From the NCBI GenBank assembly GCA_003990745.1, contig RBNI01000010.1:1-64000 (forward strand): a DNA stretch of 64,000 nt, given 5' to 3'. The DNA is from Jimgerdemannia flammicorona (Eukaryota > Mucoromycota > Endogonomycetes > Endogonales > Endogonaceae). The notes under the pieces are model-generated. The model was not told the origin of the DNA and ran no database searches. It saw nothing but the letters and a program-made list of their open reading frames with translations. Shown one piece after another: positions 1 to 64,000 of this stretch. The position numbers and the translations under genes are program-made. Every line of letters starts with the position of its first letter. The first letter of the stretch is position 1.

Positions 1-159
1 TAGTCACTTGGACTCCCATTCTTTATTATATCCATCTATCCCATATAATACATAGACCCCTCCCCCTAACCAATCCCCCTAGGGGGGTCCCCTCCCCCTA
101 CCCCTACCCAATGAAAGGCCACTTTGTCCAACACTATCTCTACCCTCCCCCTGCTCAGT

Positions 160-3100
160 TTATAGATCCTTACTACTGCCGCGACATCTCTCCCCCTGAG
201 TACCCCAACCCACCCACCATCCAGTCAGCAGATCCCCCAACAACTCCTCCCACTGTAATACCTTCTCTTGTAACCCCATCTGCCACCCCTCCTTAAATAC
301 AAAAAGCCAATGTCCAGCCAGTCCCACCCACACTACTATCACCCATCCTACAGTGAGCCAACTATCACCAACACCACTCACTAGCCGAGATCTCAAATCC
401 TCCCATCGGCCTCCCTCACTCACCAGCCTATACTCCACACCCAGCCTATTCCCTATTTCTACCCAAAAGTCCCCCAAAACCTCACACTACTCCAACCAGT
501 ATTTCGGCATCTGTACAAGCCCACCAGCTTGCCCAACATTGTATCACTCCTCACACTCCAACTGGCCACCCTCCACCAGATGCCCAGTGCAGTAGTTCAA
601 CATGACATTCCTCCTCAGCATTCTCCACCAAACCCCCCAGAACTTGGGAGGAAGCCACCTCTGCACCTCAGCACTCCATGACCAGATACCTGCCCAGTCC
701 CACTCCTCACCAATCCCTGCCACCTGCCAACCCCTTGGCCAAAGATCCTGGCCAAGACCCTGCTGACACTCCACTCTATCTCCAAGATCAAACTCAACAA
801 GTAGAGCACCCCACAGAAGCAGTCTATCCCATCGCCACATACCAGGACCCCACCTCATCTCCCCCTCATTGCCTAGCCAGCGCAGGCCAATTCGGTGTAC
901 TCCATCTACCACTCCCCACCAAAAGCCCTTAAACCGCAAGCATCAATTTCCATTCAACTCCACCAAAGAGAGCAGATCTCCTGAGGACCCTTGAGGGGAG
1001 GTCCTCATCTCTCAAACCTTCTGCATCAGTGGCACCCACCCCCCTCCCTGCAGTTCAGCAGCTCTCTTCAACCACCAGGCTCGCAAACAATGCAGCCTCT
1101 TAGGGAAATCCACAAGGCCAAGACCTCCTCTGACCACCAGAGTTGCAAGAGTGTCCCAGCTGACCTGAGATCTCCTCCCTGCCCAAATCCAATCTCTAGC
1201 CACCTTCATCAGCCTCTTCACCACCCACACTGGGAAGTCTAGGTGATAGGCTATGTACCAAAGCTTGGGGAACCAGTAGACATTCAGAATAGACACCCAC
1301 CCTGCCAGAGAGATATGGTGACCTCCCCAACCTCGAAGTGTCTCCCCCCAACTGGTCACCCTGCTCTCCCACCACACTTGCAGTAAGACAGAACCATATA
1401 CCGAAAGAAATATACCCAGATACTGCACCACCTCTCCTGAAGGGACAATTGTTCCAATGACATCCCCACCCATCAGTCCATTCCCTAGCACTATTGTCTC
1501 ACACTTATGCCAGTTGAGCTTCACCCCAGAGTGAGCCTCATACCATTCCACTGTCCCTTTAAGTGCCTTGACATCTGCCACTGACCCAAGTCCAACCACC
1601 ATGTCATCAGCAAAGGCCCCCACCTTCCACACTATACCATAAATAGAGAGCCCTGCCACCTTCCGGCAAATCCTATCCATCAAAGGCTCTAATGAAAGGG
1701 CATATAGAACAGGGGACAGAGGGTCCCCCTGAGGAACTCCTCTTCCCAAGAAAAACACCAGACCTCAGTGACCATTACACATTAGCACCGCCTGACTGCT
1801 ACCTAGCAGATTCAACATAGAAGCCCGAAATCTTGAGGGAACACCGATTCTATCCAACACCTTGCCCAGCCAAACCCTCCATACACAGTCATAGGCCTTC
1901 TCCTGGTCCAAAAAGACCAACCTTCCATCCAGTCCACAAGCCCGGGCCCCTTCAATTCCATGCAGTCCCATCTCTTATAAGCCTGCCCCCAACAAAGCCC
2001 CTCTGCTCCTCCCCCAACACCTGTTGGGCAACCTTCTGCAGCCTTGTGACAATCACCTTAGTCACCATCTTTCTGTCCATATCCAGAAGCATGATCAGTC
2101 TCTAATTCTTCCAGTCTTCCCTCCTCCCCTTATCTTTGTACAATAAGGCCACCAACCCAAGGTCCTGCTCTCCAACCCACTCACCACTCTGAAGAACATA
2201 GTCACAGAGAGTGGCCATCTCATCCAAGAATCCAGGGACCTTAACCATCTTCTTCCAGAAGTCCCACGGTAACCCATCCTCCCCTGGTGCTGTTCCCAGC
2301 TTAGTTGCTGCAAGGACACTCTGGATCTCCTCTCCTTGCACCAGTAAGATCAAGTCACCTAGTCTCTCCACTTGCAGCAGCTCCCACTCCTCTAGTGTAT
2401 CTTCAATCGCCTCCTCATCAGCACCCCCTTCCCCCTCACTACACAAACCCTGCCATCTCTCTTTCAAAACCTCTAGGATTTGTTGTGTGCCATGTACCAT
2501 ATCCCCCTCAGCATCTAAGACCCCATCCCACCTATGTCTCACCCTCCTAGCTTTAAGGAGTCTTGACAGGTATCTAGTAGGCCTCTCACCCTCCTCAAGC
2601 CCCTGCCACTGTAGCCTAGCAGCCATTCTCTGCATATGAACCTTCTCCTCCTCTCACAACACCTGTTGCAGTTCCACTATCTCCAATTTTGTCTGCTCTG
2701 TCCTCCAATCCTCCATCCCAACAGAAGTAATCAATTCCACCCACTCCATTTGCAATCTCCTCAGCCTGCCGGAAGCACACCTCATGCGCTTCCTCCTCTG
2801 TTGCCCTACTTCTCTACCCCCTCCACCCCAATAGCCCCTTGCAGCCTCTTTCAATCTCATCCAATGGACACCAATAGACCAACCTTCCCACTTCCAGTTA
2901 GAGACCTTTGCCTGAATGTCCTCCACCCATTGGTCCCACAACACCTTCTCAGCCAGCAGGGAGGAGTTAAGATACCAATGTCTGGGTCCATCTCCACTCC
3001 CCCCAAACTGTCTCTGCCCCAAAAGTCCCCAGTGATCCGACCATGAGCACCACACCACCTCCAATGTCTTCCAAACATCAGAACCCCAACACTCGGCTGT

Positions 3101-3712
3101 CAGAATCCAATCAATCCTTGTGCCCAAGCCATTCACCCAATGTGTGTAGACCCTGGTGTTGCCCCACCATTTTCTACACATATCCCCTAATGAGCTCAAA
3201 TTCTCCACCTCCTCCCAAGCATCCAGACCTCCACTCCTCCCTCCTGTATTCCTCCCTCCATCAGTTCTGTCCAGATGTTGATCCTGAACCATGTTAAAGT
3301 CCCCACCAAGCACATCAACCCCTTCTTCCAGAAGAATACCCTCCTCCAGCAGCTCCTTAATCCACACAGTCCTCTTGCCCCTAACTGCTGGACAGTAGCA
3401 AGAGCCAACCCTCACTGACTCCCATCCTGGCTGACACCAATCCCCCCAGACCAAGTGATTACCCCAGCTCCTGATCACCCCCAAGTCCCCTCTACCCTTT
3501 CTCACCAGAATTGCTACTTTCCCAAACCAAGCTATAGCCCCACCCCATTCTCTAGTCCACTCTACCCGATTGTCCTCATCCTCACATCACACATCCTGTA
3601 GTAAAAAGAGATCAGCCTCCAATCCCTTGAGCCAAGTAAAAATGTTCCTATACTGCCCAGCTCCCCGTAACCCATTCACATTCAAAGAGAAAATGTTGGT
3701 TGTACTGTTCAT
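160..3712 (-). pseudogene. LINE ORF2 (endonuclease-reverse transcriptase), broken
   Basis: ORF2 starts at an ATG complementary to 3710-3712, about 30 bases after the ORF1 stop. The N-terminus has the EEP-nuclease motif LNVNGLRG. Further on are GGDFN (near 3.3 kb) and a WSDH motif (near 3.05 kb), typical of apurinic-type LINE endonucleases. The RT domain follows, with FLDQEKAYD near 1.9 kb, GVPQGDPLSPVLY near 1.73 kb and FADDM at about 1600-1617, the catalytic Asp pair being present. The C-terminal part (about 550-940) is Trp/Cys/His-rich and resembles the zinc-binding tail of LINE RTs. Several in-frame stops and frame changes make this a pseudogene. Confidence 0.85.
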
Positions 3713-3741
3713 AGGAAATAATGTTATATAGTGATCCCATC

Positions 3742-5770
3742 CTCTACAAGTCTGCAGTCAGCTCCTCCTGTACCAAGTCCAAGTCATTTTCTGCAGCTAG
3801 TTCCCTTTCCCCAGCCTCCTGTACCTCCAACCCTCTCAGAAGTTCCACCATCACCCCATCTTCTCTCTCCTCAAAATCCTCATGATACTCCAGACAGGCC
3901 TCCTGCCAGAGCTGCAAACCATAACACTCCACCCAATAGTAGGCAGCTCGTTCACTAGCAACAACCCCCAGCTCCACCTTCCTCACCTCATCAACCTCGT
4001 ATCTCTCCTCCTCCAGGAAAATGGCAAGAATCTCACCCTTCAGTGCCTCCATTACTCCATCTCCATGCAGAATTTATGTCCAATGCTCCTCAGGCATTAC
4101 ACGCAGGTCCACTTCTCCCAACTCCTCAGCTGCGAGGTTGTCTATCACCTTTCTCACCTATAGCAGGTTCTCCACCTCCTTCCCTTCCAGAGTTCCAGGC
4201 CTCCCTGCATCCAACATCATGGTATCAACTCCTACACTGGTAGCCTCATCCCACTCCTCCTCTGGGACATCCACCAGCTCGTCCTCACCAACTGCTACCA
4301 TCTGTCTCCCTTTCACCACATCAGGGACTCCAAAGGTTACTGGCTGGGCCCCCTTCATCAGCACATCTTCTACTGCCCCTCTCTTCACCTCTGGGCCCCT
4401 TCTAATAAGAGGGGGGGGGGGTGGTATCCAACTTCTGCTCCCAGACTTCGAATGTACCATCTGCATATGAGTCCTTGGTCGGCACCTTCACAGTCCCTTC
4501 CTTGTTTGCCTCTACCTCCCCTCCTCCTTTACTAGCCCAGACACTGGCTTTGGTGTCCCCAACCTCCTCAGCCTTATTCACTGTCTTCTTAGCCCCACCA
4601 CTCATACTTGCCAACAGCTCTCTCTGCCACCTGTGCCCCTGGGCCCACTCCCACTGCCCCTTGTTAGTTCGAATCCTCTTTCCATCAACTATCTCCAGAT
4701 GCGTTGTCTCCTCATACAATTTCCAGGCCTTCACCCTCCTCTCAACTGCACCACTCAACTCCTCCAATGTCTCCAACAAGTCCTCTTCCTCCTCTTCACT
4801 TCCTCTCACCCATGACACCTTACAGACAAAGGCCCCCCACATCAACACTGAGGGCCAGTTGCTCATCTTCCCTGTAGCCTCCTTGTCCACCAGTCTAATA
4901 CTCACATCCACATTGCTAGTTCGAATAGCAGTCCCCTTCCACACCTGGAAACTGATATCCACCACATCTCCATACTCTGCCATTACCTCCTCCACCCTCC
5001 TCCTAGTCTCCTCCTTCATCAAAGTAGGCACCCCCTTCACCAGCAGCTACACCACTCTGGGGTCCCACCTCAAACAGTGCATCATAGGAACCATCACCTC
5101 ACCAACTGCCACTCCAGTCTTCATCACCTCTTCCAGTGGACCTGCCTCCTCAAAGCCCACCTCAACTCCCTTCAGGCCCTTCAAGAACTTCACCAAGGCA
5201 GCCCCAGCCACCTGCTTCAAGACAAGCCCCAAGACCATCCTCACCATCACTGCCAAGCCACAGAAGCACAGTGTCACCACAAACTCTGAGATTGACTTCC
5301 TGAGTAACAGTGCTACTGCCAGCCCTATTACACCATTAGCCAGGTCTCCCTTCTGCATTGGGGCCCCCTGCCCCATACCTCCATCAGCTGTCGCATCTCT
5401 TTTTTTTTCCTGATTGCCTGTCACACTACCATCAGCAGTCCCATCCCCAGCCACAGTACCTCCAGCACCTATGCTTGCATCCCCCCCCTGAGTACTGCTC
5501 TCCCTCCCTAGGCTCACCTTGCCCTTCCCTACCACAGCACCAGCCCTAGACCCAGCCAGCCACCCACTCCCCTTCACCTTATCCACAAAGCTAGGGGGGC
5601 CCAGCATCCCCCCACTGCTACCAGCCACTGATCCACTTCCAGAACCCTCGCCACCCTTTGACCCTCCAAAGGCCTCTATCCCCAGACCATACCCCCTCTC
5701 GACCTGCTGCCAGCCAAAGGCCTCAGGTCCACCTGACCCAGCATGCCCATCAGAACTCTTGCTTGATGAT
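3742..5770 (-). pseudogene. LINE ORF1, broken
   Basis: The region upstream of ORF2 encodes a protein rich in Gly/Ser at its N-terminus (about 5.05-5.75 kb), with a hydrophobic Val/Leu-rich stretch near 5.1-5.3 kb and an acidic Glu-rich C-terminal half (3.74-4.8 kb). It aligns residue by residue with the same region of the second LINE (56.65-58.68 kb), which supports it as the true ORF1. No CCHC knuckle is visible. A run of 11 G on the plus strand at 4411-4421 changes the frame here; the second LINE has only a short G run at that point. ORF1 proteins of fungal LINEs normally bind RNA; that role is inferred. Confidence 0.72.
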
Positions 5771-5838
5771 ATTTTTATAATACCTTTCCTCCACTTTGTG
5801 TTGAAAAACTGTTGCTTGAAGTTTGTGTAATGTGAATT

Positions 5839-6630
5839 GTACAGGAGAAAGGCCTGTCAACCAGTCATGTAGGCTACACTATCTGTACATGCTGTACAAT
5901 GATTAAAAATATGAAAAATTACTAGACAATCTCCAGCACAAGGCTCTAGGCCTGATGCCTGCATATCTATGCTCTATGATGCCTGTCTACCTCCACTTGC
6001 TTTGCTTGCTCCAGTGCTAAGACTCTACTCTGCTCTGGTCATATGGCTCTAAGCCTGATGCCTGTACTTTCAGATGCTGATGATTTTTAGGTTTTTAAAA
6101 CTATAAGTGACAATTACATAACAATATTGATAGTCATTGGTCTAGTTCCATTTTTGACATTGTTTTTATATTTGTATAATGATAGATCACGTGACTGGTA
6201 CCTTTTCCCAATTGTTTCTATATTGGGTTTTTAATAGCCTATCATGTGTATAGATTGATGAAGCCTAATTCAGACTTTTGTTTAGATTGGAGCAAGGTCT
6301 GGATACTTATGCACTATTCTGATTCTGGAATTCCAGAGTTTGATCCATATATTGTATACTCAAACTTTGTTCTCAATTTTGAATAAAGACCATCATGCAT
6401 TGTTGTGCTATGGATGGGTTGCAGATCTATTGCATCTTGTCTCAGAAAACACTTTATTCTGATTTTTTATTCTGTTGTGAAAATTCACATAAGCTTATTG
6501 CTTCCTACTGCTTGACCTCTTACTGGTGACCTTCATATCCACCATAACAGTATCACATCTCAGTCTAAACTCTTCCTCGATTTTCTACTCATTTTATAAT
6601 AAAAAAATAAAAAAAATAAAAAAAAAAAGG
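5839..6630. other. Intergenic, AT-rich, ends in an A-rich tract
   Basis: No coding region recognised. It contains an imperfect direct repeat around GGCCTGATGCCTG near 5.95 and 6.06 kb, and ends with an interrupted oligo(A) tract at about 6599-6628 that abuts the truncated gypsy copy. The A-rich end could be the tail of an unrecognised retroposed fragment on the plus strand. Confidence 0.5.
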
Positions 6631-6671
6631 TCCCAGAAGAAAGGCAAGACCCCTCTGCGACCCAGGAGACA

Positions 6672-8085
6672 GTGAAGCCTTCCACCAACATTGGAGAAGA
6701 ATTGATACCCCAGCAATGGCAACAACTAGTAGAACTCCTCAATAAATATCAAGATATCTTCACTACAGACTATGGCAACCTGCTATACAATCCATCATAC
6801 CACCATAATATAAATACAGGAAATGCAACACCCATCCAGCAGAAACCCTATAGAATCCCTCATCACCTAAAGACTTTCGAAAAGGAGTACATTCAAGAAC
6901 TCTTAGACAATAGAGTCATCTGACCCTCAACTAGCCCTTGGGCCAGCCCTGTACTTATTGTACCAAAGAAAGGAGGATGGAGACTCTATGTAGATTACAG
7001 GAAGCTCAATTTAGTCACCAAAAAGAATGCCTATTCTTTGTTCAGAATCAATGATCTTTTGGATCAGTTATAAGATGTCAGATACTTCAGCAGTATGAAC
7101 CTTTTTGCAGAATTCCACAAAATCCCCATGGACTCAAAAGACATTCAAAAGACAGCCTTTCTTACTCTAGGAAAACTGTTTGAATATCTCTGAATGCCCT
7201 TTGGACTTTGCAATACACCCCCCATCTTTCAGAGGATGATGAATTCAGTCTATACTTCTCTGATCCACTACTACCTGATTGTATATATGGATGACTCCAA
7301 CATCTATTCAGCAAATCTTGAGGATTACCTGCACTACCTAGAAGAATTCTTCAAGCTCACTCACAAGAACCATCTGAGACTCAATGTCAAGAAATGCTAC
7401 TTTAGAAAACAAAAACTTGAATTTCTTGGATTCATAGTTTCAAAAGAAGGAACCCATATAGACCCAAAGAAAACTGTGAAGATCAACAATTGGCCAGTAC
7501 CTAAGATCCCAAAGAAAACACTATCATTGCCAATACTAGTATCCTACTACAGATGGTTTATCAAGAACTTTGCCCAAATCACTACTCCAATCCAAATCCT
7601 TCTCAAAAAAGAAATACCTTATCAATGAACAGAATCACAAGAACTAACCTTCAAGGAACTCAAGAACCACATGACCACAGCACCAATCCTTGTCTATCCC
7701 AATCTACAGAAGTCATTCATCTTATATATAAACTTCCTAAGATGGCCTGAGAGTAGTTCTAGCCCAAGAAGGACCTGACCAATAATATAATATAATATCT
7801 TATATAAGCTGAGCTACTAATCAGCAGTAGATGAACTATGGCAGCACCAAACTGAAATGCCTTACAGTTATATTGGTAGTTACCTTGTTCAAGCATTACC
7901 TCATTAAAAAAAGATTCATCCTGATAACTGACCATGTAGCCCTCAAATGGCTATTCAACTATAAGAAATCTACTGAAATTCTAGCCTATTGGATCCTTAT
8001 CCTCCAGGAATACAAAATCACCATTATCTACAAAGCAGAGAAAGCCTACAACAATGTTAATATACTTTCCTGTCAACTCCAATAA
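6672..8085 (+). pseudogene. Gypsy RT/RNase H, copy 1, broken
   Basis: Decayed pol segment. The RT palm is recognisable from [10 protein letters not shown] near 6.97 kb, the PFGLCN block at about 7.2 kb and the catalytic YMDD at about 7.28 kb. RNase H is present near 7.85-7.97 kb with a TDH motif. In-frame stops occur at several sites where copy 2 has CGA, TGG or CAG codons, and one or more frame changes lie near 7.6-7.8 kb. Confidence 0.85.
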
Positions 8086-9135
8086 ACCAGAAGAAGGTTT
8101 TCCCAAGGAACTACACCCTAAAGGAAGCTCCTCAGACCATCAAGGCACAAGAAGATCTCATTTGAAAAGAACATCAGAAAGCCCACCAAGGATAGGCGAA
8201 TATATATCAATATTGGCCCAATCTCAGAACACAAGTCTAGGATATGCTCAGAACATGTGATATCTGTGAGAAGTACCAAGGGAGAAAGAACCACCAAACA
8301 CTACTACAACTAATTGTACCACCAGAAAACATCTTTCAGAGATAGAGAGTAGACAGAATTAGACCTCTACCAGTTACACTAAGAAGAAATAAGTACATCC
8401 TTGTATTTGTAGAATATCTAACCAAGTGGTCAGAGGCTTTTCAATGGAAATTGCAAATGTCTTAACCATTGTAGGCCTTCTCTATAGACTCACACTCAGA
8501 TATGGACTTTCAAAAGAGCTTATCTCTAATCAAGGCACAGAATTCATCAATAACATAATTATAAGTTATGCCTGAATTCATAAGATCCACCTCAAATAGA
8601 CCACATAATACTACCCTCAGACCAATGACATGACAGAAAGAATGACCCGGACCATTAAGAAAGAACTTATCTAAGTCAATCCTACCAATTGAGACCTCTG
8701 CTTATCTGAGATCCTATGGAAAATTCAGAACACCCCTGCTGCCTCCACCAAACAAAAGCTATTTGAAATGATGTTTGCCAAGAAAACCAGAACTGCTGAC
8801 CTTGAGAATCTTAGAGATCTCCTCAAGAAGACAGAATAGTTATATAATAGACCTGAGTTCAGATTATCATGGCCCAAGAAAGACAAAAGTAGTACTATAA
8901 CTAGAAGCAGAAGGATTAGGAGATCAAGATTGGAGATCAAGTACTAGTTTGAAGAAGCATGATTGAAATGAATTTTGCCACCAAACTGGAGCCCAAGTGA
9001 GAAGGATCTTATCTTGTATATAACATCAGAGAAACCAGCATCTATTTAAGAAGTATGGATGGATGAACCCTCAGAACATCAGTATACATCAACTGCCTCA
9101 AGATATATCTCTCTCACCATAAACCAGACAAATGA
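8086..9135 (+). pseudogene. Gypsy integrase, copy 1, broken
   Basis: Aligns with the copy 2 integrase: a HHCC-type zinc-binding remnant (His pair near 8.17 kb, Cys pair near 8.27 kb), a decayed DDE core (first Asp region near 8.35 kb, second near 8.53 kb) and a C-terminal GPY/F-like segment near 8.98-9.1 kb. It ends with LKIYLSHH followed by TGA at about 9133, overlapping the start of ORF3 as in copy 2. Confidence 0.78.
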
Positions 9136-9631
9136 CCAGCATCTTCAGACTCTTGTCCTGAGTTTATTCCAATTACTCCCAGTTCCCTTTTCACAATTCT
9201 GACAAGCTGATGGAAACTCTCTTCAGCAAATCCAGACCCATCAAGAGAACCTCACCCTGGTCAGACATTTACTACAAGTCCACCATCTATAGGCCTACTA
9301 TATAATTGGAGAACAGTTACAGAACCTTCCAGTAGCAGACCTAACCTACATCAGAAACTCCTTTGGTCTCACTCAGCAAAACACCACTGCTGCAGACAGA
9401 CTGTATACAATCTACAAATGAAATGTTCCAGTATTGATACAGATACAATTTTCCCTAAATGATATATAAAACATGAATCCTGCCACCTACTGGAGCATTA
9501 TCAACCATGCTGAGATCCTATTTTCAGAGGAAGAAGAAGAACCTGTCAAGTGGAGTGCCTTTGATCCCAATGAAGATACTAGTTCAGATATTGGGACTGA
9601 AGATACTTATGTGCATTGGAATGATAACTAA
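9119..9631 (+). pseudogene. Gypsy ORF3, copy 1, broken
   Basis: The conserved extra reading frame downstream of integrase. It spans 513 bases here, exactly as in copy 2. The start ATG has become ATA at 9119-9121 and a few internal codons are stops, all explicable by transitions. The C-terminal acidic run (EEEEE, then Asp/Ser-rich) and final WNDN before TAA correspond to copy 2. Function unknown. Confidence 0.75.
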
Positions 9632-9671
9632 AGGATTTTCTGAGAGCAGAGCACCCTTTAGTGGGGGCTGA

Positions 9672-10987
9672 TATAATAAGCAACAGAAATGTACTACCAA
9701 ATTCATAAATTAGCCATATACTATATCTGGTACACTAGGCAACCAAGACTGCTTTACTGTGCCAATCTGTATAATTAGCCAGAGATACCAGAAATAGTAT
9801 GTTTACCTGTACCAAGTGGGTATACCATACCAGGTGGATACACTGTACTATCTAGAAATACTTACTATAGATAGCAATCTATAGTTAACAATGTAGAAAC
9901 CAGATAGCAACCACAACTGTATAAAATACCCCAGAGATAAGAGTGAATAAACCTCCATCTGCAATTTGAACCCAAAGCAAAAGACAAGCCTTTCTATCAT
10001 GCTTCAAGAGGAACTCTACAGCCAGTGCTAGGAGATTGTGAGCTTTGCTATTTCCTTTTCCCACTCCAGTCTACTTTCTGATATAAAGCCTTGGTTCACT
10101 TGCCAGAAAAGTCTGAAGATTTGCTGCCAAAGTTCAAGGAAGAACTTTGCCATCTTTCAAGAGTAATCTACTGCTTAAGGAATAAGCCACTGTTTTCAAG
10201 AAGAAGTCTGCCATTTTACCAGAAAGCCAGTCTATTGATGCAACTTCACAGTAGAGCCAGTCTAATGATATAACTCCACACAAATGAAGCCAGTCTTGAT
10301 GCAACTTTGCTCAAGAAGGACCCGCCATTCCCAGAGAGCCACCGATTCAGGAAGAATCCATGTCATCCACCATTTTCAAGTCATGCGCCGTTTTCGAGTT
10401 ATTCACCACATTCTCAGAAGAGCCGATTCAGGAAGAATCTGCATCACCCAAGTTATTTCCCCAAACCTTGGCAATTCACGAAGAATCCGCGACATCTGAG
10501 CTATCCAAGTTATTCGAATTACCTGCCACCCGAGTTATTCACCTGTTCCCAGTGAGCCGATTCAGAAGAATCCATGCCATCCCCTATTCCCTATGGGCCC
10601 GATTCAGGAGAACCTGTGCCAAATCGAGTTATCTACCAAAATCGCATGCTTTTGGAGATCATTGTTACCCAAGAAGGAAACCACTAAATTGCCAGATTGT
10701 TCTGCATAAGAAAGCTGCTAAATTGCCAGACCATCATGCATAAGGAGATCTCCATGCTACACAGAGATTGTCATGCTACACTAAATCACCCACCACATAT
10801 ACAAATCACCACAATATCCAAGAACCCACCCCAATAAGGAAATTGCTCACAGATATTCAGCTTTGACTATTATACTACTAAACACCATGAATATTTTGTT
10901 GCTTTTAACAAAGTAACTGGGGGCTCAAGCCAAACTACATCAATCCACAACCTTGTAATTCGCCTCCATTGAGCCAGGCATGTTACA
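9672..10987 (+). repeat. 3' LTR of gypsy copy 1
   Basis: The LTR begins right after the purine tract (the canonical TGTGAC start reads TATAAT here) and ends in GTTACA. It contains the family's conserved terminal block with GGGGGCTCAAGCC near 10919 and CATTGAGCC near 10970. It is followed by ATAT. Confidence 0.85.
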
Positions 10988-11154
10988 ATATTCACTATAA
11001 TGTATTAACTATACCACTATATAGTTTTATTTTAGTTATATTATTATTACTATATAATATTGAAAATAGATCCAATAGAGTAAATAAAGTCTATATTGAA
11101 GTTTAAGATAATAAATATAAATAATATATTCTGCTTTTTAGAGATATTAGATAT

Positions 11155-12437
11155 TGTAATATACCCGGCTCAATACAAGATTGGGGGTTGGTGTAGTTTG
11201 GCTTGAGCCACCAGTTACTTTGTCAAAAAGTAACAAAATGTTCTAAGATTCCTTATTGGTGTATAGTGGTATAATAGTCAATCTTAATACAATAGTCAAT
11301 GTCTTTATTGGGACAGTTCTCTGGGTATAGTGGCAATTTCTGTTTGGCACAGTATGTGTGACGATCTCTGTATAGCGTGATGTTCTCTGTGTAGTGTGAC
11401 GATCTCCAAAAGTATGCAATTTCTGGTGTGATGATCTCTTGTATAACGCGAGTGAATTCTTTATACGATTTCTGCTTAATGATCTTGGCAGACTTCCTTA
11501 TACAATTTGGCAGATAACTTGATTTGGCGGATAACTTGGTTTTGACACAGATTCTCCTGAATCAGCAGACTCTTCTGGAAATATCGGATAACTTGATAAC
11601 TCAGATAACTTGAATGATGTGGATAACTTGGATATCGCAGATTCTTTCTGAATTGGCAGGCTTCTGGGAAATAACTCAGATGGCGCAGATAACCCAGGTG
11701 ACATAGATAATTCAATAACTTGGATAACTCGGGTGGCAGATAACTTGATGCAGCAGATTCTTCTGGGAAATAACTTCGAGGGCGCGGATCATGGATTCTT
11801 GGGAAGTTATATCAAAGACTGGCTTCATTTGCATGGAGTTATGTCAATAGACTGGCTCTATTGCAAAGTTGCATTAGGAGACTGACTTGTGGCAAGATTC
11901 TTATATAAGTTTTCTGGAAATGACAGATTCTTCTCTTCTGGCTTATCTGGCAAGTGAATCAAAAATGTAGCAGACTTCTCTTAAAAACAGACTTGTTCTT
12001 TATATTGAAAAGTAGACCAGAGTGGAAAGTAAGCTTACAATCTCCTAGTAGTAGCTTTAGAGCAGGTGTTTCTTCTAAGTATTGAAATCCTTCCTGGATC
12101 AATTGACTTTTGGCAGATATATCCCTTGAAGTATAGTGGGCAGACTTGTCTTTTTTTTTTATTTTTGAACTGAGGTTTATTCACTCTTATCTCTGGGGTA
12201 TTTTATATAGTTGTGGTTACTATCTGGTTACTACATTGCTAATTATAGATTGCAATCTATGGCAAGTATTTCTGGATAGTACAGTGTACTGGATCTGTAC
12301 AGATAAACATACTGTTTCTAGTATCTCTGGCTAATTATACAGGTTGGCACAGTAAAGCAGTCTTGGTTGCCTAATGCACTAGATATGGTATGTGGCTAAT
12401 TTATGATTTCAGTGATACAATTCAGCTGCTCATTACA
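11155..12437 (-). mobile_element. Inverted solo LTR of the main gypsy family
   Basis: Read on the minus strand this is an LTR starting TGTAATGAGC at 12437 and ending ATTACA at 11155. It follows the copy 1 LTR closely, including the blocks around TTGCCTAATGCACTAG and CCCAGAGATAAGAG in reverse complement. No internal region is attached. It is bounded by ATAT on both sides (11151-11154 and 12438-12441), a 4-bp target duplication. Solo LTRs arise by LTR-LTR recombination. Confidence 0.87.
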
Positions 12438-12944
12438 ATATTAATTATATATAATAGGTATAAATATATTATATATTTCTTTTAAGTAACTTGTATTTAA
12501 GTCACTCTAGAGTAGTATAATAAAAATAAATATAAGTCTATCTATATTTTTATAAATAAAACTATAAAGATAAGAATATCTAATACTATACATAAATACT
12601 TACTAGAATCTTAATATTTCTTATGGATAATTTATCAGAAGTTTTTTATATCTAATATTTAAAATGAGATCTAAAATATTCTTCATTATTAATAAAGTAA
12701 TATAGTATTTCTCACTCTATAATTACTAATATTAGATATTTATTAAGAGAATTTTTAGATATTAAAGAGATTAATATACAATATACTTATATTAAAAAAA
12801 GTAAAGAATTGATCAAAAGTAATAGTAAAAAGAGTATTAATAATAATATCTTACTATCATATATGTATATATTATATTACAAAGTATCATTTTACAAAAC
12901 TAATGATGAGAATGATGAAAGAAAGCTAACTGTAAGCTGAATAT
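12438..12944. other. AT-rich intergenic sequence
   Basis: Very AT-rich with no recognisable coding or repeat structure apart from short A/T runs. It ends in ATAT directly before the 5' LTR of copy 3. Confidence 0.6.
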
Positions 12945-14140
12945 TGTGACAAGCAATAGAAATTATACTAAAATATTATAAATAACTATATAGTTATGGG
13001 TATACAAAAATACAGTCAAATATATCTGGGGATATCTAGAACTGCTTTATTATGATATTTATATAATTAGCCAGAAATATCAGAAATAGTATGTTTATCT
13101 ATACAGAACCTGAACACTTGTATACTTGTATAGGACATAAACACTTATACTGAACCAGAAATACCTATCATAAATAGCCTTCTATAATTAGTTATATAGC
13201 AACCAGGTAGTAACCACAACTGTATAAAATACTTCAGAGACAAGAGTAAATAAACCTTACTCTGAAAATCAAAAGCAAAAGCCAATTGTCTGATATACTT
13301 AGGAGGAGAAATCTGCCAATAAGTCACTGCTAAGAAGTTGTGAGCTATTTTCCACTCTAGCCCACTTTCTGATACAAAGCCTAAGTTTTCCACCAAAGTT
13401 CAAGTGAAGAACTTTACAACCATTTGAGTAATCTGCTGCTTAAGGAATAAGTCACCAATTTTAAGTGAAGTCTATTTTTGGTTCACTTGCCAGATAAGCC
13501 TGAAGAATCTAAGTTATCTGCCATTTCTAAAGGTCTGCTATTCTATGCTCAACTTTTATTCAGGCCACCTTATAAAAGGCAGACAGTTTAACTGTGAGGA
13601 GTGCTATAATGTAGGGCAGGAGGTGGAGTTTGTACAGATATCAGAACATTGGCTAAGAGAGTATGAGATACTTGGAGACTTTTGATTAGTAATTAGAGAT
13701 AGGTGAGTATTGTGAGGAGGAGGGATGATGAGAGGGGTCGCTGGGAGGATTTGAGAGATAGATTGGTGAGTGGGTTTGGAAATGAGAAGCTCACTTTTGG
13801 CTATATGGGTGAGATTGGCTGGACACTAGTTGTTTGTTTTTGAGGAGGAGTGGTGGTTGAGTTTGGATGAAATGGAAAGAGCCAATGGGGGATGTCTTAA
13901 TGGGTTGGTGACTGGGTTGAGGTCTGCAAGAAGGTGGTCATCACTGTCTAATGAAGAAGATATATAGGTAAAGAGGAGAGAGAGTTGTAGTGTGTGATGG
14001 TAAAGTGATATTTAACTATGAAGGTATAGAGGGAGGTCTCTCTCAGGGGATTAGATAGTGGGTTGAAATATTGTGGTTAATGGGACCATGATTTATATAT
14101 TGTTTATAGAATCTATTGATAATAAAGGAGTCCAAGTAAC

Positions 14141-14197
<57 letters not shown>

Positions 14198-14884
14198 AGT
14201 CTGCCATTCTTGCTATAAATCAGTCTATCTGATGCAACTTTATAGTAGAACCAGTCTATGATATAATCTCATGCAAATGAAGCCAGTCTCTGACATAACT
14301 TACTAAGAATCTACATTATTCAAATTATCTATACCATCTGAGTTATTATTCAAGAAGTCTACTAATTTAGGAGAATTCATACCAAAACTGAGTTATCTAA
14401 ATTGACTGCTAAATCTGTATAAGAAATATTGCCAAAATTTTTATGCTAAGATCACTATGTCAGAAATTGCATACTTTTGGAGATCATCATATTATATAGA
14501 GATAATTATACTACACAAAGATCATTATACAGAAATTGCATAAAGAACCTGTTATACTAAATAGAGATCATCTACTACTTAAGAAAGAAACTGCTAAATT
14601 AAACAGACCATTATACTGTACAGAAATCATCTGCCACCCAAGAAGGAAGCTGTTTGTATCATACATACAAACTGCCACTTATATCTAAGAATCTGTCCCA
14701 ATAAGGAAATTGCCCAAACCACTTACAGATATCCAGCTTTGACTATTATACTACTAAATACTGACAAGGATACCAGGAATCTTAAAACATTTCATTGCTT
14801 TTAAACAAAGTAACTGGGGGCTTAATCCAAACTACATTAACTCTCAACCTTGTAATTTGCCTCTATTGAGTCAGGCACATTATA
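12945..14884 (+). repeat. 5' LTR of gypsy copy 3, interrupted by a LINE fragment
   Basis: Starts TGTGACAAGC and ends ATTATA, a decayed form of GTTACA, directly before TTTGGGGGCTCAACTGGG, the candidate primer-binding site. A 650-bp LINE 3' fragment splits the LTR at about 13549-14198. Without it the LTR is ~1.29 kb, close to the 1286 bp of the partner LTR. Confidence 0.85.
13549..14198 (+). mobile_element. 5'-truncated LINE 3' end with poly(A), inserted in an LTR
   Basis: Plus-strand sequence matching the reverse complement of the first ~500 bases of the window, i.e. the LINE C-terminal coding region and 3' UTR, ending AATAAAGGAGTCCAAGTAACTAT followed by about 50 A. The host LTR sequence is duplicated on both sides: GTCTGCTATTCT before and GTCTGCCATTCT after (12 bp, with further similarity to ~16). 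Truncation, poly(A) and direct repeats are hallmarks of target-primed reverse transcription. Confidence 0.87.
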
Positions 14885-14949
14885 TTTGGGGGCTCAACTG
14901 GGAATATTTCAAATTAATATAACTTTTTAGCTCACTAGAACTCACAGTC

Positions 14950-17900
14950 AAACTGGATATATTTAATATAACATCAATCTCTACCACTATAGGGAAACTA
15001 GTCATCACCAGTATTTAGACAGGAAGAGAAGTAATTACTTTAAGACTTGCCAATTATCCAGCTTTAGAAGGATCCCAAAGGAAGCCAGCACAGTACAGAA
15101 CCCCCCAGCCAATACCAATAGACTTATTACTAGACCAACTAGACCAACCAGACAAACCAGATTATATAGACAGCTCTGCCAGAGTTTTTGATGAGCTTGT
15201 ATAACAACTTGAAGATCTCATTGAACAAGCCCAACTTTCTGTAGAGGTCTCAACAATTTCACATATTGAATCTCTACCACTAGCTGTCACAGAATAAGAA
15301 CATCAAAGAGTAGCTCCTTTAAGAATAATCTGACCTATTCCACTTTACCCAAGATCTCCAATACCCTCCTCAGGATACCCAGTGTCCCAAACTCCAGCAA
15401 TAACTCAGAAAGTATACCAGAATTAGAATCTGAATCAGAGTCAGAATCAGAACCAGAATTAGAATCCAGAGACAGTAATGATGAAATGGCAACTCCATTG
15501 TCAACCTTTGCAGAATACTCTGAAGAAGACCCAAGAGAATTCCTTAATGGAATTGAAGGAATTGCAGCTCTGAAGAACCTTACCTCTGAAAGAAAAATTG
15601 CCATTTATAAGGCCCAACTCAGAGAACCAGCCAAAGGGATTTTCACCTAAATAAGGAATGATCTAAACTCAGACCTTGGAGCAGCCATCAATGTAGCACC
15701 AACTTGGCTAGTAGAATATGAAGCCATTATCCATTAGCTCATTGAAAAGTATGCCGAAAATGAGACCTGCTATAAAGCTCAAGAATCTATCATAGGAATG
15801 AAGATAAATTTTGGAGAATTACCTAGGGCATTCTTCATAAGAATTCAGAAGAGAATGTATATAGTTAGATTCAATGCCACCAACCAAGACATCATAGGTC
15901 CAATGATCTTTATGAATGAAATTCCCCCAAACATTACTCAATATATCTATACTCTAGACATCAAGAGGTCTGAGGAACAAGTAGATATAGCTCAATAATT
16001 TTCGATATTAGACAAGAAACTACCTAGAGTGACAGTGACTATGATAAAAAGGATGGCAAAAAAGATATCCTGGTCAAAGCCCTACAAGGACTTCTTCAAG
16101 GATAGAAAAGATCCAAAGAAAGGAAACCAGCAAAAGAATTAGGAATAAAATCCAGAATCTTAGCTCCAAGTTAGATTGATTGGTGGGGTAGATTGAAAAA
16201 CTCACTATATTCAAAAATCAAAGCTACCTACAAGATAACAGTGGGTAGGCACCACAAAGGAACCAAGGTTGTCCACCTAGAGATAATGGAAGCTACCAGT
16301 AAGAAGGAAGAAGATACTCTGTCTGAGACAGAGCCCAAGTCCAATACTTCTACTATAGATAATTTGGACACTATGCCACTGAATGTAACAATAAAAGAAG
16401 TGACCAAAGGGACTCAGAACTACCAAATCAAAGAAATGAAACCCAGTACAAGAAGACTGAAGCCCATTCTATTGAAGACTACAGTGACCTAGACTTGTAC
16501 CCAGCCAAAGTTATTACCAGAAAGACAGTTTACCTGACAGAGAAAAGGAAGAGACTTATAGGAAGACCATTTAGAAATATCAGCAGAAGAATCCAAGAAG
16601 AAGATGAAGAACATAAAGAAGAGTAAGTAGAAATACCTCTCCAGTCTCCCTTGCTTTTTGTTCTTGAAACAAACAAACTATCTCCAGAGAATGAAGAAAT
16701 GCAGCATGAGTCTGCTGCCTCAAGCCCAAGAAGAAATATACCCCAAAGACCATGCCCAGAGATATCTACAAAAAGTCAAGATAGAAGTTCCTCTCCTACA
16801 GGTCCTACAACTGATACTAGCTAGAGTCTGAAACAGACTGTTGAGAACCACTAGGTCTAGCACTGGCCAAATTCTAATCCCACAGCAAAAACTGGCTCCC
16901 ACCTCTATTCAAGCTGCAGAAAGACATATCAGCATCTATCTATATGGAGATATTAGAGGACAAAAGGTGAAAATTCTCATAGATACAGGAGTAGCTATCT
17001 CTGTTATAGCCAAATGATTTCTGGACACCCTCCAATGGCCCATTGATGGATCATCCAACTTCAGTATCATAGTAATAGATAGAGCCTAAACTCAACCTCT
17101 TGAAGAAGTATGAAATATTACCATCTCTCTGAGCCACATTCAGTTTTCTATTCCAAAAGCTGTTATCACTGAAGCTGTCACCTATGATATGATCCTTGGC
17201 ACCAACTGGATGAAGAAAATGAATGCAGTTATTGATATTATTTAACAAGTACTCAAGTTTGACTACTAAGGCAAGAAGTATATAATTAAGATGACTAGCT
17301 ATGAGTAATTGAAGAGAAAGAAGAAGATTACTATCCAAGAAGAATATACCAGCAGTGAAGAGTCTATCACAGAAGAGAAAGAAGAACTCAAAGATGGAAA
17401 TGATCCCAGACTCAATTCCCAAATCAACCCAGTAGATGATAGGTCAGAGGACAATATGTGGGCCAGGAATACTATCCCTATTACAATTGGAGCCATTGCA
17501 GGACAGATCAAAGGATGTCTCATCTGTCTCAAAAGACACAAGTGCTCTGAGCTCCAAAATTATTGAGACAAGGAATTTACCTAGTACAGCCTACCCTGAG
17601 TATAGAAAAAGGAAGAGGAAATGCAGACATATTCCAGAGATACCTACAGCTGAAGCTGCAGAAGTACAAGCAATCTGGAATCAAGAATCATCTGAGGAAA
17701 AAGAAACCCCTGAACAGGAGGTTCCTGAACAAGAAGTATCTGAAGAAGGAGAGGTCTCTGGACTTATTCCCTGAGATGACCCTTGCCAGACACCACTAGA
17801 AGATAATGATCTCTGGAATATTAAAGAAGGACTAAGGATAGTTACCATTATCCCAAAAAGGAAACACACTAGGAAAAAGCCTTCAGACTAGAAAGATGCC

Positions 17901-19390
17901 AGCACCAAATGGTCTTTCACTCTCCCCAAGACTACTACAATCAGTGCTACCTTCTGGATCAATAGGAAAAACAGAGACCCAATAGACCAGAACTCCCAAT
18001 CACAATCATATAGTCAATTACCTTTCAAGAAATAACTACAGTATTGCAAATTCAAGCTAGGGGATAGGGTCTCTTCACCTGTACAGAAGTATACCCCATG
18101 TCTACTCTTCTCCCAGTCTATGACCAAGATGGATACCAATTTCCAAAGCAATAATAAATCAACAGATAAGAGCAGTATTTCAGAATAATGGGATACTGCA
18201 ATCATGGAAGACACTCTGACTGCCAAGACTGCAGATACCAGAAGATTTATCTCAGCCAAGATATTATGGTCCATATACTAAAGAGAGGAGGCAATAGAAC
18301 CCAGATCTGAAAAAGCCAAGTAAAGAAACCTGGAAGAAAGATCCTCAAGATCTATAGTTTGGGAGAAGACATCCTTACCCTCATCAGACATACAACTCAC
18401 CAAGAATGAGTAGAAGATGCTACCAATTTTATAGAGCCCTTGACCCTACAGAAAAAAGAGAAATTAATTATCTCTGAGATCCCTCTACTGGAGCCAGATG
18501 GCTGCATCAATCTCAGAGCTTAGAGACTTTCTGCCAGTGGAGCTTCAGCTCAAGGATAGCCTGAACTCAATAAAGATGTTGCCCAGTATGTTCTGCCACA
18601 TTCAAAGGCCAAACCCCTGACCAAAGCTCATCAAGAAGATATAAGATATGATCTCTACAGTCTGGAGGATGAACCCATTAAGCCTGGAAGAACATTGGTG
18701 TTCAGAACTGAACTAGCTATACAGCCATGCAAAGGAACTTACATCCAACTGACCTCAAGGTCTGGACTTACCAGACAAGGAGTAACCATAGAAGGAGGAA
18801 CTATAGATCCAGGATATATAGACAAAATCAAAATCATCCTGTATAACAGTGGTATAGAATAGTACAAAATTCCTAGAGGACAGAAGATTGCTCAAGCAGT
18901 CTTTATGGAAGTCAAGACACCACAATTACAAGGAGTCCCCAAACAGACCAAAAGAATAAGACAAACTAAAGGATTTAGAAGCTCAGATAAGAAGGAAGTA
19001 TATCTTCTTCAGATCAACCACTTTGAGAAGGATGCCCCTCCTGCCAGTCAATCAGACTATACAAGAACCTCATCTTGGAACCAGGAGAGCAAACCACCTT
19101 CGAAATCTTTGCCCCACCTGAGCCATGAAATCTTTTCTTTGAACCCAATAAAGATATCAATTATCTGGACATTGAGGGATATATATTCTCTGACAAAATA
19201 AACCCTGTATACTCTTGAGCAACCAACCAGAGCTGGGAAAGCATCATCTTGTCAAGAGGAACCATCATAGGACATCTGGTACCTTTTCTCAACTGAACTC
19301 ACAGAGAAGTTTATGAACTAAACTTTTTGAGAAATGGCAAAAGGTCTCAGAAGAAAGGAAAGACCCCTCTGCAACCCAGGAGATAGTGAA
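14950..19390 (+). pseudogene. Gypsy gag-protease-dUTPase frame, copy 3, broken
   Basis: Colinear with copy 2. The gag body (about 15.5-16.0 kb) is followed by a decayed knuckle region, then protease near 16.98 kb with DTG intact and a LGTNWM block near 17.2 kb. A Cys-rich segment follows at about 17.5 kb and a second at about 18.2 kb. The dUTPase (about 18.63-19.0 kb) keeps YDLYS, the Ser-Arg-Ser-Gly motif, GGTIDPGY and a C-terminal SSDKKE. This copy reads through from the protease region into the second Cys/His block near 18.08 kb without the 1-base gap seen in copy 2. Numerous stops make it non-functional. Confidence 0.8.
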
Positions 19391-21830
19391 GTCTTCCACC
19401 AACATTGGAGAAGAATTGACATCTCAACAATGATAACAACTAATAGAACTCCTTCATAAGTATTAAGATATCTTTACCACAGACTATGGCAATCTGCCAT
19501 ATAACCCATCATATCACTACAGTATAAATACAGAAAATGCAACACCCATCTATCAGAAACCCTATAGAATACCCCATCATCTAAAGACATTTGAAAAGGA
19601 GCACATTCAAGAACCCTTAGACAATAGAGTCATCTGACCCTCCACTGGCCCTTGGGCCAGCCCTATACTTATTGTACTAAAGAAAGGAGGATAGAGACTC
19701 TGCATAGACTACAGGAAACTCAATTCAGTCACTAAAAAGGATACCTATACTTTATCCAGGATCAATGACTTCTTAGACCAGTTACAAGATACCAGATACT
19801 TCAGCAGTATGGATATTTTTACAGAATTCCACAAGATCCCCATAAACTCTGAGGATATTCAGAAAACAGCCTTTCTTGCCCTAGGAAAACTGTTTGAATA
19901 CCCTTTAGACTTTGCAATACACCCCCTATCTTTCTGAGAATGATGAACTAAGTCTATAGCCCACTGATCCACTACTGTCTGATTGTGTATATGGATGATT
20001 CAAATATCTATTTAGCAAATTTCGAGGACCACCTACACCACCTAGAAGAGTTCTTTAAGCTCACCTACAAGAATCACCTGAGACTCAATGCCAAGAAGTA
20101 TTACTTTGAAAAATAGAAATTTGAATTCCTTAGACCCAAAAAAAAACTGAGAAGATCAATATTGGCCAGTATCCAAGACCCTGAAGGAAACACTATCATT
20201 CCTGATACTAGAATCCTACTACAGAAAGTTTATCAAGAACTTTGCCCAAATTACTGCCCCAATCCGAATCCTTCTCAAGAAAGAAGTATCTTATAAATAG
20301 ACAAAATCACAAGAGGAAGTCTTCAAGGAACTCAAGCACTGCATGACCACAGTATCAATCCTTGTATATCTCAATCTACATAAGCCATTCATCTTGTATA
20401 CAGATACTTCTAAAGATGGTCTTGGAGCAGTTCTAGCCCAGAAAGGATCTGACCAACAACACTATATAATAGCTTATACAAGTCAAGCTATCAATCAGCA
20501 GCAAACCAACTATAGTAGCACCAACTGGAATGTCACACAGTCATATAGATGGTCACTCTGTTCAAACATTATCTCATCAAAAAACAATTCACTCTAATAA
20601 CTGATCATATAGCCCTCAAATAGTTATTCAACTATAAGGAACCCACTGAAATCCTGGCCCACTAGATTCTTATCCTTCAAGATTACAAAACCACCATCAT
20701 CCACAAAGCAGGGAAAGCTCACAACAATGTTGATGTACTTTTCCACCAACTTTAATAAACCGGAAGAAGTGTATACTGAGGAACTGCACTCTAAAGAAAG
20801 CTCTTCTGAACATCAAAGCACAAGAAGATCTTATCTGAAATAAACACCAGAAAGCCCACCAAGGATAGGTGAATATAGAAGAAAAGTTGCAAGCAACATA
20901 TCAACATTGGCCCAACCTCAGAATATAAGTCTGGGACATACTTACGAAATGTGACACCTGCCAGAAGTATCAAGGAAGGAAGAATCATCAAGCATCACTA
21001 CAACCAATTATACTACCAGACAACATCTTTCTGAGATGGAGAGTAGATATAATTAGACCTCTACTAGTTATTCTAAGAAGGAACAAATATATCCTTATAT
21101 TTGTAGAACATCTGACCAAGTGGCCTGAAGCTTTTCCAATAGAAATCACAGATGTCCTGACCATTGTAGGACTCCTCTATAGACTCACACTCAGATATAG
21201 ACTTCTAGAAGAACTCATCTCTAATTGAGATACAGAATTCGTCAATAATATAATCATAAGTTATACTTGAATTCACAAGATCTATCTCAAAAAGACCACA
21301 TCATACTACTCTCAGACTAATGGTATGACAGAATGAATGATTCAGACCATCAAGAAAGGACTTGTCCAAGTTAATCCTATCAACTGAGATCTCTGCTTAC
21401 TCAAGATCCTATAGGAAATTCATAATATCCCTGCTGTCTCTACCAAAAAAAAACCATTCAAAATGATATTTACTAAGAGAACCAGACCTGCTGACCATGA
21501 GAACTTCAGAGACCTCTTTAAGAAAGCAGAACAGTTATATAATCAAGTATAAGTTCAGATTATCAAACCCCAAGAGAGATAAAGAAAGTACTATTATCAG
21601 AAGCAGAAGGATTAGAAGATCAAGATTGGAGATCAAGTACTAGTTTAGAGAAGCATAATTGAAACAAACTTTGTTGCCAAACTGGAGCCCAAATGGAAGG
21701 ACCTTATCTTATATATAACATCAGAGGAACTAGCATCTATTTAAGGAGTATGGATGGATGAACCCTGAGGATACCAGTATATATCAACTGTCTCAAGATA
21801 TATCTCTCCCTATACAATGAATCAGAGGAT
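19388..21830 (+). pseudogene. Gypsy RT-RNase H-integrase, copy 3, broken
   Basis: RT begins at the same GTGA overlap as in copy 2 (19388). YMDD is encoded near 19.99 kb. RNase H shows YTDTSKDGLGAVLAQ near 20.4 kb. The integrase Cys pair is near 20.95 kb and the DDE core lies at about 21.0-21.35 kb with decayed residues. The C-terminal module ends LKIYLS near 21.8 kb, with TGA overlapping ORF3. A deletion near 20.14 kb and another near 19.9 kb remove short segments relative to copy 2. Confidence 0.8.
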
Positions 21831-22324
21831 TGACCAGTATCTCTAGACCCTCATCCTTAGTTCAGTCACTTCCAATTTCTCTATCTCAATTTCATTCAGT
21901 TTATAGAAACTCTCTCTAGCAAATTCAGATTCATCAAAAGAATCTCACCTTGGCCAGAAATCTTCTACAAGTCCACTAACTATAGACCTACTATGTAATT
22001 GATGAACAGTTGCAGAACCTTTCAGCTTCGGAACAGACCTATATCAGAAATACCACAGGTCTGACATAAAGGCATATTACTACTGCTGACAGACTATATA
22101 CTATCTACAAATGAAATATTACAGCATTGGTACAGACACAGTTCTCTCTATATAATGTACAAGAAATGAACCTAGCCACCTACTTGAGCATCATAAAACA
22201 TGTCAAAATCCTGTATCCAGTAAAAGAAGAAGAACTCATTGAGTGGAGTGACCCAGATGCCAATGAAGATGATAGTTCAGGTATTGATGCTGAAGATGCT
22301 TATGCACATTGGAATAATGACTAA
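21817..22324 (+). pseudogene. Gypsy ORF3, copy 3, broken
   Basis: Begins with an intact ATG (MNQRI) overlapping the integrase stop, as in copy 2. The readable C-terminal part (from about 22.13 kb) gives QFSLYNVQEMNLATYLSI, an acidic run and HWNND before TAA. Net length is 508 bases, so small indels have accumulated. Confidence 0.72.
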
Positions 22325-22364
22325 AGGACAGTCTGAGGACAGACCATTCTTTAGTAGGGGCTGA

Positions 22365-23650
22365 TGTGACAAGTAGCAGAAATCATACAAAAATATTATA
22401 AATAACTATATAGTTATAGTTATACAAAAAGATAGTCAAACATATCTGGGGACATCTAGAACTGCTTTGTCATGACAACTTATATAATTAGCCAGACATA
22501 CCAGAAATAGTATGTTTATCTATACAGGACCTGAACACTTGTATAGGACCTGAACACTTGTACAGGATAGGAACACTTGTACTGAACCAGAAACACCTGC
22601 CATAAATAGCCTACTATAATTAGCCATATAGCAACCAGGTAGCAACCACAACTGTATAAAATACCCCAGAGACAAGAGTGAATAAACCTCAGTCCGAAAA
22701 TCAAAAGCAAAAGCCAATTGTCTGGTATACTTAGGAGGAGAAACCTGCCAACAAGCAACTGCCAAGAAGTTCTGAGCTATTTTCCACTCTGGCACTTTCC
22801 GATACGAAGCCTGAGTTTGCCGCCAAAGTTCGAGTGAAGAACTTCGCCGCCATTTGAGAAATCCGCCGCTTAAGGAATAAGCCGCCGATTTCAAGAGAAG
22901 TCCGTTTTTGGTTCGCTTGCCAGATAAGCCTGAAGAATCCAAGTTATCCGCCATTTCCAGAAAGCCCGCCATTCTTGCCACAAGCCAGGCTATCTTACGC
23001 AACTTCGCAGTGGAGCCAGTCTACGACATAACCCCGCGCAAACGAAGCCAGTCTTTGAGATAACTTGCCAAGAATCCGCGTTATCCGAATTATCCGCGCC
23101 GTTCGAGTTATTATTCAAGAAGCCCGCCGATTCAGGAGAATCCGCGCCAAAACGGAGTTATCTGAATTGACTGCCGAATCTGCATAAGGAATATCGCCAA
23201 GATTGTCACACCAAGATCGCCATGCCAGAAATCGCATACTTTTGGAGATCATCGCGCTACACAGAGATCGTCGCGCTACACAAAGATCGTCATGCAGAAA
23301 TCGCATAAGGAACCCGTCGCACTACACAGAGATCGCCCGCCACTCAAGAAGGAAACTGCTAAATTAAGCAGACCGTCGCGCTACATAGAAATCATCCGCC
23401 ACCCAAGAAGGAAGCTGTTCGCGTCACACACACACAAACCACCACTTGCACCCAAGAACCCGTCCCAATAAGGAAATCACCCGAACCACTCGCAGATATC
23501 CAGCTTTGACTATTATACCACTAAACACAGACAAGGATACCAGGAATCTTAGAACATTTTGTTGCTTTTAACAAAGTGACTGGGGGTTCAAGCCAAACTA
23601 CATCAACCCCCAACCTTGTAATTTGCCTCCATTGAGCCAGGCACATTACA
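22365..23650 (+). repeat. 3' LTR of gypsy copy 3
   Basis: Starts TGTGACAAGTAGC after a purine tract and ends ATTACA. It retains many CpG-containing words (ATCCGCGCC, AACGAAGCC) that are TpG or CpA in the partner 5' LTR, so CpG decay has been stronger on one side. Confidence 0.87.
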
Positions 23651-24811
23651 CTATAGATATTGGAATAATGACTAAAGGACAGTCTGAGGACAAACCATTC
23701 TATAGTAGAACTGATATAATAGATGAACATTTAGTATAGCCAAATGATATACAAATTATCTAATACATATAGTTACTCTATATAGTTATCTGTTGTACCA
23801 TCAATTACTTAAATAATCTAATATACTAAATTAGAAGAAAAACTAATCACACTCTGGAACACTGTTCATACTCTAGAATACTGTTTATATACTGAAATAC
23901 TATTTATACTCTAGAATACTATTCCTACCCTGGAACACTATTCCCACTTGTAAACTACAGATCACACCTTCCTAAATTGGTATTACTTCACATTCTATAA
24001 TTATCCAGATAACAACCAGATAGCAATCATACTTATATAAAATACCCCAGAGATTTGAGTGAATAAATCCAGTTCCAAAATCTGAATTCAAAGCAAAGTC
24101 AATTATCTAGTATACTTAGGAGGAGAATGCCTCCTGTTAAGTAACTACTAAGAAATTGTGAGCTTTATTCCTTTTTCACTCCAGCCTCCTTTCTGATGCA
24201 AAGAAGTCTGTTATATTTTATCTACTTATCAGATTAAGTCTGAAGAGAAGTCAGCCATATTTTGACATAACTAAGCCTGTCGGTCAGATATATCTATGTA
24301 GTAAACTTATTTGATATAAATGAAGCAGTTGACTGATGTAACCTACTTGTTAAAAGAAGTCTGCCAATTTTGGTATACTTGCTGGACAAAGCCATAAGTA
24401 CTTGAGAAATCCACTACATTTTTGGTCTGCTTACCAGATTAAGCCAGAAGAGAAATCTGTTGTATTTTTGGTATGCTTGCCAAACTAAGCCTGAGACCCA
24501 ATTTTTGGTAGGCTTGCCAGACAAAGCTAGGAGAACTTGAGAAATCTGCTACATATTTGGTCCACTTGCCAGACAAAGCCTGAAGAATCGCCGACATCTG
24601 TCAATCTGCTATATTATACAGAATCTGTGACATTTAAGAAGTTTGCCGAATCTGCACCTAATTAGGCAACTGCTGAAATCATCTGCATTATGCGAACAAC
24701 AGTGAAACGATTGGATATTTTGTTCTTTTTGACAAAGTAACTGGAGGCTCAAGCCAATCTACATAGCCACGCCAACCTTGTAATCTGCCTCCATTGAGCT
24801 GATACGTTACA
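23651..24811 (+). mobile_element. Gypsy 3' tail plus LTR of a related subfamily
   Basis: Begins within the last codons of ORF3 (TGGAATAATGACTAAAGG), runs through a decayed purine tract and into an LTR at 23715-24811 that ends GTTACA. This LTR is shorter (about 1.1 kb) and closer to that of copy 4 than to copies 1-3, sharing AGTATAGCCAAATGATAT-like sequence near its start and CTACATAGCC near its end. It directly follows the 3' LTR of copy 3. Confidence 0.78.
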
Positions 24812-25569
24812 CTACACCAAAATCCGAATGCCTCGGTAATCGACATCAAGCTGCGATGCACAGGAGCATTTTAATAAATGTAGAGGAGACGAATATGTCC
24901 AACAACTGTTAGGTTGTTGACGAAGATATTGGAAAGGGAAACAGCTATTGCAGACCATGCTGGACGAGCAGTAAGTAAACAAGGGAACCCAAACACAAAA
25001 TCCGAATTACGTGCGCGGAATTGTCACTGGACGGCTTCGACAAGAATGTCGAGACAGGTTGCTCAACCTAACTCACCATTACCGAGATGCCTAACCAGGC
25101 GTAGAGGTTCATCTGTTTCTACTGCCTCTACAGGTGTTGTCGTCGAGCGTTTTTTGTGATATGACTTTAGACGAAGCACTGAAATTCATCTTGGCATCGA
25201 ATTAATTCAAAACATTGTTCTAAAATTACATCTATTTAATAACATAATTACAGGCCTCTCGTTAATCAGAAGAAAGTTGATGCCAAGATGTATCTTTGTA
25301 TCCCCATCTTGGGATTCACTTTAAGTATTTACTAATTTTATAAAATTTGTAAACAGCCCTCACAACTGAAGCTTTTAACAAAACAATATTCCTCAGAAGC
25401 TTCCGTTCAGTACGGTAACCATATTTTTCGTTTTAGCTGACCCGCCACAGACCTGTGGCGTCGTTCTCTTTCCTCAGGGATTAGCGCCAAAGTGATTTTG
25501 CCCCTGCCAGCATATAATTTTGGATTTAGCTGAATACAAAGGAAGCCATCTAAAACCGCATGAATTAAA
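24812..25569. other. CpG-containing intergenic sequence downstream of gene A
   Basis: Unlike the transposons, this stretch keeps CpG sites and balanced composition, so it is probably native chromosome. It would hold the 3' UTR of gene A near 25.4-25.57 kb. No similarity to the repeat families was seen. Confidence 0.5.
24914..25159 (+). CDS. Possible small hypothetical ORF
   Basis: An open frame of 81 codons, basic and Arg/Ser-rich, in the CpG-retaining native segment. The first codon in frame is TTG-like, so no good start is visible. A donor-like GTAAGT lies at about 24970, so it may be part of a spliced or decayed gene. No domain recognised; it may be chance. Confidence 0.2.
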   Translation: MLTKILERETAIADHAGRAVSKQGNPNTKSELRARNCHWTASTRMSRQVAQPNSPLPRCLTRRRGSSVSTASTGVVVERFL

Positions 25570-28500
25570 TTATTTGTAAAAATCGATTTGGTTGAAAACT
25601 TGCCTGGCAGGAAGAACTTTTGCAGGAGCCACCTGGTCTCCAATTTCCGACTTTGAGCTTTCATAGAAACTGATCTCGGACTCTGAAGAGGGGGTCATAG
25701 GATTCGCTGAGGCTTCGGTGTTACTGTACGGCCAAATATATTGAGCTATCGCTGTCTCTATGCCTTCAAGATCCTGCAATACTTCGTCAATGGTCGGTCG
25801 CATTTCAGGATAAGTGTTCCAGCATCTCATGTAGATATCGGAATACTCCTTTGGTGTTTCAGGGATGAGCTTTTCGCGCAATCCAGGGGCGGCATCTTCG
25901 GGTGGATTCATTGCATCTCCTCGAGGGCGACTTCTTGAAGTAAGTCGCCATAGAAGTGTTCCGAGGCTGTATATGTCGGATTTTTGCGTGTAAAGTACAA
26001 TAGTGTTCTTCAATACTTCAGGTGGGAGATATTTAATCTGTCCTTGAATATGATCATCATATTTTTTGAAGTGTTCCACAGTGTCGCTTATACCGAAATC
26101 AATGATCATTGGATTGGAATAGTCTGTATGGAGAAACACGATATTTCCTGGGTGCAAGTCATTGTGAATCAACCCCGCATTATGAACCACTTGCAAACTG
26201 CGGGTAATTTCTGTAGCAATCCGCCACACCTTTGACCAGGAATTGGGCGGAGACTTTTTGAGGAGTTGTGCAAGATCACCACCCGCAGCGTAGTCCATCA
26301 CCAGCATATAACATCCGGCTTTATCGTCCTTTGACATTCCTATGACTGTTGGCGTTGCTGAGTGACCGGATTTGTTGCAGAGCTGAAGATATATGTTTAC
26401 TAGTAGCTGTTACGACAAGAAACAAGTTTATGATATAAATTAATTGTAAAATTAAACCTTCCAGCTATAAGATGAAAATTAAAATATACCTCATTTCGCA
26501 ATTGGTTATCAAAAATGTTACTCTCTTTCAATATCTTCAGTGCAACAAATCTTCTGTCGTTCTGACTATCATTCACTGTGGCTTTGTGTACAGTTGCAAA
26601 TGCACCTTCGCCCAACTTTTCCATCAGTGTCAATTGGTCGTAAGGTATCCAAACAATGCAAGCGGCAAGTTCAACCATCTCTAGCATGTTCAAGCACTCC
26701 AAGAGCCTATTCTGGTCACTAGGAAATTTGGGTTTAAGCTTCGACAGGGTATTGTAATCCATTGTCTTGAGAATATCTTGAATCCGATCAAAGATGTTTG
26801 TGGCTTTTGTCGACGTGCCAATTTGGGCAGGAGGCAGAAGTCTAGACACTATCCGTTTAAACCCAGCATATATACAACATAATGAGCTGTATCCCATCAA
26901 GCAGCCGGAAACAATAGATTACAATTGTAAAATACCTCTGAGATTGAACGTAATGGTCGCGTTTCGTTTCAGAGCCTCACCAAGGGTGCGGACGTTCTTG
27001 CCACTTATGTTATTCTCTGAAATCGAAAAAGGGAGGGATGAGTGAAAACGCACAGGGCGTGAACAGGGGCCCATCTAGTAGATATAAAAACAGGTCTCCT
27101 GTTCTAATATACCAAAAATATCAAGCGTTGTCAGGGTTATGTTCTGCATCAGAGATTCGGTCAGTGCGCGTGCTCCCATATCGCTAATGTTGGTGTCTAA
27201 AGATGGATAATGGATGGATAAGAAACATGCCCGGGTCATGACGGGAACTCGTTGCACAGTTGAATATTAAAATTTACAAAGTTCTAACATACTATTGAGA
27301 TTCAGTTTGGTCAGGGCCGTGCTCATTTTCAGAGAGTTGGCCAGAGCAATTGCACCTACATCGCCAATTTTGTTGCCTGACAATAAATAGATATATGAGA
27401 CAAAACCCAATATCAGCTGGAACTCACCATCACACAGCTGAAATAAAAATTTTACACACTTTTAACAAACCTTTGAGATTTAACATGAACAACGTCGTGT
27501 TGTTCTTTAGAGATGCCGCCAGTGCGCATGCCCCCTGCGCGCCAATATTGTTGGCTAAAGTTAAACAGAGGATAGATAATAATATAAGTGGGACGGATGA
27601 AAAAGCGGCAAACAACAGTTCGCACAGATCTAACTTACATTGGAGATTAAGCATGGTCAGGGACGTATTCATCTTCAAACACGCGGCAAGTACGCGTGCT
27701 CCCTCCACGCCAATGTCGTTGCCTGAAGATATACAGAAAATGGATGAATAAAATAAATTAAAATGTGAACTGGATTTCTTCAAACACCTGCAATCAACAT
27801 TTCACATAGTTACAACATACGAAAAAGTTTCAACGTGGTCAAGGTCTTGTTTAGCTTCAGCGATTCAGCAAGTGCGCGTATTCCTTTGGGACCGATCTTG
27901 TTGGCTGAAAATGAACAGACGATTGGTCACTAAATTCAAGCAAGTGGTGAGCCGGATCTCATCAAACATTTGCAAGCAACAGTTGTCCAAGTTCAAACTT
28001 ACAATTGAGATTCAGTGTGGTCAGAGTCGTGTTCTGTTTCAGAAGCTCCGCAATTGCACATGCTCCCAGGACGCCGACATTGCTGGCTGAAGATGATCAT
28101 CAGATAGGGGAACAAAAACATATAAAATGCGAGCTGGAACATTTCACATACTTCTAACATACCTCGGAGATTCAGGGTCGTCAGCGTCGTGTCGTTATTC
28201 AAGGATTTGATCAATCCATGGGTTTTCTCGTCACCAGTTCTTTTGTCTATATATAAAGTGAGGCTGACAGTTAGCTCTATTCAGTACAAATTATGTCACT
28301 AAACAACCAGATCAAACTTCTGATACAGAAATATTGAATATCATTATGAATCTTATTTTAAAATATAACTTTCGCTTTTTTAATATGAATTCTAAGAGTA
28401 AAGACCATAAATCATCACTATGATTTTGACAGCACGAACCTGCAAGTTTACCAAGCCACATATCTAAATTAGGCTTTTGATGGGTGCTGGCGGTCAATGC

Positions 28501-30435
28501 TTCTTGCAGCGGGGAGGGTGTTTGGGGAGTGTTAACGGTAAACTTTTCGGACTGCAGGGAGAGCGTTTGCGGGGTGCTGACGGTCAGCGCTTCCGGCTGT
28601 ATGGCGGGCAGTTGGGTGGTGTTGGCATTCAACGTATCCAGCGTTTGGGTGGTGTTGGTGATCAGCGCTTCTGGCTGCGTGGAGGGCATTTGGGTGTTGG
28701 CGGTCGGTGCTTCCGGCTGCGGGGAGGGCGTTTGGGGAATGTTGGTAGTCAACGCTTCTGAGCGTGAGATGGACGTTTGGGAGATATGGACAGTCAATTT
28801 TTCCAGTGAGAGGGAGAGCGGTTCGTGAGTATTGGTGGTCAATGCTTCCAGCTGCGGGGAGGGCGTTTGAGGGGTGTTGGCAACAATTGCTTCCGGCTGC
28901 CGGGAGAGTGTTTCGGGGGTGTTGGCGGTCAAAGCTTCCGGCTGCGGGGAGGGCGTTTGGGGGTTGCTGACGGTCAACGCATCCGACTGCGGGGAAGGCG
29001 TTTCGGGAGTGTTAGCGGTCAACACTTCTGGCTGCGTGGAGGACGTTTGAGAGGCGATGACGGTCAACGCTTCTGGCTGGGAAAAGGACATTTGGGAGGT
29101 GTTGGCGTTCAACGCTTCCACCGGCGGGGAATGTTGCCTACAAGGTCGTGGCGGGAATAGGGGCTCTTCGTCATAGGAAGAAAAGAGGCAATGCTGGGTT
29201 GATGAACAAATAAAAGAGTCAAACCGACAGATTGCGTCAGCGTCATACGCCCGCTATGTATTGAATTGCTCCTGAAAATAAAAAAAGGGTGTGTTTGCAA
29301 AGGATGATAAGACCTACTTCAAGCAGTTCGCTGGCGGAAGCACGCTGCGAATAATCTGGTTTCAAACATCGATCAACGAAGTCCATCAGCAAGTCATTCA
29401 TATTTCGGGGATAATGTGGCCGACCTTGCTCGATGATCTTTCGCTTAAGCTAATTTGAAGTGTAAGAATATAAAATTAAATCCATTCTGCGACAAACGAC
29501 AGGTTTCGACAAATGAAATTTTAAAAACCAACCTTTCCCTTCTCTAGGTGGTCATCTTCGTAGGGCGCCTTGCCGAAGTTGAGAATCTTGAGGACGACGA
29601 TGCCGAGTGCCCAAATGTCGGCTTTTTGATTGATGAACTTGCCTTCACAGACTTCGGGGGCCCAAAACAATATGTCGCCAGCCTCTTCAGATGACGGTTT
29701 CACAATAGGTTTCAAGGAGCTGAAGCCGAAGCCACCTGATTGTGGGAAGAGGAAAAGGATTAGAATGTGCGAGGCACGTGGTAACGACGTTTGTGGGAGA
29801 GGCAAGGTAATCACCGATCACGATGGTGTTGTCTTCGCCAAGGAAGAAATTTTCGCATTTGATATCGCGATGGATGTAGCCATGCTTGTGGATTTCCACG
29901 AGACCTGACAAGAGCTGTGGTATTTGTACGGCCAGGATGGATGAAGCACAAATTATTTAGGGTAGCCCCACAACGCCACGCAGCACGCACAATATACCAA
30001 CTAAATACAACGAATACAAAGCACTAAACTGACCCCTTTGAGGATGGAGACCATTTGGGACAAAGTGACCCAATTGTCTATGCAGTACTGTTGCAGGGTC
30101 CCGCCGTTGCAGTACGGTGTCACGAGGAAGACGCAGCCATGGTAGATGTAGATGCTGTGCAATCGCAGAATATTTTGATGTTGTCCACATTTGGCCATGG
30201 TGATGATTTCGCTTTCAACGAGCTTCTCGTCCTTGCTCCCCTCGATAATCAGGTACTTTTTTATGGCTACGTTCTGGCGTGTGCCGCCTGACTCGTTGTA
30301 GTGGTACACGTTACCCTGTCCCGAGGGACATGTGGGGTTTATGGCGCTGAACCCGCTATAAATGAGCTGCGGGTCGGAGAAGTGTTTAGACACGCCGTCT
30401 AACTTGCGTGCCATTAATGATTCAAGCACCGACAT
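25570..30435 (-). CDS. Gene A: kinase - LRR array - kinase protein, 15 exons
   Basis: Exons (minus strand): 30034-30435, 29815-29914, 29533-29735, 29318-29449, 28440-29193, 28163-28246, 28003-28086, 27821-27904, 27639-27722, 27471-27554, 27293-27376, 27113-27196, 26936-27016, 26490-26848, 25570-26406. Total 3456 nt, in frame, 1151 aa. Residues ~30-279 form an STE20-like kinase domain: VAIK Lys59, YIHRDIK near 147-153, FWAPEV, DIWALG, but DFG reads GFG. Residues ~280-530 are a linker of 15-residue Ser/Thr/Pro repeats. Residues ~530-753 are eight RI-type LRRs. The C-terminal ~390 residues form a TKL-like kinase with GEGAFATVHKA, VALK, HNDLHPGN, IDFGIS and PPE, all apparently competent. No signal peptide or membrane segment is evident, so it is probably cytosolic. 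Phase continuity and exon lengths shared with gene B support the model; the start ATG is the first in exon 1. A receptor or signalling role is inferred. Confidence 0.82.
26936..28246 (-). repeat. Exon-intron repeat array encoding 8 LRRs (gene A)
   Basis: Seven 84-nt exons and a final 81-nt exon, each encoding one LRR of the form N-x-I-G-x-x-G-A-x-A-L-A-x-S-L-K-x-N-x-T-L-x-x-L-x-L. All introns are phase 1 and 76-98 bp. Donors are mostly GTATGTT and the sequence before each acceptor is similar (TTCATCTTCAG type). The genomic unit of about 180 bp (exon plus intron) is itself repeated, showing growth by tandem duplication. Confidence 0.88.
28478..29121 (-). repeat. 45-bp coding minisatellite (15-residue repeat) in gene A linker
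   Basis: About 14 imperfect units of 45 bp encode the consensus EALTANTPQTPSPQP. One unit is a residue short and one is extended. Gene B has the same linker exon but only 325 nt in all and no clear array, so the repeat expanded in A (or collapsed in B). The Thr-Pro/Ser-Pro content suggests a disordered, possibly phosphorylated spacer between kinase 1 and the LRRs; that is inference. Confidence 0.88.
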
Positions 30436-30660
30436 GGTCCTTTATGAAATTTTCCAATGAATGTCTTCACAGAGGCGTGAATTTGAGCGTCTAAAAATGT
30501 CAAAAAAGTGACAGTCCGCAGTGGGTGGCGAAAAAGATCACGTGCAATCATATCCTTAGCATGACTTTATGACGTCAGCGCGAGCTTAGAAATTGGGATA
30601 TACTGCGGCGAATGAATAATTTGAATTGTCCAATTTGTTAAAATAAATTCATTATGTTTG
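30436..30660 (-). promoter_or_regulatory. Putative promoter/5' UTR of gene A
   Basis: The segment upstream of the start codon keeps CpG and contains a perfect CRE/ATF-type palindrome TGACGTCA at 30570-30577 and an E-box CACGTG at 30539-30544, about 135 and 105 bases before the ATG. The word TTTCATAAA just before the ATG is shared with gene B. Binding is not demonstrated. Confidence 0.35.
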
Positions 30661-31380
30661 TATTATTTAAAAGAAATTATATATATTACCACAAGTTTAA
30701 TGTATAATATATTTTTAAAGATTACAATACTTAAATATATATCAAATTTGAAATAAATGAAAATATTATAACTAATAAATAATATTTTAATAACTTTATA
30801 AAATAATAATTAGATAAATATTTTAATTTAAAATGCTAATTGGTAATTTAATTAATATATTAATAAATACAGTAATTACAATATTTAATATTTAAAAAAT
30901 TATAAAGTAGATTTGACTTTAATATGTATAAGACTTATATTTTAAATAAATAATATAGATATTATTTAAGCTAAAAATAAATATTATAATAATTAATCTA
31001 AATTAGAAAAAATCAAAAGTTGGATATTTGATTATTGAATCTAAATCTAATTCCCAAATATAGTTAGTAGCAACTCTTAACAATGTTATTATCAATAATA
31101 TGATTTCTAATTAATAACATATAACTTAGCTAATATATAGTTTGTAAACTTCTATAAATAGATATAATTATATCAAACTCACTTATTCTTACTAATAACT
31201 TTAAAGAGTTATAAAGACTAAGAAATTAAAATAAAGAAATTTGCTATTCTTTTTAAATTAAACTTTTACTATATTATAACTTAATATCTATTGACTATTA
31301 ATTTAAGACAAATTTCTCACTTTTAAGATATATAATAAATAACTGATATTACTATATAAAATCTCTTCAAAATAACTAGA
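30661..31380. other. AT-rich intergenic sequence
   Basis: Extremely AT-rich, CpG-poor and without open frames or recognised repeats. It separates the gene A promoter from the decayed minus-strand gypsy element. Confidence 0.6.
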
Positions 31381-34300
31381 TAAAATAATGTAATAGTTAG
31401 ATGAGAGCTGAGTGGTTTATCTGAATAGTGAAGTATCTCTCTATAAGATAGTAGTAGAACTTCTCTATAGTCTAGATAACTGCAAGATATTCCAACTTAT
31501 AGGATTTATACTCTTTTTCAGCTCCTCAAGTTCCTCAGCTGAGATATATAATAATATACTCTACTTTATCTTTCTTCTAAGCCAGAACTGTTTCTAGTCC
31601 TTATATACTTGCATCTGTTTATAGGATGAATTCTTGGATTCAATCAGGTCTTCTGAGAATGGGCACTTGAGTCACTCTGATCTTATGCTCATCAAATGCT
31701 TTTTGTTATCTACTAGTCTATTGGAACTTAATATCTTTCTTATTAAGTTCTAAAATTGAGTCTATAATATTAGAGAATTCTCTAATAAATCTGCAGTAGT
31801 ATGAGGTGAGTCTCATGAAGGCTTGGGCTTCAGTAATAGTAATGAGCCTTGGATATTCTGCTACTACTTGGATCTTGAGCAGATCTGTATATATTCCATT
31901 TTAGTTAATGATGTGACCAAGATAGGAGATCTTGATTTCTACAAACTTGCACTTCTTGGGCTTGATGTATAGGTCATGCTTTCTTAGCTTTTCTATCATC
32001 TGCTGGATATACTATAGATGTTCTTCAGCTGTCTTACTGTAGATAATAATATCATCTATATAAACTATCATATATCTTCTCATATCATAGTAGAAGATTT
32101 TGTTTATCATTTGCTAAAAGCTTGCTAGTATATTGTATATTCTAAATAGAATTTGCAGATAAACATAGATTCTGTCTGGGGTGATGAAGGCTGATTTTTC
32201 ACTTACTGCTTCAGTGAGACCAATCTGGTAAAATCGTAAGTATAAATCCATAGTACTATAATATTGTACTTCATCTTCTAGAGTTATAAGAATATTACTG
32301 ATGAGGGGCAGTAGTTGGTAATTCTTCTTTATAGCTAGGTTGAGCTGCCTGTAATCAGTGCAGAGTCTTAAGACCAATTCTCCTGGCTTGCTTCCTTTTT
32401 CAGAGTCAATATAACTGGTGAAGCCCAAGGGCTGCTGGCTTCTTTGATGATACTAGCTTTATCTATCTGCTTGATTTCTTCTCTGAGTCATTCATAATAA
32501 GCTGGTGAAATTGGTCTTACTTTTTGATAGATTGGTTCAGTGTCTCCTATATCTATATCATAATAGTAGTGTAGAGTCTTTCTCTTGATATTCTTGCAAT
32601 CTGTAGTCAGAACATCCTCAAATTTGAAGAGTATCTTTTTGAGTTCCTTCTTGAGTAGAAATTTATTTCTAATAGTATAGCTATATATGTTTGTAATTTT
32701 CTCCTTCTTGTTGTCTAATTCAGTAAACTTGGTGCTAGCAAATACTTCTCTTTCAGTAGATCAGAATCCTTTTCTTCTCCTCCAACTTCTTGACTTCTAT
32801 GATTTTTGGCTGAAGAACTAAGAAGTTAACATTTGAACCAATTAGTCCTTCTTCTTGATTAAAAACAGAATCATAGGATTGTAGTTTCTAGTAATGAGTA
32901 GTATTTCTCTAATATAGTCTAAATTGATGACTTCTCCTTCAATAGTAATCTCACTTTTGACCAGACTACTTCTTGTCTTGAGGATCCTAATATGGTCCTT
33001 TAGAATGGTTATTTCCAGACCCATTACAAGCAGGGTAGTTGTTTAGGACTCTAGTATAGTTTTCTCTACTGTGGTAATATCTATTCTAGCTATATTCTCT
33101 GACTTATATTCTGGTAGAACTATATCAGAATGAATTTTCCAAATCTTGACCTTGATTTCTTCTTCATTATTACTGTCCTCTAGGAGGGCTACTGGTTTAT
33201 CATTCTCTTCCTCCTTCTTTTCTTGTCTTGCCTATTTTTCAAGAGTCTTCTGTCTTCTTTCATAGTAGATTTTCTTGATTCTACTGATATATTGGTAGCA
33301 ATTATCAATGTATTTCATATAGTATATCTTGATTCCATGAGGGCAGACTCCTTGTGGTGCATACCCTTTAATGATCTTTTTGTACTATTCTTCTTCACTG
33401 ATCCATCTCTTTCTTTTTCTTTTTCTGTATAGTTACTATATAGACTTCTTACTTGCTTTCTTTCTCTATTTCAGGCAGTACTCCTTTATTGATATTGATG
33501 GGAATTCATATCTTCTGACCTTGGTAGATGATCTGCATCTTCTGGGCATTGAGGTCAATTATTTCTCTAGCTGTATAAAGCCACTAATTGCTGATTAGAA
33601 TGTTATAGTTGATAGTATTAGTTATAATTATAACTACTAAGATGGTTGCTCCTTCAAACTTGATGGAAATATCTCAGATCTTTCCTAGAGGTATGTCTCT
33701 TATGCTATCTGCTATAATGAATACTAATTTGGTTACTTCTTCAACCTTTCAACCTAGGCAGTCTGCTGCTTTCTTGCTGAGAAGGAATTCTCCTGCTCTA
33801 GTATCAATAATAGCCTCAAAGATTCTATCTTAAATTTGATACATTGCATAGACAGATATCTTGTGATTATTTTTACTCTTCTCTCCAGAGTCTTCTTGAA
33901 CATTATTGGTCTTAGTTATTTTCTATTCTTATTTCTTAGTTATCTCAATAAGTCTATATCTTATTTACTATCTAAATATTTGTATTTCTGCCAACTGGCC
34001 AAACATTGCATTGAACTTATATTGACTGAGATCCTTGAAGATGTCATATTTGAAAGTCTTGATCTTGTGAAGCTTTTTCTTCTTTTCTCCTTCACTAGCT
34101 GGGGTAGTTTCTCAAATGATATCTTAAATAGCCTGTTTCAGCTCTATATCTTGATTCTATTTCTTCACCTTAGCTTTCTGTAACAGTTTTCATCTATTTT
34201 TCCACAGTGCTCATCTTGAGTCTCTCTGGAGATCTCTTATAGAGTTGCTTGTAAACATTCTTTTTGATGGTCTTAGTGGGGTAGACTTTCCATTCTTTTT

Positions 34301-35470
34301 CATCTGATTCTCTAATTTCTTCAAAGATAATAGTATTGGCCTGTTCATTATTTCTCATAGCATTACTTAACCAAGATTTGTACTTAGTCTTACTCATATA
34401 TTTATATGAGTAGTGGCCTTCTTTTCTATAAGTATGGCAGATATCTCTTTTCTTATCTGAGGTGATAGCAAACTTCTGAACTGGGTAGCTATCTCTTCCT
34501 CTAATTTTCTTTACAATATCTCTAAGATGGATAGTTATTTTGACAAACTTCTTAGTAAGTTACTCTATAGAGTCACTGTTTCTCTATTGCTCTATATATA
34601 TATAGCTTTTGGCTAAGGTGTGTTTCAATTGATCACTTTGGTAGAAATCACACTGGTTGCCTTAAGTACTTCAATTCTGATTCCAGTGACTCTTTCTATT
34701 ATATAGTCTTATGGATGTCTAGCTATCCAGTATTATTTGGTATAGGTGATCTTTTGTATTAGATCCAGAACTACTGGTAATAAGTAGATAACCAGAACTA
34801 TCTCTAGATAGACTCCTTTTATAAAGGTTACTTCTACTACTTAGTCTAGAATAGCAGCAGTATAATCTATAAGAATTATCTGATATTAGATTTTGGTGTA
34901 TAATGTGTTTGGATCCTTACTCATTTCTTAATATATTGTATTGAGCTGATTCTTCAGAGCTTGCTTGATCTCATCTATATCATAGATAGTTCAGAGACAG
35001 GTCTTCTGTGTTGCTAGTATGGCTTTATTAATATTTTTATATAGATTATAGTTATAAATGCTACTCTTGCTAGTCCTCAGAGACTGAAGGAAATGAGGAC
35101 TACTTGCTGTCTTGCTGTTAGAGTCCATACTGCTCAAAGTCATCAATGAATATAGTGATTGATTTATCTAAGATATATCTATAGATACTAGTGATCTCAT
35201 ATCTATATTATCTAGATGTCTTAGTTAGATTTGTGTGGTTATTCATTATTTAGCTTGAAAGTGAGAAATTCATCTTAAATTACCAGTCAATGGACACCAG
35301 ATTGTAATATAATAGATGCATAACTGTATAAGTACATCAGAATTCTATATTTTGAAAACTTGATCTTCTTTGACTCTATAGAGTTCTTGGGATACAAGAG
35401 TGAGTGAGTTCTGTATATCTGCCTGCAGGCTTACTAGTTCTCTTACTTTCTCTTTACTTAGAACTATTTC
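31381..35470 (-). mobile_element. Different Ty3/gypsy family, minus strand, decayed, no LTRs seen
   Basis: Reading leftwards: a gag region (about 34.45-35.4 kb), a CCHC knuckle at about 34396-34439 in which the second and third Cys are Tyr, a protease motif near 33.8 kb where DTG reads DTR, RT from about 33.0 to 31.75 kb with VYIDD at about 32.05 kb, and an RNase H start (TDAS) near 31.62 kb. Integrase and LTRs were not found, so the copy is truncated. It differs clearly from the main family. The lost residues fit G-to-A transitions. Confidence 0.75.
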
Positions 35471-36103
35471 AATCTGAGGTTTTATTTACTCTAGATACTA
35501 GAGATATTTATACAAGTTTACTAGCTATAAGATAGCTAAGTTATGACTAAGTTTCCTATAAGTCACTTTTCATAAGTGTTAATTCTTAATATCTGTTAAA
35601 TCTTTGACAATTGTCAAAACTTTAACATCTGTGAAATCTCAATATTTGTGAGGAGTTTATCATTTGTAAAAACTTTAATATTTGTGAAATATGACTACTA
35701 TTTATAAGGCTATACTATATTTAGGAATCAGATTCAGTACTATAATTAAATATCTATTTTCCTAATTCATATTTCTGATTTAGATCAACTATCACAATAT
35801 ATATATATTATTATAAATATAATTTAAAACCTATTATTTTTATATTAAAGTAAAAAAAAAAAAAAATTAAAATTAAAATATATTGATTAAATATTATTTA
35901 TATATTATAAATATATTAAATTTATATATCTATAATCTTATTAAAAATAGGGAATCTTTATAGTATTAATTATATAATTTAGTAATATATAAATATTAAA
36001 TTTACAATATATTTAAAAAGATAATATAGAAATTTTTATAAAAAGTATTATAATATATTTTAGATTATTTAGATATAATTTACTTATACTAACTTAGTAC
36101 TAT
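35471..36103. other. AT-rich spacer with short repeats and a palindrome
   Basis: No genes. Near 35.57-35.70 kb a cluster of related words (TATCTGTTAAATC, CATCTGTGAAATC, ATTTGTGAAAT) recurs around a perfect 16-bp palindrome, TTTGACAATTGTCAAA, at about 35608-35623. The rest is A/T runs. It ends with CTAT, the left target duplication of copy 2. Confidence 0.5.
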
Positions 36104-37439
36104 TGTGACAAACCAAGATGTATCACCCAGATTATACATTAGATAATGTGAACAATTAGTCAGATGACATGAACACACAGCATAGTAACCAGCAACCATT
36201 GCTGCAGAAACCATATAAATAGCCAGACTACCAGATAGGATATATCTGTACAGAACCTGCACACCTGTACAGGACCTGCACACCTGTACTGGACCTGCAC
36301 AACTTGCCATAAGTAGCAAATCTATAGTTAGCCACATAGTAACCAGATAGCAACCAACTTGTATAAATTACCCCAGAGACAAGAGTGAATAAACCTCAGT
36401 CCAAAATTGAAGCAAAAGACAAGTCTGCTTACCACACTTCGAGAGGAACTCTACAGCTACTGCTAGGAGATTGTGAGCTTATTTCCCCACTCCACTCCAC
36501 TTTCCAATATAAAGAATGAGTCCGTTTTGAAGAAGAAACCCTTGGTTCACTTGCCAGATAAGCCTGAAGAATCCCAGTTTGCTGCCAAGTTCAAGGAAGA
36601 ACTTTGCCGCCATTTCCCAGTTATCCGCCGTATCCCCAGAAGAGCCCGCCTTTCTTGCCACAAGCCAGTCTTTCTGATGCAACTTCACAGTGGAGCCAGT
36701 CTATGACATAACCCCGTGTAAACAAAGCCAGTCTTTGACATAACTTGCCAAGAATCCAAGTTATTTCCCAGAAAATTCGCGACATCCGAGTTATCCGAAT
36801 TATCTGTGCCATCCAAATAGTATTCCCAGTTGAAGCTGATTCAGAAGAATCCGCACCATCCAAGTTATCTACGTCAATCCGAGTTATCTGTTGTTCCTAG
36901 TGAGCCCGAGTTATTGAGTTATCCGCTGTCAGTATTATTCCCAGAAGAAGAATCCACGCCATACTATTCCCAGTGAGCCAAATCGAGTCATCCGCCAAAT
37001 CCATATAAGGAATATCGCCAAGATCATCCTGCATAAGGAATCCCCTCGTGCTACACAAGATCGTCACGCAGAAATCGCATAAGGAGAACCACTAAATTGC
37101 CAGACCGTCATGCACAGAGATCATCGCACTACACAGAAATCACCCGCTACTCAAGAAGGAAACCACACATGCTACACACGAAATTCTGCCATTCCCAGTT
37201 GACCCAAGAAGGAAACCCGTTCACACACGCAAATCGCCGCTACACCCAGAGAACTGTCCCAATAAGGAAATCACCAGAATTGCTTGCAGATATCCAGCTT
37301 GACTATTATACCACTAAACACCAAGGACCTCAGGAATCTTAGAACATTTTGTTGCTTTTGACAAAGTAACTGGGGGCTCAAGCCAAACTACATCAACCCC
37401 CAACCTTGTAATTTGCCTCCATTGAGCTGGCATGTTACA
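36104..37439 (+). repeat. 5' LTR of gypsy copy 2 (1336 bp)
   Basis: Starts TGTGACAAACC and ends ATGTTACA. The middle holds many copies of words related to CCGAGTTAT and AATCCGC. Compared with the 3' LTR it has an additional block at about 37040-37165 and one more CACACCTGTAC unit near 36.27 kb, and more CpG-to-TpG/CpA changes. Confidence 0.92.
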
Positions 37440-37441
37440 TT

Positions 37442-37458
37442 TGGGGGCTCAACTGGGA
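37442..37458 (+). other. Candidate primer-binding site
   Basis: TGGGGGCTCAACTGGGA lies 2 bases after the 5' LTR, the normal place for minus-strand priming, and its complement ends in CCA as a tRNA would. I could not assign the tRNA. The first 11 bases recur inside the LTR at 37371-37381. Confidence 0.65.
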
Positions 37459-38857
37459 AGATTTCAAAATCGACATGACTTTTCAGCTCACAAGAACCCA
37501 CAGTCAAACTGGATACATTTGACCCAACACCAACCTCTGCCACCACAGGAGAACCAGTTATTACCAGCATTTGGACAGGAAGAGAAGTAATTACTTCAAG
37601 ACTTGCCAATTACCCAGTATCAGAAGGATCCCAACCAGAACCAGAAGGCAGTGCAGCCCAAAATCCCCAACCAGATCAACCAGACAATACAGACAGCCCT
37701 GCTAGAGATTTTGGAGAACTTGCACAAGAACTAGAAGATCTTATCACACGAACCCAACACTTTACAGCCAGACACCCCACACCAGTCCACTAATCTCACC
37801 AATAGAACCCCTACCACAACCCCTTGAAGAACCGGAAGTAGCTCCTACAAGAATACCTAGGCCTATTTCACTCCATCCAAGGACCAGAACACCATCCTCA
37901 AGATACCCAAGTACCCCTATTTCTAGTGACAGTTCAGAAAGTGAATCAGAATCAGAATCTGAACCTGAACCAGAATCAGAAGAAAGTGACAATGAAATGG
38001 CCACCTCATTGCCAACCTTTGCAGGATACCCAGAGGAAGACCCCAGAGAATTCCTTGACAGAATTGAAGGAATTGCAGCCTTGAGGAATCTCTCAGATAA
38101 AAGAAAAGTTGCCATCTACAAAGCTCAGCTCAGAGAACCAGCCAGAGGAATTTTCCATTGAACAGCAAACAACCGCGATTCAGAACTAGCAAGACAGATA
38201 CAAGCAGCAATGTCTGATGAACTAGAATATGAGACCATGGTCCACTAGCTCATTGAAAAGTATACAGGAAATGAAACCCGCCACAAAGCTCAGAAATCCA
38301 TCATGGGGATGAAGATGAATCTTGGAGAATTACCCAGAGCCTTCTTCACAAGAATCCAGAAGAGAATGCATTCTGCCAGGTTCAATGCCACCAACCAGGA
38401 CATCATAGGTCCAATGACCTTCATGAATGGAATTCCCCCAAATATCACCCAGCATGTCTATACCCTAGGCATCAGAAGGTCTGAAGAGCAAGTAGATGCA
38501 GCTCAAGGATTCTTCAATATCAGACAAGGAACTACTTGGAGTGATCATGATAAGAAAGAAGATAAAGAAGACATCCTGGTCAAAGCCCTACAAGGACTCC
38601 TTCAGGAACAAGAAAGATCTGAAGAAAGAAGACCAGCCAAGGAAGGAAAGAAGGACAGAAGCGAAATCTAAGACCTCAGCTCCAAGTTAGACCAGCTGGT
38701 TGGACAGATTGAGAAACTCACCACATGCGAAAATTGGAGCTACTAGGACAACAGAGGATACCCATCACAGAGGAGCCAAGGTTATCCACCAAGAGATAAC
38801 AGAAGTTACCAGCAAGAAGAAAGAAGGTACCCTGTCTGAGACAGAGCTCAAGTCCAA

Positions 38858-38899
38858 TGCTTCCATTGTGGACAATTCGGACACTATGCCACTGAATGT
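38858..38899 (+). other. Gag CCHC zinc knuckle (copy 2)
   Basis: Encodes CFHCGQFGHYATEC, a perfect CX2CX4HX4C nucleocapsid knuckle, which in retroelements binds the genomic RNA. All four ligands are intact. Confidence 0.93.
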
Positions 38900-41223
38900 A
38901 AAAACAAAAGAAGTGACCAAAGGGACTCAGAACCACCAAACCGAAGGAATGACACTCAGTACAAGAAGACTGAAGCCCATCCTGTTGAAGATTTCGAGGA
39001 AGCAAGCAACAGTGAAGACTATAGTGACCTAGACTTGTACTCTACCAAGGTTACCACCCGAAAAACAGTCTACCCAGCAGAGAAAAGAAAGAGACCTATG
39101 GGAAGGCCATCCAGAAATGTCAGCAGAAGAATGATTCAGGAAGAAGATGAAGAGCATGAGGAGGAACAGGTAGAAACACCTCCCTGAACTCCCTCACCGT
39201 TTGTGCCCGAAACAAATGAGCTGCCACCAGAAGATGAAGAAATGGAACAAGAATGGGAACCTATACCCCTGAAGCCCAAGAAAAAGTACTCTCCAAAGAC
39301 CATACCCAGAGACATCTACAATGAAGCCTGACAGAAGATTCAAGAGATCAAGATAGAAGTCCCTCTCCTACAGTTCCTGCAACTGATACTAGCTGGAGTT
39401 CAAAACAAATTGTTGAGAACAACAAGGTCTAGCACTGGCCAAGTCCCAATCCCACAGCAAGAACCAGCTTCCATCCCTGTCCAAGCAGCCAAAAGACATG
39501 TCAGCACCTACTTACATAGAGATATTGGAGGACAAAAAGCAAAAATCCTTATAGACACAGGAGCAGCTATCTGTGTCATTGCCAAACGATTCTTGGACAC
39601 CCTCCAATGGCCCATTGATGGACCATCCAACCTCAGCATCATAGTAGCAGATGGAGCCCGAACTCAACCCCTTGGAGAAGTACGAAACATCTCCATTTCT
39701 CTGGGACACATTCAGTTCTCCATTCCCAAAGCTGTTGTCACAGAAGCTGTCACCTATGACATGATTCTTGGCACCAACTGGATGAAGGAAATGAATACAG
39801 TTGTTGATATTGGCCAACAAGTACTCAAGTTTGACTATCGAGGCAAGAAGTACAGAGTTAAGGTGACCAGCTATGAACAATCAAAGAAGAAGAAGAAGGT
39901 CACAATTCAAGAAGAATATGCCAGCAGTGAAGAGTCTACTACAGAAGAGAAAGAAGAATCTGAAGATGGAAATGATCCCAGACTCAATTCCCAAATCAAC
40001 CTGGTGGATGACAGACCAGAAGACAATGTGTGGGCCAAGAATACCATCCCTATCACCATTGGAGCCATTACAGGAGAAATCAAAGGATGCCCTACATGCC
40101 TCAAGAGATACAGGTGTCCCGAGCACTCCTCCAAAATTATGGGAACAAAGAAATCGCCTGGCACAGCCTGCCCAGAGTGTAGAAGAAAGAAGAAGAAATG
40201 CAGACATGTTTCAGAAACACCTGCAACTGAAGCTGCAGAAGTACAAGCGATTTGGGGTCAAGAATCATCCAAGGAAGAAGAAACTTCTAACCAAGAAGTT
40301 CCTGAACAAGAAGCACCCAATGAAGAAGAGGTCCCCGAACTCATTCCCTGAGATAACCCTTGCTGGACACCACTTGAAGACAATGACCCCTGGAATATAG
40401 AAGAAGGACCCAGTACAATTACTATTATTCCCAAGAAAGAAACCCACCAAGAGAAAGCTTTTCAGCTAGGAAGATATCCACACCAAATGGTCTTCCACTC
40501 TCCCTGAGACTACTGCTACCAGTGTCATCTGTTGGACCAACAAGAAAGACAGAGACCCCAGAGACCAGAACCCCCAACTACTCTTGCACAGTCCACCATC
40601 TTTCAAGAAGTCACCACAAGGTTATAAAGTTGATTTAGGGGACAAGGCTTCTTCACCTGAACAGAATATACCCCTTGTCTACCCTTCCCCCAACCTATGA
40701 TCAAGATGGGTACCAATTTCCAAGACAACAAGAGATAAATAGCCAGGAACATCATTTTCGAGCAATGGGATATTGCAACCATGAGAGACATCCTGACTGC
40801 CGAGACTGCAGACATCAGAAGATTCACCTCTGTTATGATGTTGCAGTGCATACTTTGAAGAAAGGAGATAATTGAAGCCAGATCCAAAAAAGCCAGATTC
40901 AAAAAAGCCAGACCAAGAAGCCAGGAAGAAGAATCCTCAAGATCTACAATTTGGGAGAAGATATCCTAGCTCTCATCAGACATGCTACCAGCCAAGGATG
41001 GGCAGAAGATGCCGCCAACTTCATGGAAGCCCTTAATCCTATAGGAAGGAGGGGAATTAATTACCTCTGAGACCCCTCTACTGGAGCCAGATGGCCACAC
41101 CTCAACCTTAGAGCTTGGAGGCTTTCTGCTAGTGGAGCTTCAGCCTTAGGAAAGTCCAAACTCAGCAAGGATATTGCCCCATATGCCCTGCTGCACCCCA
41201 AGGCCAAACCCCCGACCAAAACC

Positions 41224-41610
41224 CACCCAGAGGATGTAGGATATGATCTTCACAGCCTGGAGGATGAATCTATCAAGCCTGGAAAAACCTTCATGGTCAG
41301 AACTGGATTAGCTATGCAGCCACCACAAGGAGCTTATATTCAACTGACCTCAAGGTCCGGACTTGCCAGACAAGGGATAACTGTAGAAGGAGGAACCATT
41401 GACCCTGGATATATAGGTGAAATCAAGGTTATCCTACACAACAGCAGTGCAGAATGGCACCAAATCATTAGAGGACAGAAGATTGCCCAAGCAGTCTTCA
41501 TGAAGGTCAAGACCCCACAGTTACAGGAAGTCTCTGAACTAACTGAAGGAACAAGACAAGCCAAGGAATTTGGAAGTTCTGACAGGAAAGAGATATATAT
41601 TCTTCAAGTC
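41224..41610 (+). pseudogene. dUTPase domain within gypsy polyprotein (copy 2)
   Basis: All five dUTPase motifs appear in order: GYDLHS near 41240, SRSGLARQG near 41355, GGTIDPGYIGEIKV near 41390 with the catalytic Asp, GQKIAQAVF near 41475, and a C-terminal P-loop-like FGSSDRKE near 41570. A trimeric dUTPase hydrolyses dUTP to dUMP and PPi, keeping uracil out of newly made cDNA. The domain itself reads without a stop here, but the surrounding polyprotein is broken. It is also recognisable in copy 3, so it is an ancestral part of the family. Confidence 0.88.
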
Positions 41611-41990
41611 AATTACCTCAAGAGGAATGCTCCCCAGCAAGTGTACCAGCAACCAGTCAGACTGCACAAGAATCTCATCCTGGAGTCCAGAGAACAAACT
41701 ACCTTCGAAATCTTTGTACCACCCGACCCCAGAAACCTCTTCTTTGAACCCAAGGAAGATATCCCACACCTGGACATAGAGGGACATACATTCCCTGACA
41801 AGATGAATCCAGTACACTTCCAAGGAACCAACCAAAGTTGGGAGACCATCATCTTGCCAAAAGGAACCATCATAGGACATCTGGTGCCTTTTCTCAACCG
41901 AACTCATAGGGAAGTTTATGAACTAAACCTATCAGGAAATGGCAAAAGGTCTCAGAAGAAAGGAAAGGCCCCTCTGCAACCCAGGAGACA

Positions 41991-43304
41991 GTGAAGCCTT
42001 CCACCAACATTGGAGAAGAACTGACACCTCAACAACAGCAACAACTAGTAGAACTTCTCAACCAATATCAAGACATCTTCACTACCGATTATGGCAACCT
42101 GCCATACAATCCATCATATCACCACAGTATAAATACAGGAAATGCAACACCTATCTGGCAGAAACCCTATAGAATACCCCATCACTTAAAAACATTTGAA
42201 AAGGAGTACATCCAAGAACTCTTAGACAATGGAGTCATCCGACCCTCTACCAGCCCTTGGACCAGCCCTATACTTATTGTACCAAAGAAAGGAGGATGGA
42301 GACTCTGCATGGATTACAGAAAACTCAATTCAGTCACTGAAAAAGATGCCTATCCTTTGCCCAGAATCAATGACCTTTTGGATCAGTTACAAGATGCCAG
42401 ATACTTCAGCAGTATGGACCTCTTCGCAGGGTTCCATGAGATCCCCATGGACCCCAAGGACATTCAAAAGACAGTCTTTCTTGCTCTAGAAAAACTGTTT
42501 GAGTACCTTCGAATGCCCTTTGGACTTTGCAATGCACCCCCCACCTTCCAAAGGATGATGAATTCAGTCTATGCCCCCTTGATCCACTACTGCCTAATTG
42601 TATACATGGATGATTCCAACATCTACTTAGCAAATTTTGAAGAACACCTGTACCACCTAGAGGAATTCTTCAAACTCACCTATAAGAACAACTTGAGACT
42701 GAATGCAAAGAAATATTACTTTGGAAAACAGAAACTTGAATTCCTTGGATTCATAGTTTCGAAAGAAGGAACCCATGCAGACCCCAAGAAAACTGGGAAG
42801 ATCAACAATTGGCCAGTACCAAAAACTCCAAAAGAGACACTATCATTTCTGATACTAGTATCCTACTACAGAAGGTTTATCAAGAACTTTGCTCAAATTG
42901 CTGCCCCAATCCGGATCCTTCTCAAGAAAGGAGTGCTATTCAAATGGACAGAATCACAAGGAAAAGCCTTCAAAGAACTCAAAAACTGCATGATTACAGC
43001 ACTAATCCTTGTGCGCCTCAATCTACAGAAGCCATTCATCTTGTACACAGATACCTCTAAAGATGGCCTTGGAGCAGTTCTAGCCCAAGAAGGACCCAAT
43101 CAACAGCACCATGTGATAGCTTATGCAAGCAGAGCTACCAATCAGCAGCAGATGAACTATGGTAGCACCAAACTGGAATGCCTTGCAGTCATATGGGCGG
43201 TCACCCTGTTCAAGCATTACCTCATTGGAAAAAGGTTCACCCTGATCACAGACCATGCAGCCCTCAAATGGTTATTCAACTGCAAGGAACCCACTGGAAT
43301 CTAA
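41991..43304 (+). CDS. Gypsy reverse transcriptase-RNase H, copy 2 (open, partial pol)
   Basis: An uninterrupted 437-codon frame. RT motifs: [45 protein letters not shown] and the catalytic VYMDDSN near 42.61 kb. RNase H: LYTDTSKDGLGAVLAQ near 43.04 kb, a Glu in LECLAVIWA near 43.18 kb and TDHAALKWLF near 43.26 kb. It starts on GTG of GTGA overlapping the upstream TGA; no ATG is near, so expression probably needs a -1 frame change from the dUTPase frame. A stop at 43302-43304 cuts off the rest of RNase H/integrase, which continues in copies 1 and 3 as coding sequence. Confidence 0.88.
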   Translation: MKPSTNIGEELTPQQQQQLVELLNQYQDIFTTDYGNLPYNPSYHHSINTGNATPIWQKPYRIPHHLKTFEKEYIQELLDNGVIRPSTSPWTSPILIVPKKGGWRLCMDYRKLNSVTEKDAYPLPRINDLLDQLQDARYFSSMDLFAGFHEIPMDPKDIQKTVFLALEKLFEYLRMPFGLCNAPPTFQRMMNSVYAPLIHYCLIVYMDDSNIYLANFEEHLYHLEEFFKLTYKNNLRLNAKKYYFGKQKLEFLGFIVSKEGTHADPKKTGKINNWPVPKTPKETLSFLILVSYYRRFIKNFAQIAAPIRILLKKGVLFKWTESQGKAFKELKNCMITALILVRLNLQKPFILYTDTSKDGLGAVLAQEGPNQQHHVIAYASRATNQQQMNYGSTKLECLAVIWAVTLFKHYLIGKRFTLITDHAALKWLFNCKEPTGI

Positions 43305-44475
43305 GCCTGCTGGATCCTTATCCTTCAGGATTACAAAATCACCATCATCCACAAAGCAGGGAAAGCTCACAACAATGTTGATGTACTTTCCTGCCAGCCC
43401 CAATGAACCAGAAGAAGGATGTCCCAAGGAACTACACCCTAAAGGAAGCTCCCCAGATGATCAAGGCACAAAAAGATCTCATCCATAAAGAACATCAGAA
43501 GGCCCATCAAGGACGGACAAGTACAGAAGACAAGATTCGAAAACTGTATCAACACTGGCCTCACCTCAGAACTTAAGTCCGAGACATCATCCAGAAATGT
43601 GACACTTGCCAGAAGTACCAAGGAAAGAAGAACTATTAAGCCCCTTTGCAACTGATTCCTCCACCTACTCAGAGATAGGGAGTAGATGTAATTGGACCTC
43701 TACCAGTTACACCAAGAAGAAACAAATATATCCTCGTATTTGTGGAACATCTGACCAAATGGCCTGAGGCTTTCCCAATGGAAATTGCAGATGCCTTAAC
43801 CATTGTAGGCCTCCTCCATGGACTCACACTCAGATATGGACCCCCAGAAGAACTCATCTCTGACCAAGGCACAGAATTCATCAATAACATAATCACAAGT
43901 TATGCCCGAATTCACAAGATCCACTTCAAAAGAACCACATCATACTACCCCCAGACCAATGGCATAACAGAGAGAATGAACTAGACTATCAAGAAAGGAC
44001 TTGCCCAAGTCAATCCTTACTAATTAGGACCTCTGCTTACCTGAGATCCTATGGGAAATTCGGAACACCCCTACTGCCTCTACCAAACAAAAGCCATTCG
44101 AAATGATGTTTGCCAAGAGAACCAGAACTGCTGATCATGAGAATCTTGGAGATCTCCTCAAGAAGGCAAAACAGTTATGTAATTAAGCCTGAGGACAGAT
44201 TATCAAAGCCCAAGAAAGACAAAAGAAGTACTATAACCAAAAACAGAAGGATCAGGAGATCAAGATTGGAGATCAAGTACTAGTTTGGAGAAGCATGATT
44301 GAAATAAATTTTGCCACCAAACTGGGAACCCAAATAGGAAGGACCTTATCTTGTACACAATATCAGAGGAACCAGCATCTATTTAAGAAGCATGGATAGA
44401 CAAACCCTCAGAACACTAGTACACATCAACCACCTCAAGATATACCTTTCCCCACATCATGAATCAGAGAGTTGA
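43305..44475 (+). pseudogene. Gypsy integrase, copy 2, broken
   Basis: Zinc-binding His pair (KEHQKAH) near 43.49 kb and Cys pair (CDTCQK) near 43.60 kb. The DDE core shows GVDVIGPLP near 43.68 kb, SDQGTEF near 43.86 kb and YYPQTNGITERMN near 43.95 kb, with all three acidic residues present. The C-terminal GPY/F-like part lies near 44.3-44.45 kb, ending LKIYLSPHHESES and TGA at 44473-44475. Stops and indels, such as TAG at about 43982, break it. Integrase inserts the cDNA into the chromosome. Confidence 0.85.
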
Positions 44476-44971
44476 CAACCGCCTTCAAACTCTTGTTCTC
44501 AGCTCATTTCAATCACTACCAGTTCCCCTACCCCAATTCCGAGAAGTCAATGGGAACACTCTCCAAAAGATCCAGATTCATCAAGAGAATCTTGTCCTGG
44601 CCAGACAGTTGCTCCAGGTCCACCAACTCCAGGCCCATTATGCAATTGAAGAACAATTGCAGAACCTCCCAGTCCCAGAACAAATATACATCAGAAATAC
44701 CACAGGACTATCAAGAAGAAATGCCACTGCTGCAAACAGGCTGTACACCCTTTATAAGCGAAACCCTGCAGCTCTGATGCAAGCACAATTCTCCTGGCAT
44801 GATGCACAAGGAATGAACCTAGCCACCTACTTGAGCATTGTCAATGCTGTTGAAATCTTATTCCCAGAAGAAGAAGAACCCTTGGAATGGAGTGACCATG
44901 GTACAGATGATGAAGATGACAGAACAGATATTGATACAGAAAATGCTTACCCATACTGGAATGATGACTAA
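44459..44971 (+). CDS. Gypsy ORF3, 170 aa, unknown function (copy 2, intact)
   Basis: An intact ORF from ATG to TAA that overlaps the integrase end by 17 bases in the +1 frame and stops about 40 bases before the 3' LTR. The N-terminal two thirds are Gln/Leu-rich and probably helical (LARQLLQVHQLQAHYAIEEQ); a middle block reads QGMNLATYLSIVNAVEILFP; the C-terminus is strongly acidic (EEEEP..., then Asp-rich, ending WNDD). There is no signal peptide or membrane helix, so it is not an obvious envelope protein. The same frame, start overlap and acidic tail are recognisable in copies 1, 3 and 4, and copy 1 has exactly the same 513-nt length. I recognise no family. Confidence 0.8.
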   Translation: MNQRVDNRLQTLVLSSFQSLPVPLPQFREVNGNTLQKIQIHQENLVLARQLLQVHQLQAHYAIEEQLQNLPVPEQIYIRNTTGLSRRNATAANRLYTLYKRNPAALMQAQFSWHDAQGMNLATYLSIVNAVEILFPEEEEPLEWSDHGTDDEDDRTDIDTENAYPYWNDD

Positions 44972-44993
44972 AGGACAGTCTGGGGACAGACCA

Positions 44994-45011
44994 TCCTTTA
45001 GTGGGGGCTGA
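44994..45011 (+). other. Polypurine tract before 3' LTR
   Basis: The purine-rich TTTAGTGGGGGCTGA immediately before the LTR is the expected plus-strand primer. It is conserved in copy 1 and partly decayed in copies 3 and 4. Confidence 0.7.
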
Positions 45012-46212
45012 TGTGACAAACCAAGACATATCACCCAGATTATACATTAGATGATGTGAACAATTAGCCAGATGATGTGAACACACAACATAGTAACCAG
45101 CAACCATTGCTGCAGAAACTGTATAAATAGCCAGACTACCAGATAGGGTATATCTGTACAGGACCTGCACACCTGTACCAGACCTGCACAACTTGCCATA
45201 AGTAGCAAATCTATAGTTAGCCACATAGTAACCAGATAGTAACCAACTTGTATAAATTACCCCAGAGACAAGAGTGAATAAACCTCAGTCCGAAATTGAA
45301 GCAAAAGACAAGTCTGCCTACCACACTTCAAGAGGAACTCTACAGCCACTGCTAGGAGATTGTGAGCTTATTTCCCCACTCCGGTCCACTTTCCGATACA
45401 AAGAACGAGTCCGTTTTGAAGAAGAAACCCTTGGTTCGCTTGCCAGATAAGCCTGAAGAATCCCAGTTTGCCGCCAAGTTCAAGGAAGAACTTCGCCACC
45501 ATTTCCCAGTTATCCGCCATATCTCCAGAAGAGCCCGCCTTTCTTGCCACAAGCCAGTCTTTCTGATGCAACTTCGCAGTGGAGCCAGTCTACGACGTAA
45601 CCCCATGCAAACGAAGCCAGTCTTTGACGTAACTTGCTAAGAATCCGAGTTATTTCCCAGAAAATCCATGACATCTGAGTTATCCGAATTATCCGCGCCA
45701 TCCAAATAGTATTCCCAGTTGAAGCCGATTCAGAAGAATCCGCACCATCCGAGTTACCTACGTCAATCCGAGTTATCCGTTGTTCCCAGTGAGCCCGAGT
45801 TATTGAGTTATCCGCCATCAGTATTATTCCCAGAAGAAGAATCCACGTCATACTATTCCCAGTGAGCCAAATCGAGTCATCTGCCAAATCCGTATAAGGA
45901 ATATCGCCAAGATCGTTCTGCATAAGGAATCCCCTCACGCTCGCACTACACACGAAATTCTGCCATTCCCAGTTGACCCAAGAAGGAAACCCGTTCACAC
46001 ACACAAATCGCCGCTACATCCAGAGAACCATCCCAATAAGGAAATTGCCAGAATCGCTCACAGATATCCAGCTTGACTATAATACCACTAAACACCAAGG
46101 ACCTCAGGAATCTTAGAACATTTTGTTGCTTTGACAAAGTAACTGGGGGCTCAAGCCAAACTACATCAACCCCCAACCTTGTAATTTGCCTCCATTGAGC
46201 CGGCACGTTACA
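45012..46212 (+). repeat. 3' LTR of gypsy copy 2 (1201 bp)
   Basis: Starts TGTGACAAACC and ends ACGTTACA, followed by the CTAT duplication. It is CpG-rich for a repeat here and carries the same short-word array (CCGAGTTAT, GTTATCCGC) as the 5' LTR, but lacks about 135 bp present there. Confidence 0.92.
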
Positions 46213-46397
46213 CTATAAATATTTACAATCTAATAAAATAGAGAATAAAAAAATTTACTTATTAATACTATTTCTATATATTACATTAAGTATATTTTTA
46301 TAATATTATATCTAATGAAATAAATGGAAATATTGTATTAATTTTAAATATTGACCTATTGAAAAATAATATATTATACCAAACAAAACTAATACTA

Positions 46398-46437
<40 letters not shown>

Positions 46438-46623
46438 AATTATAATAAATAATTTCTAATTTATATAGAATTATTTACAACTTCCTAATGTTGTATATAA
46501 ATGAACTAAATTCTATCCTATTAACGAAAGCTATTGATAAAAAACCAATTTTTACAACAGCTTCCATTTATCACAATTTCCATCTCTCTCGATCTCCAGT
46601 TGGGATTTTATTGTGTATAACGC
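46213..46623. other. AT-rich spacer with a 30-base poly(T) run
   Basis: No gene. A run of about 30 T lies near 46406-46433, similar to poly(T) at LINE 3' ends in this window, but the flank shows no LINE 3' end, so its origin is unclear. Confidence 0.5.
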
Positions 46624-46775
46624 CGTTGGAGGGAGGTCTGTTGTGTAGAGTACTTTTGGGTGGAGCACTTTTGGGCGGAGAGTTATTAGGCGGAACACTG
46701 TTGCGCGGCGTGCTGTTGTGTAGCGTGCTGTTGTGCGGAGTGCTGTTGTGCGAAGCGCTGTAGGGCTGAATGCTT
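46624..46775. repeat. 15-bp minisatellite downstream of gene B
   Basis: About 8-9 imperfect units of 15 bp, consensus close to GTGCTGTTGTGCGGA, lie 20-170 bases beyond the gene B stop. On the minus strand they would encode an Ala/Gln/His-rich repeat, but in a different frame from gene B, so they are probably in its 3' UTR. Confidence 0.8.
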
Positions 46776-46794
46776 TTTGGTACCCTTGACAGTA

Positions 46795-49700
46795 TTATGC
46801 CGCTGCCAATATAAGAATTTTAGATTTAGCAGGAAAACAAAAACGGTCATACACAATAACATAAATTGTATTTTTGTATATGTCAATTGGGTACGAAACT
46901 TGCCTAATTTCCAATTGAGACGTTGTGTGATACCGACTGCTGGATCCTTCAACGAACATGAACTCGGACACTCCAGAGCCCATCTCGGCTTTGATTTTTT
47001 CGAAATGGGCCAAGGCCTCAGGGATGTTGTCCAGCCAATCTGCATTGGCAAGGTTTAACTCTATACTATAAAGATTATCTAACACATTGTCAATGGCCGG
47101 TCGCATCTCGGGGTTAAGGTTCCAGCATCTCTTGTAGATATCTGAATATTCGGGTGGCGTGCCAGGGATGGGTTCTTCGCGCAATCCAACGGGGGCGGCA
47201 TCGGGAGGATGCATTGCATTTCTACGAGGGCAGTGCCTTGCAGTAAGTTGCCACAAAAGTGTTCCAAGGCAGTATATGTCAGATTTTTGCGTGCAAGTTC
47301 TAATAGCCTCCTTGAATACGAACGCTTCCGGTGGGAGATACTCAATCCGTCCATAGATGTAACCACCACGTTGACCCAAATGTTCCGGAGTATTGCTTAT
47401 GCCAACATCAATGATAATGGGATTAGCCTCGTCGGTACCGAGAAACACAATGTTTCCTGGGTGCAAATCGTTGTGTATCAATCCTGCTTCATGAATCAGT
47501 TGCAATCTGCGAGTGATCTCTGTCGCAATCCGCAACACTTTCAACCAGGAATTTGGTGGGGAATTCTCAAGAAGTTGCGTAAGGTTACCACCAGCTGCAT
47601 ATTCCATTATAATAATATAATGGCTGGTTGAATTCTCCATTGATAATCCTATGATTGCAGGCATTGCTACTCTACGGCTTTTGTTGCAAAGCTGGAGATA
47701 AATGTTGACTAATAGCTATTTTCAACAAATCAAGCGATTGCAATATAAATTAATTGTAAATATTTAACTTTGCAACTCTGGCCGGATAATTACCTACCTC
47801 ATTACGCAGTTGATCTATTACTATGATGCTATCTTTTAAAATTTTCAACGCAACCGATTTTCCGTAGTTCGGACCACTGTTTACTACAGCTTTGTGTACA
47901 GTGGCAAATCCCCCTTCGCCCAACTTTTCCATCAGGGTAAATTGGTTGTAAGGTATCCAAACCATGAAAGCTGCAAGTTCAACCAATTGTAGCTTGTCCA
48001 GACACTCCAAGAGCTTGCTCTCGTCATTAGGAAACTTGAGTTTAGGCGTTGACATAATGCTGATATCTAACTTTTTTAGCATATATTGAATCCGATCAAA
48101 GGTTTGTGCGGACTTTGAGGATATGCCAGATAGAGTGCGAGGCAAAAGGCTTGGGACTGGGAAATACACAAATATTGTAAGCTGTTTTCCGCTACGCGGT
48201 TTAAAATTTTAGAAGATACATAGTTCAAACATACCTTGGTAGGTCAAGTTCCTTTGCAGAGCCACTGTTAGGAAGCTTACGTACGTACGACTGATATTGT
48301 TCCCTAAAATTGAACAAGGAAATGATTAGAGAATATACAGGGTCGCGATCTAGAGACCATCAGACACTTGCAAAAAATGGGTCTTGCATTTTAATATACC
48401 CAAAATATTAAGCTCTTTCAGTGTAAAGTTCTGTATCAGAGATTCAACCAGTGCACGTACTCCCACATCACTGACGTTGGTACCTAAAGATGAATAAAGG
48501 ATAGTAAGCAAACATGCTTATATCATAAACTGAAACATATCACACAGCTGTAAAAAATAATTTCTACAGTTCTAACATACAATTGAGACTTAGCTGAGTC
48601 AAGGTCGTACACCACTTCAGTGACTTGGCCAAAGAACCTACTCCGACATCGCCGATTTTGTTGTCTGAAGATGATAAGATATAGATGAACCAAACATCCA
48701 ATATCAGCTAGATCTCATTATAGTTATATAAAAAACATTTCACACTGTTCTAACATACGATTGAGATTCAACGTAGACAGGGTCGTATTTTGCTTCAGAG
48801 ATTCCGCCAGTGCGCGTGCTCCCTCTATACTGATGTCATTGGCTGAAGATGAACAGAGAATAGATAATCAGGAATAAATAAGTTGTGAAAGCAACCCATG
48901 CACAACTGCAAATAATTTTTCATATAAATCAAACGTACATTCAAGTATAAGCACCGTCAGAGTCGCGTTTTTCTTCAGTGACTCGGCCAGTGCGCGTGCT
49001 CCATTAGTGCCGATTTTGTTGCCTGAAGATAACAGAAAATAGACGATCGCATTTTCATGGGCTGGAACTCATGATGCAGTTATATTCAAAATTCATGTAT
49101 TTTTGACATACATTTGAGATACAGCACGGTCAGGGTCGTGCTCGACTCCAGGGACTTGGCCAGGGCTTGAACACCTATATCACCGATTTTATTGCCTGAT
49201 ATATAGGAGATAGATTAGTTAACAATATAATGTCAGCTAAAACTTATCAGGGAAATAATAACAGAAGTTTAAAACATTTATAACATACGATTTAGATTCA
49301 GCTTAGAAAGGGCCATGTTTTCTTTCAGAGATTCCGCCAGTGCACATGCTCCCTTTATGCTGATGTTATTGGCTAAAGATGAAGAGAGGATAGATGCTCA
49401 AAAAATAAGAGATTGTAAACGGGAATGCATGGAACAGCTGCAAACAATTTTTCATACAGTTCAAACATACATTCGAGATTAAGCTTGGTCAGGGTCGTAT
49501 TCGTCTTCATAGACTCGGCCAGGACGAGTGCTCCTTCAAAGCCAATGTTGTTGCCTGATAATGGAAAGAAGGTGAATGAAAAAATGCAAAGATTGTGAAA
49601 CTGGTTTTCATCAAGCAGCTGCAATCAACAGTTCATACAATTACAACATACAAGCGAGTTCTAACGTGGTCAGAGTCCAGTTTTGCTTCAGCGACCCGGC

Positions 49701-51962
49701 CAGCGCACGCGCTCCCCTACCACCTATCATGTTGGCTGAAATATAACAATGGTTTGATGAACGGTGATGAGTTGGAGCTCATCGCGCAACCGAAAGCACC
49801 AGTTGTCACTGGTCATACGTACAATTGATCTTCAGTGTTGTCAAAGTTATGTTCTGTTTCAGAGACTCGGCAAGTACACATGCTCCATCAGCTCCAATAT
49901 TTTTGGCTGAAGATGAACAGAAGACGGTGGATCAAACACATTTATACAAGTTAGAATCAGCACACAGAAGCCAAAACCAGTTCACATACTTCTAACATAC
50001 CTCTGAGATTCAGCGTTGTCAGGGTTGTGTTATTCTTCAGGGATTCGATCAGTTCAAATATTTTTATATCACTGGCTCTTTTATCTGATTGTAAAGTGAG
50101 GATAACAGTTAGCTCCATTTTGGTGCAAATTATGTCTACAACAAAGATCCTCATGAAGATTTTGAATATGTACGAATCACATTTTTAAAGATAATTTTTG
50201 CATTTCTTAAATAATTTACGAGAAATGCCCACCGTGCTAACTAAAAAGAATGTTGCCAATGAAGTGCACCTATTAACTATAAGTCACCACTATAATTATA
50301 AAATCACATACCTGCAAATTCACCAATCTGCTCCTGGCTAGAAACATTGAATGCGTAGTCAGCAGATTTGAGCCAAATCTTAGCGGAGCTGTGGTCCGTG
50401 GACGACGGCGGTGACGCCTCTCGGGTGAGAGATTCGTTGAATACACCGGGCATTCCATTGATGTCCGATAGGGCGGTGGGGGATAGCGTGGAGGAGGTGT
50501 TGCCAGTCGACGCTTCCCCATGGGGGGAAGGCAATTCGGAGGTGTGGGCGGTCATCGTTTCCGACTGCGAGGAAGGTTGTTGACGAGGTCGTGGCGGAAA
50601 TAGGGGCTCTTCGGCATAGGCAGAAAAAAGGGAATGCTAGGTTGATTATCGAGCAGAATGAAGGAAAACAGAGAGAATGTGTCAGTGTCAGTGTCATATA
50701 CCTATTACGGCTTTGGAATCGTTGCTGAAATATAATAAATGGGAATGTCATTGTAAAGAATGGAAATGACATACTTTAAGCAGATCGCTGGCAGAAGAGC
50801 GATGCTCAGGATCTCGTTCTAAGCATTGATCAATGAAATCTGCCAGCTGGCTATCCAAATTCTCGGGATAGCATGGTCGACCTTGCTCAATAATTTTTCG
50901 CTTAATCTAATATTAAACATAATAATCATATAAAATTAATTCAATGATATATATATTGCAACAAGGTAAAATTTTTCATATGTAAAATTGAAAACAACAA
51001 ACCTCTTCATCTTCCAAGTTATCATCTTCGTAGGGGGCCTTGCCGTGGTTGAGCATCTCGAGAACTACAATGCCTAATGCCCAAATATCAACCTTAAGAT
51101 CGATGAGCTTGCATTCACAAATTTCCGGAGCCCAAAATAATGTGACGCCAGCCTTTTCGACTGACGAGTCTACAGTAGGCGTCAAAGAGCTGACGCCGAA
51201 GCCACCTGAACAGAGATAAAGCAAGTTGGGGTGGAGGAGGGGGATTAGAATGTGCGAACCCTGTCGGTATGACATAATTGGACAAAGTATTTACCGAGCA
51301 TGACGGCGTTGTCTTTGCCAAGGAAGACGTTTTGGCTTTTGATGTCGCGATGGATGTAGCCGTGCTTGTGAATTTCCGAGAGTCCTGACACGAGCTGCGA
51401 TATTTGTATATAGGAATGATGGGAGAGCCACATATTACTTTAACTATTACATGCAGTCCCAACATCCCCACGTAGCACGCACAAATGCCAACTCGACGTC
51501 GCAAGGAGAACTAAGCTCTATACAGACCCTTTTGAGGATAAAGACCATTTGCGGTAAAGCGACACAGTTATCCAAGCAATGCTGGTACAGTGTCCCACCG
51601 TCGCAGAACGGCGTCACTAGGAAAACGTAGCCATTGTAGATATAGATGCTGTGCAGTCGCAGAATATTTGGATGTAATGCGCATTTGGCCATGGTGAATA
51701 TTTCGTTTTCGACTAGCTCCGTGGAGATTCCAAAGTTATTTGGGACGTAATTCTGCTCGTTTGTCAGGTATTTCCTTATTACAACGGTCTGGCGGGCGCC
51801 GGCGGCCTCACGGCAGTAGTACACGTCGCCCAGTTCCGAGGTCCATGTAGGTATTTCGGCGCTGAGGCCGTCATAAAAGTCCTCCGGGTTAGAATAGTAA
51901 GTGGGGACGCCATCGACCCAATGATCCAACTTGGGGACGGACATCGGTGCAAACGCGGACAT
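46795..51962 (-). CDS. Gene B: kinase - LRR array - kinase protein, 18 exons
   Basis: Exons (minus strand): 51528-51962, 51295-51394, 51003-51205, 50775-50906, 50312-50636, 50001-50084, 49823-49906, 49652-49735, 49471-49554, 49289-49372, 49112-49195, 48939-49022, 48759-48842, 48581-48664, 48400-48483, 48235-48303, 47798-48156, 46795-47715. Total 3384 nt, in frame, 1127 aa. Exons 2, 3, 4 and the first kinase-2 exon have the same lengths as in gene A (100, 203, 132, 359 nt). Kinase 1 has HRD but GFG instead of DFG, and VVIR where A has VAIK. The linker is 108 codons. Eleven LRRs follow. Kinase 2 has GEGGFATVHKA, VALK, HNDLHPGN and DVG in place of DFG. The C-terminus extends about 25 residues past the position of the gene A stop. 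Same orientation as A, 21 kb away: a tandem paralogue separated by transposon insertions. Function is inferred as signalling or sensing only. Confidence 0.82.
48235..50084 (-). repeat. Exon-intron repeat array encoding 11 LRRs (gene B)
   Basis: Ten 84-nt exons and a final 69-nt exon, each one LRR, separated by phase-1 introns of 87-98 bp. Introns also resemble each other, with GTATGTT-type starts, a shared ACAGCTG-containing middle and CATCTTCAG-type ends. The first repeat (DKRASD...) and last repeat (NNISRTY...) match the first and last of gene A, so the three extra repeats were gained or lost internally. Confidence 0.88.
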
Positions 51963-52379
51963 ATGTTTTATGAAAGTTTTAGATGATGGCTTGAGAGAGG
52001 AGGTTGTCGTGTTTGTGGTGTTGATTGATGGGATAAATTCCGCAGTGGTGGCTGGGTTCCATTAACGTGTCACAGACCTGTTTTACCTTGTGACCCTTTT
52101 TTCCTTTTCTGCAACCTAGGGCGATAAATGATTATACATGAGGGTTTTTCGCTTGTGAACTCCACTTTGAATATGAAAATAAATAAAAATTACTATTAAT
52201 TGTGCCAGGAAAATATTCCATATTAATAATGATTAATATATATTTAATTTATTTTAAATATATATACTCATTCTTAATAAATAGTTTCAAAAATCTAAAA
52301 TATATAATTATTAAAATTTAAGATAAAAAAACAATAATAGATTTAAGAATTAAAAATAACAATAATTGATACTAGGAAG
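51963..52379. other. Upstream region of gene B
   Basis: The first ~170 bases keep CpG and probably hold the 5' UTR and promoter; TTTCATAAA is found just before the ATG as in gene A. Further out the sequence becomes AT-rich with nothing recognisable. Confidence 0.4.
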
Positions 52380-52651
52380 GGTTGATGGTGGATGTTCTGT
52401 TGAGCTGGTGGATGGAGTAGAGCCCTTACTATAGATTTCTGATAGAAGAGATATATAAGAGAAGTAGTAGACAGATTGAGGTAGTTAACAATCTGGTAGT
52501 TTTTAAAAGAGAGAGAGTGGGAAGAGAGAGTGTGTTATTGAGATAAGATAGGGTGGGATTGGGTTGGAGCTACCATTATAGTATAAAGACCATATGCTTA
52601 TTATAGATTAGTTAATAAAGGAGTCTAGTACTCATAAAAAAAAAAAAAAAG
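52380..52651 (+). mobile_element. 5'-truncated LINE 3' fragment with poly(A)
   Basis: The plus-strand sequence parallels the reverse complement of 53.1-53.35 kb (the 3' end of the second LINE) and ends AATAAAGGAGTCTAGTACTCAT followed by about 15 A at 52637-52651. The left boundary is approximate and no clear target duplication was found. Confidence 0.7.
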
Positions 52652-53063
52652 TAATTGAAACTAATTTATAATATATTAGTTATATAAAATATTCTAAGAG
52701 ATAAAATTAAAATATATTATATTGTTATTATTTTAGTCAATTATAATATTTTAATTAATATATTTTATATAATATAGCTAAATTTAATAATATAAAAAAA
52801 TCAAATTAATATTATTATTATTAAAAAGTTAGAAATGTTGATATAAATGTTTTTAATAAATTTATATTTTGATTTTTATAGAATTTGTTAATCTATATAT
52901 ATATATTTTAATTATAGCTAAATTTGGGTGAGCCAGCAAGGAAGAGAGAGAGAGGAGTAGAAGAGAGATAGAGGAAGAAAGAATGCAGATTGAGAAGTTA
53001 AGATAGTATGCATTATATGTATTATGTATTTTTGTTTTGATATATTTTAGAGAATATGACCTT
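52652..53063. other. AT-rich spacer
   Basis: AT-rich, with a purine-rich GAGAGAG stretch near 52.94-52.98 kb. No gene recognised. Confidence 0.5.
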
Positions 53064-53065
53064 AT

Positions 53066-53105
<40 letters not shown>

Positions 53106-53249
53106 GTAACTTGGACTCCATTCTTTATTAATACACCCATCTATCCCATATATAATATACTGAGCCCACCCCTATCCTATCCCCCTAGGGCTCCCCTTCC
53201 CCCTCCCCACACTCTTCTGATTAAAGACCACTAGGTCTTTAATCACTTC

Positions 53250-56200
53250 CATTCTCCCATTACTCTGTTCATAGATCCCCTCTACCAGACAGCAATAGCA
53301 CCCACCCTGGGGCCCCGATCCAACCCACCACTCCATCATTATATCTCCCATCAACTCCTCCCATCTGAGCAACCTCTTCCACAAACTCAGCCATTGCTCC
53401 TCCTCAAAAACAAAGAGCCAATGTCTAGCTAACCCTACTCATATAGCTAAAACCCACCCTAAAGTAAGCTATTCATTGTCCAAACATCCCAACAACCTAG
53501 TTCTCAGATCTTCCAAGTGACCTCTCTCCCCATCAGGTCTCCTCTTCACCCCCAGCTAGTCCCCTACCATTATCCTAAAGTCCCCCAGAACCTCACACTC
53601 CCTCAGTCAATGTTCTAGTATCTGCACAAATCCCCCAACTTGTCCAAGATTGTAGCACTCCTCACATTCCAGTAGTCCACCATCCATCAGATGCCCAGCA
53701 TGGAAATTTAATATGACATTTCTTTACAATATCTGCCACCATACTACCCAGATCTTGGGAGAAAGCTATCTCCACATCTCAGTACTCTATGACCAGACTT
53801 CTGCCCAGTCCCACTTGTTACCAATCCTCACTACTTGCCAACTGCTAGGCCAAAGATCCTAACCAAGACCCTGCTGACACTCTAAGCCATCACCAATATC
53901 AAACTCAATCAGTAGGGTGCTACCAAAAAACAGTCTGTTTCATTGTCATATATCTGGTCCCAACAGCATCTTCCCTTCATTGCTATGCCAGTGCAAGCCT
54001 ATGCAGTGTGCATCAGTGCTAGCCCCCTTGAACCACTGGGATTGAAAGAGTATCCATACTGATCTGGGACTGCCTCCCAGCCCAAATCCAATCCCTAGCC
54101 AGTTTCATCTGTCTCTTCACTACCCAAGCTGGAAAATCCAAGTGATAAGTAATATACCACAGCTTAGGGAACCAGTAGACATTCAGAATCAATATCTGGC
54201 CTGCTAGAGAGATGTATTAACCTCCCCAACCCCTAAGAGCCTCCTCCCAGATGACTACCCTCCTCTCCCACTATACTTATGGCAAGACAGATCCATATAC
54301 TGAAAGGAAGATGTCCAGACACCTTACCACCTCTCCTGTAGGGTCAATTGTTTCAATGACATTCCTTCCCACTAGTCCATTTCCCAACACTATTGTCTCA
54401 CACTTATGTTAGTTGAGTTTTGCTTCAGAGTATACCTCATACTATTCCACTATCTCCTTAAGTATCTCAACATCTACCACTGATCCAAGTCCAATGACTA
54501 TGTCATCTGCAAAGGCCCCCACCTTCCACACTACACCATAGATAGTGAGCCCTGCCACCTTCTGTCAGATGCTATCCATCAAAGGTTCTAATGAAAGGAT
54601 ATAAAGAATAGGTAACAGTGGATCCCTCTGAGGAACTCCTCTCTCCAAGAGATACACTAGACTCTGGTGACCATAACATATCAGTGCTGCCCTACTGCCC
54701 TCTAACAGATGCATCAGAGAAGCTTGAAATAGTGGGGGAACTCTAATTCTGTCCAGTACCTTGCCCAGCCACACCCACCAAACATGGTTATAGGCCTTTT
54801 GCTGATCCAAAAAGACCAGTCTCCCATCCAATCCACTAGCCCATACTCTCTCAATGATACCATAGACCTAAGCTGTCCCATCTCTGATAAGTCAGCCTTC
54901 CACAAAACTCTGCTGCTCCTCAACCAGCACCTGTTGGGCAATCTTCTGTAATCTCACTATAATCACCTTAGTGACCATCTTCCTGTCTATATCCAGAAGC
55001 ATGATCAGCCTCCAGTTCCACCAGTCCTCCCTCCTCCCCTTGTCCTTGTACAATAGAGCCACCAGCTCTAGGTCCTGCCCTCTAACCTACTGACCCTTCA
55101 GAAGCACAAAGTTGCAGAGGGCTTTCATCTCTCCCAATACTCTAGAGACCCTCATCATCTTCTTCCAAAAGTCCCAAAGTAATCCATTCTCTCCAGGTAC
55201 AGTTCTAAGCTTAGTAGCCACAAGGACTCTCTCTTGGACTAGTAGAATCAGATTCCCCAGGCCCCCTACTTGCAGTAGCTCCCAATTCTCCAGAGTGTCT
55301 CCAATTGCCTCTACATCAGTACTCCCTTCCTTCTCACTCCACAGACCTCTCCACTACTCCTTCAGCAACTCCAAGATCTCTTGTATACTATGTACCATTT
55401 CCCCCTCTACATCCAGGACTCCATCCCATCGATGCTACACCCTTCTTGCCTAGAGGAGCCTGGATAAGTACCTAGTAGGCCTCTCACTCTCCTCAAGCCC
55501 CTGCCACCTCAGCCTAGCTACCATTCTTTTCATATGCATCTCTTTCTCTTCTCTCAATATCTGTTGCAACTCCACCACTTCTAGCTTAGCCCACACTAAT
55601 CTCCAATCCTCCACCTCTCCAGAATTTATCAAATCTGCCCATTCTATCTGCAGTCTAACCAACCTATTGGAAGCACACCTCACTCTTCTTCTTCTCTGCC
55701 TCCCAGCATCCCTACCAGCTCTACCTCAGTAAACCCTTGCAGCCTCTTTCAACTTCATCCACCAGACATCCACTGGTAAGCTCTCACATATTCAGCTAGT
55801 GATCTTCATCTGTGTGTCCTCCACCCAAGGGTCCCACAACACCTTCTCCACCAGCAGGTAGGAGTTAAGGTGTCAATGTCTGGGTCCATCTCTACTACTT
55901 CCAAACTGCCTCTGCCCTAACAGTTCCCAGTGATCTGACCATAGTACCACTCCATCTCTAGAGTTCTCAAGACATCTATGCCCTAGCATTTGGCTGTCAG
56001 AATTCAGTCAATCCTTGTTCTAAGGCAATTCACCCAATGAGTATAGACCCTCTTTTCTCCCCACTGTATTCTATCCATATCCCCCAAGGTGCTAAGGATC
56101 TCCTTCTATGCATCCAGGCCCCCACTCCTCCCACCAGCACTCTTCCCTCTATCAGTTCTATCCAACTGAAGATTCTGCACCATATTGAAGTTCTCTCTCA

Positions 56201-56605
56201 GAACATCCACCCTATCCTCTAAGAGAGCACTCTCCTCTAAATGACTCCTACCCTAATCGATACAATCTGCTCACCCCTATCTGCTGGGCAGTAGCAAGAG
56301 CCAACTTGCACTAGCTTCTACCCAGGTTGATGTCATTCTCCCTATACCAAATAGTCTCCTTAGCTTCTGATTCCACCTAGATCCCCTTTACCACTCTGTA
56401 CCAAAACTGCCACTTTGCCAATCCAAGCTATAGCTCCTCTCCATTCTCTAGTCCACTCTACTTAATCCATATCATTATTACAACATATATCCTATAGCAG
56501 AAATAGATCAGCCCCCAAGTCTTTAAGCTAAGTGAAAATGTTCTTATGTCACCCAGATCCCCATAGCCCATTTACATTCAGAGAGAAAATATTAGTTATA
56601 CTGTT
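53250..56605 (-). pseudogene. LINE ORF2, copy 2, broken
   Basis: Starts at an ATG near 56605 with the endonuclease N-terminal block (SLNVNGL), followed by a decayed endonuclease domain (about 55.75-56.55 kb) and RT (about 53.9-55.5 kb). RT motifs include FLDQQKAYN near 54.81 kb, GVPQRDPLLPILY near 54.63 kb and a FADD motif near 54.5 kb. Many stops. Confidence 0.82.
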
Positions 56606-56645
56606 CATTAGGAGTAATGTTTAGAAGTAAGGTCATGCTCATTCT

Positions 56646-58679
56646 TTACAAATTCACATTCATCTCCTCCTGTATCACATCCAGGTTATGTTCAGCAGTC
56701 AATTCCTCCTCTTCAGCCCTCTTTACCTCCATTTCCACCAGAAGTTCAGCCAGCTCTCTATCCTCCTTTTCCTCAAAGTCCTCATGATACTCCAGGCAGA
56801 CCTCCTGCCAGAGTTGCAAACCATGATGCTCTGACCAATATAAGGCAGCCCTCTCACCAGTAACAACTGTCAGTTTAGCCTCTCTCTCCTTATCAATCTC
56901 ATACCCCTCTTCCTCCAGAAAAATTGCCAGCACCTCTGCCTTCAGTGTCTCCACTACTCTATCACCACAAAGAATCCATGCCCAATGCTCCTCACTCATC
57001 ACTCTCAGGTCAACTTCTCTCAACTCTTCAGCTGCAAAGTTGTTCATCATCTGGCTCATCTACAGCAGATTACTCACCTTCTTCCCTCCTGGCAATGCTG
57101 GCCTTCCTGTACTCAGCATCATGGTATCTGCCCCTGTACTTACAGTCTCATCTCACTTCTCCTCTGGGACATCCACCAGCTCATCCTCACCAACCACCAC
57201 CACCTGTTCCTCTTTCACTACATTAGAAACTCTAAAGTGAACTCACTGGGCACCTTGCATCAGTACATCCTCCACAGCCCTGCTCTTCACAGCTGAGCCT
57301 CTCCTGACTAGAGGGGGAGTGTCTTCCAAGACTTGTTCTCAGACTTTGAACATACCATCTATATAAGAGTACCTTTTCAGCCCTCTCCTGGCCCTCCTCT
57401 ATATCTCCTCCTCTCTTACTAGTCCAGATACTCACTTTGGTGCCCCTAGACTTCTCAGCACTACCAGCATTCATCTTTGCCCCTCTCTACATACTTGCCT
57501 ACACCTCCCTCTGCCTCTTGTACCCTTGAGCACCCTCCCACTTCCTTTTCTCAGTGTGTATATGTTTCTCCTCCACAATCTCCAAATGCATTAACTCCAC
57601 ATACATCTTCCAGACCTTCACCCTCTACTCTACTGTTCTACTCATCTCCTCCAAATCCTCCAACAGATCCTCCTCCTTGTCCTCTTTCACTCTTGACACC
57701 TTATAAATGAAGGCCCCCCACAGCATTACTGAAGGCCAGTCACTTATCTTCCCTATGGCCTCTCTCCCAGCCAGTCTAATCCTGATATCAACATTGCCAG
57801 TCCTGAAAGCAGTCCCCTCCCATATCTAGAATCTGATATCCATCACATTACCATACTCTGCCATCACCTTCTCTATCCTCCTCTAAGTCTCAACCTTCAT
57901 CACTATAGACACCCCCTTCACTAGTAACTGAACCACTCTGGGGTCTTATCTCAAATACTATACTATAGGGACCACTATCTCTCCTACTGCCACTCCAGTC
58001 TTCAATACTTCCTCCAGTGAGTCTGCCTCTTCAAAACCCACTTCAACCCCCTCCAATTCCTTCAGAAACTTTACCAAGACCATACCAGCCACCTACTTTG
58101 AGATAATCCCCAAGACCATCCTCACCATCACTGCCAAGCCCCAGAAGTACAAGATTGCTCTGAACTCTGAGATCAATTTCTTGAGTAATGGTGCTACTGT
58201 CAGCCCCATCACACCATTGGCCAGGTCTCCCTTTCTCTTTGGTCCTATTAGCCCAGCTCTCCCATCAGCAGTCACATCTGGATTTTTTTCTAGATTCTCA
58301 GTCATATCACCATCAGTAGTCCCTCCCCTACCCCCAGCTGCTACTACACCATCCCTTCCACCTACTGGCCTAGAAGCTGAACCCCCTACTTCCCCTTCCC
58401 TCTGCTTCTCTTCTCTTCTGCCTGACCTCCCTGAAATCCAACAGGCTATCCTCCACTCTTCAGTATATCAGTAAAGCTCCTTCCTCTCTATATTCCTGCT
58501 CCTCCCCCAGTACTACTATCTTTGCTCAAACTGCCCTGCCCACTCAGACCCCTGAAAGACACCATTTCTAAACCATACCCTCTTCTGATATGTTGCCAGT
58601 TAAAGGCTCTAGGTCCACCCATCCTGGTATGCATATTGGTTCGCATATTGGTTACCATGATCTTAGAAACTTTCTCCAA
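56646..58679 (-). pseudogene. LINE ORF1, copy 2, broken
   Basis: The C-terminal part is open for 137 codons (56646-57059) and is Glu-rich with Trp and Tyr conserved against LINE copy 1. The middle and N-terminal parts align too, including the hydrophobic segment near 58.1-58.3 kb and a Gly/Ser-rich start near 58.5-58.68 kb. Stops and frame shifts occur throughout. Confidence 0.7.
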
Positions 58680-59825
58680 TAAACAACTTGAAATTATTTT
58701 GTAAAAGTGTGTGTAACATGAATGGTAGCTGCGAAAGGTGTGATATACTCTCTCAACTACTATAATGAACCAGAAGAAGGGTGTGCTTAGGAACTATACT
58801 CTAAAGGAAGCTTCTATAACTATAAAAACACAAGTAGACCTTAGCTGAAAAGAATACCAGAAAGTCTATCAAAGATAGGCAAATAAAAAAAAAAAGCTGC
58901 AAAAAATATATCAATATTGGCCCAACCTCAGAATATAAGTCCAAGATATACTCAAGAAATGGAATAACTGTCAAAGTACTAAGAAAAGAAGAACTACTAA
59001 GTATTATATACTATAACTAATTACACTACCAGATAATATCTTCAGTGATAGAGAGTAGATTTTATTAGACCTCTGAAGGTTATACCAAAAGGAATAAATA
59101 TATTCTAGTATTTGTAGAACATCTGACTAAATGGTCCTAATCTTTTTCAATAGGAATTGCTGATGTCTTGACTATTGTTGGCCTTCTCTATAGTATCACA
59201 GTCAGATATGAATCTCTAAAAGAATTTATTTCTAACTAAGGCACAGAATTTTTCAATAACATAATTACAAGTTATATCCAAATTCATAAGATCTATCTCA
59301 AATAAACTATATTATACTACTTTTAAATCAATAGTATGATAAATGAATAAATCAGGTCATTAAGAAAGAACTTACCCAAGTCAATCCTACTAACTGAGAT
59401 CTTTGCTAACTTGAGATCCTATGGGAAATCCAGAACATCTCTACTACCTCTACTAAATAAAGCCATTTGAAATAATGTTCACTAATAGAACCAGAACTAC
59501 TAATTATGAGAATCTTAGAGACCTCTTTAAAAAATAGAACAATTATGTAATCAAGCCTAAGCTCAATCATCAAGGTCTAGGAAAGACAAAAGAAGTACTA
59601 TAATTAGAAGTAAAAGGATCAGAAGATCATGATTAGAGATCAGGTAGTAGTTTGGAGAAGTATGATTGAAATAAACATAGTTGTTAAACTGGAGCACAAA
59701 TGAGAAGGAACTTATCTTATATACAATATTAGAGAAATCAGTATCTATTTAAAAAGTATAGATAGATACACCCTGGAGACCCTAGCATATATCAATTATC
59801 TCAAGATATATCTATCACTTATATA

Positions 59826-60326
59826 ATAAACCAGAGAATAGACCAGTACCTCTAGACCCTTGTTCTCAGTTTCTTTTAAGCTCTACTATTTCCCTTGTCC
59901 CAGTTCTGAGAAACCAATAGAACCTGCTTTCATTAGATCTAGATATATAAAGAAACATTATCTTAGTAGAACACCTACTATAAATTTACAAACTATAGAC
60001 TTACTATATAATTAGCCAACTATTGCAAAACCTTCTAGCCCCAGAATAGACCTATATTTGTAATACTGCTGATCTGTTCTGAAGAAATACTATTACTACA
60101 GATAGACTTTATATAATCTATAAATAAAATATTACAGAACTGATCCAGATCCAGTTCAATTTAAATAACTTCTAGAGAATAATTATGTCCATCTATCTGA
60201 GTATTATCCACTATATTGAAATCCTGCTTCTTAAGAAAGAAGAAGAGTCATTAGAATAGAATGATTCAGATACTAAAGAAGAATATAAATGCTGAAGATA
60301 TCTATAAATACTACAATAATAACTAA
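59826..60326 (+). pseudogene. Gypsy ORF3, copy 4, broken
   Basis: The start ATG is ATA, several stops occur, but the N-terminal NQRIDQYL block, the middle block and the acidic tail before TAA align with copy 2. This is the fourth copy carrying ORF3. Confidence 0.65.
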
Positions 60327-60366
60327 AGAACAGTCTAAGGACAGACTACTCTTTAGTAAAGACTAA

Positions 60367-61619
60367 TATAATAAGCAAATAACATAGTATAGCCAGATGA
60401 CATAAATGGTTAGTATAGTATAGTTATCTATACCTAGCTATTCATATATGTATGTCATTACTCAAAATTAGCCAAAGATACTCTATCAGATTTATCAATC
60501 TGTTTCTCAAGAACACATCTATATTCATCAGACATATCTGAATTCATTAGACACACCTGTGCCCACTAGATATACCTTATCAGTAGATATACCTGATCAC
60601 TCCTTTTTCTAAATAGTATTCCTATACATTCTATGATTAGCCATACAGCAATCAGATAGTAATCACAACTCTATAAAATACTCCAGAGATAGAAGTATAT
60701 ATATCTCAGTCTGAAATTGAAACCAAAAAGGAAAAGTCAAGTCTGTCTAATACACTTTGAGGGATATACCTGCCAAAAGCCACTTGATCTAGGAAGGATT
60801 ACAATACTTAGGAGAAACACCTGCTCTAAAGCCAATTTTAGGAGATTGTGAGCATGATATCTAATTTGCACTCCAGTCCAATTTCTGAAACAAAGAAGTC
60901 TGCTAAGTTCAAGTAAAGAACTTTGTCCCCTATTGGAACCTTGCCACAAAGCCAGTCTAGTATAAGACACACCTTTGCAGTGAATCCATTTGCATAAATG
61001 AAGCGGTCTTTGACACAACTTTGTCAGAAACCTGCCACTTAAGGAAAAACCATATTTGAAAAGTCCACCAATCTGAAGAATCCGCGCCTTCCAAGTTATT
61101 CTGCTGATTCAGAAAGAAACTGTATCAGCTGCCATTTTGTTCAAGAATCCGCATCATTCGAGTTATCCTCCAAATTCGCCAACTCACCACTTATTAAGGA
61201 ATTCCGCCAAATTCGCCAGATCACCAAGATCATCATGCAGAAATCTCATAAAGAAAATGCTTGCACTACACAAGAGATCGTCACGCAGAAATTGCATAAT
61301 TTAGAAGCAGATCATCATATAGAAATCGCATACTTGTGGAAGCAGATCGTCACGCAGAAATTGCATACTTTGGAACCCGTCACGCTACAAAGATACATAT
61401 GGTCATACAAATTGCCGCTACACCCAAAAACCATCCCATTTAGGAAATCGCTATAATCACCTGCAGATATCTGGATTTGTCTATTATACTGCTAAACAAC
61501 AAGGATACCAGAAACCATTGACCATTATGTTCCTTTTTGACAAAGTAACTGTGGGCTCAAGCCAATCTACATAGCAGCCCCAATTTTACAACTTGCCTCT
61601 ATTGAGCTGGTATATTATA
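60367..61619 (+). repeat. LTR of gypsy copy 4
   Basis: It follows a decayed purine tract and contains the family terminal block with GGGCTCAAGCC near 61551 and ATTGAGC near 61600. Confidence 0.78.
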
Positions 61620-61815
61620 ATTGCTAGTAAATAAATGAATACTTTTGTATTAAATCTAAAATAAAATGGTTTAAATTTTACCAATAATAAGTTCTTTTAT
61701 CTCTTATTTTATAATATAGACTAATTAACAAAAATATCCAAATTTTGTAAAAAAAAAATAAAACTAAAATAAAAACTAATTGATTTATTATAAAAAAAAG
61801 CAAAATTATTTTATC

Positions 61816-63655
61816 TTTTTTTAGTTATAATTTTATACCCCAATAATATATAAAATATAACCCTACCCAATCCTGCAGGGGGGTCCACTCTTCCTCCTAT
61901 CTTACTGGAAGACAACTACTCCACCAGATACCCAAACCCTCTTCCATTCTTCTTATAAATCTTTTTAGCAAGCCTATAATGAAGACCCCCCCCTGGGTTT
62001 CTACTCCACCTATTATTTATTCAGTAATTCCAATATTAATCACTTCTATCTCACCACTCTTACCTTTAGTACCAGCTTCTAGCTCTTCTTAAAAATATGT
62101 AGCTAATGTCTAGAGAGCACTACTGAAACAGTCAGTACCCATCCTACTAAAAGCTATTTATTATCAATATTCTCTACCAGCTGTATCTGAAGAGTACTCC
62201 ACTATCCCTCTAATATCTCTATAGGAGGCTGCAGTCTCAGCTAGCCCTCAATCACTTACCAGAAGTCAGCAAAGACCTCATACTCTCTCAACCAATATTC
62301 TGAAGTCTATATTACTCCTCTCTTCTACCTAATATTATAGTACTCCTCACAATCAAAGGCACTCCCCTTTTAGTAAATACTATTATCAAAAGTTCAATAT
62401 CCTATTCCACTACAGAAGTCTCTACCATACTATTCAAAACTTGAGTAGAAGCTATCTCAATACTATAATAAGATACTCCTCCAGTCTTGTATCTTACTAA
62501 TATTTACTATCTGCCAGGACTTCAGCCACAGATCTCTCCTCTACTTTTGTAGATACTCTATACTATTCTTAAGGCAAAAATCATCCACTGAAGCCCTCCC
62601 TAACAAAAGATAGTTCAACCTTCACATTCTGGGTCTCTAGTTCTCCTCTCTCACATTACTATACTAGTGAATATCAATTTATTGAGCCCTATCAACTATA
62701 TCTCACTAGAAGTTCTTATAATACATCCTGTAGCTCTACTTGAGTACTCAGAAAGAGTGTATTTGAAGATAGCCAAAGGCTGACATTGGGGGTAAGAGTT
62801 GCTAGATAAGAGTGGCTAATAACAGATCTATTAAATGAGTGGTGGAGGGGGTGGAGTGCTGGGGGGAGATATTGGAGATGACTTATAGATATAATCTGTA
62901 GGAAGAGTGGGGAGAGGATTGGAGTGGCTGGAGAGTTGGTAGCATTTTGGGGATATGGTGAGAAAGAGAGAGAGCATTTGAGAGAGATTGGGTGAGGGGT
63001 TCATTTGTATTATATTATTATAGATAGTTTAGTAATAAAGTGGAAGTTCTTGTAACTAAAAAAAAATAAAAAAATTAAATAAAAAAGAGTACCCAGAAAG
63101 AGCAAATCACCAGAGACTTTACTAGAGGAGAACTATATCTCCTATACCCTTTACATAAGAGATACTCAACCTTAGCCCCTCAGCTCACCAGTTCACTTCA
63201 GTAACTATTCTCTCAAGTAGTATAAGTAGTTATAAAATTAACCAGACTAAGGTCTCTCTAATCTACCAGAAGTATCAATATATCTCAGCCAATCTGACTA
63301 TACTGGTCAGTATAAATTAAAGACCTGGCCATCATCAGAAGATACTTTACCACCTATATAGGGAAGTTTAGATAATATTTCAGATACTACAGCTTAGGCA
63401 ACCAGTATATATTCAGTACTATTACTCTCTCTGCCAATTAGATATACTAGTTACTCTCACTTTAGACTAAAAGTACATTACTCCAATTCTGCTCCCACTA
63501 TATCTTGGGCAGAAGAGAACTATATACCAATAAGTAGATCTCTATCTTCTCTGCTGGTATAATTGTTCTAATCATATCTTTCCCAATAACTCCTCCTCCT
63601 AGTACTAGGGTCTTACACTTGTATTAGTTAAGCTTAGCCCCCCTTAGAACAAATT
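61816..63655 (-). mobile_element. Non-LTR retrotransposon (LINE), copy 3, 3' part, heavily decayed
   Basis: Begins at a short poly(T) near 61816 and contains the 3' UTR (the AATCCTGCAGGGGGGTCC-like block near 61.88 kb), the C-terminal region, and an RT-coding part at 63.1-63.65 kb that aligns with 1.1-1.55 kb of copy 1. It is split by a plus-strand LINE fragment at 62758-63086 and loses similarity near 63.65 kb. Confidence 0.75.
62758..63086 (+). mobile_element. LINE 3' fragment nested in LINE copy 3
   Basis: A 5'-truncated LINE end on the plus strand, ending AATAAAGTGGAAGTTCTTGTAACT and an A-rich tail. The target is duplicated: GAGTACTCAGAAAGAG at 62742-62757 and GAGTACCCAGAAAGAG at 63087-63102, 16 bp with one transition. 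Confidence 0.88.
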
Positions 63656-64000
63656 TGGAAATTATATATAAGATCATAAAGCTGAGTCAAACTGAAGTCA
63701 AGATCATGAAGCTAAGTTAACTTGAAGTTACAGAATATAAGATATATAGAAATTGAATTATACTAATTAGGACTAAAAGTATATATATCAAATATATAGT
63801 ATATCAAAATAAAGAATTATAACAAACTGAAATCATAACTATAACTCTTAAATATATACCCAGCCATGACTACTGAAGTCTATAACTATAACTATATTGA
63901 TATTTGAAATGCCTTATCAACTGAGCCATAGCTCCTCTGCCCCTTATAAATATCCATAGCTTAGTATCTTTTTACTTTATAGAAGTCTGTTGGAATGCTC
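63656..64000. other. AT-rich end of window with a tandem duplication
   Basis: Two imperfect ~30-bp units (AAGATCATAAAGCTGAGTCA and AAGATCATGAAGCTAAGTTA at their starts) lie in tandem near 63.67-63.73 kb. No coding region recognised. Confidence 0.5.

Follow-up and report, generated by a model that had tools for sequence, protein, structure and literature searches.

In plant tandem kinase proteins (TKPs) such as Yr15/WTK1, a kinase and a pseudokinase occupy one protein; the excerpted text of PMC6170490 describes KinI of WTK1 as non-RD and 92 TKPs as being without additional conserved domains. An N-terminal pseudokinase is likewise paired with a C-terminal kinase in JAK, where JH2 regulates JH1, and in obscurin, where PK1 interacts with PK2 and the linker is long and disordered (PMC10129394, in part). 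Fungal NLRs carry a NACHT or NB-ARC domain and a repeat solenoid that is proposed as the sensor; a survey lists WD, ANK and TPR repeats and no LRR, an outcome shared with an earlier study that it cites (PMC4986451, as far as the excerpt extends), in agreement with what a sequence-only reading of the present DNA had stated about these proteins. Kinase and LRR genes are reported to have passed from fungi of this kind to Mollicutes-related endobacteria (excerpt of PMC10507103).

The window analysed here, 64,000 nucleotides of contig RBNI01000010.1 of Jimgerdemannia flammicorona, contains two genes, A and B, in which a PAK-type kinase domain (K1), a linker, an LRR array, a segment termed PRE and a TKL-type kinase domain (K2) follow one another (Table 1). 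Four members of their family, those with GFG in K1, combine a kinase with a pseudokinase, as judged by motif, and in this resemble TKPs; unlike TKPs, they have an LRR array between the kinases, a PAK-type K1 and a fungal host. The kinases of JAK and obscurin belong to other kinase families than K1 and K2. Neither JAK nor obscurin is known to have an LRR array between its kinases. As in fungal NLRs, the repeat solenoid is the proposed sensor, but neither A nor B has a Pfam match to NACHT or NB-ARC, nor to Roc/COR, which in ROCO/LRRK proteins lies between LRR and kinase.

Gene structure and recurrence at six loci

Our own models of A and B contain zero internal stops and have GT-AG at every intron. 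They confirm two paralogues in the same orientation, both on the minus strand, with exon counts and lengths (15 and 18 exons, 1151 and 1127 aa) identical to those proposed earlier. The earlier assignment of an STE20 kinase, a disordered linker, RNI-type LRRs and a TKL-type kinase to one frame is upheld by the gene models, by Pfam and by PDB matches of the paralogues C2255 and C5521; the HMM search that the sequence-only reading had called for matched Pkinase (in two stretches), PK_Tyr_Ser-Thr and LRR_6 both in A (1.6e-73, 2e-71 and 8.6e-26) and in B (3.3e-66, 7.7e-61 and 3.4e-38).

Table 1. Positions of genes A and B and of their parts in the window
Feature	Position	Strand	Remarks
Gene A, whole	30435->25570	(-)	own gene model: 15 exons, 3456 nt, 1151 aa
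A, K1 exon 1	30034..30435	(-)	N-lobe of PAK-type kinase; start codon at 30435
A, K1 exon 2	29815..29914	(-)	catalytic loop HRDIKCEN
A, K1 exon 3	29533..29735	(-)	GFG replacing DFG; APE; F-helix
A, K1 exon 4	29318..29449	(-)	C-lobe
A, linker exon	28440..29193	(-)	K1 end HCLFSSYDEEPLFPP, then low-complexity 15-aa (45-nt) repeats, e.g. QPEALTANTPETLSR
A, LRR array	26936..28246	(-)	8 single-repeat exons, all phase 1-1
A, LRR exons	28163-28246, 28003-28086, 27821-27904, 27639-27722, 27471-27554, 27293-27376, 27113-27196	(-)	84 nt each
A, last LRR exon	26936-27016	(-)	81 nt
A, PRE exon	26490..26848	(-)	~60-aa segment plus K2 Gly-loop and VALK
A, K2 exon	25570..26406	(-)	with stop; TKL-type kinase, HND non-RD, DFG
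Gene B, whole	51962->46795	(-)	own gene model: 18 exons, 3384 nt, 1127 aa
B, K1 exon 1	51528..51962	(-)	VVIR replacing VAIK
B, K1 exon 2	51295..51394	(-)	HRDIKSQN
B, K1 exon 3	51003..51205	(-)	GFG replacing DFG
B, K1 exon 4	50775..50906	(-)	
B, linker exon	50312..50636	(-)	
B, LRR array	48235..50084	(-)	11 single-repeat exons, all phase 1-1
B, LRR exons	50001-50084, 49823-49906, 49652-49735, 49471-49554, 49289-49372, 49112-49195, 48939-49022, 48759-48842, 48581-48664, 48400-48483	(-)	84 nt each
B, last LRR exon	48235-48303	(-)	69 nt, degenerate
B, PRE exon	47798..48156	(-)	
B, K2 exon	46795..47715	(-)	with stop; HND, DVG

The order K1-linker-LRR-PRE-K2 recurs at four further loci of the genome, on contigs C1957, C2255, C3286 and C5521. 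At each of the six loci the frame closes, all introns being GT-AG and their phases conserved (98 exons and 92 introns in the gene models); none of the six long genes contains an internal stop codon. Selection over K1, LRR, PRE and K2 is purifying: dN is below dS in 15/15 pairs of the six genes for each of these regions, at mean dS of 0.59-0.71. Mean dN/dS exceeds 1 in no region, that of the linker being 0.72; within the LRRs dN/dS is 0.13 at core, 0.65 at strand-exposed and 0.40 at the remaining positions, and no positive selection was shown in dN/dS of the six genes' regions. Because the same order and phases recur at four more loci under purifying selection, the pair in the window is more than chance, and its K1-LRR-K2 architecture is confirmed as a predicted gene structure. 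What had been described as a pair of genes is instead a six-member family inside a much larger LRR-TKL family. The description of LRRs flanked by two kinases as non-standard in fungi stands, inasmuch as no protein of the same order is among the protein matches listed; nor was any title or abstract start describing such an architecture found in the open-licence PMC literature.

The weak point of the gene models is the junction of K1 with the linker, which is backed by homology: splicing there rebuilds a kinase-end motif (HPFLSAYVEEPLFPP in C2255) that, by eye, is uninterrupted in the Mucorales relative P0004 and is present also in P0022 of J. flammicorona, behind an insert resembling a retained intron. 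A stop in K1 of gene A (SELLEEQFNT*) might have marked where a separate K1 gene ends; this was rejected, since a different acceptor common to all six loci restores the kinase end and the motif is continuous in the outside relative.

Origin and motif losses of the PAK-type kinase

K1 is a kinase of the PAK type (STE20); its source was evidently a conserved kinase of Mucoromycota, some of whose tail was copied along with it. The relatives of K1 of gene A among the protein matches listed are Mucoromycota PAKA-like kinases, and the best PDB matches of K1 of C2255 are PAK4, PAK6 and STK24; the CRIB/PBD of true PAKs has no counterpart in A or B, which lack a PBD match in Pfam. PAKA-like STE20 kinases of Mucoromycota (P0004 of Apophysomyces, P0012 of Mucor lusitanicus and P0022, BC938DRAFT_473417) share K1 and the initial part of the linker, the linker of C2255 being 59% identical to residues 220-330 of a shortened P0022 query; P0004 and P0022 are without LRR or second kinase, unlike the six fusion genes. 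In the K1 tree, the six form a clade (99/97) that P0022 joins at 100/100, with five Mucorales kinases outside. Extra stretches of P0022 coincide, by eye, with three of the four K1 intron positions, and its gene model is without the DFG exon.

The five Mucorales PAKA-like sequences keep DFG, unlike four of the six K1 domains, those of A and B included, in which the DFG Asp is replaced by Gly. Gene B has also lost the VAIK Lys (VVIR), and C5521 the HRD Asp (HRN). The replacement of the DFG Asp in four of six, with the further loss of Lys in B, makes K1 probably a pseudokinase by motif, with a fold that is still constrained; dN/dS of K1 is 0.29-0.50 in the six GFG-GFG pairs. To judge from the same motifs, loss of activity is not universal: C1957 and C2255, alone among the six, keep the VAIK Lys, HRD and DFG. 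The proposal of two kinase modules acting as catalysts is not sustained for A and B, given GFG in both and VVIR in B.

LRR arrays, K2 and the larger LRR-TKL family

The LRRs (8 in A; 11 in B, the last degenerate) are, by repeat length and structural matches, RI-type, 28-residue RNI-like repeats: of 56 units, 49 span exactly 28 codons, and the PDB matches of the C5521 array are ribonuclease inhibitor and NLRP LRRs. Across the whole genome, a repeat-core pattern occurs at 1846 places versus 0 in the control; a first-LRR-exon pattern, with 12 matches versus 7 in the control, is uninformative. An LRR_6 search of the genome gave 30 matches, none on C10 (150/322 candidates scored), the profile being too weak for single 28-residue exons. 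As for NACHT partners of the arrays, the genome has just three weak NACHT matches; the one on C228, the sole one on an LRR contig, was rejected as a partner, lying ~14 kb away on the opposite strand.

PRE, absent from the earlier description, is a segment of ~60 aa ahead of K2. In gene A, K2 is covered by PK_Tyr_Ser-Thr (Pfam), and K2 of C2255 matches EGFR, RIPK4, MET, MAP3K9 and RIPK1 in the PDB; we infer that K2 is TKL rather than TK. It is non-RD at all six loci (HND in five, HGD in one), where it keeps the catalytic-loop Asp and the DFG Asp; the VALK Lys is present in five (VVLR in C1957), and the Gly-loop of C5521 is degenerate. The genome contains 27 K2 loci at at least 54% identity, including the six fusion loci, which are not resolved as one clade in the K2 tree. 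The K1 fusion is evidently a single branch within a more extensive LRR-TKL family built of single-repeat 84-nt exons. C614, C2623 and C5456 (cut by the contig end) share 84-nt phase 1-1 LRR exons, PRE and an HND-type K2 and, unlike the six fusion genes, have no K1 match, which on C614, with at least 35 LRR exons, and C2623 holds for the contig; C4876 is a truncated copy (99.6% over K2).

Two proteins of Endogone sp. extend this comparison. In strain FLAS-F59071, BC937DRAFT_86469 (P0002) likewise unites a PRE-like segment and a TKL-type kinase with RNI-type LRRs, but in reversed order (kinase then LRR), without K1 and on a long branch of the K2 tree. P0121 matches PRE plus kinase at 51% identity across 97% of the query, and has a caspase-like Peptidase_C14 (9.5e-6) where the fusion genes have LRR and K1; Peptidase_C14 has eight matches in the J. 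flammicorona genome, none shown joined to K2.

Proposed function and alternatives

The label receptor-like, in its membrane sense, finds no support in hydropathy alone: the top 19-residue window scores 1.58-1.74 and falls within a kinase or PRE in all six proteins, although C3286 has a hydrophobic N-terminus (12 residues at 2.28). The explanation that we favour, with evenly balanced confidence, is that these proteins are cytosolic sensors of the LRR-TKL type, each with a captured PAK pseudokinase that serves as regulator or bait. In what was presumably a single event, one copy of a conserved PAK-type kinase gene, with ~110 tail residues, would have been fused in front of an LRR-TKL gene, and A and B would be two of six paralogues descended from this fusion. 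The protein would be soluble; its LRR solenoid would provide a surface for binding a ligand; K2, as a non-RD TKL-type kinase, would be an active output; and K1, mostly without the magnesium-binding Asp but kept folded, would act as a pseudokinase with a regulatory or a bait role. Once a partner or ligand had bound at the LRR/K1 end, K2 might be set free to phosphorylate a downstream target, possibly in immunity or self-recognition.

The bait alternative within this explanation has a stricter version, unlikely but credible, which makes K1 an integrated decoy that mimics a conserved PAK kinase attacked by foreign proteins (endobacterial, viral or of another fungus), with the LRR-K2 chassis sensing the tampering. 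The derivation of K1 from a separate conserved kinase, the loss of the DFG Asp in four of six under continued constraint on the fold, the existence of the chassis without K1 and the passage of kinase and LRR genes to Mollicutes-related endobacteria (PMC10507103, in part) would all fit; however, the assembly yielded no parental K1 gene standing on its own (125/125 and 66/66 candidates scored), which makes any bait role less convincing unless sequence is missing from the assembly, no effector is known, and excess amino-acid change is not seen in K1. If K1 were instead still catalytic, either because GFG is tolerated or in the DFG members only, it could phosphorylate K2 in cis, with the LRRs as scaffold. 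Such a relay could draw on the Lys, alpha-C Glu and HRD/Asn retained in A and C3286, and likewise, together with DFG, in C1957 and C2255, but the loss of the magnesium-binding Asp in four of six, of Lys in B and of the HRD Asp in C5521 renders it improbable.

The family might also be young and mostly neutral, produced incidentally by LRR-TKL amplification and lacking a dedicated function. Its large size, the truncated copy C4876 and the degenerate motifs would suit such a reading; dN below dS in every pair at the divergence given above, and six long genes free of stops, make this very unlikely. The existence in J. flammicorona of a kinase without LRR (P0022) would accord with two adjacent, co-duplicated genes, K1-linker and LRR-K2, in place of one protein. 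We consider this highly improbable, as the linker donor is in phase 1 at all six loci and an LRR exon opens in the same phase 65-227 nt on, the first LRR exon is without Met at five of six, and K1 is found nowhere else in the genome assembly; the linker-to-LRR intron of C1957, at 65 nt, is too short for a gene boundary.

More broadly, and rather doubtfully, the favoured sensor may belong to an NLR-free internal recognition system of interchangeable 84-nt LRR exons and non-RD TKL kinases, with well over 1000 LRR units in the genome, in which the six K1-LRR-K2 genes would be an integrated-decoy branch whose captured PAK pseudokinase is bait for invaders (e.g. endobacteria) or non-self fusion partners. 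In an early-diverging fungus, a large LRR-kinase family of one-repeat exons, some with a captured putative pseudokinase, would be an independent example of the principle behind plant tandem kinases and integrated decoys; it would also offer a testable way into the recognition of endobacteria or self by symbiotic Mucoromycota. Such a family contrasts with the LRR-less fungal NLRs of the excerpted survey (PMC4986451); an exception to the no-LRR rule is a Mortierella alpina protein (P0003) with NACHT and LRR_6.

Gene models and continuity of the predicted protein

Genes A and B of the window and their four paralogues (C5521, C2255, C1957 and C3286, named by contig) are predicted to encode, in order, a PAK/STE20-type kinase (K1), a linker, an array of LRRs, a segment of ~60 aa (PRE) and a TKL-type kinase (K2). 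Models of A and B, both on the minus strand and derived by anchoring exons and then fitting GT-AG sites and phase, reproduce exactly the exon counts and lengths of the sequence-only reading (see table), and Pfam profiles recognise LRR_6 and two stretches of kinase in either spliced protein. The same reading's count of two paralogues is too low: a search of the whole genome assembly (134.8 Mb, 7754 contigs; window on contig C10) with the K1 of gene A, 125 of 125 candidates scored, matches six genes at 55-99% identity in the first exon, the remaining kinases listed reaching at most 36%. Each of the four paralogues has a kinase exon downstream of K1 in the same orientation, and closed gene models were obtained for all six loci.

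Genes and mobile element-like features (aa, length of predicted protein)
Feature	Position in window	Strand	Exons	Length	Remarks
Gene A	30435 to 25570	minus	15	1151 aa	internal stop absent
Gene B	51962 to 46795	minus	18	1127 aa	internal stop absent
C1957			17	1106 aa	
C2255			15	1031 aa	
C3286			15	1249 aa	
C5521			18	1199 aa	
LTR retrotransposon-like element	36104-46212	plus			terminal repeats 92-98% alike; aspartyl protease, dUTPase, reverse transcriptase and RNase H domains
Two LINE-like stretches	1-5448 and 53104-58328				71-74% alike

The six genes share intron phases (0,1,0,0 in K1; 1 from the linker through the LRR exons; 0 before K2), and their 92 introns measure 65-227 nt (median 95). 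LRR exons are 84 nt long in 49 of 56 cases and 69-87 nt in the others, giving eight repeats in A, C2255 and C3286, ten in C1957 and eleven in B and C5521.

The junction between K1 and the linker is the one most open to doubt, because gene A can be read there into a stop, which would make K1 a separate gene. At all six loci, the last K1 exon is followed by a phase-0 donor and then by an AG directly before CAT or AAT; splicing at that AG restores the motif of the kinase end (HPFLSAYVEEPLFPP in C2255). This motif is uninterrupted in the Apophysomyces kinase P0004 and, in the J. flammicorona kinase P0022, follows an inserted stretch resembling a retained intron. A GT donor closes the linker at a similar place in all six, the next LRR exon opening in phase 1; in C1957, linker and first LRR exon lie just 65 nt apart. 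K1 searches of the whole assembly find no further K1 of comparable similarity. K1, linker, LRRs, PRE and K2 very probably form a single protein.

PDB matches of the LRRs (C5521 as query) are ribonuclease inhibitor and LRRs of the NLRP type, and those of K2 (C2255 as query) are TK/TKL kinases. Both the catalytic and the DFG Asp of K2 are retained in all six; the HRD Arg is replaced by Asn in five and by Gly in one, the Lys by Arg in C1957, and the Gly-loop is altered in C5521. PMC6170490 links non-RD kinases with immune receptors in plants. In all six, hydropathy peaks (1.58-1.74) within a kinase or PRE segment, and only the N-terminus of C3286 is hydrophobic (2.28 over 12 residues); the protein is probably cytosolic.

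Origin of the N-terminal kinase

By sequence (C2255 as query), K1 belongs to the PAK/STE20 kinases; it was not invented independently, its likely source being a kinase of matching make-up in Mucoromycota. Among the Mucoromycota kinases compared (P0022 and the Mucorales kinases P0004, P0006, P0009, P0012, a PAKA-like kinase of Mucor lusitanicus, and P0015), a midpoint-rooted tree places the six K1 in one clade (support 99/97), joined by P0022 (100/100); the five Mucorales kinases branch outside this group. The C2255 linker is 59% identical to residues 220-330 of a shortened P0022 query, so part of the parental kinase tail was carried along with K1. Whole-assembly K1 searches did not find the parental gene, which may reflect an assembly gap or gene loss.

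DFG is kept in K1 of C1957 and C2255, whereas A, B, C3286 and C5521 have GFG, with Gly replacing the Mg-binding Asp; the K1 Lys is lost in B and the catalytic Asp in C5521. Since A, C3286 and C5521 form one K1 branch (100/98), GFG probably arose there in one event, and that in B may represent a second. The same Asp is replaced by Gly in the pseudokinase EphA10, which, as described in PMC7586955, has lost the remaining motifs as well, whereas K1 of the GFG members keeps most of them. K1 of these members is still under purifying selection (dN/dS 0.29-0.50, six pairs), and is thus kept as a fold.

The wider LRR-TKL family

A genome search with PRE-K2, in which 125 of 336 candidates were scored, lists at least 27 loci with at least 54% identity over a whole or partial kinase, including the six genes and C4876. 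Four of the loci other than the six genes were inspected: C2623 and C614 have at least 14 LRR exons and at least 35 one-repeat LRR exons, respectively, of 84 nt upstream of K2, and K1 genome searches give no match on either contig; C5456 has four LRR exons by strict count and runs past the contig end; and C4876 (L041) is a truncated copy of the C1957 3' end (last LRR, PRE and K2 only; 99.6% identical over K2), either a recent truncated duplicate or a haplotype fragment. A degenerate pattern for the core of one RNI-type LRR exon (at most 2 mismatches) has 1846 genome matches, which are not genes, versus 0 for the reversed control. On contigs C5367, C2995 and C1490, LRR_6 matches lie within very long open frames (858-2403 aa), in contrast to the one-repeat exons of genes A and B, which points to intronless LRR genes or perhaps to endobacterium contigs.

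In Endogone sp. FLAS-F59071, a related PRE-TKL unit precedes LRRs (P0002) or follows a caspase-like domain (P0121) whose usual catalytic Cys seems, by eye, to be replaced. With LRRs upstream, LRRs behind or a caspase-like domain, the module is thus joined to varied partners, the K1 fusion being one such combination. C614, C2623 and C5456 form a K2 clade (100/100); the six fused genes do not resolve as one clade in this tree, and a single fusion is argued from the linker donor and the first LRR exon, which they have in common.

No kinase-LRR-kinase order was seen among the protein matches listed (120 of 170, 120 of 131 and 120 of 1112, from 8000, 2783 and 4001 candidates scored, 8000 being a cap), the order having been checked for few and the 1112-match set being limited to proteins of ~220-695 aa. 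LRRs precede the kinase in P0007 and P0014, and both domains are listed, in whatever order, for P0064, P0119 and P0195. LRR-TKL and TKL-LRR genes or proteins are already present in this genome and a relative. The view that fungi lack known LRR sensors is based on PMC4986451, and is already strained by the predicted domains of P0003 of Mortierella alpina, NACHT (27.4 bits; cut-off 26.7) and LRR_6.

Selection, possible role and neighbouring elements

Mean dN/dS over the 15 pairs among the six genes is 0.38 for K1, 0.36 for the LRRs, 0.49 for PRE, 0.38 for K2 and 0.72 for the linker, the part changing fastest; dN is below dS in 15 of 15 pairs for each region except the linker (14 of 15). Within the LRRs, the ratio of means (Nei-Gojobori) is 0.13 at core, 0.65 at exposed-strand and 0.40 at other positions, in classes of our own assignment, a pattern that fits a binding surface. 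Neither the regional means nor the LRR position classes exceed 1 in the six genes. The gene A linker (window 28440-29193) contains tandem units of 45 nt (15 aa), which were not seen in C2255.

The best reading, which we consider about as probable as its negation, is a cytosolic sensor in which the LRRs would provide the binding surface, K2 would give the output and K1 would act as regulator or bait pseudokinase; the path from binding to signalling is one that we infer. In JAK and obscurin, according to PMC10129394, an N-terminal pseudokinase regulates or interacts with a C-terminal kinase. Family size, exon-wise repeats, partner shuffling and the transfer of kinase and LRR genes from such fungi to endobacteria, reported in PMC10507103, together suggest that the gene family may recognize microbes or self.

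The first LINE-like stretch contains ORFs with a reverse transcriptase match and an endonuclease match barely above the cut-off. The gap between the LTR retrotransposon-like element and the gene B 3' end is ~0.6 kb, and a second element lies 3' of gene A (window 14636-23084, 76% similar to 37202-45653). Since the elements are offset by 22.6 kb, close to the 21.3-21.5 kb between genes A and B, the duplication may have taken in both element and gene.
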